Shown here one piece after another: positions 1 through 64,000 of a stretch of DNA of 64,000 nt; position 1 is the stretch's first letter; every line of letters starts with the position of its first letter. The position numbers were made by a program, and so were the translations under genes. The stretch is taken from NCBI GenBank assembly GCA_900618425.1, contig UZAN01039451.1, positions 9,478 through 73,477 on the forward strand. Direction: 5' to 3'. This stretch comes from Echinostoma caproni (lineage: Eukaryota; Platyhelminthes; Trematoda; Plagiorchiida; Echinostomatidae). Below the pieces are notes generated by a model that was not told where the DNA came from, searched no databases, and saw only the letters and a program-made list of their open reading frames with translations.

Positions 1-292
1 TGACTGTTCTCGATAAGCCGACTGACAGATAAACCCTAAACCATCGGAATATGTAACTGGAAGAGACTTATGGGAACACGCTATAAGTGAGTTGATGCGA
101 GTATAAGGTTATTATTTTTGTATTTGATGCCGCAAAAATATGCAAAAATTTGATTGGACGGTAGATTTCATTTTTCATAATACCAATGAAATCCTCTCTT
201 GATACAGTATACTAATAATACCAATCATTATAATAGCAGAATTCATGGAATGCAGTTTCACTGGCTCTAGTCATTATAAGTAAACGGATTAA

Positions 293-351
<59 letters not shown>

Positions 352-2563
352 NTATAAAGACATTATCTTGTCGTTTTGCGTCAAAGAGCTTTAAATTCAT
401 GTGTATCTGACTTTTATGTCTAGTCTCGAGTTGTAGAATGTTGTTATCTGTTAACTCTAGTAAACTCAATGTCTTTATGGATTTCCATTCTTTTACTGAT
501 TCCTACTTATTTATCGTGTGTCGCATCCTATGCCAACCGCAAGAAAGTGAATCTTTTCCTCGATGTTTTACTCAGATTTGTGATCATGCTCTTCTTGGGC
601 ATCAATAAAACCTGAAAACCTCACCGGACTCCGAGAACCACTGAATAATATAGAATTAGTCTCTATATTTTGGATATGCTCATTGTTTGATCATGCTTCT
701 TGTAGAAACGGTTCCTTATTTATTTCTGACTGATGAATTTTTATCCCTTATTGTGCTAATTAAAGCGAATTTTGACTTGACTTGATCTAACAGAGATTTC
801 AAATTGCATTATACGCAGAACTGATATTATTTTGGCTCATTTGATCTCGTACCTAAAAACGTTATATTTATATTGTGGTTTTTCAGCAGTAACGTGCTCG
901 CGTAAAAGCCGACTCAACAGATCTTGAAATGAAAATATCAAATACGAGGTATTTTCTTAACGAGAAGCTCACTTGGGTCAACTGCAGATGAGTAACGGAT
1001 GAGGAATATTTTATAAGCGCTCTCTTTGCATGAAATCACTTGATCTGCTTTTATCATACATTTCTTTCATGGACTAAAATATTAACCGCTCTGGTCATTC
1101 ATAATGGTCACTAAGTGGATGCAATTGTCATATGCGAGGTTTGTGTGAGTTGCTTGATTGCCGTGCTTCTCATTGTGCATAGTGCAATTTGCCGACAGAC
1201 CAATACACCGGAATGCCATAACTGAGCGTAATCTATTCAATTCCAGCTGAAGAGGGTTTTCATTGGTAGGGTGCACAAAGCGCAAAATTTTTCATCATAA
1301 ACGATATGCGCTCACGCAGATCTAGAGTGTGATACACAAATTAGCGCGAAAAAACGTAATCAAGATTATGGAGACATCAATGTAATCTATGAATCTAAAT
1401 ACGAGATGCTTCTTCACGCTCGAAAAGGAATTTTGTATGTTCAGGGAGGGTTTTCCACAATTATGATTACGATACCGTAATGTTATGATCTGATGGTGTT
1501 ACACCTTAATTATTTGTACTTTTTCCATTGTTTCATAGTCAATTACTGCGGTGCGAAACAAAATTTACGCTGAAAGTCTGTACCTACGCCATTGTCATTT
1601 ATCCATATTTTGATCGATTCAAAAAATGGAAACTTGTCATAACAATAAACCAAGAACTACGTACCGGTACAAGCTGCAACCAAGAATAAGCGAATGTCCG
1701 TTGAAAAGTTTGGTATACGATATACCGATAACATCAAAGCATGGCATAAACAGCATAGCAGAAATGCGTCTTGAATGTTCCAGTACAAATCAGGAACTGC
1801 TGAATATCGCTCAGTCATGGCATATGAGTCACCAAATCGGATTTAACGGTGGAAAAGTATAGAGCTGCATTGAATGACATCGGTACTCGGAGATAAACTG
1901 TAGTCGAATGCTTCGAACAACAGACATTTTTGGAGTTTACGGTAAGAACGATGTTTCGGGTAACGTAGAGGATCATCTTCAGTCGTTCTCAAGCAGGTCA
2001 CATTACAGAAATAAACCTGCAACGATTTGAAACAGGTAGCTCCTTTTCTCCGTTTCTTATCCGAATTGTCTTAGTCAAACCAAACAACGTCTGGAACCGG
2101 TGGCCGCATGACCATCTGAATATTTTCACTTGTGTCAAAAGGTTGCGTTCGAAGAGTTCGGATCAGCATCATTCTAGGTTCGCATGACATAGTTGTTGTA
2201 TTCGGCTACTTTAATTCACGAATACTTGTTATATGAAAAGAATGATCGATGCGTATGGTGCACACACGCCGATCAGTCATGCGATTTGCTTGGGGACGAG
2301 GAGTCAAATAATTTTCTTTTTCAAGGTGACTGGAATATGTTAGTTTACAATAGTATAATTTGGTGATTAAGTTATAGTGCAATCATGTCCAAATAAATGA
2401 ACGAAGCGATTTGGTTCGGTCTGTGTTATATTTCATTCCCTACATGAAATTTAGGATCAAGCTAAGGAATACTTTTACAAACTGCTAGGTCTACGAAATA
2501 TGATGGAAAATAAGTTTTTAAATAGCAAATTCATCTTTATGATTTTTTTGTTATGGTGCTTAC
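1..2563 (-). other. Region 3' of the last recognised microexon
   Basis: No unit with Gly register and both splice sites was found, and no terminal exon, C-terminal collagen domain or polyA signal can be supported. It may be intron, 3' flank or a 3' UTR. Confidence 0.5.
294..356. repeat. (TA)n microsatellite
   Basis: Uninterrupted TA dinucleotides apart from one N at 352, where the read or assembly probably slipped. Confidence 0.95.
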
Positions 2564-2572
2564 GTCCATTAC
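2564..2572 (-). CDS. Microexon m92: Gly-Asn-Gly
   Basis: 9 nt, GT-AAT-GGA-C; donor GTAAG, acceptor TCCAG. X is Gly, Y is Asn. Last unit recognised on the 3' side. Confidence 0.72.
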
Positions 2573-5500
2573 CTGGAAATTGTAAATACACAAAAAGTGT
2601 TATTAGCGATAATTTCTCACATTTTTTTAAAATTTTCTATTATTTATGGTACTTCATTTGGTATACCTGAAAAATATTTGTTGTACTAATCACAAACTAT
2701 TTTTTCCGACTTTCTCCAAATTCGATTTGTTCACATATGGAAAATATGCTGCTTCTTAAATTTTAATGTTCAAAATGAACGGACGGGTTAACACCGTTAT
2801 TTAGGTATGATATTTTTGTGGAGTTCCGGTTTTTCTGGGTTTAAAAGGTGTGGGTGACATTTTTCGAATTGGTTCTTTTGATTATCAAAGTTCAGTTGAT
2901 TTAGAATGCCATATTCTACTTGGATATCCTGAAGACTATTACAGAATAACCCGGACTGTTATTCAACTGTCCATAGGGTTGATATGTTTCATTATCCACA
3001 TCAGAGCAGAAATGATGAACGGCCATCTTCCGAGTTGTCCTTGCAACGGCCAATTTCCTTTTGTGCTTCTTTCAAGATTTGCCTTCAACTAACTATTATT
3101 GATTTTTTTTCTATATTCAGATCTGTAAGGAAGATGCATGTCATTTGAAGATCGATAATTTAAAACCATTCTTCAAAGAAACGCGATGAATAGAATCTTC
3201 TGTTGGGAAGACTGTTGTTGTTGAATAGCGAATGGATTCCAAGTTATTACCCTGTTCTAACCTTTGACTGAGGAAGGTTGATTGAGTCCGATAAAGAGAG
3301 TGGTTATAGAAATTGCGGAGAGAACATTCACCTGTGCCAACCAGCTCAATTATGGGAAGTTGCTTTGAAATGTGATGCGCTACGGGTGACCTGAGTTCGC
3401 AAACCGCAGCGACTTTTACCCCAAGACGATCGAGTGTTATTTGGACAAGCGGTGATTTACCAAGTAGTTGCTGATGGTTTTCAGCGGAATATTTGAATGT
3501 GTTAGTGGTAGTCGGTAACTGTGATCGTGTAAACTGTTTCCATGTTTTACTCTCGGACATTGTAGGACTTGTGCTTGTTTTTGCAATGATCTCAAAACAT
3601 TTTATTACCATTTTATCTCACTTACCTGTGACGCACACCGAATAAGTGGCAGCGGACGACAATTATTTTAATAGTGATTCTTCAACACGTTATCAGTCAT
3701 TACTTACCTCCGTCACCTGAAGATAGAGAATGAAAAAGAAATTTTCTAATGTAAATTCCGTTCATCTTAGTTTCCACGCAAATTTTATTTGATAAATTTC
3801 TAGTTCATAACTGAAAAATATTAGTCGCACTGTGCACCAGTTATTAGTGGACTTCCAGGGATGTATCCTTTAGGTGAAAATTTGTATGTGTTAGATTGGG
3901 GATGTATTTAGCTTTTGTCAGAGCCCCGTTTCTGCGTCATATACCCGTTTCTATCTGAACATGGTTTTCGCTTGTAGGATGTAAATAACACAGCCTGCTT
4001 TTTCGAAACTACTGCGACTGCATGCATACCTGCTTTGTTTGTGGGTTAACGTGGTATCCATCTAATGTCCATTGGTAACTGTTTCATCTGAATGCGTTTT
4101 ATAAGGTAATTTTAAGGTACTCTACGCGTCACAGTATTGATCAGCTCAATTCTTTTCACTCAGTGAGCAGGAGCTCATCCATCAAACATGTGCTTCCTGA
4201 GGGACTACCAAGAATTTTATTTATTAGTCTTGCATAGTACAAATGGACATAATGCGTTGGCAATTTAAGAGAATGTTGAGTATTTTTGAAGGCTATTTTG
4301 ATATTGCTCGTCGTATACTTCGATTAATGGTTTTAATGGTCCTAGTGATGACGAGACTAGAATGTTGAAACGATCGGTATGAATATATATGGATGAATTC
4401 ATTAGAATATGTTATTGCATATTTGGTCGTTTTGCTGTTTGTGCTGTTTCGTTGATGTCTCGATGATCTTCCTCAGTACATAGTGATAAAACTAGATTAA
4501 TCCATTTGAACACCTAGATATATTTGATTTTTTTTATTTCTTAGGTGTAATTTGAATTCCCGGAAAGCTCTGAATTGCCTATATATCAGTATGAACGTAT
4601 TTATTGTGGGAAGGAATGTGAGATCTTTCAAAACATCACTGAACATCATTTTGGGGAGTCTTTACCATCGCCTTAGATATTTTTTTCCTTACTGATGTCA
4701 AACCACGAACTTTCGAGATGGGCTTTTAAACCCGAAGGTTACATTCTGAGCCTTGCTTTAAAGATGAGCCACAATCCCGTACAGCAACAAATTGCTTTGT
4801 TCCTCGTTCGCTCAGAGCCGCAGATAAATGTTTTTCCACCAATTTGTTTACCCATGAATCAGTTTTCGAGATTATTAGACACCGGTTGGTTGATGGGCAT
4901 GTGTTGCATAAAACAGTTTTGTGCAAAGTGCAAACAATTCCAAACTCGTTTTGCTACTGCTCAGAGAAAAACCTACGCAAATCTGCTGGGGGACTCACCT
5001 GGCCAAACTGCGAAAGATTTGGAAGTCATTTTATTCTTCGATTATTTTTGTTATTAACAAAAACGTATGTAGCGTATTTCTTTATACAATGAAAATTTGA
5101 TCATAAAGCAGCAGTTTACCATGAAAATAACGATATGAATCATTACATGCAGATTAGAACCAATAGGTGTTTTCTTACCTCCAGGACCTGCGAGAGAAAT
5201 ATTATTTGTTGATAATTTGTGAACAGGTTGATATAATTGATTTTTTGATTAAGGTTTTGTGCACTGAAATCTGAATTCAATTAATATGCACGTTTCAAAA
5301 ATACTATAAAACGTAGATAGTCAGGGATTATAGTTATTTTCAACAATTCCATCAAGGAAGTTCTTCGTTATCTGTAATTTGAAGTCATGAAGTATGTACC
5401 TCAATGTCAGCGGCAGGTTTATTGCTTTTTCAAACACATCTAATAGGAAATACCCGAAATTGTATGGATGTATGGGTATTTTCAAACGTTTTTAAAGTTG

Positions 5501-8500
5501 TAAATGAGTTGTGTTTATTATTATAGAAGATAACGAGAAAGAGCTTTGTTGATATCATTATTGTTTTACCGGTAACTTTTCAAATAAAAATTAGTCACAA
5601 ATTATAAAAACGATTGAAATCTTACTTCCGGGCGCTATGAGGGGGTAGAAATTGACAATAGTAATTCGTTTTTTTCACTCAAACGTGATTATATTCACGT
5701 GAAATGTGATTTACCTAAACAACTTGGAAAAACAACTCTGATGGTTTGGTTTTTTAGTCGGTTTGTATAGTCATGTAAAGAGATTAAAATCATTGTTCCC
5801 TAACCTCGAAATGGGCTACAATTTTAACTGAACGTGCGTAACTCTACTGAGGTGAGTAAGCTAAAAACAAGACTGGTTAAATACAATTGAAATAGCCAGT
5901 TGATGAATTTATCGAAAAGCAGCTTCTTTCACCTATCGGATTTTATTTCCAACTGGTATTTCATCGAAATACTGTTCTGTTTTCCCGTGCGTTTGCCTCA
6001 CTGGAAAGCTGTTTGGTTTTTAAGTTGTACTTAATGTCAGTTTTGTACACCCATGATTGTGGAAATGACTCTTTCTACTTTCAGTGAGGTTAAGCCGATA
6101 TTGGCATATTTCAAAATGGNAAATGGTTTGGGTATCTGCTTGCGTTTGCCAAATGAACACAGTGATCAGGAATGGAGGCCAGCATTCTGTCTGCTTGAAG
6201 CACCCAAGATAGAGAAAAGGTGTCCAGATTCCAACTTATTGGTCCAAAAAGACCAGGTTTTCTTATGTGAAGCAAGTTTTTCTCTTATTGAAAATGTCTA
6301 TAGACCATCTGAACCTTCTGTGTTAATATTTATGAGGTTGCTATCTATCATGTTTATAAGCAAAACAACGGTAAAGTATTCAACAAACATTTGTATTTCG
6401 ATTTCGTGATCGGAAAGGTGAAATAGGTTGATAGTATGTACAGACAATCTTGTTGATTTTTTAGCTGTTTCATACAGCTTTTTGTCCTATTAAAACACGC
6501 CTTACTTCTATGAGCAGAGAGCGTTCAGTGGTTATGTTTATTGAGTAACTAAATTGTTTAACGACAGCTGGCTAAAACCCTTTGTTTGTTGAATTGCTTT
6601 ATTGTTATGAATGAAAAACTAATACAGGTGTTATAAGTTGAAAACCGGATTCAAGATCTGTAACCAATAGTGCTTCTACTACTAGAGAAAAATACATGGT
6701 GGTACTCCCTACAACATTGCTTCTACAAGAGGCTAAAGATAATTAGTACTGTATGGGATGGGATATCGAAACAAGGTGTTTTTGTTTGCGAAAACCCCTT
6801 AGAAACAGAATGTACAGATCTGTGTATCGTGTGCAAACTGATTTGGCAAGGAGTATGTCAATCGACTTACCGCCAGGGGCTATGGAAAAACACAAATGAA
6901 CAACCATATTTATTTGCTTTTTCTCATCCTCCGAAATAAAGCGTTCACAACTCGTTAATTCTTTCTATCGGGTTTTAGTTCCAAACCTGATGTCCGTTAG
7001 TTGACTTTGCTCATTGTGTATCTTTTTTCGTTTATGTATAGTAAGATCATATCGCATCAAGATACTTATAATCGAACTAGGAGCAGATTCATTCGCTAGC
7101 TAGTGGTGCAGGCAGAACCGCATGGATAAGCGAGAACACATGCAGTCACGTAGGCATATTTGTAAAATGAATAACATTAAGAGAGAGAGGGACATGTGAA
7201 GTGAAATTTACGTCCACATGCTGAAGTGATTAAGAAGGACCGAGCGTAAGAAATGGTGCTTAGTAGAGAGGTAACAGATGAGGGTGGATAGCACAAATTG
7301 TCTGGTGAATGATTGCAATAGAAGGAATCACATGTAAATCGTCTGAGTGGACATAAAATCATGATGCAGAATACAGAGAAAAATTGTGCTTAAACTATGA
7401 GTAAGTGAATTGAATAGGAGTGTTGTAGTGGGGAAGTTTAAAACCTTCACGACACTGCCGTTAGATGTGCAAAACGGACACGTATCACATGTCTTGATAG
7501 AACTTACGGCCAGGATCTAGAATGAATGGAGTTAATTGTTATTGCACACATATGACACTTTTATTACGCAGTATTTAAGGGAAAGAGGTAGAATTTTATT
7601 TGATGTAACTTTATTTCAAGTGCAACCCTAAACTTTTATTGTTAGCGTTTATGGCGCACAGTGATCGAACACCAAATAATAATATGAGATTGAAATATCA
7701 CGGAACGTTTTTGACAACAAATGCAAAAACATATTTCTATATTTGTTTTTACAGGCCTACAACTAATGAAGATTGAGAAAAAGTAAACCAGGTGAATGGA
7801 CACTTACGTCCAGGTCCTGAATACACGGCGGAAAAAGGGGTAGTTTAAGATGACATCAAAATGTGCTTGGTTTGTGAAGTGCGAAACAACCGATTTGAAA
7901 GTGACACGGATGACTCAAATGTATGCATGAAGGAAATTATGTTAAAAGGGTATTTTAGCACTGGTTAACCCGACTTAGGAATTCAGATGCAATTTTTTTT
8001 TCAGTTAGCATCGGTGTCGTCCGAATTCAGCATTGTAACACTTAATTCTTTTTATGTGTTTGACTGCGAAATTCAAAAAGCGTCTAATTCACATCCTTGA
8101 GTATCATTTTGAGACCTGGTTTACTAAATACCGGGCTTCGTGGGGAAGTGACCGCTTTCCAACGTATTTGTTCGTTGAACGTGATATCCAAAAAAGAGTT
8201 AGAACAACAAAAAAATATCATCCGCTCTGTCCAAGACCAGAACCATAGATCCGCTATACTGTTCTTCAATAGGCTCCTTCAAAAGCTTGCGCAGTGTTGT
8301 AATGGTGGTATGTTTGGTCAATCAACTTCTATCTAGAAAAAAGGAGAATACGGTAGCACGAATTAAAGAGAACATATGTAACTGCCTAAATGGGTGGAGC
8401 ATGGGGCCTAGATCCCAATGATGATCCATTGGATCGGTGATGAACCTTTTGTGGCCCATCTTTAATGAAGTTGCTTTTGAGCACACCAAAACATAGTAAA

Positions 8501-11500
8501 AAGGGTTACGTTTAGCCATAACGCCTCCATCAAAGGTGATGTGTTGTTTTGAAGTTGTCGAGCGTGGTTTAGACAACGGATATTATTCAGACTTACGTCC
8601 ATCACCTATAAGGCATGTCAGGATTGTTAGAGAAATATTGTTGGTTTGAATATGTTCCCTCAAAGTGACACGTTGCCAAGAAAAAGGGACTGAAACACAC
8701 AGAGATAGCTCATAGATATATGCAAAATTACAATAAAATAAACGTAACGGAAACGCAATCATTTCGTTCAGTGGAACTCCTTTGAGCGAACCCATGAACT
8801 GGAATTCACAGTGTAGTGTGATGTAAATTATGCATTATAGAGACGAATCTCGAGGAGAATTATTGGGTCAAAAATTGTCTGGTATTTTTAGTAAGCTATG
8901 TGCCTTTCATCTAGCCTATTTTACGAGACCAGTTTTCAGTGCATTTCACAGTAGATATTTGTTGGTATTAGTGATCTAGATCCCAAATTTTTTTTCGACT
9001 GGGGCCACTCTGGTCGAACAGCATATGTTGACACTTTAGTTGGACGTTGCTTATGAGTTCAAGCTACGCTGTACTTTCATATTTCTACTCAGACGACAAG
9101 GGAATCTTTCCCGAATCATATAAATACCATGGCTGAACAAGAACTAGACATAAATACGTTTTATTTGTCCCCTTATTGATATGTAACAGGAGTTATTTAA
9201 GGTAACTGCCTTAGCTCGTAATCAAAGTGATAATCTCTGTGAATATTCACTGAAGATGGACTAAATAACATTTCCCGCTTCCTTTTGTAAATGCATCGTA
9301 TTAAACGAAGGACTGGCCGATGAGGTAAAAAATGTTATAACTTACGGCCAGGAGCTGAAACACAGGGTAAATAGAAAAGCGTATCAGGTCAGTTCAGAAA
9401 AACCACGATTTCTTCAAGTCATCTGGAAGAGGATAACTTGGTTTCTCTATCTATGAATAAAACTTAAAAAATGAACGTGGATGCAACTGAACATCGCTGC
9501 AGATAGCATCGTCGTCCGGTAGATCAAGCCTTTTCAGTGATTCATGTGGACGTGTCGCAAACTTATAAGTCATATACTACCTTGTTTTGTCGCGTACAAA
9601 AGCGATTCTCGCTGATGAAAGCAATTGATACACATACAAGGATCAATAAAACCTGACACGCCAGGTTTAGATAGATCCATTCGTATTTCTCTCGATATAC
9701 AGGTGCCGAGAATGATCCTACCAAAAAGTGATTGTGGGTTCAACCCCTTGGGATTTCGTCTATATCCCGCATGTGATATTTATTTCAATGCAATGGAACT
9801 ATCCTGTAATGGTCGACAAAGTGCATTGGATTGCGGTTTTTTCCTTTTTGGGACCCTGTGCACTAACACGTGAAATGATAGCAAGCATTTAGATGCATGA
9901 GTTAAGTGGCTAGAGGTCAGGTCGTGTACTTCTCGACTTCTACCCCAAAGGTTTGCCGTTTGAATCCGAGTAGAACAAAACTAAAAATATCAAAAAAAAC
10001 AACAAAGTGACTCTCTGCCCGGTACTGCGTGCGAGATTGGATTTTCGGAAGGGAGCGGAGACACCAGAAGGTTGAACCATTGTTAGGAGTGACCAGAAGT
10101 AAAAATGCAGATTCGTATTGTTGAAAAATACAGCCATACTATTCCAGAAATTACGAACCACAATCAGTATCAGTTACAGATTTTATTCAAGTGTGTGAAG
10201 GAGCAAACTGGACAATTCCAGTCAAAAACAGCAAATCAATACGGGGAGCGTTGGTATCATATTATCTTACAGTTCGGCCCTCAAAACTATTGATTACCTT
10301 TACCGTGTGAAATCATTCCGCAACCCTAGAGTTGGAGAGGTATTCTTACCGGAAACTAACATTCAAGATGATTCATTCATTTATAAAACGAAACAATGTA
10401 CTTACTTCCAACTAAAATTGAATGGTTCATTTGTGAAAAAGTATGAGTTTTTGTCTCTTGTAGTTTTCAAACAGATGCAACATTCTTATCTTGCGCTTAG
10501 ATACCGCTATTAATTTTAGCAAGACTCTAATCGCTCACCGGTATCCCTCATGAACTTTCTGTCTAAATGGGTTCTTCCAAAAAAACGTTTATAAATCCAC
10601 TACCTAGTTTAATCAATTCACACCAAATAGCGATAATACAAGCTGGTTTATATGTGATATTAACCGACATTTGAGGTTTGTTAGGAATGACTCGGTATCA
10701 CTTTGTGAGATTTCATAACTCCTACTGTTGCGCTGTCGACAGTGCAGTGCGATGTGTTGTGGTTATTCCCGTAGACATACTGTCAACAGGAATGGTGAAT
10801 GGACATGTTTGCTCCCTATATAGAAATATCATATGTACGTCTCCCCATGCAGGCGTTTTGCGTTTCTGATTCGTATATATTTAATTAGTATAGGGAAATA
10901 AAACCTGCCTTGCCATATGATCGTTTTCAATCAAGTGCTACGAAGCTGCCTCTGAATTTTATGGACTTCATTCCTAAGTTTTAGTGTGTCATGTGTTTAT
11001 CTGTGTTGCATTTAGTAAAGTGTTGTACAATAATGAGTTAGTCAAGATTATTTAGTATTACAATCGAGAACTTCATAATCCCGATCACATATGAAACTCA
11101 CTTCCGGGTGCTAGTGAGAAGAGAACCGTATTGGGTGGAGGTTTATATAATTTCATGCCAGATGTTTTATTTACAACAAGTGACCAGAAACTTTCCCACA
11201 CGATAAATAATTAATATAACTAAACATATAACTAAACTAACACGTTAATTAATAAACATGTCTGCTGATATTTTGTGAACACTAATGCCAAACTAGACTC
11301 GTCAATAGAAGATGCATTAAACCTAATCGCAATTAATAAAACGGGAGAAGATAAGGAGATCTCACTGGATCAGTCAGTTTTAGACTTCAATAACTATTCT
11401 CTCAATAGATATTTCGGTCACTGAGGTCTGATTCTATAATCAACACTTCAAATATTATCATTTTTATCTTTGGCATTTGTGGAATTTTCCATGAGATCAC

Positions 11501-14500
11501 TAAGTTATTCTTACCAATACTAATGAAACTGCTAAAGATTTACTTTCCAAATAGTTTGGCGATATATTTGAGATGAGCTTCATTCTGATTATAAGTTTAG
11601 AGACCGGGATGGTTTTCTGGACTTACCACCAGGAGCTGCAGGAAGGCAATCAGTGCAATGGTGGATTGAATTTTTTGGTTCACATCATTTACTTACCACA
11701 ACAACAAACGCTCCATACATGCACGCCATAATGAGACTCCAAGAAAGTTTATCTCAACAGCTCATTGTAAAACGCTGTTCCAGTATCTAATCTTGTCCAA
11801 CAAAGTTTGCAGGCAGGAATATGTAAAGACTTCGGTGTGCGGGCGGTCATGAGGGACATAACTGCTAAATTATGATATGGGAAGAAAAACTTACGTCCAC
11901 ATGCTGAAGCGGTCAGCGATTGGTGAAAAGAGACGTTGTGCATTAATTATGTGTTCCAGAGGTAGATGTAACAAAAGGTTGCAAAGTGAAGACGTTAATA
12001 AGAGGTTAGTGTGCCCCTGTTTTCGACAGACATTAGAAGTTTTACTTGAGTATGTAGTTTCGTGATTCATTATCTCAATGACGGTCATCCTTTTTGTAAA
12101 CTGAGTTGTCCCAAAGTACTTTCGTGTTAGTGTTGACCTATTATAGCATCAGTGAAAATCGAACACGTCATTATGGTGTTTGTTTGGGTTTTGAATAACG
12201 AGACGTGTGGTCGAAACTCTGCCGTGCCATAGATAGTAACTGGTGGAAACCGGGATCATTTAGGAACGAAGAGACAACCCAGTCATTGATCGACTTACTA
12301 TCATTAACACTAATTTAGACAAAGCTGTGCATATCATCGAGGCAATAACAATACCGAAAGTCAACTAAAGCATGCGCACAAAATAGCCGATCACGGGTGA
12401 CCAAGTATTAAGGCTATTGCATGAACTGAGCCTTCGTTTCAGTTTTAAGCTCACTCCGTACTTTTTTCATTTTTTTGACGATCTATGTTTTCAGTTGCGT
12501 CTTCATATATACACCCACTCCGTTTTCAGAGGGCTATCCAGAAATTCCTCAAGCTCGAAAGAAATTAAATTCTCAACGCACAGGATTTTAAAGTAGGGAT
12601 AGAAAGGAGTTATTACTCTTATTTACCCTTCTCCTCGTTTTATTGAAGTTCCCGCCAGTGAATTTCACTACAGATTTAGTCAGTTTATTATCAACATTCA
12701 TCTCATCGAAGGTCTTATCACAGTAAAGCGATAGAGTCTGTTGCTATATAGCCATACATGTACCAGAAGCTCAACATAATTAATTAAAGTTAATGGGAAC
12801 TGAGAGACCACAAATAAAATTTTCTCCTATGGTTAAGAAACCTGGAATTTCAATCAGATCGCATCCAGTTGCAAAAATCGTGCATTCTGATAATGGTTCG
12901 GATTCACAAATTAGTTCACTGCTGATGATGTTTTTCGGTAAGTATATAATGAAAATAAAATAGAATATACGAGTTCTGTCTGCTAACAAAAAGAGGACAA
13001 GGTTGGTTCTTTGTTCGCCTTGTTACAAGAACAAAATGCGCCGCGCTTGAAATTGAAACTTACGACCGCGACCTGAATAACAAAACGAAACATTGAAAAG
13101 AAAAAATGAAAAATTTAACAAATCAAATTTAGACATTTTTTTGGATTGATACTACCATGTACATTTTAGTAACTCATCATCTGCATTATCTGTGCTAGTG
13201 TGCTAGTTTAGAATATTAGGAGCACATACGCATTCAACTGACGGGATATTCAAACGTGTCATACGGAACGCAAACAGGTGACTAATTTTGAACCTCAATC
13301 GGTATGGCGCAGCGATATCGTGTTGAGCGCAGGTACGTATCTAATTACTCATCAATAACAGGTAAGAAGCTGAGGGTCTAATAATGCCACTGGGGACTTA
13401 TATCCGGGTACTGAGTGTGGCAAAAGTGAAAGATGGATCGGTTGATATCAGATACGGCAGACGCAGGCAAATGGTTTCGATAGCTGGATAAACAATTTTA
13501 GTCCAAGCATTCGGTCTGGATCAATAGCTTTTGATTTTATTCAATTGTTTCCTAATAATTTTTTCAAACAGATTGATGATCCTTTATGATTATCAAAAAT
13601 ATCAGTAAATTCTGTGGATGTGTATGGACTTTTGTTATCTTTAATGCCGTAGTTTCGGTTCCATTTTAGGTAGGATTGATTTAAATATACTTTGTGATAA
13701 TCTTTTATCCGTCAGAAGGCTAAACATTCCTTTGAGGGTGGTCTATTATTCAACGTTGTAAACTGAAGTTTTGTTTCGTGTGTCTTATTCTATTCACAGA
13801 GTATAACCTCTAATCTCTTCATTGTCAGTTGCCTACTTCCAGTCAACCTAGGCAATGTATTTCATGTAGGAACACGGCACAGCACCGTTTTAGAGTAACA
13901 GGTTATTGGACTAAAATTCCCTTCATCAATAATTAAGGCTTTGCTCTATCAAGTGAGACCAACGAAGTGCATATGGTTCTAAAATTTTCCCACCAACGCT
14001 TTATTGTACGCATTTCTAACAGAAAACTAATCACCGAGATTTTTAATGTACATTTGCTGTAAGTTTACTAGATTTAATTAGGAATATCATCTTAAGTCAA
14101 CAGGACGTACTTCCAGGAACTGAAATGCAGATGGGAGGAGAGATGGTGTATGTGAGACAGATTAGAATTTCTTTCACAGTGAGAGGAAATACTTCCAAAC
14201 GGTATAGCCGAGCAGATACAAACGTATTTTGGAATCTTCAGGTCACAAACATTCTATTGCTTAATCTGAAGGATGCAGTGATTTATTCTGTAGCCAAATT
14301 GTTGCTGGTTAACGGAGATCTGAGATTCACCGTAAACTATTCGGGTGTTGTTTTGACCATTAACCCAGATAACCACGGTTATTGCTGACCACAGTTTCAC
14401 AAATATCAAGGGGAATAATTCAATTTGTAAAAACTACCAGAATTAGAAGACCGCATTCTTTGGGTAGGTACCAGATTTTGAATATATAGCTACAGTGTAT

Positions 14501-17500
14501 GCGTAAAAAAATTAGTTGCTTATCGCATTCCGTGAACCTTTTGCCGATTTATTAGGTGGCAGTTGGATTTTATCAGTAGTGTTCTGAAATTTCCCATAGA
14601 TACCCAGGAGTTTTAATTGCCCATTCCGCTTCATATAGAAAACGGCAATCCAAACTGTACGAAATTCGGAGTAAAGGTGCTCACAGAGGATTGAGCATTC
14701 ACCCTGATTGCAGGTTCATTTTTAAACCAAGCAAGTGGTTCGTACAGTAGGGAAACCACCGCCCAGGAAACCGCTAGTCAAAGTTTGTTTCAAATTTCGA
14801 TGGTTTAAGGGAAAGTAGATGAAAATGTTCCAACTATGAGGCATATCAGTGATGTTTGATTATCAAGACGAGCACGTTTTTAGTGTTATGAGAGATCACA
14901 TTGTAATCAAACGAATATGCCATACTGCCAAGTCATCATAGGTTATCATGATAATTAATATCGTATAATCGAAATTTAACGAGAGGTTACCGACGCCGTA
15001 ATTGAAAACGGAAAGTTATATTTTTCTTACTTAGACGAACATTTATTTTGAATTAGCTCATATTTGTCGCGACTATTGTTAACGAAAGTATATTTCTATT
15101 TTATAGCTACCGTGAAGGGCTATTGAGCAGCACGGGTTTAAAGAAAAGAGAACAGAGAGCTAATGAAAACTAAAATGCTTCATTGGGACATTCATCTATC
15201 GCTTTTGCTAACACAACCGGCAAACCTTTGATTTGGGTCGGCATATTAGTGGTGGCATTTTATAATCCTTGTGCTGCTCATACTGTTCCTACCATAAATA
15301 CTGCTATTACTGCTAAAAACAATAGTGGTTATGATCAAAACAGTACCAATTCTACTAATATTGCTGCCACTAAAGTAGCAGCACTAATGAATGTTAAAAC
15401 AATGATTGACAACAGAACAGCTTTTACCACTGCATCACCATCACCAGCACACACCACGGGTGAAAATACTACTAGTACTACTAATAAAACCACTACCACT
15501 AAAATCACCAATACTACTACAAAGATTTCCGCTAGTGATACTACTATCGGGTCATATATTAATTTTACCCTTACCTAATCATCATCATCATCATCAAAAA
15601 AGAAGAAAGGCTTCTTTACCTACTGAAAATTGATTCCACTGATATTGTAAGGGACTCCAACATTACCAACACTGCTTTTACTCTAGCTATTTCCGACACT
15701 TCTGCTAAATATTGCATTATATCCACCCACCCCCCATTTCTAATATCGAGAAAATTAACCTACACATTTAGAAACATGTTGCAATTCCTGTGACCACTTC
15801 CCTTTGTCCTGTTTCAGATAAAAATAGAAAGGGTTATTTCAACTCACCGCCCCGGGCTGCAGATGGAAAGGAGTACGTTTAAAAGGGCGTAGAGTTGATT
15901 GAGTTGATTTCTTCGCATAGTGCATGTGCACATTACACGTACAAAAACTGCTTTGGTATAATTCATGCACGTCAGTCGAGATACAATTAGATATCCCGTC
16001 AATTTGATTTACCCACGGTTGGGGATTCTCACAAAGTAAACGAGTCTCATTGATAATAAACAAAATGAAACACATGAATTCATCAATTCAGTTTCTTTTC
16101 AGGTATTAAACGAACTAAAAATTACGTCCTTGACCTGAATTGATTGAGTGCGTGAGAAAAAAGTGTAGTTTCACAACTATGTATTTACCAAAAATAAAGT
16201 TTGTATAAGCCCTACATTCTCATGTTGTCGATTAGTTTACTGATGACTTATCAATCGACGATGCCAAAAAGATTCATGATTCATTCTTATAAGTGTGTGC
16301 ACGGTCGATGCAAGAACGTTCCGCACTCTTATGATACTACACGACTAGATATATAGTTTCTCGTCCAATCGACGATTTCAGTATAATTTAGACGACGACG
16401 GTTTTTGTATTCCGCATGTCATTGACGGACATTTTGATCCATATTTCATTTGCACTGGTAAAGCACCTACTTAAAAAATTAAATTCGCAATATACCAGAG
16501 GCTCGAGATACTAGTGTATTGAATAGGTGGCAGATTGAACTGGATTGGTTACCTAATGAATAGGTAAATGCATTTAAATGCAATAAACGATCGTGGCTAA
16601 TTTATTATTGCTTGAACAGTGAGCACTTGATTTGCTCAAGTCCCATAGGCAGTGATATTCCAACTAATTTTGATCTGTAGAATGGAATAACTAATGCCTT
16701 TAGTCCTGTTCTCCAAAGAAATAAGTCGGAAGAATTTTACGCGAAACGAGTGTACCGAAAATCGGAATTCAAATGGAAGTGAAACTTACAACCAGGTTCT
16801 GGAGAAAAAAAGGATTTGGTTTTAGATATAGGATGAATATAATGTTGTCGTTTGTGTCGTCTTCATTTGCTTGAGAAGTGTAACCTGCAGCTACCAGTTG
16901 TAAGTCGTATTTATCTGTAAAAACTTAGGGCTTATTTTAATTCGCAATGATCAGAGTGAAATTCATTTGCTTACACACGTTTTGGGAACCGGAATGCATC
17001 GAAAAAGGCAGTTGGACATAAAGCTAGTTCAAAGTCAAGTCAACAGATAGAACATTTGTTCGTTGCTTACTTCCGTTTGCTGAAATGTGCCATTGATTTG
17101 CAAAGAACAGTAGTAATAAAAAACCATACGAAATGTACAGTTGAGTGTCCAATTGAAATCCAGTAACTACTACAAATTGATATTTTAATGTTAAACGATT
17201 ATCCTAATGGACGAAAAAAGATGTATCCCAATTTAACAAATATATCCGTTGATTAAGAACCCACAACGTAGGAGTTAACAGTTAGCCTCACAGAATCTGA
17301 TGGAAAACTTGAGGAAATGTTTCAACCCTCTCACCGCCGTGGGCGGATAGATGGATATAAAATCACAACAATAAGAACAATGTTGGCTCACATCCTATGT
17401 ATTTCCATTCATTTTCTGTGTATATGGTAAGCTCCAAGAAGTGAGAGATAGAAGTCTATTAAAGCTTATACACCCAATGCCACTGGAATAAGTGAAACGT

Positions 17501-20500
17501 AAATATCCTTAACGACTATGGTATAATTTTGCACGCAAAATTATTTCACAATCAAAGTGACTCACATCCAGGTCCTACAGGCAGGTTAGATTAACGCAAG
17601 AACAGAATACAAAATTGAGGAAGTGATTTGTAGATCGCATTCCATATAAATGTCAAGACGGATTGTTCAAATTCTCCCCCGAGGGTTAAGTCAGAACAGC
17701 TTAGACGAAATGAAAACACAAAACTTCAAGGTACTATGGGACAGGGATAAATGAAGTTCGGAGTTTTCAGGAATCGTAACACGGAGAAGTTATTATGTTC
17801 ATGATGGGATCTAAAGATCCTGAAAAGATTGTTTAAATAATTATGATCACATCTATTCTATCTGTGCTGATACGAATACGACCAAGTCAAATTGACGGCA
17901 TCTAGTGTAAATAGTTTTGATCGAATAGTGTTTCGGTTTTTCAGTGGTTAGTAAGTGTGGCATGATATCTTTTCTGGTGCTTGTTTGATTGTTCTTCATC
18001 AATGAAGAGTATTTTCTTGGAAGTGTGTTTCATTATTGATATTTGATCCAGCAAATCTTCACCTCAGGCATTCCGTGAAGTCAACTGCCTTTAAAAGGAT
18101 TCGACCGGTGGTCTTACAAAACAAAATGGGTCATTTGCATAACTTTGGTTCATCAACGGTTGTTGTTGTTCATCGGTCAAAATCAGAATGAAAAAGTTTT
18201 CTGAGGTCAATAAAAGCTTTATTGTATTCCATTTCAAACTTACGGCCTGGTCCTATTGCAAAGAGGAGTGGCATTATAAATCAAATAGTTAAATGTTATT
18301 GTGTTCAAAAGTCGGTGAAAATTAAAACCAATGCGAATAATATTTTCTTAAAATAAAGGACGCCATCAAAGAACTGATCATTTCTTATGAGCTTATTTGT
18401 GGCATTTGTCTTCAAATTAATGACTTTTTCTTCTTTTTAATCGCTGCTGATTAAGCAAGTCGCGTCAATGGGCAGCAAACAAAACGGATAGCAAACACAC
18501 CGAATCTGTTGTGATTTATTTTCACTGTTTGAAATGTCGGGTGTTTGACCTGACAGTTTGCATCTTATCTGACGTTTTTGAGTAAGGACGATTTTGGCGT
18601 CACGAGTGGGGCTTTTGTGTAAATGTACCTCAAACACTACAAATTAACTGGATTGTAGCAGACAATGAAAACCGGTTATTTCGATCGCATTTGACGAAGC
18701 CAAGTGAGCTTATGTTTCACTCAGTCAAGATCAGATTGTTATCCCATGAAAGGGCTCAAAATGCATTATCTTCCAGCAAGATCATACTGAGTACAATATG
18801 GAGGTGCACGCATGCTCCGAGATGTTACGGGAAACGTGAGTGACTGTTTCATTGTGTGCCAAAGTCCAAATACTGGGTAACCGAATAAATGGGATGGTGT
18901 GTATGAAGTGGGCTACATTGATAACTACTAAAATAGTTACCAAAGTAGACACCCAACATAGTTCGCGTTGAATAGATTCCGATGTTTGAGTTTTATTTGC
19001 ACTATGCTGATTTAGAGGATGAGAGCATAAAAACAGTATGAATGAGGAAAACAGTGAATGTAACACACCTCCAGGGGCTGAAAGTTGCAGGTTTTGCATC
19101 GGGAAAGGCAAGTTTTGCGAATAAAGATTTGGCGGAATTACATCGGTTTGCTAGGCTATATCCATTTCTTAATGAACAAAAAATATCACAAGATTTATTG
19201 GTTCACGGGAAACACTATACAACTGAGACTATTTTTATTGGATTCATGTTTATATGAATGTTGAATTTCGACCCTTGAAAATGCAGAAAACATTTGACCC
19301 GTGATGGGTAAGGCGTACGTCAGAGTATTTTATTGTACTCTAGCCCTATATACTGTATCATTGTTGATACGCGCACAATCAATCCCATTGGTTGGTCAAT
19401 CAATAAACTATTTCATATTCCGAGTTCTAAACGATATGTGCTTGTTGATAATGTTCACCGTCCTTAACATGTTGATTTCCATACACAATATATTGTTTTT
19501 CTTGTTTATAACTTCCAAATCTACATATCACTCAATCACGTTTTGTAGATCAAGAACGACCGTAGGTTTGAAACGTACCACCTCGGGCTGCAGGGGAATG
19601 TGGAAGAGTTTTGAATTGAAGGACCACAAAACTGATAACTCTAGAAAGAAGTAGTTCCATGGAAAACGCATTTATATTAGGATAATTTTGTCACTAATGG
19701 TTTCAATGCGGCATTGTTTAGCTGCATTGAAATATCTTTTCCCAAAGCTGTTTACTTATCTGTGAAAGTCGGCAAGTGGATGGTTCAGGTTTAGTCGTGA
19801 ACCGGTGGATTTACAAAATATAGTTATATTATGTCAAACAATGAATAAAATAAGCTATGTCAACTGCTTGTATAGAGTAAAATTGGCAGCATAAATGAGC
19901 AAGTAGGCAAACATGGAACGACGAACGCGATGTTTATGCATTAGTAATTTGAGAAAAAAGACTTACGTCCAAGTGCTGAAATATTTTTTGATCGATAACA
20001 GTAGACAATATTACGTATATCAGGTATTCTTGTGAAATATAAGATGAAACAATCGTAAAACAAACATTTCGTGTGTTCCGATCAAGGAGCTTATGTAATC
20101 AAATTAGTACTAGAATCGAATTTATTTCTAGAGTATCGAAAACGTTATTTTTTACTGTTATATATATATATATATGTATATATATATGGATATACATAGC
20201 CATAGAGTTTCCTGGACAATATAAGAAACCAATGGAACTCTTATCTGAAAAAATGGCCAGATTTGGATTGTTTCCTACCCAGTCGAAACACTGGTGACTG
20301 GTTCGGGAGTTCAGCGGTGTGATTTGTTGTCAAATTAGTTTCTAAAAAACTAAGACTGCTTGCAATGTGAAAAATTATCTCATTTTCCAGAGGTCGCATG
20401 GTAAAACCTTTGAACCGCCGCCTAACCTTCCACTCGCTTTTGTTTTACATGAAAGCCCTTCAGATGGCTGTATTTTTGCTTGGATTTAGATTCTTCAAAA

Positions 20501-23500
20501 GTACGGCAAAGATCGATTGGAAGCAGCATTTTGTGGCGAGTAATTGCCGACAATGAATTTGAGTAGGATCACCCTAAAGACAATCGTTGATGGAATTCAG
20601 CTGCCTGACAGAACTATTTTCATTTCAAGTCTGATATTTGTTTATTTTTAAAAATGAGACTCACCTCCTCGAGCTGGAATATGGATCATTTTTGAGAAAA
20701 TAAGATGTACGTATTACACTTAGTAATGAAACTTTTCAATCGCCAAATGAAATTCGGTAATATGACGATTAAGGGCTCATTGCTTCTCTTACCGAATGCG
20801 TGGTTCTACTGTCAACACATGAACTCGTGTCGGGGCAAATTTACTTGAATGCGATTTGAAAGCTGTAACTGCATTGCTATTTGTCGTATACTGGTGATCC
20901 CATTCCAAATTGAGTGTATTCATGATGATTGAACACAAATTACGATTTTCATTGACGACCACATAGGGGTAAGAAGAATATGTTATTAGTAAATCAGACT
21001 TTGGTATTACCTCCGGGTCCTGAGTTTGCGGAAGAGGAGAAATGAGTATAGTAGGTTTTAAGTAAAACGGTAAAAAACAGGCGATAGAAAAATGAAATCA
21101 AGTTCACGAATTTTTTCAATGCTAGGGCATTTCACATTGAAATAGTCAGTCAGCTAATCCTTCAGTTTGGACAAAAGCGAGCGGCGAGATTATGTGCTCT
21201 GTTGAATACAAATCAAAATCTCTTATTTTTCCGATTTGAGTTTCATTGATAGTACCCACTTCGCTCACTAGTCGTAGATCAATGAAGTCGGCTATTTGAA
21301 TCTGCCAGCTGTATACGCATCTTTGGCTGTAACAAATCAACGTTTTAACTTGAATTGATTTTTTTACCGCTAATAGGTTCACTTCCCTTAATGATCCCAT
21401 TATTTGCTTAAACAGATCTGTGAATGGGTGTTTCGGATTAATGAAATTTCTGTACGGATAAAATATGCTCTCGCACCACGACTTACTTCCTTCACCTAGA
21501 ATGCACGTTTGTTTGAAGGAAATGAGGAAGTGTTATATGATTACTGGATGGCATGCGATTTACTAACCGATTAAGCATTATAACTATTTTGCAAAAGTGA
21601 GGTTGAATGAATTTGCACAAAACACACTCAAAGGCTCCACTGGTGTTATCCTTTAGGAAAGAATAATCCTACGTGCAATGGTCAGAGGGTTGTTTCTTAG
21701 ACGAATTATCATAAGTAAGAAACACGAGTGGAACCGGAGTTGGAAATGAAAAATTAATACTTTCGCTCTGTGAAAAGGTTTTGCGGTTCGAATAACTGGT
21801 TTGAGTTAAGAAAACTGCTGGAATTTCCTGCGAGCCGCAAATTCAAACCATCAGGGAGGGCAGCATGCATGAAAATCAGGGTGGGTGGGTGGTGCGTGGG
21901 GGCTGGCCCCGTAGTTTACTGTGAGCGTTGCACCGCTGGTGAAAACGAGATTTGTGTGTTTAAAATGTTCAGAGAGAAACCTAGAAAGAGAAAAATTGAA
22001 GCCTATTTTAACCTTTTCTGGTAGCAGATTTTGGGAATTAGTAAAACAAGAGATATCACAAACTGGTTTACAAGAAAGGCATTCCTGAATAACGTAATTC
22101 GCGAAATGTTGGATAGGAAGGAGTGAGAATCACGTCTAAGACAAAGAGACAGAAATTGCCTGTGATGTACCTAATTTTGCATATATAGCTAAACCCTAGG
22201 CTTTTATCTTCCGGAGATTGAATTTCGTTGAATCCCATTTGTCAGGTCCATTGTTGCTTTTTGTTTTATACATTTCAAATGGATAGACGATAAAACGAGA
22301 AATGAAGAGCAACAAATGAATGCATTGAATTGGAAATGAATAGAAAGAATTCTTCAAGATACAAGGATAATAACCACAAGGAAATAATGCGACCCTGAGT
22401 AACACCAATTGACACTATTTCGGTTAAAGATTGTACGAGCAGCCCAGGACCTAGAGGAATAGTCGGTGAAGAAACAACAGATTCGGGCTAAAAGGTCAGG
22501 GAGAAAACCAAAACTCTACAACTTCNNNNNNNNNNNNNNNNNNNNNNNTAGTAGATTTCCACTTAAACGTACTGAATGATTCTGTGTCGGCAGTTGTCCC
22601 TGTGCACTTGGCGTTTTAAGGTACCGCAATAGTTATTTCAAATTCGAGAAAGAGGTACACTTTTGAACAGACCATCATATTTCGCCATTGGGAACTGTAT
22701 ATACATAGTATTCCAGCACGAAAAATCAGATTCACAGGCTGGAACACGGTTAGGGTGGTATAACAATGAAAATCGTAGAATGAATCGCCCAGAATTTGAG
22801 TGTTCAGTCCACGTACAGTTCACTCGAAAACCTCGATCATTATTTTAGTGGTGTAGGATCGCTTATCTGGAGCATGCACACGAGAGGCAAAATGAAAAAC
22901 GTAGATTTGAAATTCGCAGCCAAAAAAAGAGAAAACTGATTTTTTTCGTCAGCTTCTGACTACTTCTGAATAATAATTTCATCCATGTATCATTTGGTAA
23001 CAGCCAGCTAGCTAGTTGTATCAGAAAATACAATATTTATATATCCCTGAATTAGTTCGACAACGACATCATTATACGCAAGTGTCTGTCGAGAACTTAC
23101 TGCCAGGTTCTGTTAAGAAACAAACAAAATAGGAGAGCACATGTTTGATATGATTGCGTTGAGGATGAATTGCAATAATCAGGGAAATCATTTTTACGTA
23201 TGCCTCCTAATTATCGGGAACCAATATAAGTTGTTTAAACGTGTCCAGAAGACAGTCCAATCAAGTGCTGTTTTGGGTAGTTTATCGTGAATAACGGGTA
23301 CGAGTAACCTGATGGACCAGAGTAAGTTTATCCGATTGTGTACGAGAACTGGCTTGTGCTGTATGTGGTGTTTCAAGCAAGTATATGGCAATACAACGGT
23401 TTTCATATCAACAAGAAAAATCATTTTAGACCAAACAGTACAACCTATGGCAGAGCACGCTCATCCGTGTGCAGCGTATGCCATAACTGACTGGTGTTCA

Positions 23501-26500
23501 TACAAGCGTGTATTTGAGATTTATGTAAAAGCCACACGAAATGAGTAGAAAATTCCCAAACCTACAACAGTCTAAAACAGTAGCGATAATTATTAATCAG
23601 CAAAAATAAATGCAGTGGGAAAGGCTCCACACGTGTTTTGAAAGAGGTTTGATTTTCGATAGCTTTAATCAATGATTGATACGATTAGGCTGACAGAAAG
23701 TAGAAGACCAATCAGATATGCTTATCAGCCTTTAAATGTTTTGCATTGATGTTATTGTTCGTTGGCAAACCATGCGTGCCATTAGTCAGTCGGTCTGGCT
23801 CCAGTCGTTATTCGACAAGTCACCAATGTGCTGGAATCAAGGTGGCGATTATTGACAAATATTTGGAGATTCAGCGAACCGTTTGAATTCTATATTTTAC
23901 AGTTTCGTATCTGCAAAAACGTTATTCAGCACTTACTTCCTGGTGCTGTGAGAAGATAGGTCAAAGAATTGTGATGTTTCGTTAGTTTATTTTTAACGCA
24001 CATTTCGATAAATGTGTGTCACGTTAAACGCGATAACGTGTATTATTTTATTGGAAACTGAGATTCCGTTATGGGCTAGTTGAATTAAGTTCAAATGGAC
24101 CAGCCATCTAGGGATGCTTCTAAATACATAAATTGCACTTATACATCGTAAATTCCAGCAGCTGAGCCACAAACGAACGAAAGAACATTTAAAGGAGCAA
24201 TTTACATCAGTGAAGAAAATCACGCAGTCGTAAGAGTATGGTCGCAAAATAATAAGCTTTCTGATGTGATGCAAAATCGCAACTGCTTACCGGCTCCTGA
24301 AATGACCGGTGCATGTGAGGAGCTACTATCATGTCAGGTGTGTATAACTGGAAGCTTTATTCAACCGTTAGTCCGAGTTAGTTTCTGCCAGATACTATAA
24401 GATTGTTGTTCGCAATACCGTCACCAAAAACCTAGCTCATGGGTACAATTTGTCAAAGATAAGTCGTTGTTCGCTGTAACTCTATTATGTGGTTGCTATT
24501 CCACCAAAAGGAGTTTCCATCGATGAATGGATGTGACCAAAACGAGTTTGATATTGTCGGTAATGCTATAACATACAAAGTGGATGAATTCCATGTGCCA
24601 GTGATCAATGAATAATCCGAATAATGTGACTAGTTAGACCAATTGCATTGCGTGATTATAAGCATAAATGTACGACCACGAGCTGGAATATGAACCGTAC
24701 TTTCGAGAGATAAGAAACATTAAAGGGAAAGCTGATAAATTTCTATAACCTTACACATGCTAAACAATATAGTGTATTCTGAATGGATTACGGATTTTAG
24801 CACTGTATGCGTGATTCTTCTGTTGTTACATGTATACTTTTTACCAGACCAGTTAACTTCAAGTATCAATGAAAACTGTACAGTCATTTTCATCTATATT
24901 GCATGTGTGATCAAAGTTTGAAAGCTGGGCCCATCGATGATGCATATATACAAATGGCGATTTCCATGAACGGAAAGAGTGAAAGAGAAAGGGCAAATGG
25001 TATATTTGTCTTACCTCCGGGTCCTTGTTTCACGGAACGAAAACAGTAACGATTTGTTTAGAGTCAATTAAATAAATATGATGGTTTGTGAACATTCGTC
25101 GTAAGGTTTACATTTTGTTGCACAATTATATTCTGTGAAACAATAAAATTCTTCAGTGCATATGTCAGTTAACTATTGAATGTCAGGATTGATTTAAGAC
25201 TAAAATCTAAGTAGCGAATATAAACATTTAAAGATTTACAAGGTTGATATTTTTAGGTGATTTACTTTACAATAACCCTATAGTAATAGATTCAATAATT
25301 GTTCGTCATATTTATCGACCTTTGGCAATCCAGGTTAAACCAAAGGCATTATTTTGATTTTAATTTGATTGAAAGAATTGAGTTGCAAATTTTGGACAAG
25401 TACTTCCCAATTAGATTGGAGTTGGGTATAAATAAAACCTTTCTTTCCCGACACTTACTTCCATTAGCTAAATCGTATTAAGGTTGTGAAGAAAACATGT
25501 TATTTTCAAAGCGATTGAATGTGTTGTCGAAAGCAGTGGTTTACTTTCATTGAGTTGATTGGAAAAATCTTTAGCTATTACCACTCATGAGGAGGCATCG
25601 TGTCACTCTTATCACTAAACTGACCTGAGTACCAATTTTGCATCTGTTAAAAGCTGTCACAACCTTGCATTGATTACGGTTCTTCAGACGTTGAACTCTT
25701 GGAAGAAGCCTTTCTTACTCATGCTGAAATAAGTTACGCTGAAAGTTCCGTGATCCCTTTTGCTTTTTCTTATCATACTTCCTTTTATTGATTATTTGGT
25801 AATGATTATCCGGAAGGGGAAAGCGGAAACGTGGAAAGTCTTTCGGTGGTCGTGGCTAGGGTGGGGACGGGTTTCACACCTGTTCTGCGCGGTGTGCCAG
25901 GTTCGCTCAATATTTGTGGTGCAGTTGGATTATGAATGTTAACTGTTTTCACTACAGACGATGGAAAACCGTGTGATGTAAAAGCTCGGAATTCCGAGGT
26001 TAATACGTGGCAATGAAGTGGACTACAGTCTTGTTACGGCGCAGTAATGATTATGAGTCTCATCAAAAGTTCCCGGATATAAAAGGAATAGTTCATTCGA
26101 GAATCTTCAGAAAAACGTCTCTCAAAGCAAATGCCTATGAGTTTCCGATTCGTAAGTTTTGTTCTTCGCTTGAAGGAATATAGGCGTCAGACCCCGAATC
26201 AAATGTTGTATTATGCACACATTGCACTAACTTTGCATGCTCATATAAGCTTTTCGGCGATAGCAACTACTCAGAATAATCTGGCTTGAAGGGTTTCATC
26301 GGACACGGTGTTCCACGATTGTGCCCCCATTGCTTTCTCTCTCTTTGTGGATTAGATCAGTGAATGCGCCAGTATTTGGATTATCAAGAGGAACAAGATA
26401 CAAATCATGGATTAACGTTGCATGCCATAGAACTGAAAATAACAAAACCACGTATGCGACTTACCGCCAGGACCTTTATATCAATCCATATCACCCAAAA

Positions 26501-29500
26501 ATAAAATTGTAGAAAAAATGAACATTAACCTTTTTGACTAATAACAATGAAAGCCCTACGTTTTGTGTTTTAGATCCAGGTAAATCTTGTAAAAACAATT
26601 AAATTCATAACACACGGAAATACGAAGAAAAGTAGAGAAAAAGTGATGTTTTGCGTCTGATCTACCGAGTCCCTTGTGTGTGTTCACAGTGGGGAACATT
26701 TATCAGATTAACCATCATTCAGCCGGTTGGTTAGCATCATGAAAACAAAATGTATCTAATTCGATAGTAGAAACGGGTGGGGAAACTCACGTCCAACTGT
26801 AATCGGATTTATTAAAGGAAAAGAAACGTTAAGGTTACATTTAAATCCGGGGTTGTAAAACAATCAAGCCTTGAGTTCAATGATTGCTCAGTTTATTGGT
26901 GAGGTTCTAATTAGTCTACCATACAATTCAATATAAACGCGTAAACTAAATGGTAGCAATATACGAGGGACAGCATGTAAACTGCCTTGAAACTGTCTCC
27001 TTAGCGTGAGAGACTTTTCCTTTAATGGGTTTTTATCGCGGACTATTGTGATCATTGTAACCCCAACGATGTAACTCAGAAATCTTTTGCAAACCTATCA
27101 AGTGTTGTTATTGACACCACAATTATATGTTTCACCACACCTTGGACTTTAATAAACTATGGTCAAAAAATACATCGTAGATGACCGATTAGAAGATCTG
27201 TTTTGGTAACTGAGCGCACTGGGCAGCGAACAGTGTGAACAGAGGGATAAAGTGCGGTTGACTCCAAACCGCCTAAGCAGAGCAAATCTTCATGGAGGGG
27301 CTTCATTAAACACTTCATGTTCCGTAGAGAAAATTTAAGAGATCGAAGGGCATCATTAACTCTAATTAATAATACATCGCAGTCTAGTTTACAGTCTGGT
27401 GTGAAGGATTGCTTTCTAAGATATGATTTGTCCGATGGCGCATGAAAATTCACTTACAGTCGTGATGCACTGTTATCATGAATGACTAGAACTTGTTTGA
27501 GATCTCAAGAGTCTGTCTCATTAGTGTCTTATTCTCAGAACAAACGTTCCGGATTCAGCCATCCAGTGCTTGTTTTATCCGAATTACTACAAGCTCTTAC
27601 TCCGCACCATGTTGATCTGCTTTTGAAATTCTGCCAAGATGCATTGATTCAGTTTACTTTGTCGGACAATGCAAAATTTTCAAATGCATTGATCAAAAGG
27701 GTAATAATATTATAGCATTCCATATTTCGTTGTAAGCTTACTGCCAGGTGCTGTTGGGGGAATTAGGAAGTGCATTGGTAATGAGCAATGTTGCCTCGAG
27801 GATGAGGTAAAGGACGTTAGGACTTTATGCTTCATATCGTCGGTATTTAGAGAACAAGAATTTGGCCTAACGAATGATTTCCAATCATAAGTGTGCTAAA
27901 AATGTTTCTGAGAATGCTTTGTCTTTCTCATCCTCATCATACACTCAACATCAAAATGCGGCCGAAATGAACATTAATCAAGGGTCTACGATACAATCAT
28001 ATGCAGGTGATCCTTCAAGTAGGTTCAAAATAAATGGCACTAGAAGCTCCAACTGGATTTGTTGTTAAGGTAAAACATAAAAATAGCCCGTTATCAGTGA
28101 AAATTGAACGCTAGACAACATAGTGATATTTACCTCCGGGACCTGGAGTGGGTAAATGGAAATCATAAAACATTCGTGTAACAATAATCACAGATACTTA
28201 ATGCAAGAAGGGAACAAAAAGACTCACATGTTACGAATTTGATCATAGTATTAAATTGAAGTAAATCAAAACTAAATACGGAAGTAAAGGTTGCTATCGT
28301 TAAAAAACTTAATCCCACACTATATAAAATTACTGAACTATTTATTAAATTACTGTAGCATTTTAAAACAAATTCAATAGTTTTTACTACTCATGTTTGC
28401 AGGAAAAACATCATTATCTTTTTTACTATTTCACCGATACTGACACTTTTTGTAGGGATACATGAGCAACCGACACTATTACTGCCCAATGCTAGACAGG
28501 GAATTCTTTTGATACAGTAATCAATCTGTTGTATCATCAAATGTTATTGAGTATAACATTTATTTTTACTTCGTAGTAGTAAAGTTTGATATTAAAAATT
28601 TGTGCTCACGGCCAGGACCTGGGGAAAACACATGGACGAGAATTTTGTAGAATTCGTTTAATTCATTTTGCACATCAAAGCAAACACAACAAGCTATGCG
28701 TATTGCTATCTTAGAACATATGAATAAAAATATAATAATGATTTTAGTGAATAGTTTATGATAGGCTCCATACTTTTTTTGAAAATTTACATAACGAGAC
28801 TTCCTTAAAGCTTCTCTAAGCGTGCATGCAATATTGCAAATGACTGAACAAACAAACCAGCTTTGAGTAAAAGCATATTTTCAAAATAATTTGCCAGAAA
28901 AAAGATGTGAAACTTAAATCCGGGATCTGAAATGATTTGTGATCGTGGAGAGTGAATAATGGTGATTGTTCGAGGGGTGATATCAAAAGTACAAAATATG
29001 CGCACAATAAGAACTGTCGAGCGTTATCAAAGGAGATTCTTAAGCAGTACAGTGAAGGATAATCAAATTTCTTCTGTCCGCATCGCAAACATACGTAGCA
29101 CGGAGGTTTTAATTTAGGTAATATTGTTTCTCCTGTAACACAGAGTAAGTGCATGAGGGGCATTGACAATAAAATACAGTTAGTACATTCAGCTTGATAA
29201 TTTAAAGCGCTCTTACTGGGTTTACGTCTGAATGAAAGTATTGGTGCCTGCTACGATTTACCTTTGTTCTACTTTACTTGATTAATAATATTATTATTTA
29301 TTGTTTTTAATTTGTTCTACTTTACTTTGGAATCCTGTTTGGACTAGTTGTTTATAAACTAAATTATGCAGAAACATTTTCATTGATAGGGCTTATTTGT
29401 TTTGGGACTGGTAATGCAATTTATTATAATTGAATACTCAAGATAATTGCTGGGCTTCGACAATCAGAATTCCAAATTTGTGACTCTAAAACTCACTGCC

Positions 29501-32500
29501 AGGTTCTGGAATGTAAATGTTATTTTTCGATCAATAACTTGAACTTTTTAAAAATTCCAACACTTTTCATGCAATAGAATGGTGTTAACTATCTGTTGTG
29601 CTTATTTTTGCACCAACTGCTTTGGTTGCAGCTGCCAGGTCCCAATTAGCATATTGTTTTGACATTACATGAAAGAACCAATATTGTACTTTAAACTTCA
29701 TGACTCGGGTCATTGATAGCGTGTGACGGCAAAAGTGATGATATCCTCATTGATACTACTCGTTTCCTTTCCCCATTTCTGACACAAACACGTGGCAATA
29801 AGGAAAACAATAAGCTTGTTGAATACCTAGCATTATTTCAGAGCAGATGCTTACTGAATGATGGTTTTCATTCCGTTTTATAACGTGAAGTGGAATATAG
29901 TTAACTAATCAAAGTTTGTCTTCATCTCGAGCACTCACGCATAACCAATATGGGTCTTAATTTTTCGTGAACAAGGTATCGACATCAACGATCGCATGAG
30001 GTTGATATAATCAATTGCTTCTCATTTGCTACGTGATCTCATATTCTACGGTAGGTCTATTTGTGTTCTCTGAATACAGTTATTCGTGTATTGCTTAGTT
30101 TTGCTGCAGTCAATTAGCGACTTAATCAGTAATTGATTGCTTTAGTTATCACATTTCCGCGTGACTTAATATTATATGAGGTCTTCCATTTCGGAACGTT
30201 TCGCTTTGAGAAGATAGGTAAACAATTGAACTGTTCGGCTTCTAATGTCAACGATATTCGAAAAGAACCCTAAGACATCTTTGTTTGTTAGAATGAGTCT
30301 TGTTTATATTGAATCAAGAGGGTCGTAGTCAGTACCCTGTTTGGGAGCTCTGATCTACGGTTTGCTAATTAAGATAATAATGATTAATGTATTATTAAAC
30401 TGAAGGTAATATTATTCCTCAAGTTTCACCAGAACTGTTTTCAATGGAACCATTAGACTGAATATAGGGTTCTGTCCTTGGAATCGTATCCCATCCATAA
30501 ATGTAGATTAGAAACTATGAATATAATTTTGATTTCTCTCTCGTATCACCGCTATTTACTATAATAGGATGCACAAAATGAGACACGTCATTGTTTAATG
30601 ACAGCAAAATTGTGCTTTGGTGATTCCAATTAAAACCGTTGCACATTGATGAAAATGTACAAATCTCTAAGGCTGTTTCATTCTAAATTTAGACTAAACC
30701 TATATTCTGAAACAAGCCCTCCCCGAGATTAATTTTGAACCTATATTCATTTAGCACATTCGAATAGTAGTTTAGACATAAATCAACTTAGTGTTTATTT
30801 GTATTGGTGAGAAATAGAGAGTTCACTCACTTCCCGCTCCTGAAATTCGAATTTTGAAAAAGAAAGTATTCATCAGATTATTCGTATTCAGTAGCAGTTA
30901 GGAAAGGAGTATCTATTGATGAGGCAATAAAAGAATTAGATGAGTATTTATAAAGATGGGAACACCGCATTCGTAATAGATATATCACTAAAAACTTACC
31001 ACCGCGTGCTATTATACAGATAATAATTGAATTAACTAGTGTTAAGGTCTATCTCAATGTAACTGAAAAGGTTTTGTTATGCATTTTAGATTGGAAATGA
31101 CACCATGCAGTTCTTATCTGAGGTGTGAATTGGGCACCCTCAAATGTCATTAGCGTCTTCTCTGCAATCGCCACTCAAAGAGAATTCTGTCTTCCTTGCG
31201 GAAATTACAATCAACTAAAACAATGTTATTTGTTTGCTCAATGGAACACTGCTTCAGGTTTATTTCATCGTTAAAAAAGGGTTTTACAGTATATTCGGCT
31301 CCACATCGACACTGCGCACTACTTTGTACGTGCCAATTAAAAAAACATGAGAGCATACTCTGATGTAGTGCAACTGTTCAAAGGAATACTAGGTTCCAAA
31401 AAGGTGTTTGATGAGAATGAGCCTTTTCAGAGTTCAGCAGAGCTCGTATCAAATTGTCATTCTCGTCGAAGACAATAACAATTTTGAAGGGTTCCTCGCA
31501 GTAGTAATCGCAGCGACAAATTTGACCAAATTTCTTTTCTTTTCTATTCGTTCATCTTGGTTGTAACCGCATCATCACAGACCAGTGTTCCGCGTGTATG
31601 AAAAATGCAACGTTCTGCTTTTGTTTGTTTGTATAGCTACGTTATGGTATAAATAGTGTTGATTGCTTGTTTAAATGCACAACCGATTAACAGTTTTAAG
31701 GTTTAAAATATTTACGAAACGAAAGCTGAGGCATTTCAGTTTATTAAAAAGTTACTGAGGGAAATGCCTAACCAATACACGTGAATAGATGTTACAATGA
31801 GTGGGTTTAATTCATAGTTAATTTGTAATAAAACCTGGAGGGGAATTAATGATTAAGTGCAAAACTGTTCGCCTCACTATCCTCCAACAAAGTAATTAAA
31901 CTTGATGAATGTTTTACTCTACGGTTGTGTGAAAACAGCTGATGCTTCTGCGAATACCCTAGTTACCAATAAGAGATAAAGGCATGAGCACTCATACCAA
32001 ATCAATCAGGCCCGTTTTGGCCTCCTTTTTCAACTTCCTTGTCCACCGAGCTTGTCTGATGTCAGTGACGTTCCCTAAAGTTATAAGCAAATCACTGTTC
32101 ATTCAGCCTTTCACGAGGCGATCGTTTTTTCTGTTTACGACGCACGTCATTATCCGTTCAGCTTCAGTCGATAGAACGTGCACGATTGACGGTTGTATAT
32201 CTTTCTACTGCATGGAGCTAAATATTTGGATTTTCAATGGGCTACATATCATGATGCCATATGCACTGGTTTTGGGATGTTAAATCTGGGAATAAAATCT
32301 TATTATACCTGCTGTCATACTGAATAACAAAACGTTGAAAATAAATAATATGCAGCGTTTCCGACTTACGTCCCATTGCTAAAATGAGAAAGAAAGCAAC
32401 GGGGATAGGAGGAATATTGAAATTCATCACATACGGACTGGCAGAAAATTTCAAACACTGTACAGTATACGATGCGGCTCTAGACGAATCTCATACATCT

Positions 32501-35500
32501 CACGTCGTTCGGGATGCGAATAGACACTCTTCTTCAATCACTGTTGACCTTTAGCTTGTGAACGGTTTAATATATGGGCGTAAATTGATAGAGGCGGTCA
32601 TACAACCTAGAGATTAAATGAAGCTGCTGTAGATCCCACATGCACGCGAAGCCACATGAAATGTACTGCATCAGCGCAAGGCTGAATTAGTTACAAAAAA
32701 TAGGGGCTCACATTTGGGCATGGTGATGAACCAACTATGTTGTAAGGTGAACAAATAAACCTATAAATCAGAAATGCACTCACGCCCAGTTTCTGAAAGA
32801 TTCGATGTGTTGGAGGAAGAGATGATGAATGTTAAAGTGCGTACATAGCTGCAAAGTTATCAGAAAGATAAATTTAAAATCTGAAATCTGTTACACTTGG
32901 TTTATAAATTACAGTTAACATATAGAAAGTTATAAAAGGCCACTTCACAAGCACTGATGATGTCACCTCGGCTGGTGATGAAACGTTTGCAAACAAATTG
33001 CCAAGCTCGGCGAACAGGAATTCAGTTCACCCGAGCTACGAGAACCGATTTTCAATATTTTGTCAACAGTTATAAATGTGTAGCTGACTGAGCGCAAATG
33101 GCTTTGACAGAGATGCTCCCTCGTTATTTTTTGTTTGCTTTTTAAATGAAAAAATACGGATAACATAATTCGTTTATCATGTCATGAAAAATGGTTCGGA
33201 AAAATATGTTGTAAACATCATGGGGCAAAATTATGCCGCACAAACATTCATCAGTTACGATGGCGTTTGCTGTGGTGATTATTCACGATTCAAAATGTTC
33301 CATGGCACCAAGGTTTCGGTTCGATCCAACCGACGGGAGCATGAAATAGAAACATCTTCCAGTCTCTTACTTGTTTTCTTAAAAAAACCGATGGAGTGCC
33401 AGCAATATTTTCTGACAGATTATTTGAGACATTATTTTGTCCATCCATCCAGTCATATGGATATTGTTGCGAGAAAAGCTCACTTAATTTATTTGGGGAG
33501 GTGTGTATAGTGACATTCATCAAATCGAACTCGGGCATCGTGCAAAACTCACTGCCAGGACCTAAAATGTAATTTTGTTCGCACATTTATTTTAAAAAGT
33601 CGTATCAGATTGCGTATTGGGCAACAGACGCCGAAATTGATTTAGTTAAATGCAATACGTAGGACGGTGAGTTTCATCGTGTACAAATTGAACGAAGCGT
33701 AAAATGTAAAGACAAAAATAACACTGCACCAATATTCAGAATTTGTTAGATGTAATTGGCGTTGCTTACGTCCAGTGATCCAACTGAAGGATCGAGCCTG
33801 AGACTACACTGGCATACTTCCCATTTGCCGTCCACGCTACTGAACGGATACCAGTTGCATTTTGTCGACACAAGACAGCACCGCTTATGATAGCCAGGCG
33901 GTTAACATAAACTGCTCAACGCTTCTGAGCTTTAAACTTTTAAATGTACCAGTTACTCAAACCAGGTACGAATGGTTTTCAAAGCTTATGGTTATTGGTA
34001 TTCACGTCATCAGAATAATGACAACGGGTTTGTTCTAAATTTGTTGTTTTGCTTTAAATGTTCTCTATGGGACCATTCAGATAATTGTAGTTATTGTCTA
34101 GACATCCGGATATGTTTGGTCACTATTTACCGTATGCTGATCCTTATGCACAGGTCCGTGCGTTTCGCATTACTGCCTATAGTGCATCACACGGCAATGT
34201 GTTCCATGCATGTACCCACCAAAATAACAGATACAACTGAGCAACGTTGAAAAAGGACACAAGAAAACGGGACATTTGGCTTACATCCGGGTTCTGAAAA
34301 ATAAGCGGACAAAAGAAAATCACAGATCTCACCAAAGTGCTACCAAAAACCCAACTAGATGAAAGAAGAGTAACACGCAATGCATTCCTAATAGAACTAG
34401 AAACCAAAGTCTACGTAAAAGGTGCTCCAACAATTACATCCTATCTACTTAAGTTATAGTATAAACTAACTGATAGAACTAATCATACTGTGATATATTA
34501 TCATTGGGCAATTTATTTAATCATCTCAGTGGATAGTTAACCTCTGGTCAAGGGCCTTAAGGATCAATTCAACATGTTTCATTTTCAGTTGCTATCAGAT
34601 AATTTGGATCGAAATAAAAGATTGTATGTATTTGTTTGCGGTCGTGGTTGTGAATATGAATTGCAGTATATGAAAAGATCTGGAACGTGAGATGCAAGTG
34701 GTTAATTGTTAAAAACATTTTAGTTCTAAGGATGGCTTTCAAGCTGATCAAAAGTAACCATAGCCGGGTATGTTTTCTGAATCAATGTTTAAAGAAACTC
34801 ACTGCCATCAGCTGTAATGGGCAATGAACAAAACCATATGTTCAAAATAATTGAATTGTAAAAGCTTTTTAGGGAATGGTGGCATTGATAATGTTGCAAA
34901 TTTATTCTCAAAAGGCCGCTTTTACGAAAAGAAAAATATCCTTTAAATTTTCGAGCTCCATCTCGCCTAAGCAATGTTTCCTTCACCATAGTTCTTCATT
35001 CCCACGTGGTGAAGTGCAAAAGACTTGACAATTGTGATGTGCTTCACACTGGAAAGTGATATCACAAAGACAGAAATGTTTTCGAAATCCATACACCTGA
35101 ACAATGATTACGAGATTCTGCATGGATAATTGTGTTCCCTAAACGTTATTTGCTTGTTGACTTTCAAAAGACCAATCGAGATGGCCCCATCAAATGTTTG
35201 CCTACTGGAATCCTGACGTGGAAATTGAAACACTACGTAAAATTGACGGGATCTGTTGCTGTGAGCTCGTGTTCGTACAATGAACACAAATTTGTCAATT
35301 ACAGCTGGCGACGAACCGTTTGAAACTAAGTTGTAGACTCGTGGTAACATAAATGCATTTCAGTTTGTTAAATACAAACGAATAGTTCTCCTTAGTGCTG
35401 ACTGGCCAAGCATGCCGTTCTCTATAAGAACTTCTATAAGAACAATATTATTCAATAAATACAAGGCAATCAATTATTTTATTTCAATCACAGCTTTTAT

Positions 35501-38500
35501 ACACTAAGACCTAGGAAAAGTAATAAATTCAACTAAGCCTTGAATATTTGGGCTCAGTCACGATGAGCTCAGCCGCATTGAGAAATTTTTGATAAATTTA
35601 CCGTATATTTTTGGATAAACGTGAAGTGAACATAGCATTTAGTGTCTTATATCATTTTGACTAGCCTGTCTTATTACTTTTTCCCGATACGCATCACAAC
35701 AATCCCGACGACTTACCTCCTTTTACTGTCGTACCCCCGGTGAAAATGTAATTACAAAGATGAATGAATAAAATGATAATTACGCCATTTGATTTTTAAT
35801 GCAAGATCTACTTATCAATCACTTTTATAATAGTTTGAAGAAGTAAATCATCTTGAATAACAGTTCCTCCAAGCTAATGCATGTATAGATGTTTTACTCA
35901 ATGTCTGAAAGGGACACATTTATTGTGGTCAAGAAGAGAAAGACTATTCCAATTACTGTTCAAACACTGATAGAGATAATGATGTATGATCTCCTCTCTC
36001 GGTCACTTGTATAAATATTATTCGAATAAATGAGACATGATTCTCAGTAAATCTAAACAGTGTGATAATAAGAATAAACGGCACCCCTTAAACATTTTGT
36101 ATTTCTTTGACTCATTTCCCTTGCTTTGGCATATCCAAATGTATCAAAAATATCAATGTTATTTTTTCATCACATCGAGCACCTCATCACTGCCTCCCCT
36201 AAAGGCATTAATGACTAATATAAGTAAGGAAACCCTGATGGCATTCTTATGGTTGCTGCAACCGTAACAAATAACTTACGTCCAGGAACTTGTTTAATTA
36301 TATTTGGGATGTAAAGAAAAGACAAACATATTTGTATTACCAATCAACCGGTTTTCTACTAATGTAAATGAAGTACGTCTAGCGTATGGCGTTCTGTGGC
36401 TTGTAAGTCGTGTGAGCATGTGAACACAGCAAAAAGTGAACAGAAAACAAGCACCATGGCAAACGCTGCACTATTGTTTTTGTCAGTAAAGATCAGGAAA
36501 TGATGTTGAATAAGCAGTGTGCAGCTTATAATAAAGTATATCAAAGTCGTATTTCAAAAATAATTTATGAATACTTTATGGATGATCAAGTGATAGATAT
36601 TATTTGAAATTGTTTGCCAAATTTCTGGGTGTTGCACGCCTTATCTTACGTCATGAAAATCGATACGATTTGACGTTTCCACGTGATTGATAATTTTTAA
36701 GTACGTCAGTTTAGCTGGCACTGATGCAATCATTCAAACTTACCTCCTGAGCCTGCAAACGACGTGAGGATAAAAATGTGGGTGTGATTAATTTACAACT
36801 AGGTTTATTTGAAAGTATCTGCACATTTGAATTAAACTCGTCACGTGTCTGAATGAAAATAACTTTTACTCGTTTCTGAACTGTAAGAAAAACAACGGTT
36901 GTTATCGGATTTTATTCTTTCAAGAACACATCGGCTACCTCGGTGTTTGATGCCTCCTCTCTCATCTGATGCTGCGAGAGTACACCGATAGTTCTGAAAC
37001 TACTTTGCATTTGACCATTGAGTCTAATTACTGAAGCAGATGGAAACTAACAGTGTGAGCATGTAAGCCGAATGTTCTCAAATAGCGTTCTCACCGAATC
37101 AACTACATTCAAACATGAAATCTACGGCTTAAGTGAATATCTAAAATTAGTGGTTGTAAACATCGGTCGAGTTACAATAAATTGAATACTTTGTCGTCCA
37201 CATTTTGTTGACATAAGTATCATCTTTCACAATTAATCAGTCGAATAACTTACGTCCTGGGACTATATTACATGGAGCGTTTGAGAAGAGAAAAATAGTA
37301 TTTCACATTATGTTGATGAAGTTTGCCTTAACAAAACGAAATCAATACAATACAGTTAAACAACGGTGATTTTGATGAATTGTTTACAAAAGCGATTTTA
37401 AACGAATTAAATTCTGCTGAATTCATCTTGCTCTATATGAGCTTCCACCAGGTTTCTAAGGGATTAATGATAAGAACGTGTTTTGGTTATCCAATATCTG
37501 TATGCTTTCAAGGCTTGAAGTAAGTCATTGAAATATCACGTGACCCAAGTTATCTTAGGACCATCATTAAACTGGGACAATAGCCTCATTGTGTTTGCCT
37601 ACGCCAACGTGAATCTCAGAATGAGTTTCGAATGAGCAAGTGGCACGAAAATAAGATGATTGAAAAAATAACTTACCTCCAGCTAGTTTGTTTGCAAGTG
37701 AAACAGAGAAAGAACGGGATTAAAACGTGCTACGGCATAACGAAATAAGTGAGTGCTATCGAAGTGCTTGATTTTCAGTGCCGTGATATCTGCGCTTGTC
37801 TGTTATGCAGCTGTGTATGCCAATTGGAATCGAGTACTATACCTTGCTTGAGATATAGTTCGGTAGGCTTCAAAGAGACACAGTTGCTTCGACTATTTGA
37901 GTTCACAGATCTCAGTATTAATTATTGTGTGTATGTGTGCATTCGCATCGAAGGGGTCAAGAAAAAAAAGACGGAAATGGAAATGGGTTCGGGGTAGTTT
38001 GCGAGATGAACCAGCATACTATGCCTTAGGAATGCGAACAAAAATCTGTCTGTCAAAACTGCTAACGGAATCCCAGCGAGTTAGGGTTGACGAGTGGACG
38101 AATCAAAAATTGCAAGGGGGTTCTTGTGTCTGTTGTCTACTGAAACGAATAGGATTCCTTCTCGCAGAAGTGTGCTCCCGGTGATTGTTCTCTGGTAAAA
38201 AGAATGTGTTCTCCCTTAACTTTGCGTGCGATCACAGAACGAGATAGTACTTTGACAAAAAGTATACATTGTTGTTTCTTCGAGAAAACAGAGGAGAGTG
38301 AGTAAAGTAAACCGTCTTACTTTTACTCCCATATTCCAAACATTAGCGCAATATTTTTCTCAATAACACGCTGGACATTTCTATTCTACATGTGGTAACT
38401 GCCTTCATGGTAAGGTCACTATTGAAAAGTTGAAATAGCTCAAAAAGACTCAAGTGTTATGAATGCGACAAACGTGAATATGCTTCAACCTAGAACCTGT

Positions 38501-41500
38501 AGGAAGTGCAAGATTTTTCCACTGAAATAACTTTCTTATTCTCATTATGACAGGACTGCTTTCTCTGTGTTTTAACAGACACCTAATATGGTTTGAATCT
38601 ATGCAATGGCAGCACTTCCCACAACGAGTGAAACAACTGCATAGTGGGTTATGNGGGTTATGGTAAACGATTGGCGGAAGTCAGTTGGTTTGCCCATTTG
38701 GTGTTTGTTGTAGGAAACATTTAAACAGAGATGATAGAATAAACACTTTATAGATGAGTGCTACGAGTGCCATCACAGCAGACACGAATGAACTTAGTAA
38801 ACAGAAAGGTTTGGTTTTTGTGACGAGCTGGGTCGTTCTCCGAAGGGAGGCTGTTCAAAAACCAAACTAGTAGTTCTAATCTGCTTGGCGCTTTTGAATT
38901 CGCCTGGAATGAGATTTGAGCCCATTAGTTGCAGAACTAATTCAAAAGGTCGTTTCAATCAGAGTCTAGTAGAGTNCCTCCGCGTGCTAAAAAAACGGTA
39001 GAAAAGGCTCATTCAAAAACTTGCAGAAGAGAAAAGCAGATTCAATTTACTAACTGAAAATAGGATTTCCCAGAAATCCAGGTCTGCTAATATCTTAGAT
39101 AATAATTCTCAGTATGGTGTGAGCGTGTATGGAGGAAATATGCAGAGCGGCACGACCATCTATCTGGCGATAAAAGGGATAGTATTCCATCATCCCTGGA
39201 TCAATTCTAAGTTAGGTTGATGGATTCGCTTTGGTGATGAGACCATACCAAGTGTACAGTGCTTTCAGTTCTCGCTTTATTTGCTTTGTCCATGATGAAA
39301 TTTCCCAGAACATATGTAACCGCTTATGCAGTAGCTTCAAAATATCGCATCAGGTGTAGTTACAATGATTTCAGTTTCCAGTTAACTAGATCAACCAATG
39401 CATGCATAATGCGGAGGTCGGGGTAAGGAGGCCTGGAATTGTAAACTCTGCTTGCAACATATGGCGACACGCTGTATAACATTAATTTGAAAATGTTATT
39501 TTCTGATCCATAAACCTTGAGCACCTCTGCTAAGGGCAGCGCGTGAGGCAAGAACGGTGAATAAATCCTAGCCCAACCACAGTTATTATCTTGCAATTCA
39601 ACTTACGGCCAGGTGCTGGAATACAACGCATTGTAAAGAGTTGGATTCATTATTCACATTTCAATCAAATATGTTTACCTCATTATATTAAACCATATAT
39701 TCTATTATTAGTTCGGATTAGTATTTTCTCATGTAAAACCAGTGAATAACGCAATAACGTAGGAGTTGAGTAAACGATATTGTGGCAGAAATGGGTAACA
39801 AGCGACCGGCTAAAAATGAAAATAGCACGTGAGTAACAGAGTAATGATTTGGTATATTAAATCGCTTCGAACTGTTTTCCACTCTTCTATTTTCAGTCCA
39901 AACATTGGATAAACAATGCTATGCAAATGACACATGTTTTGAGCAATAAATCATTCCATGGTCTTCATGTGTGTAGAATTTCATCATATTGCCTCCGTGG
40001 AAAGCACGGAAATTGATAATGGATTAACAAACGAAATCGTCGGCTGATTAAAGCCTATTACGTTAGGTATACAATAGGGGATGGTGATTAGTGTTAAGGA
40101 GCGGTGTCAACTCCCTTGGATCCTACACTGCTAAGAAACTAATCACACGTTCCGATTGTCCGTTGCAGTTTGCCGTCCAGTCAGGCCCTTGAACTTAATG
40201 TCTACATTTGATTGAACCAAGTTGGTACAACTTATTCGGGGATGTTCGAAATAGCGGTTTTACAGGTCATTTATATCAGCTGCATGCATCTGAATGTTTC
40301 TCGGGTTATATGCTTTGATCTCTGTCGGGGAGAGTAGAAGGGTAATGGATGCACTGTGCGTAACAGATGCTGTACGAAATTCACTCTTTGGGTCACGAAC
40401 CAGCCGTTGGTTATCGTCGTAAGAAGGGTTTTCTGCTGATCAGTTGTTTGGATAGCGAGACAAAGAAACAGCAGTTTGTTATACTGTACTAACTTCATGG
40501 TAGGTGGTCTCTGTCATTTCGATACTGGAAATCTATGCTTTATTAGTGTCTAAATTATTGTTTTGTAAATAAACATTTATTTCAGGAAATGACTCAAATA
40601 GTGATGATTTCGATAGAATCATTAGCATGCTTTGGTCGTTAACATTTGAATTTCTTGAAACTTACGTTATACAAATGACTTTACCATTGATTTTGATACA
40701 CAGCGAACCTTTTGTCTGTTTTCCTAACTGATAAACTTTTCGCATATGATGGTATGACGCTGGTACAGAACTTCACAGGGCGTTTTGCACTAATCCAAGA
40801 ATTTTTTCGTGGATTTTGGATGCTTGGACCGGCATCGCGGCGTCTACCACACGTTTGACGTTTCAGTCTGACAAACACATCCGTAAATAATTGGTAAAAT
40901 AATTTATTCCAGGTTGCCAAGATTTCTGATTTCAGTTTATCAGTGTATTGCCATCAATTTATTGTGGACATTCCGATTTCCTGGGTAATCTACAAACATG
41001 GGACATGCGATAACTCCATTCTAATTACCATATATTTTTTCAAATATGTTCACCTGCTAAAATCGTTTTGCCTTTTTATGATATTATTTTCAACACTGGT
41101 GGTAAATTATTTGCTAATTGAATTCTGCCGATTCAAAAAAATAAGTTGGTTGTATACTGAGAGTTCCATAGATCAAAACTCTCGTTGCCAATGTAATGAT
41201 AAATGCTTTTAAAGTGATTTAATTTGCTTTTCTGCGGATTTCCCTTATTTGCTTTTGTTCAACAAAGACCGCACGCGCAGCACTGCTTATTCAGATATGT
41301 TCTGTAGCATCCATGATGTCCATCCCCTGCATGAGGTGTTAGTATAGACTCTCTTATGCTTGAGATTAAAAGGAATGGAAAAGGTTGACACTGACATTGT
41401 TTGACCATTGTTGTTGTCAAACATGCTCTGATATGAAATTAGGAAAGTGTGTGCAAAGCATTACTGTTTTCTATTCTTATTTCAAAAATTTTAGATTGAA

Positions 41501-44500
41501 GCACATATCACCATATACCTACATGAGTGAAGTTTGATGCCTAGGAATTCTACACAATTGAATGCACTTTCGTAATTTGCTTGCAGCTTTTGTTTCTAAC
41601 GGGAACATATCAAGAGATGGGATTGGAAAAATTAAACACACCAGGTTTCACACCGGAAACTAAATGGTGCAAGAAAGGATCTGTCTGAAACTTGGAAATG
41701 AATGAAAACTGGCTGTCCACGACCGGTCCTTGAATCAAACTCCCATTTTTTCCTACTGGCGCATTCTGCTGAAATTCTGTGTTGATCAAAAACAAGCATT
41801 CCATACGGTACATATTATGTATCAGGGGTTCGCTAATTACTATTAGATCTTTTTATACGCAATACGTTTCAAAAGTAAAATACATTACACGAGAAATGAG
41901 TGACTCACGTCCTCGAGCTGTAGGGAAGAACAAGGTTCAATTTTAAATTTGCTCTGCAAGCTATCGAGTGTGACCAAAGAAACTACCTGACGGCTGCACA
42001 CAGAAACACAGCTGGCAAATTCATGATCGCTAAAATTATGATTTGGAAGACGTACATCATAATAAATGACAATCTAAAGCTGTTGCTGGTTCGTTTTGGT
42101 AATTTTCTTGGACAACAGATCTTATCCCGCATCAATATCTGGTATATGTTAGTGAAAATTATATAAAAACCTAACAACAATCTTAGATCTTTGGTAATAA
42201 TTGGTATCTGTTTTCTTGAAACCCTACTGTCTGTAAGATTTTTTGATTGGATAGAGGACGTTGCAAAGATCAGTTACGTGTTCTCAAAACTTACGTCCAG
42301 GTACTGAAACGTAAATAGTTCCGTGGATGAAAAAGTTTATGCATTATTCAGATTTAAATTGCAGTTACTTGTGATAATTGGCGTTAATTTGAACTGAAAA
42401 TCCTCGTTGTTACGGTGGCAACACACACCTTCCACGCGGTATGTTGAAAGCTTTGACGGGACCTTAAATATGCACTATCAACAGGCTCTAATAAGAGCAA
42501 AACTCGATTATAGATTGTGTTTGGTGGTCTGCGAGAGCTGAGGATTATGCATGAACGTGCAGTTCGAAGGATTGTTTGTGCAAATCAACGAGCAGTTTTC
42601 AATCAATGTGACCACTGTTTGACTTAGAGTCGAGTGACTAAGCGGATTGCATCAAATTGTTCAAAATTATGTATGCAAAAATGATCTGAAACTGGTAGTA
42701 GTTTATTTACAAATACAGGTATATTAATTCAGGTTTACTCACATCCTTCTGTTGATTGATCACAAGTTTTACATGAAAAGAAAACAAGTATTCAATGAGT
42801 ATCACTTATACACAAAATACATAATTTATTCAGCCTTTTGACTTCTTGGAAACACTATTGCCCAATATGAATGCCCTTTGATTGTGAGTCAAAAGTTAGG
42901 CAAAATTAGTGGATTCCACAGGAGTTTGTTCTAGGAATATCATTCAATTGATTCATCAACAGATAGGATGAAAACGTTTGTGACGGTGTTCTGCAAACTT
43001 TGAAGTTTGAATTTTCACCAGCAACAACACCATTTCGATCGAGCTCAAAAGGACATAAAAAAGCACATTAGGGCACCATCTTTTATGGAAGGCTTACCTC
43101 CNACTGAAAAAGAGACAGAATACAGGTTAGTTCATCTCGGTGCACTTAAACGTGCATGATACAATTTACAAAATAATTAATTTTAGCATCGCTAGTAACA
43201 GTTTCTACATCTTTAACTTCTTCTGATGCATTCACTTAACCTTTCACAAAATGACTGTGCAAAATGACTACATGTGTCCCATACAGTTGGTTTTGGATAC
43301 AGAGTGCATCAAAATTCACCTTCATCTGAATGATTCCTTTACCAAATGGAGAACAGTTCATCCTACTACCTCAACCTATAAATAAACTGAACTAAACGTC
43401 AGGTTCATTTTGCACAAATGTATTCATCATTCTCAATAGTGAGTGGTTAATTGTGGCATCCATAACCTCGAACTGTCATTCCTTGCAGGCATGTATTTTA
43501 TAACTTCACTAGAATGGTTCCCCGGAACTGTAGAAGACTGTTCTCCGTCTGCGGAATAAATCTGTTTCAGTTATTGTCCCTTTTGTGAAATGATGCTCAA
43601 TCGTTTAACCACTAGCATCGTTATGGTAAAGAATACATAAAAGTTTTCGTCTGTTTGCTCTGTTTATTGTGTGATAACCACTCTTATCATCTAATATGGG
43701 AGTAAGAGAAAAATTGAACAATGCTACGGATTTCGATAGGACTGTAATGTATAAAATAGAGGCATGTGCACTAGAAGAGATGAGATACATAAGATTCCTC
43801 GTTAATTACGTTTCGCTTCTCACTTAGATCTATTCACTCACACATTACGCAGCTCCCAACGAATTTGGTTGTAGACTACCTACAGGATTAAGTCCATTGG
43901 TTAAACTTTTCGATCAATATTGCTTCCAGAAACTGCCCTCCTCAACAAGCAAAACCTATCCGGAGAGTTTATCTAACTAGCACAATTTATTAATATGCAG
44001 ATCCAAAATAACTAGCTTCCAAAGGACGGCATGTGATGGATTCCTTGCACATCATACAAGTTTCAGAAACATTGATCTGGGAACATGAGATAAAAAATTC
44101 AAGCAGTGCGTTGAAATAATTATTCAAGTTTACTATACACTCCTCCTTTAAACACGCGTTCCGGTTCTCAGATTTACTTATTTTTTCCGGTGCGTGACTA
44201 TTGTTTGGTGAAGATTTCGGTTGTGTAGTATGATATGTGCGATGCATGATGCAAAATTTTATGATTGCGTTTGTTACGTAGGGCTATGTAATTGCGAGCT
44301 AAAGGCTGCGATTTAATGATTCATGCATCTCTTGTGACTTACTTCCGGGAGCTAAATGAATAAATAACGAACGTTAAAGGATGGTTAGGTTTATGTGGTA
44401 TTATGCGGGTATTTTCCAACAATCCAAATAATTAGGTTGTGTTTTGGTAGTGGGGTATTCGGAAACTTACGGCCAGGAGCTGTAAGCAAAAACGCAAGTT

Positions 44501-47500
44501 ACCTAAGTTAAATTGGATTCGATTGCGTAGGTTAGAGTTTCCAAGTGCAAATCAAGTCAGCGTCTTCCGAAGATGTGTATCTTATTAAATCGTTAGAAAT
44601 GCTTTGTTTTATTGGTTATTTCAATAAACTGATTGTGTTCTACACATCGGTGACTTACGTCCAGCAACTAAAATGCACAGAATGTTTGTTTTCGATTAGA
44701 ATTTTCACTCAGGTACTACGATTTATTGAAGAGAAAAAAATTAAATTGTGCGGTGGTGAAAAGCCTGTAAATCGTTTGAGCACGTCCGGTGGATAAACCT
44801 TAAACTAAGGGTTTCTATCGACCGGAACCACAACCAGCAAATAGATGGTTATTGTTTTACGGAAAAAAGTGTGTAATTATCTGGTTACATAAAAGAAGTC
44901 TTTGAGATGGAGCAGCTTCCGTCTGCATAGTGACTCTGATTTGATCGTGCTAAGCTCATACGAAACCATCTACTGTGCGCTATTGTAAGGGGCAGAAAAT
45001 GACCATGACATCCACTATCCCTCGGTCACCAAAATTTGAAGTTTGAAAAGTCCATCATATGTACATATGTACAAATCTGTCCCGTGCAATTGACACAACG
45101 AATTCCTACTTGCAATTGTCTCAAATGATCAAATCGATAGCCACTTTCCAGTTCTGGTTGACATTGCGTGTTGTTTTTAAAGATTTTAGAAAGAAAATAT
45201 CAGTAACTGTAATACAAGCCATCATCACAATTTAAATTGAATGAATAGGCAATAGCTAAAATGTTTTGATCACCAGTGAGTATTGTTTGGATAAAATATT
45301 TAAAGGAACTTACGTCCAACTACAGGTTTTCGCGATGGATGGAAAATGAGTGAACAGAAAGCGGAATCGCATTAGCTATTTGTTTCATGCGAAAGCAATT
45401 TTGAATCAAAGAGATAGTAAGGAAACAATGCAGACATTCCCTCCAGTTGATTTTCATCCATATTCATAGAATTATTACCCCTGACGGGTGTAGTATCGTG
45501 TAGAGCCGGAAATACAGATGAGCATATCCATGTTCCTCAGTACCCCCTTACTTAAACCCACACAGTTGGCAATGTGTGATTTTAGCTGAATTTAAAGTTC
45601 AACGACACCATTCGAGACCAGTATTTGGCTGGGGACGTCAAATTGACTGCAAGTACAGGATAGAGGTTACTCTGGTTTGTAATTCTGTTTTGAGATCCTA
45701 TAAGACAGAATAGGTTCGTAGCAGGAACTATTTGATTTTTACTGCACTTTTTCTGGAGTTTTTGAATAAAATTAGTAGCCACTGTGAGAAAGAATATATC
45801 TATCTTTTGCTCTTGTTGATCGACTGCACCAAATTTTTGCAAACCGTGATAAGTGACTGAAAATGACTGTGTTCCGACTAGAATGCGATGACCTATTGGT
45901 AGTATGAATACCGAATTTCGGGACTAGTTAAAGAATATCTTGTTTTATCAAATGACCGGCTGACAGCAGCAGTCCGTAGTTGAAGGTAGTTTGACTTTGC
46001 ATTTATTTATCCATCCCAGTAACCTATTTTCCCGAACTCATTTTAGCTGTTATTCCACTAAATGAAAAAAGAACATTCTGCGCGGTTTAGAGTTTCCGTG
46101 AATGCAACTAACGTCATACGTTCGTTGTCTCACAGAAAATCATATTGAGCTCAAAATTTGCATATCACTTACTTCCCGGTTCTAAAATAAACAAACGAGA
46201 GCACGTGAATGCCATTTTTTCCTTTCATACTGGGGGGGGGGGGCGGGGNGGGGTATTCTTGGTATGTAACGTATTTCAATTAGAAACCCTTTTTAAGTGG
46301 TGTAGTATGAATCTCTGAATGAGAATGAAAGTTTAAGGGACTGATGAAATTTGAACTGCAATGAATCAGAGCAGTAGTCTGAAAATGCCTAATGCCGTTG
46401 CAAAGGTCATGTTTATCACTGAAAACGTACCTCCTTGGCCTGTGAGTGCATGAAAAAAAATTATTGTTATGCTTTATTAGGAGCTCAATCCGATTGCACG
46501 GCGGTTTTACCATATCGAAATGAGGCTTGAATGATAATCATTCTCAAACAGTGTAGATCAGTACAGTTCAACAATTCGATGATCTTAACAGTTAATTTTT
46601 GTGTTGCTCAATACGTTGTGGTTCAGTCCGGCGAAAAGTTTGTCAGTCAGTGCAAACTACTTTTATCAAAAGTTGACGAATGTGGTGAGCTAATGCCGTC
46701 CAGAAATTGATTCCCTCAAGGTGCCGTCAATGAGAATTTTAAGACCAAAACGGGTTCAACCGTGAATGATCTTTATTAGAAAGGAAACACTTTTGATTTT
46801 ATTCTATTTGTTATTCGACTATTTTATAAGGTGACTAAATTTGAAGTAGATTATTTCATTGTGTGAAACAAAACAAAAAAATAGTTTTTTCCTTTTACCA
46901 AACCCGAATAAAAATTGCTTCCTTTTCTCATACGAGGACGGAATGCGATTCCTACCGTGTTCGAACGTTTCCTTTATTGATTTTAAGTACATTGCTCCCA
47001 TTGAGTGCACTGTCTGTGGAAGCTTCAATAGGTGAATTTTAATCCTTTCTGTCTTTCTCTCCTCGAGTATTGTGCAATTATTATGCGAACACCAGATTAT
47101 CGAGCTAAATGCGACATATAAACTCACGTCCTGGGGCTGTTGGGATTTATGGAAGAAATGCTGGTTCGTTATTGCATTTTAATGCAGTGTTTATCCATCA
47201 ACATCGATATGGCTTCATAGGGACAAAACTTTGACAGAAACCTTTGTTGCCGTTTGACATGAATAATCCGAAAGATCTTCCTCGTTCCTGTTAAGTTATA
47301 TCCTCTTTATTACCTATAATTTTAAAGATATGTGCATAAAATACTATTGTTGTGCTCTGTTTCATAATGTCTTAATTATTTACTCTATTGCAACCCCAAA
47401 TTTTAGCGTGCAATACACACAAACCGGTTTGGTCTTAATAGATGACCACTGAAACGGAGTAAAGTAACTATGCTGTCAAGTGTTTCCATTTTGGAGCAGT

Positions 47501-50500
47501 AAAGGAGTATCTATCGGAACCAACCGATGACATGTTACTCCAGACGAATATAGTGTGAGCCTGTCCATCTACACTAAACATTTTTTAAACGTTTGTAATA
47601 AACTAGGGAATAGAGAAAACATGGTTGTGGTAATTTACGAATTATCAAAATTATACGTGGCCATGCTTCGATGACTATTTGTTGTGTTTTCCCCTAACTT
47701 TAAGAAAGCAAATAAGACGGATTGTAATCAATGAGCAATGTGGAAAACGTACTTCCGGGAGCTGTAACGACGAGTGGACATTTTATGCAGATATATGATC
47801 AGTTTTGGTGTGCGACTCTATTTAAGTTACTCAAAAAAACATTTTCGATCTCACAAATCATTTCTTGTTTTTCGTTTTACTTCCTTTTATTGAAGCGGCT
47901 AATCAGAGAGCTGCCATTAAACGCACAATGGGGAAGATCAGAGGGCGTCGGGGGCATTCGAGCACATCACGGATTGATAATTTGGTGACTCAGTCAACGG
48001 TACACCACCACCCACACATTTATTCATGCGTACATACAGAAGCAATCTGTGACAGTATAATTATTAAACATATAGCTGTTCCACTTATAATTATGATTGT
48101 TTCATCTGGACTTCCAAATTAGAACTTTTTGAGGATGTTCTAGGTTTATTGATCAAGGAGAATGCGTGTTCTCATGGTAGCCGAAGTTAGTTTCTCTATG
48201 GTTTCTCCCTTTGGAAGAGAGTGAAAGAAATATTTGTTACTAACAAGATATCATATCGAATGACAGAGTAACATATCTTAGAATACATCAGTCTGATCAT
48301 TAACGAAAACCAATCAAGACATTTTTGGGTTGTTTGGGTTGATAACTTTTCAAGTCACAAGTGGAAACTTACGTCCAGGTCCTAAAATTGTGGAAGGTAA
48401 TTTCGTCAACATTGGTATTATGATGAACACTTTAAATCTTTGCCAGCAAAAAACTTTCTTTGTGAATCAAAACAAGTTATTTTGGTATGATTATTTGTGG
48501 TTCCAAACAAAGATTTGGGATTAACATAACTCTGAACTTGGAAAATGTTGACCTTCCTGAAGACTAATGGCTGCAGAGTAAAGGTAGACTGTTTCAAGAC
48601 ATTAACGTACGGTTTAATAGATTCTTCCTTCTAATCTGAACATTGTTATTGTGTTTCGCTTTTTTATTATATTGCAGTCACATTTAAAAAAGTTCCTATG
48701 GGTAGGATATTTTTAGATCTGATTAAACTAAATGAATTGCTATAAAGTGATCAATCTAGCTTTTTAAAAATAGTTTTGCGTATCATTAGAAAACAAAATC
48801 GTACCAAACGTCAGGGACCAGTGCCGCTCGAAGTTTCACAACTTTTCATGCATCTTGAGAATCCAAAAGCGGATAATATCCGTAGTACTTTAGTTTGATT
48901 ACGAAACTCCTAGTCTGATTATGGCCGAACATATATCTATTTGCATTACCTCGATAATTACTGATAAAGTGGTTAGATACAATGTAACGTAAGATATACA
49001 GCATCAGTGTAACTCACTTCCTGCTGTTGTATTTTATTATGGAAATGAAAATGTATGAATGAGCTCATTAGTTTTATTTTAGAGAGATGAAGTGCATTTC
49101 AATTATTACCAATATTTTTAAAAATTTATAAAGTTTATGAAACTCCTTTTTTTGTAGAAATATATAGTAATACATCAAGAACCTCAGTGTTACTGATCGA
49201 TGTCTGTGGAATTGTGTATGCACTAAATGAAGTTTCTTTTGTGTGCTGGTCACGGATAGTTGAAATCAAGTATTTACGTTTTCCCGTAACATGGTAAAGA
49301 TAAGGAGGGTCTGCCAATCAGGTTATCGTGCGCCAGCTTGAAATATACGGTGCCCAAATATTCAAGACAAATGAAAACATAAGGTAGATCAAGCACAAAC
49401 TGGACGTAAAATAACATTTTTATTTAATATAAGAAATCAAAAGCAATATATTTATGGAAGTCCAATTTTCCAGACTGAAAGATAATGCAATTTTTAGGGG
49501 TAAATTAACAGCAGCAAATCAAAAGGAAGCTTACCACCGGGGGCTAAAATTAAATAAAGTTTAGAAGTAACCCTTGATCTACATAGGTTCTTAAAGTGTG
49601 TTCTAAAAAAAGGTTGTGACATACTGATTGAATTAAATTTCGGCACAGGTGATTCGAAGTGAATGACGTAAATGACATTAATCTAATCTCGAGGTCGACG
49701 ACAGTGCGATTATCAGAGCTTGCACTATTCAAACAATTCCCAATAGTTCTTTCGCACTTTCCTGTGCTATTCTAAAGAACAACAACTTGGAGCATGAGCG
49801 TTGAAAACACCACATAAAATTGTACTTTTGAATAAATCAGATCCAACGTTTTTGGAGATAGTTGTCAGATTGGTTGGTGATCTCGCCTTTCAGATTACAA
49901 TTATTCCGTAGACCGTTTTCTGTATATCATATCTTCAGTTTCTTACAACGCGAATTATTCCGTTCAGCGTCATCTCTAAGGAAAGTAGCTTTGAGATTTT
50001 GTCAGATGCATTATTGATTAGCTTTTTATGAATCAAACCAAATTTTGAATTTTATTTCTCCACCCATCTTTAATGAGTTCGTAATGCTCAGAAACCCAAA
50101 AAGTTTTTCGAATTTGATCTGTTCGTATTTGGTTTTCAACCGCTGTAGTTTTTACTCAGTAAGATTTGGAGAAGACGCAAATGCTGTTTGGGAATTGCCT
50201 CGCGATGTACGCTTATCGTGCAGTTCATTGATCCAGAAGAACCCGTTGATGTATGAAAAAGATGACTTCATGACATTCTATATCTATAACATCGGATGTG
50301 CTGGTCAACCATACTGGCACGTTTTAAAAGCGTCAACATGAAATTGTGCTTTTTGTAGGATCATGGTCGCCCATTGGTATACAGTTAGCCCCAAGTATTT
50401 ATCAGAATGGTGTAATAATTACAGGTGTTAGTTGAGTAACGCCTGAGCCAAAGGTTAACCAAAAAGACTTGAAAGAAAAATAGATTGATTAACATACCTC

Positions 50501-53500
50501 CTGGCACTGTAAGAGGATTTGTGTGCATCAAAAGTTTATTCAGTGCTTTTTAATCTGCATCAAATATTCGACTGACTTCAAAATTACATTTGTTTTATTG
50601 TAATAATGATGAGATGGTGGTGCATCATGACGAATGTGTTGTCATCTTTTGAAACTAAAATAATTTGATCTAGAATTTACCACATCTACTATGTGTAATA
50701 ATGATATAAAGCAAAAATAATTGGTGTAATCTGTAATTTTATCTAAGTAAAATAATTGAGAAAAACTCCGATTTCAGTTTCGAAAGATGCAGGCTCGTTG
50801 AAACGTTCGCCCTAGGAATTGATGCCTAGAAATCAGATAAAATGCTTTCCATAGGAGTGTTGTCACTCCGTATGGAGCAGTACAAATTGTTTATGCGAAA
50901 GAAGACCTCATAGAGCATCACAAATTAGGAATAATGGAGTGCAATAGGAGTTTCCGACTTTAAATTGCCCATTTCAAATGCTGTGGTGAAAAAGCCGGTT
51001 ACCGCGAACTTACAGCCTCTTTCTACAAGTAATTACATAATAGGAGTAAACTGATTAAATAATTACACTTGAGCAATATTCTCCCCTTCGATTTACATAC
51101 ATATCTATAAGTAGAAATGAGTTAGTCAAGAATTGTAAAGAAAAATTGAACATAAAAAGCCATATTCCGGTTGAGGTGAGCAATTACTGTTCTAGTTGTT
51201 TGATGCACCTAATTAACTGTATCACTTGAAGCTGATTGTGCACTGGTAGCCAATGCAATGTTTACGTAGATAAAATTGCGTCGTCTCTTATGTTTCGGAA
51301 GAGAAACAAAATGATTTTGGAATCACTATTTACATGGCAGTGATATATGGAAACTTTTAAGACAGCGATAGTCATTTAAACTACACTCAATGAAGGTGAC
51401 TCATCAACATAGCCATCCACTGTCGCATCACTGTCACAACAAACTAGCAAGGACGATATATCCTGATCGAAATCACTGTCGTTCTTTCTTTTTGAGTTTA
51501 CACACTTCAAATAGCGGGTTTGAGAAAAAAAAATATTTTAAGTTGCTTTCACCTTTTAAAATAGAAAACGGATTCTACTTCTACTTTGGACTGATGTTTT
51601 CAGTCGTGACTCATGACAGATGATACATTATAATGGTCAAGTAAAAGTGCGTGATTTTTGTCTTTATTAAAATGTGTATTTAATTCCCAGGTGGAACCGA
51701 AAAACTTTGAACCAAAACAAACTCAATCCTGCGCGTGCTACTGGGATTGATAACGTGTAAAATTATCCAAGAGCGGAAGTGCAAATAGATGGCTTCTACA
51801 GGAATCAGTTTATGGATGAGGATACCACCCACTAAAGCAATTCAATAGAGATAAAACTATACGATATATACCACTATTTATTTCTTGATCGGATGTGAGT
51901 GATTGAATGACCATGGGAAAACTTTTTCTTTTCTTATCAAAATAAGCAACAATTAATGAATTGTAATTAAATAAGTCAAAATAAAACGTGCCTCCGGGAG
52001 CTGCGAGTCACCGAAAAAATAAGGAAAACGATAGGTTTTATTTTCTTGAACTAAACTTTCAATTACTTCAAATGTCTTGTCGGAGCTTCGTATTAAAATC
52101 AGGCATCACTTATCGATTGTCATTAATCGGAATTTTTTTGATGGGTACGTTTTTCACGCTTTATTAAATAATTTATTTTTTACATTCACATGATGATTAC
52201 TATTTATTATTATTTCTTTAACTCGTTAGTATTATTGCTTGTCAAACATTTTAACCACCCGAAAAAATTACATTCATTTCGTGGTGGTGTAATTTCCATT
52301 TGAGCAAACATAACAATGGTGTTTCAACTCGAACGTGTTACCTTGGCCTTCTTAAAAGCTGCACCGCATTCGTGAAATACTGATGTCATGTTGTCCTTTT
52401 GAAAACGTTGTCTCTGGCTCTTCCATTTTTCATTTCCATGATCGTATACAAAACTCAGCTCTTGATGTTCGTGGATGGTGGTATGCTTATGTTTTATATC
52501 ATCCGATATTTAAGTACCAGTTCGCTAAATGTGCATTTGCTAATCTTTTCGGCTTAAACCTCCAGTCGATATCATATGGTTTGAACACCTTTTAATTAAA
52601 GAATGCTTTGGATGAGTTTTATCGGTTTGCATGCATAATGTCATGCAATTGCTGTTTACACTTTTTTATACGATATAACAGTCTTATCCTGAAGCCTGTT
52701 TGATATGACAGAAAAAATATCACATATGGTTTTTAGTGTGCAATATTTTAATATTACTTTCACCAATATCGTCAAATAACCTGTAGACAACGGAAAATAT
52801 AACAACATACCACTTTTATTTAGATTGAAAAAAACGTGAGACTGTAAAGCTTACCGCCAGGGGCTGCAAGATTCAATGCAAACAGATTTGTAATATTTAC
52901 ATTGCCTATGCTATAATTTGATCATGTGCAATCTTCCCGCTTTTGTAGAGACACGTCATAGGGAAAAGAATACATAACTGATCGCTGTTAGTTACTTGTG
53001 ACTATATTGTCGTACATTTGAATTCTTCCTCAGATCGTTTGTTGTTTGGCTATGGAATTAAGGAAAGCAGCCATACATCTCAGAATACAGCGACTGGCAA
53101 TATCTCAAAGATGTAGATTTGTGGAGCAGGGGGACTAGAACCCATTCGTTGTTCACAATCGCGTAAAATCTTCCTTTGTTCATTGCCTGCAAATGTCTGC
53201 TTACGCCTAGAGTAGAGCATAATCAGTGGTGAAATAGATATGTCTGTATTAGTATAGACTTCATATTATTACTTTATTGTTTCTCTTGTTTTTACACATA
53301 TTTGTTTCCGAATAACATCCAATAAACGAGAGCACAAAATGCATAGAATTTCACGCGCATTAAGCTTACGTCCGGCAACTGCAATGATCAACAGTGTAAA
53401 TGGTGTTTGAAAATACACGGTTAGTTGAACGTAACGAGCATTTGCGGTAATATCGCTAGTTGTTTAAACTCTGAATTTGTTGTAAATTTCTTAATTAGTA

Positions 53501-56500
53501 GCATGCCGTTGAACAATATTCCCCTGAAAATGCCTCGATGATTGTCACGATCAAGCAATTTAGATGTGTTCACAACGACCCTTCGGGCACCTCTCTGTTA
53601 AAAACAAAACATCAATCTGAGTTATATATACGCAAACCTTTATACTAAGCTTTCATCGGAGCTAATTCCCTTAAAATACCACAAACCTAATGTAAAACAA
53701 CACCCATATGCATGATACTCCCACTGACAATGGTCACATGCAGTCTCTTTAACTCAGAACGTTTCTATAGATTAGGCTTTATTACAATTTACTTATTGGC
53801 ATTATTGGAATATTGTTTGGTCGACAAAAGACTCACCGCCTCGAGCTAAAATGTTAGTTATAGAGAGGTTTTTGTATTTGATCAATATAATTCCATTTTG
53901 CCAGATCAAAATGCTTTTAAGTGGATCGAATTCAACAGGATGCAAACAAGGTGTGGTCAGTGTATCCAATTGTATAGATTTCCGTTTATTCAACTTATGA
54001 TGACTGTCAGTCCGATATGGATTCAAGAGTGCAAGAAAAAGCTCTTGAGAAACCCAATTGAGGATAGAAATATTAATAAACACTAACAATCATACGTTCA
54101 CAAGGTACCACTCCCCAAATTGCATGGCGACAACATAAACCTTATGAAGGATTAAATAATGCTGTGTTATGTTAGGAAATACAGAAAATAATGAATTCAT
54201 GGTGTCATGCAAGTCAGTGAAAAATCTTACCTCCAACTGTTACGTTGTAGTTTGGTAATAAAAGCAATTTCGTTAAAACTCGACATTTTTATTATGATAA
54301 AGTTGGTTAGCGGTGCAAAAATATCGCTGGGCCCTTTAATAAATCTTTACGAGTAGTAATAATTTGACAAGCGTTACATATAAACTATACCTATGTTTAT
54401 TTAATTGTTTTGATCGAAAATAGAATAAACTGAGTGTTCAACATAATTAACTTGGAATCGTGTAACATATTTTCCAGGATGTTTAAAAATCCGAAGGTCA
54501 TTCCACATTTTATGCCTCCTCAAAGCGTATTATGTTGAAACCGATATGATATTTATAAGATCCAGAGATTAGGCGGAATCCAAGCAATACTTCAGGAGTT
54601 TAAAACCTGTCCAATTTTCAAGAAAAGAGAAGCGGTCAATCCAATAGCTGCCATACAACAACAGACAATGGGAAAGTTGGGCAAGGGTGAAAATCGAATA
54701 CATCACCTTTAGGGAAATAATTATCTGACGTTTACTACTTGTTCTCTACTGCACTTGTTTAAGATTCAGATTGATCACTGGGAAGCGTATAGGTTCTAGA
54801 AGTTAACTGAACTCCATTTGGTTGAACACTTGATGTGTAACGTTCTTCCAGTTTGGATTTGAATCATTCACATCAGTGATTGCCGTCGGACGAACTCAAA
54901 ATAGTTCACATGTTGTGTATCATATAATCATAGTTCAACAGCAGCTCTCGCTAACAAGGTGAATCCTGTGAGATTTTATTGTCTTTGCCCAAAGGTGTAA
55001 GCATATTTTCAAGAAACGTGGTCGCTGAATTATCCACAATTCTGAAGCGTCAAGTTGACAAGTACTTTCTTGAATTTACCCCAACTTGAGGTTTTCAGCA
55101 ACCTAAGTGAATAACACAAATTATGAAATGCTGCCAGAAATACTTTTATCATTATGTGTAGACTCAAATCCTCTTAGGTTCCTTTTCTAGAGATTGTTTT
55201 ATCAATCGGAATTCTATTTTTATATATTTGAACACTGATCAACCACGCAAAATTCACAAAAACATGCCTAGATACATTAGAGTATTTTAACTCATCAGTA
55301 AACTTCCGCACAGCAGATTATGTGACTTAACTTGGAGATGCACATTATCTTCAAGGAGTTTTACCTCAACCAAAGTCTGTAAATAATTAAAGCTATATTG
55401 CTCGAACTATGATTTAATGCGTTCATTTAGCAATTCTTATATAATCATAAAGAAGCTATCTACGTGAAGTTTCCTTCGTATTTCATCTAGGCCAAGTTGG
55501 AAAAGGTGATAAATATATTTTTAATATAAAAATAACTGTAAAGCAGCATTATTGGTTACTTTGACTTAAATTATAATAGGTCGTCAGATGAGGGTTACCA
55601 TGGTTGTTATTTCAAATCAAAAGATTCTTACCCCCGGGAGCTGAATGGTAAAAGAAAATACTTCATAAATTTTGGTTCCATAATTTTCAGTACAACAAAT
55701 TGCTTCAATTTATTTTTAAAAAACTGTAACATGAAATTAACAATGTTAAAATATAATAAAAAGCCACGTTTCATCGATGACTGTTAGTGCAAACCATGTA
55801 AAACTGTTGTAAGCTAATGTGTAAATTGTTAATAATAAACTCACGTCCAGGAGCTGTTTATGAGGAATGATTGATTTGTTCATGTATGTTTGTATGTATT
55901 AATTATTATTTACAACAAGCAGCTGAATTGTGAAAACAGTAAACGACTTCACCAACTTTGCTGGTGCTTGATGGTCTCCTTCTGTTGAACTGATTCGCTT
56001 TTGCTACGGAGCTACATAACACACATGTTACTCTATTTGGCGGGTGAAATAAGTTCATTTTTTGCTGATACATTTTATTACACTCTTAGAGAATAAGAAA
56101 GCTACGCTTCCTTATTTATTCAAATTGAGAACCAGCCGTGATCATTAACCGCTGGAATTGATCGACACGGTTCAGCCCAACGTGAGTGATGTAATTCCCG
56201 TTTCTTGGAAAAAACCCACCCAACATCGAAATGAAAAGGATCTGGGGACTTCGTTTGGCAATCAGATGTGCGGCGTATTTAGCGTAAGATATTCTACCTT
56301 CCGAATTGCACAGAGCTCAATCTATAGTTTAATAAGTACCCGTTCAGCATATATTGCACATAAAGGAAAAATATCAATCGCAAATCTTTGGCCTAATAAA
56401 TACCAGTTTTCTTTACAGCAATTTATACATCGCCCTGTTCGTTATTCTGACCCACCTCGATAGTAATTTAAACGATTTCACTTAAGCGTTATTTTCCATA

Positions 56501-59500
56501 TATTGCATTGTAAGGACAACGGAATATCTAATAAAGTGATTCATTTTTTACTACTTTAGTAAAACTAATAAAGAAATAATACACCAACTATAATTATAAA
56601 CTCGCGTACATGAACCGAACCCGCACATTCATAGTAGTCAATACTTCTGTAACTCTTTGTTCACAATAGTGATAAATGTTAAATTTGCTTTTTATTGATT
56701 CCAGTCTTGTCATATGAGACAGAAGCAGACAAATGCCCACGAAGTATCTGAAATAAACTTACGACCGCGGACTGAATTAGAATAATTCAGGGAGAAAACC
56801 AGAAGTTTCGTGAGGAAATGTGAAAGCAACTTCTACCAAACGACGAATTATTATGGCACAAAAACTTGGCAAACTTTTCTATTAACTGACAAATAAATGA
56901 TAAAATTTTGCAATATTTGATGTGTAAAATATTCAAACACTTACGTCCAACTTTTTTGATAAAGAAAATGCAATGGCAAACGTTTCAAATTATGCGAGTC
57001 AGGACGTCAATTGATTTTATATAACTCTGAATTTCAAACTGAAATTATTACTCATTGTTTGTTCCTCAATTTGTAAGATTATATTATGGCACAGTCTATT
57101 ATCTATTGTAACTGCAATGCTAAACAATTGATCACCCCAAATATAGCCACATATTGACAGCATATTATACCTAGCCTAGTTACAGACCAATATAATACAG
57201 CACGTAATTTCACAAGCACCTATCACGTATCAATAGACTTTACTTGGTCAGCAGTATACCTGTTTTGTGATTCCGGCAGAATTCCTTGCGTATACATGTT
57301 TGCTAGGTTCTCGGATTTTCCGAAAAATAGATTTCATCCATCGTGTTTTTCGTTTCACAGAGTATTTAAACTTAATTTGACAATCGCTTATGAGCGTTAG
57401 TCATGAATCACGGACCGATTGCGGATATAAGAGACAAAATGTTTTTGAATTTCGATACAATTTAGAGGTTATTAGAAAGAAAATATTCATAAATTTGTTT
57501 GATATAAAACTTACCACCGGGAGCTTAAAACCATAGAGTGCGTAGATAAGTAAAAAGATTTTAGTTCACTGTATTTAGGCAACATCGTAGGGTATAATTA
57601 GACCGGAAGTGTTAAACACATGATCTTTTATAACTGATCAGCTTATTCCTTATCCACATTTGGTAAACTGCAGAAAAGAGCAGATAAATCTTGTAACCTG
57701 ATACAACTACGCTGAACTTCAGAAATAGGCATGGCTTCATGTTTTTCATACTTCTGAGTTTTCACCCTAAAATACTTATGGTATTTTTAAAAATTCGTTT
57801 GACTTTAAAATAAAGTTACAAAGCAATCAATAGGGCGCCATGGAGAGGTGAAGTATGGATGTTCTATGAGGGTGTATATGGACGTAGTGCTCGTAGACTG
57901 GCTTCAAAGAAAAAAGTGCTATCTGCATTAATATCATCATTTTCGATTTATTAGTGCCATTTTGGACGTAATCCGGGACTTCAAATGCCAAGGTTCTTTA
58001 CTTCATTTTTTGGATAAAAGCGACATACAATATTGATAGGTATATTAGGTTGTTCCGCACTTATATTATTTCTCGCAGCCCTAATAATTATAGTAAGGTC
58101 TGAATATTTTGATCGCAATAGGTAGTAATTCGCCATACCTCTTTCTTTTTAAGAGAAACAATTAGAAGGGAGCAAGAACGTTTGCGATGACTCTTCTACT
58201 GGCTAATACACAAATTATTTAGTAGGGGAGGACATCATAACAAAGTGAAAAAGAAATAGTGAACAGTCCAGTTCCATGACCGGATTGTGTTCACAACTTG
58301 GTCCTCCCCATGTGCACTGGTATGAGCAGCATCCAGTCTTGGAACTGGAATATTGATTATTTTTATTCCACTCTGTCATGCTTTCTCCCCCTCCTACTTA
58401 TCAGCTTAATATAAAATTTGATATATTAGCCTCCAGAAAAATCACCTCATATGAGCTTGTCCACTACTGTGTGTTTTTATTACAATGCGCAGTGATGGTA
58501 TTTTCAGACGGACCTCTCAATATGCGTGCCCTGATTAGGCAGTTCCTTATTTGTTTCGAATTGTAATCTGGTATACTTCAGTTTTTCATCTTATACGGTA
58601 ATGAACAGGTTCAGATAATTTCGCGGGTAATAGCACTGAATTGAAAAAACCTCAGAATCCACTTCCTCGTTATTGTTTTGGAACGGTAGTTCTCGGAGGA
58701 ATTTTAGTTAAAATGAAATCCTTGTTTCCAGAGAAGTGCATTTGGAAAATGTCAACTGAAGGAGATTGCTTGTTTAAATCAAACTTCTCCTTTACATTCT
58801 TTGTATAACTTACGTCCAGCAGCTAAAAAGTTATGGAATCAGCAGATGATCGAAAGTTACAGGAGCTGTTATCCGGGTTACTGTAAATCATACATTTTAG
58901 TTACGGTTGACTGATTTCCAAAGAACCACCAAGCGCACTGCAAGGACGTTGCTGAACCGATCATTAGATTCAGTCAGTAGATGTGTCTAAAACTGGTTCA
59001 CAAAAACTATTCACTCTACTGCTGTTTAATCCAATTTATTATTTCGCTTTAAACAAAGTTCATTACTTTGCGGGACGTAATCAATAGTAGGACATTGAGA
59101 TGAGTCTGGTAAACTGCTTTTATTCACAATTCCAAACCTGGTAGGAATAAGCTAACTCTGGGAGGTTTTGCTCTAGTTTAGTAACTATTCAATTTTACAA
59201 CAACACAAACAACAGGACGGACGATGCGAGAAACGCAAAATTATCACAAAGGTATGGATTTGCAGGTATTCAGAAAGGTAACTCCATAATGTGCGCATAA
59301 TCTTCTCATCTAATTTTTTTAATCCTGGATTTGGTTTATATTACAGCTTCTCTGTTTGCAACAGTTATCATCAACGAGGGTACAGACACATTTCAGTGTT
59401 CCACAACAGATGCCGTTGTTTGTGATCACGTAAAGGGTCTATGTTTCTCGTGAGCAAACGTACAATAACATTAGGCTTAGGAGGACGCCATGGAAATAGA

Positions 59501-62500
59501 AGATTTCTATATGCAATTGTAGGGAGATGCGGCCAGAATAAATACCGCATTCAATTGATCTTGCACAAAACTTGAGCTTAGAACTTACGGCCACGTTCTG
59601 AAATCAAGAATGCATGATGATTAATTACAGCAGTCTGTTACCATGTTTTCAGTAGATGTATACAAAAACCAAAACACTTTATGAACTGTTATTTCAGTGA
59701 TTCATTTTTCACAAATACATACACCTTCGAATCTGTTGGAAGAACTTACCACCATTGGCTGGAGAGGGGAGGGAAATTGTATGCATTTAGAGAGGTCGTG
59801 GTGGAGTTTAATGACGAAACAACTAATACGCACACTCAAGTCACATCCGCTGTATCTATACTCAGCCTTCATTGATAAAGCCCATCAAGTGTGGTATCCG
59901 AATTCACTGCTTATCAGTTTCTCAAGTAGTTTCTCAAGTAGAAACTGATCTTGATCTGGTGCATTAAAACTTTGACGAAAATGAATAGAAACAGATGTGG
60001 TCTACGTCCGAACATAGATGTTTTATGCACATTAAATGACTTGGATACACTAACTGTTTTGTAAATGCAACTGTAACTTCGTCCCTGATAAACTCATTTT
60101 TATAATTTGCGTTATCGAACGTTGGTGCGAAATTATGATTTCTACAATTCTTCACTCACGTCCTATACTGGCTTTCTGTTAACTAGACTGATTTACCTAA
60201 GTTGACCCAAAACATAATTCGCCTCCATCCGTCTGCTATCCTGGTATTTGTTTTCATAAAAAGATATCCACATTAATTTAGAACAATTCATTAAAAACAT
60301 TTTGTCCGCCTACATATTCTGTTCGTTCGAGATTTACCACGGCAGAGCGAACAAAATAAAATTGCAAAAACGCTCGTTTGCAGTTATTCGTAATTATGCC
60401 AATATGTAATAATATCACCAATCAAGAACAAAGGAAAAAAATACACTAGGATTGATTTGATTAGCAGACCCAAGATCAGAATAATAAGGGTAACATAGTT
60501 GTTTATTCACCACTCCTGGTATTGAGACTCCAGTAGTTGAGTTGTTTGTGAGGTGTGGTGTGAGGCTTAAGCGCTTAGAGGAATGTAGAAGAGGTTGTAC
60601 CGAACAATACTGCCGTGGCACGTGACATATAACAGTCAATCTGCCTTGATAATCGACAAAGAAAGTAACTTATAAATGACGACGAAAACACATTCTCTTT
60701 CACAGTATCAGTTGTTTCATCTAAGTTTGAAGTCACTACTTTTATGAGTGACTTCATCGTTCTGGTGTTTATCCATGAGTCCATTTGAACAATCAAATTA
60801 TTGTGCATTTTAACTTATATGCGTTTTCATTATTCTTGCATGATTACGAATCAACTATCCGATCCTTGTGTTCCCAATATCTTCTAGGGAACGATTTAGA
60901 TAAAGTAGAGAAGCTACTGTGAGTTGACACAAGATTTTCGGCTGATGATGATTTTATATTAAATATATTAATAATATTATGATATCCTACATTAGATATT
61001 TCATTCTTCGGAATAAATATGCTCAATCCCGCAGAGATTTTAAAACTCATAATGACTAGTATCACAAGTGTTAAGTTACATTGCAAGAAGAAATTTCACG
61101 ATGCCACTGCAGATTTAGCCGAGCATGCGATTTGCTTCTAATTTATTAGTTTATGTCAAAAAACAGATACAGTTTAATCATTTAAAGTTTACTCACCTCC
61201 AGCGCCTTATACGCAGATTCGGATTTGAGGAAAACAAGCAAAATACACAAAATCAGATCGCAAAGGGAAATTAACATCTTACACCACAATGTTACTTATG
61301 ATACAATTTGTATACAAAGCGCTTTCTGACATACTGTTTTTCTTACATGCGTTGTTATTTATTTATTAAAAATAGGTTAAATATAAACTAAAGTTGGATC
61401 ATCATAAACGGTGAAAATCAACTGTGTTACGCTGAGTTTGCTGGACAGTGTTGTTATTGTGGCTTCATAGATATTTCCGGTATGATGAAGGTAACTTACA
61501 TCCACGTGCTGGACGCAACAAATGAAGGAAAAGCATTCGGAAGATATCGCAATTATGGATAGACAGGTGAATCTATGCAAATGAACAGCCTCATTTGAGC
61601 AGAGTAAATGACCAACTACTGTTGCTTCTATTTTAAAAATACGTAAATATGCTGGATATGTGTCTTGCATAGACAAACTGAGTTCCACACGAAACAAATG
61701 TCTCATACAAATTAAGTGTATTTCATTGAGTCATCCTTTTTCAAAGTTTTGCTGTTGTGATGTGTAATAAACTCCCTTGTCTGAGATAAATAAAAGAAAC
61801 GTTAGATTTTTAGGTAGACGTACTTGTTGTGTAATCCTAATTATAATGGTTACTATCACTCCAAATAGAAAGAACCAAAAAGGAGACTTTGATATTTCCT
61901 TTTTTACTGTACGTTTTAGGTTTTACTAGTGTGACACAACGGACTCTTAGGAGGGGATCACAAACTAAATGCAATCACAAACTTACGACCAGGTTCTACA
62001 AGAGAACAGACAAAAACATTAGTTGCAACGTCGAGCTATTTAATAGAGCTATTTGAGATCAATTAAGTTAAAACGAGGTGAAAACAGGAAATGCAGAAGT
62101 TCAGACTTCCTACGAATCAAAATCGTGATAACCTTATTTCTAGCAATATTCAACCGTGGGTTTATCTAACCTACTGGTTTATTACGCTTCTATTTGGTTA
62201 CCACTTTCACAGGTCTAACTCTACATTGTCCGTGAATTTGGAACTTGATTTATCAATAAACTTCATTTCCTCGAGCTTTAGAAAAAATAATGTGTAAGAA
62301 GGTACGGTGATTTGCACAGCAATATCCTGATCACATTTTTTTCAATATCCTTAATTATGCTATTTAAAAGATTCTTATGGGGAGGGCATAATCAGTGGTT
62401 GGTCAGATGATCTACATGATCCAGAACATGAGCAACCATCGCATTCATTTTGGAAAGCGACACGTCCACTATCTCAAACATGAGGTTGCAACTCAACAGA

Positions 62501-63947
62501 CTGGCTAAGACAATGAAATCTCGCATGATTTGATCAGCTCTATAATTCGGCTGTAACGTTGATTTCAACTGCTAGCCGGATCGGTATAGCGAAATATTTC
62601 TCACGAAAGTACTATCCTGGAAGAGTTTTGATCAATCACATTGTTTGTTAATTAATGTTGTTTTATTCACAGATCAGGTTTGTACTAACCTCCGACACCT
62701 AAATGCATTTACAATATTAGGAGAGACAAAACAATAATAATTTTAATAAAAAAACGAGCCTTCTTTTTTCATAAAACATTTTTATTCTAAAGAATCAATA
62801 ATCTGAAAGTGTTTTTCGGTTACATTCTCACATAGGATTTATAGTATTTTCAGTCTATTTTACTACGTTCTCCGAACCATTCTCGTTCTGATATGCTCAC
62901 CGCGTCTTCTTCTCCCGTAAGATATATGTGCTAAATTTTTATCACGTGGTGCATACAATAATGTACTTGTGCTATCTATCAAACCGCGTTGCCCATCGCT
63001 TGTGTCTACTGTCAGGCATATTGAATATAGGAGTAAATAGCATTTAATGCAGTATGGTCTCGGATTCAACCAGCAATCAAACCAGCCATAATCATCTCCT
63101 AATCGTCTTGGCTGCCACACTATTTTGTTTTCAGTCCTAACGAAGATGTACACACACTGTGATACCCAGGCCTTAGGACTCTTTGCTAATATATTGGAAA
63201 CAAAGCACAACTGTTTCAGGAACTTAAAACATTTCAGCCGCTAGGGGGTTGAACGATAGGGACCGTCACCTCACTGTTCAGTGATTTATGTATTTGAATC
63301 ACTGTCATAGCTCTTTTAAATCCCGCTCACACTTGTAACCTCCCATTGTTCATGACCGTTCAACTGAATTCTGACTGTAAATTTACCGAATATCAAATAA
63401 ATAAAATCTGAAGATTATTTTAGGTAAATAAATCATTATTTTTTTTGTTATACTTTTTTCCATCGGGTGGGCAAACCATTTTCAGATAAATGTAGTACAT
63501 TGTGTCTGATAGAAATAGTTTATTCGTTTAAATTCCGCAAATCACACAAAAACCTATAACTCACATCCGGGTGCTTAATAAAGAAAAGGCAGAAGGAAGA
63601 TCATTCGAAAATTTAATTAATTACCCTCCAATCAGTGCGTTCGCGTGAAAAGAATACTTACTCAAATGTTTTTACTCTCCCGCCCCTCAAAATGAACTGC
63701 GTGAAAATCTGGTGGGCATTACAGTGTTCTGCTCTTATTTTACATCATTGTTACTTCACAATTGTTATTATCAACAGATTGATACAATGACTTTGACTAC
63801 AGGCACCCGGGAATAGTTCTCATTATTCGTCTTCTATGAAGCATGTTTTTCACCTGAATCAGAGGCTGACTTTTTATTAGCCCTTTAATATTGGTTCTGA
63901 AAACAAGATCATATATAACATGAAATTTTGAAACTTACGACCGGGTT
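2564..63947 (-). CDS. Collagen-like gene built of 6-12 nt microexons (partial, interior)
   Basis: Predicted extracellular collagen-like triple helix. Seen: 92 minus-strand units with an AG acceptor, an exon of 9 nt (80 cases), 6 nt (11) or 12 nt (1), then a donor that is GTAAG in about 57 and GTGAG in about 20. The 9-nt exons all read NN-NNN-GGN-N, so after splicing each adds X-Y-Gly with X split by a phase-1 intron. Y is Pro 44, Arg 13, Ala 5, Asn 4, Asp 3, others 1-2. There are no aromatics and no stop at any resolvable junction. Known of the family: collagen helices need Gly every third residue and favour Pro and Arg at Y; vertebrate fibrillar collagen helix exons are mostly 45-108 bp and start with a whole Gly codon, unlike these. 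Inferred: secreted, with Y-Pro hydroxylated. No signal peptide, terminal domain, promoter or polyA site is in view; the 5' end lies beyond the right edge. Alternative: a schistosome-type micro-exon gene (MEG) with a collagenous repeat. Confidence 0.85.
3141..3611 (-). other. 156-codon ORF inside an intron, unidentified
   Basis: Longest ORF of the window, same strand as the microexon gene, between m91 and m92, starting with ATG. No membrane segment or low complexity. Residues near 50-100 (LGVKVAAVCELRSP, then HHISKQL) faintly recall the region around the active site of retrotransposon aspartic proteases, but the catalytic Asp is absent. If this resemblance is real it is a dead retroelement fragment; otherwise it is chance. 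No function assigned. Confidence 0.2.
3616..3632 (-). promoter_or_regulatory. Possible recursive splice site
   Basis: Minus strand reads CACAG immediately followed by GTAAGTGAG, an acceptor abutting a perfect donor (zero-length exon) inside the intron m91-m92. The polypyrimidine tract before it is weak. Confidence 0.25.
3708..3716 (-). CDS. Microexon m91: Gly-Asp-Gly
   Basis: 9 nt, GT-GAC-GGA-G; donor GTAAG, acceptor TTCAG. X Gly, Y Asp. Confidence 0.78.
3717..5178 (-). other. Intron between m90 and m91
   Basis: About 1.46 kb, twice the mean. Nothing recognisable; ORFs on both strands at 4695-5092 overlap one another and look like chance. Confidence 0.6.
5179..5187 (-). CDS. Microexon m90: Ser-Pro-Gly
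   Basis: 9 nt, GT-CCT-GGA-G; donor GTAAG, acceptor CGCAG. Confidence 0.87.
5626..5634 (-). CDS. Microexon m89: Ala-Pro-Gly
   Basis: 9 nt, CG-CCC-GGA-A; donor GTAAG, acceptor CATAG. Flank resembles m81 (11102). Confidence 0.87.
5635..6870 (-). other. Intron between m88 and m89
   Basis: About 1.24 kb. One N at 6120. No unit or element seen. Confidence 0.6.
6871..6879 (-). CDS. Microexon m88: Pro-Pro-Gly
   Basis: 9 nt, CC-CCT-GGC-G; donor GTAAG, acceptor CATAG. Confidence 0.87.
7212..7220 (-). CDS. Microexon m87: Pro-Cys-Gly
   Basis: 9 nt, CA-TGT-GGA-C; donor GTAAA, acceptor TTCAG. Identical exon and similar flank to m79 (11895). Cys at Y is unusual. Confidence 0.75.
7508..7516 (-). CDS. Microexon m86: His-Pro-Gly
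   Basis: 9 nt, AT-CCT-GGC-C; donor GTAAG, acceptor TCTAG. Confidence 0.87.
7808..7816 (-). CDS. Microexon m85: Arg-Pro-Gly
   Basis: 9 nt, GA-CCT-GGA-C; donor GTAAG, acceptor TTCAG. Confidence 0.88.
8597..8605 (-). CDS. Microexon m84: Arg-Asp-Gly
   Basis: 9 nt, GT-GAT-GGA-C; donor GTAAG, acceptor TATAG. With X Arg it reads R-D-G, not R-G-D. Confidence 0.8.
9346..9354 (-). CDS. Microexon m83: Thr-Pro-Gly
   Basis: 9 nt, CT-CCT-GGC-C; donor GTAAG, acceptor TTCAG. Same exon sequence as m33 (44471). Confidence 0.88.
10406..10411 (-). CDS. 6-nt microexon m82: Ile-Gly
   Basis: 6 nt, TT-GGA-A; donor GTAAG, acceptor TTTAG. Lacks the Y codon, giving Gly-X-Gly. Confidence 0.7.
11102..11110 (-). CDS. 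Microexon m81: Ala-Pro-Gly
   Basis: 9 nt, CA-CCC-GGA-A; donor GTGAG, acceptor ACTAG. Intron flank resembles m30 (23937) and m89. Confidence 0.87.
11627..11635 (-). CDS. Microexon m80: Leu-Pro-Gly
   Basis: 9 nt, CT-CCT-GGT-G; donor GTAAG, acceptor TGCAG. Confidence 0.88.
11895..11903 (-). CDS. Microexon m79: Pro-Cys-Gly
   Basis: 9 nt, CA-TGT-GGA-C; donor GTAAG, acceptor TTCAG. Copy of m87. Confidence 0.8.
13064..13072 (-). CDS. Microexon m78: Ser-Arg-Gly
   Basis: 9 nt, GT-CGC-GGT-C; donor GTAAG, acceptor TTCAG. Confidence 0.85.
13402..13410 (-). pseudogene. Microexon copy with AT in place of GT donor
   Basis: TA-CCC-GGA-T (Pro-Gly) with acceptor CTCAG intact; the donor reads ATAAGT, a single-base change from GTAAGT. 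Either skipped, or spliced as a rare AT-AG intron. Joining to m78 would give Cys, with no stop. Confidence 0.5.
14111..14119 (-). CDS. Microexon m77: Val-Pro-Gly
   Basis: 9 nt, TT-CCT-GGA-A; donor GTACG, acceptor TTCAG. Confidence 0.82.
15183..15578 (+). other. Thr/Asn-rich ORF inside an intron
   Basis: Open for 131 codons on the strand opposite the microexon gene, in the 1.7 kb intron between m77 and m76. A hydrophobic stretch near residues 17-27 followed by Ala-Ala-His resembles a signal peptide and cleavage site. The rest is about half Thr, Asn, Ser and Ala with many N-x-S/T sequons, mucin-like. Against it: no in-frame ATG before Met codons in the middle of the ORF (it opens at TTG, with an in-frame stop at 15171), and much of it is ACT/ACC-like triplet repeat that stays open by composition. 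It may be a decayed or partial secreted-protein exon, or only low-complexity DNA. Confidence 0.22.
15578..15595. repeat. (ATC)n microsatellite
   Basis: Six ATC-type repeats directly after the Thr-rich ORF. Confidence 0.9.
15848..15856 (-). CDS. Microexon m76: Pro-Arg-Gly
   Basis: 9 nt, CC-CGG-GGC-G; donor GTGAG, acceptor TGCAG. Confidence 0.84.
16126..16134 (-). CDS. Microexon m75: Cys-Gln-Gly
   Basis: 9 nt, GT-CAA-GGA-C; donor GTAAT, acceptor TTCAG. X Cys arises from m74 ending in T. Confidence 0.76.
16790..16798 (-). CDS. Microexon m74: Lys-Pro-Gly
   Basis: 9 nt, AA-CCT-GGT-T; donor GTAAG, acceptor TCCAG. Confidence 0.87.
17071..17079 (-). CDS. Microexon m73: Ser-Asn-Gly
   Basis: 9 nt, CA-AAC-GGA-A; donor GTAAG, acceptor TTCAG. 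Confidence 0.8.
17335..17343 (-). pseudogene. Microexon copy with lost acceptor
   Basis: CC-CAC-GGC-G (His-Gly) with donor GTGAG; the acceptor dinucleotide is CG, not AG. The surrounding bases match m76 (15848), so this looks like a dead duplicate. Confidence 0.5.
17566..17574 (-). CDS. Microexon m72: Arg-Pro-Gly
   Basis: 9 nt, GA-CCT-GGA-T; donor GTGAG, acceptor TGTAG. Confidence 0.86.
18244..18252 (-). CDS. Microexon m71: Gly-Pro-Gly
   Basis: 9 nt, GA-CCA-GGC-C; donor GTAAG, acceptor AATAG. Confidence 0.86.
19069..19077 (-). CDS. Microexon m70: Ala-Pro-Gly
   Basis: 9 nt, CC-CCT-GGA-G; donor GTGTG (weak), acceptor TTCAG. Confidence 0.76.
19579..19587 (-). CDS. Microexon m69: Pro-Arg-Gly
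   Basis: 9 nt, CC-CGA-GGT-G; donor GTACG, acceptor TGCAG. Confidence 0.8.
19967..19975 (-). CDS. Microexon m68: Ala-Leu-Gly
   Basis: 9 nt, CA-CTT-GGA-C; donor GTAAG, acceptor TTCAG. Confidence 0.8.
20159..20197. repeat. TA-rich microsatellite
   Basis: Imperfect TA run interrupted by G, within the intron between m68 and m67. Confidence 0.85.
20665..20673 (-). CDS. Microexon m67: Ala-Arg-Gly
   Basis: 9 nt, CT-CGA-GGA-G; donor GTGAG, acceptor TCCAG. Intron flanks align with those of m61 (24674). Confidence 0.86.
21011..21019 (-). CDS. Microexon m66: Arg-Pro-Gly
   Basis: 9 nt, GA-CCC-GGA-G; donor GTAAT, acceptor CTCAG. Same exon as m60 (25015). Confidence 0.85.
21487..21495 (-). CDS. Microexon m65: Ser-Glu-Gly
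   Basis: 9 nt, GT-GAA-GGA-A; donor GTAAG, acceptor TCTAG. Confidence 0.8.
22442..22450 (-). pseudogene. Microexon copy with lost donor
   Basis: GT-CCT-GGG-C (Pro-Gly) with acceptor TCTAG; the donor reads TGCTCG. It lies 4,023 bp from the intact m58 (26465), in step with the duplicated block described for 20665-26473. Confidence 0.45.
22526..22548. other. Assembly gap (23 N)
   Basis: Run of N. Sequence, and possibly a microexon, may be missing here. Confidence 0.98.
23101..23109 (-). CDS. Microexon m64: Lys-Pro-Gly
   Basis: 9 nt, AA-CCT-GGC-A; donor GTAAG, acceptor AACAG. Confidence 0.87.
23937..23945 (-). CDS. Microexon m63: Ala-Pro-Gly
   Basis: 9 nt, CA-CCA-GGA-A; donor GTAAG, acceptor CACAG. 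X would be Pro instead of Ala if m62 is skipped. Confidence 0.87.
24291..24296 (-). CDS. 6-nt microexon m62 without Gly: Arg-Ala
   Basis: 6 nt, GA-GCC-G; donor GTAAG, acceptor TTCAG. Splice sites are ideal and frame is kept, but no GGN codon is present. It could be a 3-nt deletion product, or a chance site. Confidence 0.4.
24674..24682 (-). CDS. Microexon m61: Ala-Arg-Gly
   Basis: 9 nt, CT-CGT-GGT-C; donor GTACA, acceptor TCCAG. Confidence 0.82.
25015..25023 (-). CDS. Microexon m60: Arg-Pro-Gly
   Basis: 9 nt, GA-CCC-GGA-G; donor GTAAG, acceptor ACAAG. Confidence 0.86.
25459..25467 (-). CDS. Microexon m59: Ala-Asn-Gly
   Basis: 9 nt, CT-AAT-GGA-A; donor GTAAG, acceptor TTTAG. Confidence 0.8.
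26465..26473 (-). CDS. Microexon m58: Arg-Pro-Gly
   Basis: 9 nt, GT-CCT-GGC-G; donor GTAAG, acceptor TAAAG. Confidence 0.85.
26791..26796 (-). CDS. 6-nt microexon m57: Ile-Gly
   Basis: 6 nt, TT-GGA-C; donor GTGAG, acceptor TACAG. Confidence 0.75.
27742..27750 (-). CDS. Microexon m56: Ala-Pro-Gly
   Basis: 9 nt, CA-CCT-GGC-A; donor GTAAG, acceptor AACAG. Confidence 0.88.
28134..28142 (-). CDS. Microexon m55: Arg-Pro-Gly
   Basis: 9 nt, GT-CCC-GGA-G; donor GTAAA, acceptor TCCAG. Confidence 0.86.
28610..28618 (-). CDS. Microexon m54: Ser-Pro-Gly
   Basis: 9 nt, GT-CCT-GGC-C; donor GTGAG, acceptor CCCAG. Confidence 0.87.
28918..28926 (-). pseudogene. Microexon copy with TT in place of GT donor
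   Basis: AT-CCC-GGA-T (Pro-Gly) with acceptor TTCAG; the donor reads TTAAGT, one base from GTAAGT. Probably a recently inactivated unit or an assembly error. Confidence 0.5.
29497..29505 (-). CDS. Microexon m53: Lys-Pro-Gly
   Basis: 9 nt, AA-CCT-GGC-A; donor GTGAG, acceptor TCCAG. Confidence 0.87.
29506..30830 (-). other. Intron between m52 and m53
   Basis: About 1.3 kb with nothing recognised. Confidence 0.6.
30831..30839 (-). CDS. Microexon m52: Gly-Ala-Gly
   Basis: 9 nt, GA-GCG-GGA-A; donor GTGAG, acceptor TTCAG. Confidence 0.8.
31000..31008 (-). CDS. Microexon m51: Pro-Arg-Gly
   Basis: 9 nt, CA-CGC-GGT-G; donor GTAAG, acceptor AATAG. Confidence 0.85.
31009..32369 (-). other. Intron between m50 and m51
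   Basis: About 1.4 kb with nothing recognised; the 99-codon plus-strand ORF at 31984-32283 has no feature to support it. Confidence 0.6.
32370..32378 (-). CDS. Microexon m50: Pro-Met-Gly
   Basis: 9 nt, CA-ATG-GGA-C; donor GTAAG, acceptor TTTAG. Confidence 0.78.
32784..32792 (-). CDS. Microexon m49: Lys-Thr-Gly
   Basis: 9 nt, AA-ACT-GGG-C; donor GTGAG, acceptor TTCAG. Confidence 0.77.
33553..33561 (-). CDS. Microexon m48: Cys-Pro-Gly
   Basis: 9 nt, GT-CCT-GGC-A; donor GTGAG, acceptor TTTAG. X Cys arises from m47 ending in T. Confidence 0.87.
33770..33778 (-). pseudogene. Microexon copy with lost acceptor
   Basis: TC-ACT-GGA-C (Thr-Gly) with donor GTAAG; the dinucleotide expected to be AG is GA. 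The nearest AG upstream in the transcript gives a 14-nt exon (33770-33783), which would shift the frame. Confidence 0.42.
34285..34293 (-). CDS. Microexon m47: Lys-Pro-Gly
   Basis: 9 nt, AA-CCC-GGA-T; donor GTAAG, acceptor TTCAG. Confidence 0.87.
34803..34811 (-). CDS. Microexon m46: Ala-Asp-Gly
   Basis: 9 nt, CT-GAT-GGC-A; donor GTGAG, acceptor TACAG. Confidence 0.78.
35429..35454. repeat. Short tandem duplication
   Basis: Two near-identical copies of a TTCTATAAGAAC unit in an intron. Confidence 0.6.
35717..35725 (-). CDS. Microexon m45: Leu-Lys-Gly
   Basis: 9 nt, TA-AAA-GGA-G; donor GTAAG, acceptor GACAG. The only Lys at Y, a candidate hydroxylysine site if this is a true collagen helix. 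Confidence 0.78.
36280..36288 (-). CDS. Microexon m44: Val-Pro-Gly
   Basis: 9 nt, TT-CCT-GGA-C; donor GTAAG, acceptor ACAAG. Confidence 0.85.
36744..36752 (-). CDS. Microexon m43: Arg-Ser-Gly
   Basis: 9 nt, GC-TCA-GGA-G; donor GTAAG, acceptor TGCAG. Confidence 0.8.
37254..37262 (-). CDS. Microexon m42: Val-Pro-Gly
   Basis: 9 nt, TC-CCA-GGA-C; donor GTAAG, acceptor TATAG. Confidence 0.86.
37677..37682 (-). CDS. 6-nt microexon m41: Ala-Gly
   Basis: 6 nt, CT-GGA-G; donor GTAAG, acceptor ACTAG. Confidence 0.72.
37683..38977 (-). other. Intron between m40 and m41
   Basis: About 1.3 kb; single N at 38654 within a repeated GGGTTATG motif. Confidence 0.6.
38978..38986 (-). CDS. Microexon m40: Pro-Arg-Gly, donor base unread
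   Basis: 9 nt, CA-CGC-GGA-G; acceptor TTTAG. The donor reads GNACT because of an N at 38976; GT is compatible but not shown. Confidence 0.7.
39607..39615 (-). CDS. Microexon m39: Pro-Pro-Gly
   Basis: 9 nt, CA-CCT-GGC-C; donor GTAAG, acceptor TCCAG. Confidence 0.88.
39616..41908 (-). other. Longest intron, between m38 and m39
   Basis: About 2.3 kb, roughly three mean spacings. Contains an 8-nt remnant (41721) and, at 40907-40915, AA-CCT-GGA-A with neither splice site, so it may have lost two or more units. Confidence 0.55.
41721..41728 (-). pseudogene. 8-nt microexon remnant
   Basis: GACCGGTC between acceptor TCAAG and donor GTGGA. It is one base short of the 9-nt form and would shift the frame, so it is probably dead or a chance match. 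Confidence 0.28.
41909..41917 (-). CDS. Microexon m38: Leu-Arg-Gly
   Basis: 9 nt, CT-CGA-GGA-C; donor GTGAG, acceptor TACAG. Ends the longest intron seen (about 2.3 kb). Confidence 0.85.
42295..42303 (-). CDS. Microexon m37: Leu-Pro-Gly
   Basis: 9 nt, TA-CCT-GGA-C; donor GTAAG, acceptor TTCAG. Confidence 0.88.
42743..42748 (-). CDS. 6-nt microexon m36: Glu-Gly
   Basis: 6 nt, AA-GGA-T; donor GTGAG, acceptor AACAG. Confidence 0.68.
43098..43103 (-). CDS. 6-nt microexon m35: X-Gly (one base unread)
   Basis: 6 nt, TN-GGA-G; donor GTAAG, acceptor TTCAG. The N at 43102 falls in the X codon; Ile if it matches the other TT-GGA exons. Confidence 0.7.
43519..43527 (-). pseudogene. Possible microexon copy with lost donor
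   Basis: TT-CCG-GGG-A (Pro-Gly) with acceptor TACAG; the donor position reads ACCATT. Phase and codons fit, but with one splice site only it may be chance. Confidence 0.28.
44343..44351 (-). CDS. Microexon m34: Leu-Pro-Gly
   Basis: 9 nt, CT-CCC-GGA-A; donor GTAAG, acceptor TTTAG. Only 119 nt of intron separates it from m33. Confidence 0.87.
44471..44479 (-). CDS. Microexon m33: Leu-Pro-Gly
   Basis: 9 nt, CT-CCT-GGC-C; donor GTAAG, acceptor TACAG. Confidence 0.88.
44659..44667 (-). CDS. Microexon m32: Leu-Ala-Gly
   Basis: 9 nt, TT-GCT-GGA-C; donor GTAAG, acceptor TTTAG. Confidence 0.82.
45314..45319 (-). CDS. 6-nt microexon m31: Ile-Gly
   Basis: 6 nt, TT-GGA-C; donor GTAAG, acceptor TGTAG. 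Confidence 0.75.
46173..46181 (-). CDS. Microexon m30: Glu-Pro-Gly
   Basis: 9 nt, AA-CCG-GGA-A; donor GTAAG, acceptor TTTAG. Confidence 0.87.
46232..46253. repeat. G tract
   Basis: Run of G broken by one C and one N; C-rich in the transcript of the microexon gene. It lies 50 nt 5' (transcript sense) of m30's acceptor. Confidence 0.9.
46431..46439 (-). CDS. Microexon m29: Arg-Gln-Gly
   Basis: 9 nt, GC-CAA-GGA-G; donor GTACG, acceptor CACAG. Confidence 0.77.
47128..47136 (-). CDS. Microexon m28: Thr-Pro-Gly
   Basis: 9 nt, CC-CCA-GGA-C; donor GTGAG, acceptor AACAG. Confidence 0.87.
47753..47761 (-). CDS. Microexon m27: Leu-Pro-Gly
   Basis: 9 nt, CT-CCC-GGA-A; donor GTACG, acceptor TACAG. Confidence 0.84.
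48373..48381 (-). CDS. Microexon m26: Arg-Pro-Gly
   Basis: 9 nt, GA-CCT-GGA-C; donor GTAAG, acceptor TTTAG. Same exon sequence as m85. Confidence 0.88.
49018..49023 (-). CDS. 6-nt microexon m25: Ala-Gly
   Basis: 6 nt, CA-GGA-A; donor GTGAG, acceptor AACAG. Confidence 0.72.
49535..49543 (-). CDS. Microexon m24: Ala-Pro-Gly
   Basis: 9 nt, CC-CCC-GGT-G; donor GTAAG, acceptor TTTAG. Confidence 0.87.
50498..50506 (-). CDS. Microexon m23: Leu-Pro-Gly
   Basis: 9 nt, TG-CCA-GGA-G; donor GTATG, acceptor TACAG. Confidence 0.84.
51014..51022 (-). CDS. Microexon m22: Glu-Arg-Gly
   Basis: 9 nt, AA-AGA-GGC-T; donor GTAAG, acceptor TGTAG. Arg here uses AGA, unlike the CGN of the other Y-Arg exons. Confidence 0.8.
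51992..52000 (-). CDS. Microexon m21: Ala-Pro-Gly with GC donor
   Basis: 9 nt, CT-CCC-GGA-G; acceptor CGCAG; donor GCACG, so the downstream intron would be of the GC-AG class. Confidence 0.65.
52342..52347 (-). CDS. 6-nt microexon m20 without Gly: Gly-Gln
   Basis: 6 nt, GC-CAA-G; donor GTAAC, acceptor AGAAG. Looks like m29 (GC-CAA-GGA-G) with GGA deleted. An alternative 9-nt reading (52342-52350, AA-GGC-CAA-G) also lacks Gly in register. Confidence 0.38.
52855..52863 (-). CDS. Microexon m19: Pro-Pro-Gly
   Basis: 9 nt, CC-CCT-GGC-G; donor GTAAG, acceptor TGCAG. Same exon sequence as m88. Confidence 0.88.
53370..53378 (-). CDS. Microexon m18: Val-Ala-Gly
   Basis: 9 nt, TT-GCC-GGA-C; donor GTAAG, acceptor TGCAG. 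Confidence 0.82.
53837..53845 (-). CDS. Microexon m17: Ala-Arg-Gly
   Basis: 9 nt, CT-CGA-GGC-G; donor GTGAG, acceptor TTTAG. Confidence 0.85.
54231..54236 (-). CDS. 6-nt microexon m16: Val-Gly
   Basis: 6 nt, TT-GGA-G; donor GTAAG, acceptor AACAG. Confidence 0.75.
54237..55631 (-). other. Intron between m15 and m16
   Basis: About 1.4 kb with nothing recognised. Confidence 0.6.
55632..55640 (-). CDS. Microexon m15: Leu-Pro-Gly
   Basis: 9 nt, CT-CCC-GGG-G; donor GTAAG, acceptor TTCAG. Confidence 0.87.
55845..55853 (-). CDS. Microexon m14: Leu-Pro-Gly
   Basis: 9 nt, CT-CCT-GGA-C; donor GTGAG, acceptor AACAG. Confidence 0.88.
56763..56771 (-). CDS. Microexon m13: Leu-Arg-Gly
   Basis: 9 nt, TC-CGC-GGT-C; donor GTAAG, acceptor TTCAG. 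Confidence 0.85.
56945..56950 (-). CDS. 6-nt microexon m12: Val-Gly
   Basis: 6 nt, TT-GGA-C; donor GTAAG, acceptor AAAAG. Confidence 0.7.
57515..57523 (-). CDS. Microexon m11: Leu-Pro-Gly
   Basis: 9 nt, CT-CCC-GGT-G; donor GTAAG, acceptor TTAAG. Confidence 0.85.
57524..58813 (-). other. Intron between m10 and m11
   Basis: About 1.3 kb; contains one possible dead unit at 58673. Confidence 0.6.
58673..58681 (-). pseudogene. Possible microexon copy with lost acceptor
   Basis: AA-CGA-GGA-A (Arg-Gly) with donor GTGGA; the acceptor position reads AT. Only 132 nt from m10. One-sided evidence only. Confidence 0.27.
58814..58822 (-). CDS. Microexon m10: Leu-Ala-Gly
   Basis: 9 nt, CT-GCT-GGA-C; donor GTAAG, acceptor TTTAG. 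Confidence 0.83.
59589..59597 (-). CDS. Microexon m9: Glu-Arg-Gly
   Basis: 9 nt, AA-CGT-GGC-C; donor GTAAG, acceptor TTCAG. Confidence 0.85.
59750..59758 (-). CDS. Microexon m8: Pro-Asn-Gly
   Basis: 9 nt, CC-AAT-GGT-G; donor GTAAG, acceptor TCCAG. Intron to m9 is only 152 nt. Confidence 0.8.
59913..59949. repeat. Inverted repeat with tandem core
   Basis: Ten-base arms ATCAGTTTCT and AGAAACTGAT (perfect complements) enclose two tandem copies of a TTTCTCAAGTAG unit that overlap the left arm. Could fold as a hairpin in the intron between m8 and m7. Confidence 0.75.
60160..60171 (-). CDS. 12-nt microexon m7: Ala-Ser-Ile-Gly
   Basis: 12 nt, CC-AGT-ATA-GGA-C; donor GTGAG, acceptor GAAAG. Adds four residues, so Gly spacing is +4 here. 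An internal CAG would give an 8-nt, frame-breaking exon. Confidence 0.55.
61197..61205 (-). CDS. Microexon m6: Cys-Ala-Gly
   Basis: 9 nt, GC-GCT-GGA-G; donor GTGAG, acceptor ATAAG. X Cys arises from m5 ending in T. Confidence 0.8.
61500..61508 (-). CDS. Microexon m5: Pro-Arg-Gly
   Basis: 9 nt, CA-CGT-GGA-T; donor GTAAG, acceptor TCCAG. Confidence 0.85.
61987..61995 (-). CDS. Microexon m4: Glu-Pro-Gly
   Basis: 9 nt, AA-CCT-GGT-C; donor GTAAG, acceptor TGTAG. Confidence 0.87.
62690..62698 (-). CDS. Microexon m3: Cys-Val-Gly
   Basis: 9 nt, GT-GTC-GGA-G; donor GTTAG, acceptor TTTAG. X Cys arises from m2 ending in T. Weaker because neither Y nor the donor is typical. Confidence 0.65.
63340..63348 (-). 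pseudogene. Possible microexon copy with lost acceptor
   Basis: CA-ATG-GGA-G (Met-Gly, like m50) with donor GTTAC; the acceptor position reads AA. One-sided evidence only. Confidence 0.27.
63565..63573 (-). CDS. Microexon m2: Pro-Pro-Gly
   Basis: 9 nt, CA-CCC-GGA-T; donor GTGAG, acceptor TTAAG. Confidence 0.85.
63676..63685 (-). pseudogene. 10-nt microexon-like unit (frame-breaking)
   Basis: GG-GCG-GGA-GA: a 9-nt Ala-Gly unit plus one base before a GTAAA donor; acceptor TTGAG. Inclusion would shift the frame; a 1-base insertion in a former unit is the simplest reading. Only 102 nt from m2. Confidence 0.33.
63939..63947 (-). CDS. Microexon m1: X-Pro-Gly
   Basis: 9 nt, AA-CCC-GGT-C; donor GTAAG, acceptor CGCAG. 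The first base of X comes from an exon beyond the right edge, which shows that the gene continues 5'. Confidence 0.87.
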
Positions 63948-64000
63948 CTGCGAAATAATAACGAGCAATAACATTGATTATGCAAATGAAGAGTTTTGAC

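What the first reader, a model, noticed from the sequence alone, without database searches (positions are those of the whole stretch)
2564..63947. A collagen-like gene encoded one Gly-X-Y triplet per exon
92 units on the minus strand share acceptor AG + NN-NNN-GGN-N + donor GT in one register over 61 kb. By hand, with G and C at about 0.19 each, the bare pattern (AC, CC of Gly, CT on the plus strand) is expected about 8 times by chance, and well under once with a GTAAG/GTGAG donor in CTTAC/CTCAC context. About 77 have such donors. Y is Pro or Arg in 57 of 80 nine-nt exons although the pattern search does not require it. Known collagen helix exons are multiples of 9 bp but far longer; a gene of single-triplet exons is not something I know to be described.
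Basis: partly seen in the sequence, partly recalled or inferred. Interest (0 to 1): 0.97.

Follow-up and report, generated by a model that had tools for sequence, protein, structure and literature searches.

The report
Collagen gene with one-triplet exons
This stretch of a parasitic fluke's genome holds a row of nine- and six-letter units, each framed by splice-site signals, that are predicted to be spliced together one Gly-X-Y triplet at a time into a collagen; exons this small in such long rows would be a new extreme of gene structure and a hard test for how cells find exons.

Summary
On the minus strand, 86 units in the window (78 of 9 nt, 8 of 6 nt) and 4 just beyond it carry acceptor, NN-NNN-GGN-N (or NN-GGN-N) and donor in one phase. 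The bare pattern counts 82 minus and 4 plus (mean 5 in 100 shuffles); with a GTRAG donor 66 and 0. Only length 9 and, weakly, 6 stand out, with GG at positions 6-7. Joined in order (stops were excluded by the search), they read as a collagen helix of about 260 residues. The genome matches Echinostoma caproni, a trematode, and holds further arrays on five other contigs (74 nine-nt exons). Between copies whose aligned introns are 77% and 81% identical, all 28 aligned exon pairs keep both Gly G's. This points to selection on single-triplet exons in a family of at least four copies. Micro-exon candidates continue into the non-collagen flanks, as in schistosome micro-exon genes. Twelve ordinary collagen loci of the genome show no such chain. 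Splicing was not tested; the gene's ends were not found. COL4A5 has two single 9-bp exons; no array of them turned up in ten literature searches. New variant of a known kind, high interest.

The parts
63939..63947 (-). 9-nt exon AACCCGGTC
63565..63573 (-). 9-nt exon CACCCGGAT
62690..62698 (-). 9-nt exon GTGTCGGAG (weak donor; chosen in part because it avoids a T|AA stop)
61987..61995 (-). 9-nt exon AACCTGGTC
61500..61508 (-). 9-nt exon CACGTGGAT
61197..61205 (-). 9-nt exon GCGCTGGAG
59750..59758 (-). 9-nt exon CCAATGGTG
59589..59597 (-). 9-nt exon AACGTGGCC
58814..58822 (-). 9-nt exon CTGCTGGAC
57515..57523 (-). 9-nt exon CTCCCGGTG
56945..56950 (-). 6-nt exon TTGGAC (G1G interruption)
56763..56771 (-). 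9-nt exon TCCGCGGTC
55845..55853 (-). 9-nt exon CTCCTGGAC
55632..55640 (-). 9-nt exon CTCCCGGGG
54231..54236 (-). 6-nt exon TTGGAG (G1G interruption)
53837..53845 (-). 9-nt exon CTCGAGGCG
53370..53378 (-). 9-nt exon TTGCCGGAC
52855..52863 (-). 9-nt exon CCCCTGGCG
51014..51022 (-). 9-nt exon AAAGAGGCT
50498..50506 (-). 9-nt exon TGCCAGGAG
49535..49543 (-). 9-nt exon CCCCCGGTG
49018..49023 (-). 6-nt exon CAGGAA (G1G interruption)
48373..48381 (-). 9-nt exon GACCTGGAC
47753..47761 (-). 9-nt exon CTCCCGGAA
47128..47136 (-). 9-nt exon CCCCAGGAC
46431..46439 (-). 9-nt exon GCCAAGGAG
46173..46181 (-). 9-nt exon AACCGGGAA
45314..45319 (-). 6-nt exon TTGGAC (G1G interruption)
44659..44667 (-). 9-nt exon TTGCTGGAC
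44471..44479 (-). 9-nt exon CTCCTGGCC
44343..44351 (-). 9-nt exon CTCCCGGAA
43098..43103 (-). 6-nt exon TNGGAG (G1G interruption; one ambiguous base)
42295..42303 (-). 9-nt exon TACCTGGAC
41909..41917 (-). 9-nt exon CTCGAGGAC
39607..39615 (-). 9-nt exon CACCTGGCC
37677..37682 (-). 6-nt exon CTGGAG (G1G interruption)
37254..37262 (-). 9-nt exon TCCCAGGAC
36744..36752 (-). 9-nt exon GCTCAGGAG
36280..36288 (-). 9-nt exon TTCCTGGAC (weak acceptor)
35717..35725 (-). 9-nt exon TAAAAGGAG
34803..34811 (-). 9-nt exon CTGATGGCA
34285..34293 (-). 9-nt exon AACCCGGAT
33553..33561 (-). 9-nt exon GTCCTGGCA
32784..32792 (-). 9-nt exon AAACTGGGC
32370..32378 (-). 9-nt exon CAATGGGAC
31000..31008 (-). 9-nt exon CACGCGGTG
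30831..30839 (-). 9-nt exon GAGCGGGAA
29497..29505 (-). 9-nt exon AACCTGGCA
28610..28618 (-). 9-nt exon GTCCTGGCC
28134..28142 (-). 9-nt exon GTCCCGGAG (weak donor)
27742..27750 (-). 9-nt exon CACCTGGCA
26791..26796 (-). 6-nt exon TTGGAC (G1G interruption)
26465..26473 (-). 9-nt exon GTCCTGGCG
25459..25467 (-). 9-nt exon CTAATGGAA
25015..25023 (-). 9-nt exon GACCCGGAG (weak acceptor)
24674..24682 (-). 9-nt exon CTCGTGGTC (weak donor)
23937..23945 (-). 9-nt exon CACCAGGAA
23101..23109 (-). 9-nt exon AACCTGGCA
21487..21495 (-). 9-nt exon GTGAAGGAA
20665..20673 (-). 9-nt exon CTCGAGGAG
19967..19975 (-). 9-nt exon CACTTGGAC
19579..19587 (-). 9-nt exon CCCGAGGTG
19069..19077 (-). 9-nt exon CCCCTGGAG
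18244..18252 (-). 9-nt exon GACCAGGCC
17566..17574 (-). 9-nt exon GACCTGGAT
17071..17079 (-). 9-nt exon CAAACGGAA
16790..16798 (-). 9-nt exon AACCTGGTT
16126..16134 (-). 9-nt exon GTCAAGGAC
15848..15856 (-). 9-nt exon CCCGGGGCG
15731..15739 (-). 9-nt exon AAATGGGGG
14111..14119 (-). 9-nt exon TTCCTGGAA
13064..13072 (-). 9-nt exon GTCGCGGTC
11895..11903 (-). 9-nt exon CATGTGGAC (Cys at Y)
11627..11635 (-). 9-nt exon CTCCTGGTG
11102..11110 (-). 9-nt exon CACCCGGAA
10406..10411 (-). 6-nt exon TTGGAA (G1G interruption)
9346..9354 (-). 9-nt exon CTCCTGGCC
8597..8605 (-). 9-nt exon GTGATGGAC
7808..7816 (-). 9-nt exon GACCTGGAC
7508..7516 (-). 9-nt exon ATCCTGGCC
7212..7220 (-). 9-nt exon CATGTGGAC (Cys at Y)
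6871..6879 (-). 9-nt exon CCCCTGGCG
5626..5634 (-). 9-nt exon CGCCCGGAA
5179..5187 (-). 9-nt exon GTCCTGGAG
3708..3716 (-). 9-nt exon GTGACGGAG
2564..2572 (-). 9-nt exon GTAATGGAC, last collagen triplet found
1665..1673 (-). candidate non-collagen 9-nt micro-exon CTTGTACCG, same phase
   Evidence: inferred
1316..1321 (-). candidate non-collagen 6-nt micro-exon ATCTGC, same phase
   Evidence: inferred
973..981 (-). candidate non-collagen 9-nt micro-exon TTGACCCAA, same phase
   Evidence: inferred
27..56 (-). candidate non-collagen 30-nt micro-exon, same phase, donor GTCAG
   Evidence: inferred

Best explanation
The window carries most of a collagen gene whose triple helix is predicted to be spliced from single-triplet exons: 86 units of 9 or 6 nt, each framed by splice-site signals in one phase, with introns of 108 to 2293 nt. 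Each 9-nt exon is the last two bases of the X codon, the whole Y codon, the whole Gly codon and the first base of the next X codon, so every splice completes an X residue. The spliceosome would work by intron definition, pairing each strong GTAAGT-like donor with the next acceptor, because a 9-nt exon is too short to be defined across itself (inferred). The product would be a secreted chain (inferred; no signal peptide was found) with a triple helix of about 260 residues, rich in Pro at Y (a substrate for hydroxylation, inferred), broken by eight one-residue G-x-G interruptions and carrying seven cysteines that could cross-link chains (inferred). The gene is one of a family of at least four copies in a trematode genome (copy number inferred from contigs that overlap at under 85% mean intron identity). 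The family likely grew by duplication of whole arrays, and selection keeps Gly and splice sites while introns drift.
For: Counts, shuffles, register and length controls. A chain search over the contig gives 90 collagen exons with score 835 on minus, 2.5 on plus, and at most 2.5 in four control stretches. The joined chain, 260 residues with one ambiguous residue typed as Ile, matches Pfam PF01391 Collagen at 102.7 bits, cut-off 27.2; Gly was partly required by the search, Pro at Y (44 of 82) was not. Split X codons: the last base of an exon and the first two of the next are coupled (mutual information 0.526 vs 0.331 shuffled, P 0.002, chain built with a stop veto; without the veto, 87 exons, 0.489 vs 0.344, P 0.015; to the next-but-one exon P 0.14, then 0.83 and 0.80). 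Five other contigs hold 74 nine-nt collagen exons in chains on one strand each, with no chain on the other. Comparison of copies: 28 of 28 aligned exon pairs keep both G's of Gly, while aligned introns are 76.7% and 81.3% identical; in the first comparison Gly G's changed at 0 of 38 sites vs 30 of 133 other exon sites, P 0.0004. Exon GC is 64.3% in a 36.5% GC window.
Against: No transcript or peptide was examined. First and last exons and a signal peptide were not found; bases 1-9477 of the contig, on the 3' side, read N. No orthologous protein stood out in two searches of 5.8 billion sequences, within the tool's length and candidate limits. Some units have weak splice sites (for example 62698, 36288, 25023, 24682). 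Long gaps (up to 2293 nt) may hide missed exons. The stop-free state of split codons is not in itself significant (0 observed, 1.3 expected by shuffling), and the search forbade stops; the earlier chain without that veto held one junction stop and one unit with an internal stop. C6505 has an in-frame TAA in its candidate 18-nt exon after the helix. The acceptor profile scores of the eight 6-nt exons are mostly low (0.4 to 5.6 in six of eight).
Confidence: 0.9

Rival explanations
1. The array works as a micro-exon variation generator: because every exon is symmetric, skipping any subset keeps the frame, and the gene makes many collagen chains of different helix length and cysteine content, as proposed for schistosome micro-exon genes.
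For: All 90 exons are 9 or 6 nt and in one phase (where the search admitted only lengths divisible by 3; the open length scan gives the same two lengths); micro-exon genes of schistosomes are said to make variants by alternative splicing of symmetric exons of 6 to 36 bp (PMC5825161; PMC4671649); micro-exon candidates go on into the non-collagen flanks.
Against: Split codons are coupled between neighbours, not significantly between next-but-one exons, which speaks for one main order; five of the seven cysteines come from codons split across a junction, T|GT four times and T|GC once, that skipping would lose; donors are GTAAG or GTGAG in 74 of 86.
Confidence: 0.25
2. The array is a relic: a dead gene whose units are still recognisable but no longer spliced into a protein.
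For: No transcript seen; no matching protein stood out; no gene ends found; C6505 has a stop in its candidate exon just after the helix.
Against: Paralogous copies keep Gly and donor positions +1 to +6 (1 change in 114) while aligned introns differ by 23%; this bears on the C5137 group directly and on the window's own array only by analogy, since the two do not align.
Confidence: 0.05
3. Chance or composition: splice-like motifs that happen to hold GG.
For: Four plus-strand hits show that the bare pattern does occur by chance.
Against: 66 vs 0 between strands, 0.1 expected; one register and two lengths stand out; six clusters in the genome, each on one strand, with 35 lone places among the 100 listed against 35 in the reversed-pattern control.
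Confidence: 0.005
4. The units are real but serve splicing rather than coding, for instance as stepping stones (recursive splice points) for removing one long intron.
For: Very long intron-rich stretch with strong donors; recursive splicing is known in animals (recalled).
Against: Recursive sites would not need Gly at a fixed place, Pro or Arg at Y (54 of 78), coupled split codons or Gly conserved between copies.
Confidence: 0.02

Closest known systems
COL4A5 exons 41A and 41B (vertebrate type IV collagen)
   Same: Two alternatively spliced 9-bp exons (title of Martin and Tryggvason 2001, seen only in the reference list of PMC7160674); a Gly codon begins at exon 41A (PMC7160674, passages).
   Different: Two optional exons in a gene of otherwise longer exons (recalled); here about 90 in a row make up the whole helix found. 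The split here is in the X codon; in 41A the passage implies a split inside the Gly codon.
Fibrillar collagen genes with 54- and 45-bp exons
   Same: Exons of a multiple of 9 bp coding for whole triplets; one model of the early gene even includes a 9-bp, single-triplet exon (PMC4450265, passages).
   Different: Six or five triplets per exon in today's genes; here one. The register also differs: here each exon starts and ends inside an X codon.
Micro-exon genes (MEGs) of schistosomes
   Same: Trematode genes made mostly of symmetric exons of 6 to 36 bp (PMC5825161, passages; PMC4671649, passages).
   Different: MEG proteins are small (those enriched in the head average about 10 kDa); here the exons are one or two fixed sizes and encode a collagen repeat, about 90 in a row; long flanking exons were not found.
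Ordinary collagens of the same genome
   Same: Same protein repeat, same genome: 134 PF01391 matches, a lower bound since 150 of 227 candidates were scored.
   Different: The matches lie in open frames of 61 to 369 codons, one of 946; the 12 loci fetched (pieces of about 3 kb) show no micro-exon chain.

Membership tests
Collagen (Pfam PF01391) | Gly-X-Y repeat over many triplets | tested here: met
   Joined chain 102.7 bits, cut-off 27.2; Gly favoured by the chain search, but kept in 28 of 28 paralogous pairs
Collagen (Pfam PF01391) | Pro-rich Y position | tested here: met
   Y is Pro in 44 and Arg in 13 of 82 nine-nt exons, not required by the search
Collagen (Pfam PF01391) | Made as a secreted protein that forms a triple helix | not testable with these tools
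   No convincing signal peptide exon found; needs transcript and protein work
Fibrillar collagen | Helix of about 1000 residues and COLFI C-propeptide | tested here: inconclusive
   Helix about 260 residues; no C-terminal domain found, 3' side reads N
Fibrillar collagen | 54/45-bp helix exons | tested here: not met
   Chain search admitted up to 57 nt and kept only 9 and 6 nt; length scan to 30 nt
Micro-exon gene (MEG) | Most coding sequence in symmetric exons of 6 to 36 bp | tested here: met
   All 90 helix exons; flank candidates: 6 on the 5' side, two of them overlapping, and 4 on the 3' side. The ends of the gene are unknown
Micro-exon gene (MEG) | Two long flanking exons, the 5' one with the signal peptide | tested here: inconclusive
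   None found in the sequence held
Micro-exon gene (MEG) | Small product without a collagen repeat | tested here: not met
   At least about 300 predicted residues, of which about 260 are collagen repeat

The most novel reading that the evidence does not exclude
Flukes own a family of collagen genes in which the triple helix is built one Gly-X-Y triplet per exon, so that about 100 consecutive micro-exons, nearly all of 6 or 9 nt, are stitched into each message; this is the longest row of sub-10-nt exons known and a living counterpart of a 9-bp collagen building unit.
Probability: 0.85. Interest if true: 0.92.

Novelty: new variant of a known kind. Interest (0 to 1): 0.9.

Why it matters
Exons much below 50 nt are hard for the spliceosome (recalled), and known 9-nt exons come singly or in small numbers (recalled, apart from COL4A5). 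About 90 of them in a row, all in one phase, with ordinary introns, in a gene whose product would suffer if one Gly were lost, asks how the cell pairs splice sites with near-perfect fidelity. It also gives a natural system in which collagen is cut into single triplets, which bears on why other collagen exons are multiples of 9 bp. And it may explain why such genes are overlooked: no relative stood out in the two protein searches made, and gene finders and read mappers tend to miss exons this small (recalled).

Tried and rejected
Chance, rejected by strand, register, length and shuffle controls. Recent tandem duplication of exon plus intron: no shared introns seen (repeats of 40 nt or more; all-against-all blastn of 89 introns, best E 0.004 over 23 nt), so if the array arose that way it is old. 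Other genes or mobile elements in the introns: 44 open frames of 85 residues or more without N gave no credible Pfam match (best E 0.019), no Rfam family at gathering threshold, no tRNA. Units considered and dropped from the chain: those with AG at 62474 and 28493 (poor donors), 43375 (stop inside, poor donor), 42748 (6 nt, acceptor score 0.3) and 41659 (18 nt, next triplet lacks Gly), 52000 (GC donor), and AG at 21021 (good exon, poor donor; possibly real). One non-collagen 5' link of the contig chain (CAGTTGATA) was left out of all counts of 90. Ends of the gene: no first exon with a convincing signal peptide and no terminal exon stood out. The organism was first sought through COX1, which gave no match, then found through an HSP70 frame. 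My first whole-genome pattern was one base out of register and says nothing about the array; one search has the right one. A second, narrower genome pattern did not complete, so 18 of the 118 hits stay unlisted. An extra exon in C6505 looked like a gain against C5137, but its counterpart lies in a run of N. C7334 aligns with none of the other arrays apart from 55 bases to C7938. Genus- or family-wide search was not possible: the genome has no relatives in the tool.

Full report
What was checked. On the minus strand the pattern AG-N5-GG-NN-GT occurs 82 times, on the plus strand 4 times. One hundred dinucleotide-preserving shuffles of the window give a mean of 5.0 and a maximum of 12. With a GTRAG donor the counts are 66 and 0 (shuffle mean 0.1, maximum 1), and with a YAG acceptor as well 60 and 0. 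Moving the GG to any of the seven other places in a 9-nt exon gives 0 to 4 on the minus strand. Changing the exon length from 4 to 30 nt gives 60 at length 9, 7 at length 6, and 2 or fewer elsewhere (all). Splice-site profiles were trained on the 74 minus-strand units with a GTRNG donor, so they owe something to the Gly pattern; a scan with them that does not ask for Gly still shows the 9-nt peak (77 minus, 4 plus) and a smaller one at 6 nt (12 and 5).

The gene model. A chain search that scores splice sites, favours Gly, favours 9 nt over other lengths divisible by 3 (up to 57 nt) and forbids stop codons was run on the window and on its contig. In the window it keeps 86 exons, 78 of 9 nt and 8 of 6 nt; 74 of 86 donors are GTAAG or GTGAG; acceptors are CAG 52, TAG 27, AAG 7; the 85 introns run from 108 to 2293 nt, median 636; exon GC is 64.3% against 36.5% for the window (from the base counts). 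Four more exons lie within 4 kb beyond the window's right end, so the collagen array has 90 exons, contig bases 12041 to 76850, and 261 codons; one further 5' link of that chain (CAGTTGATA, no Gly) was set aside as non-collagen. The score is 835 on the minus strand, 2.5 on the plus strand, and at most 2.5 in four control stretches of the same contig.

How each exon is built. Every 9-nt exon reads NN-NNN-GGN-N: the last two bases of X, the Y codon, the Gly codon, the first base of the next X. Introns all cut the X codon after its first base. Y is Pro in 44 and Arg in 13 of 82; X (89 junctions, one ambiguous) is Pro 23, Ala 13, Arg 9, Val 7 and so on. The 6-nt exons lack the Y codon and give G-x-G; x is Val, Val, Ala, Ile, unknown (ambiguous base), Pro, Ile, Ile. 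Short hydrophobic one-residue interruptions are known from non-fibrillar collagens (recalled). Six of the eight 6-nt exons have low acceptor scores (0.4 to 5.6), so they are less sure than the 9-nt ones. Seven cysteines stand at residues 9, 18, 27, 132, 206, 222 and 245 of the joined chain; the first three are nine residues apart.

Are neighbours joined? If exon i is spliced to exon i+1, its last base and the next two bases form a codon and should depend on each other. Mutual information is 0.526 against 0.331 for shuffled partners (P 0.002), but that chain excluded stops. For 87 exons picked by splice score and Gly without any stop veto it is 0.489 against 0.344 (P 0.015); for next-but-one exons P is 0.14, and 0.83 and 0.80 further on. 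The absence of stops alone is not significant (1.3 expected). This supports joining in genomic order; it does not exclude skipping of some exons.

A gene family. The window lies in a 426.5-Mb genome of 12,689 contigs. The pattern with Pro-like NGG at Y, CTYACNNCCNGGNNCTR, occurs 118 times in that genome (76 and 42 by strand) against 35 for the pattern read backwards. Of the 100 places listed, 34 lie on the window's contig, 13 on C5137, 9 on C6505, 4 on C8943, 3 on C7938, 2 on C7334, each cluster on one strand, and 35 lie alone on their contigs; 18 places were not listed. The same kind of chain search on fetched pieces gives 29 nine-nt exons on C5137 (score 271.7; other strand -7.4), 22 on C6505 (222.6; first 10 kb on the other strand 2.1), 9 plus a doubtful 18-nt one on C8943 (89.7; -9.6), 9 on C7938 (84.0; -12.4) and 5 on C7334 (57.1; -9.0): 74 nine-nt exons without the doubtful one. 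C5137, C6505 and C8943 hold the same last nine exons, so with C508 there are at least four copies; their mean intron identities of 77 to 83% over aligned parts look too low for alleles (inference; single stretches reach 91%). The arrays on these three contigs begin within 100 bases of the contig end on their 5' side, so these genes are probably longer than what is seen.

Selection. The last 19 consecutive exons of C5137 (of 29) align with C6505 exons (of 22); every one lands on an exon of the other chain. The filter would have passed over an exon with an indel, but none is missing within that stretch. Introns are 76.7% identical over the parts that align (5832 of 7602). Changes by exon position (X2 X3 Y1 Y2 Y3 G1 G2 G3 X1) are 10, 3, 5, 5, 2, 0, 0, 1, 4; donor positions +1 to +6 show 1 change in 114, acceptor AG 0 in 38. 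The Gly G's (0 of 38) differ from the other exon sites (30 of 133) with P 0.0004 and from introns with P 0.00006. C7938 against C5137 adds 9 of 9 exons, a different set of C5137 exons, Gly G's 0 of 18, introns 81.3%. The exons were chosen on one side by their GG, but the other side was free to lose it. The pairs with C8943 (9 and 9) agree but are not independent. The window's own array does not align with the others at DNA level beyond short stretches outside it, so for it selection is inferred from the intact pattern and from its relatives.

Flanks. Symmetric open micro-exon candidates of 6 to 30 nt are denser just outside the collagen array: 6 in 7.1 kb on the 5' side (two of them overlapping) and 4 in 2.6 kb on the 3' side, 8.5 and 15.7 per 10 kb, against 0.5 to 2.4 in five other stretches. 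Joined in the same phase they give TSKSVDKCPVSSLPACPKGAC before the helix and PCTDLLDPITYSDGLGFI after it, without a stop at the junctions. I take these as likely non-collagen ends of the same gene; they are less certain than the helix. No first or last exon was found; contig bases 1-9477 read N.

Organism. An HSP70 reading frame on contig C690 is 100% identical over 607 residues to a protein of Echinostoma caproni, a digenean trematode; the species rests on that one protein. Ordinary collagens are present: PF01391 matches 134 places, with 150 of 227 candidates scored. Twelve of these loci (pieces of about 3 kb) show no micro-exon chain (all scores negative). So the one-triplet structure is not a property of the genome's collagens at large.

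How it would work. Nine nucleotides are too few for factors at both ends of an exon to bind across it (recalled), so I expect intron definition with the strong GTAAGT-type donors doing most of the work; the last exon base is G in only 29 of 90, so the donor signal sits in the intron. The product would be a short, cysteine-bearing, interrupted collagen. What tissue it serves is not known from these data.

What is known. COL4A5 has two alternatively spliced 9-bp exons, 41A and 41B (PMC7160674, passages read; the primary paper, Martin and Tryggvason 2001, was seen only as a title in its reference list). Fibrillar collagen exons are 54 and 45 bp, and one model of the early collagen gene includes a 9-bp exon (PMC4450265, passages). 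Schistosome micro-exon genes have about 80% of their coding region in symmetric exons of 6 to 36 bp (PMC5825161, passages) and two long flanking exons (PMC4671649, passages). Ten searches of the open-access library listed no paper whose title or abstract start describes a collagen built from single-triplet exons; five of them returned nothing, and searches listed 20 of 39, 15 of 36 and 15 of 20. One search, which asked for 9-bp or 9-nt exons together with collagen, found only PMC7160674. Most subscription papers are outside that library, so this is not proof of absence. Two protein searches gave matches that I judge compositional; both were limited to proteins of similar length and to the 7950 and 7941 candidates sharing most words. 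A search of solved structures likewise gave collagens at large.

Verdict. The array is real, its relatives are under selection for Gly and splice sites, and it is best read as a collagen gene with one triplet per exon, one member of a trematode family. Splicing itself remains to be shown.

Noticed in passing
contig C508 86984-87475 minus, L011 (outside the window): A reading frame that looks like the integrase of a Gypsy-type retrotransposon, by eye and recall only.
   Followed up: no
L045 1492-3315; L043 1495-3324: Several divergent HSP70 genes in long open frames: 33 matches, frames over 500 residues on six contigs; the one on C690 is 54% identical to its best named relative outside the species, in Fasciola hepatica.
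   Followed up: partly
L041 6898-7294 (C7938) against C5137: A stretch of 399 bases at 99.5% identity in contigs otherwise mostly 67-85% alike; perhaps recent conversion, a collapsed haplotype or an assembly overlap.
   Followed up: no
L039 and L040, 3' of the C6505 and C8943 arrays: Fragments that look like non-LTR retrotransposon reverse transcriptase, by eye and recall only, partly shared between the two contigs.
   Followed up: no
window 15174-15575 plus: A Thr/Asn-rich open frame (131 codons from its first start), one of the 44 frames scanned without a credible Pfam match.
   Followed up: partly
contig C508 1-9477 and 106173-120784: Long runs of N, one of them at the very start of the contig; the 3' end of the gene may lie there.
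   Followed up: no
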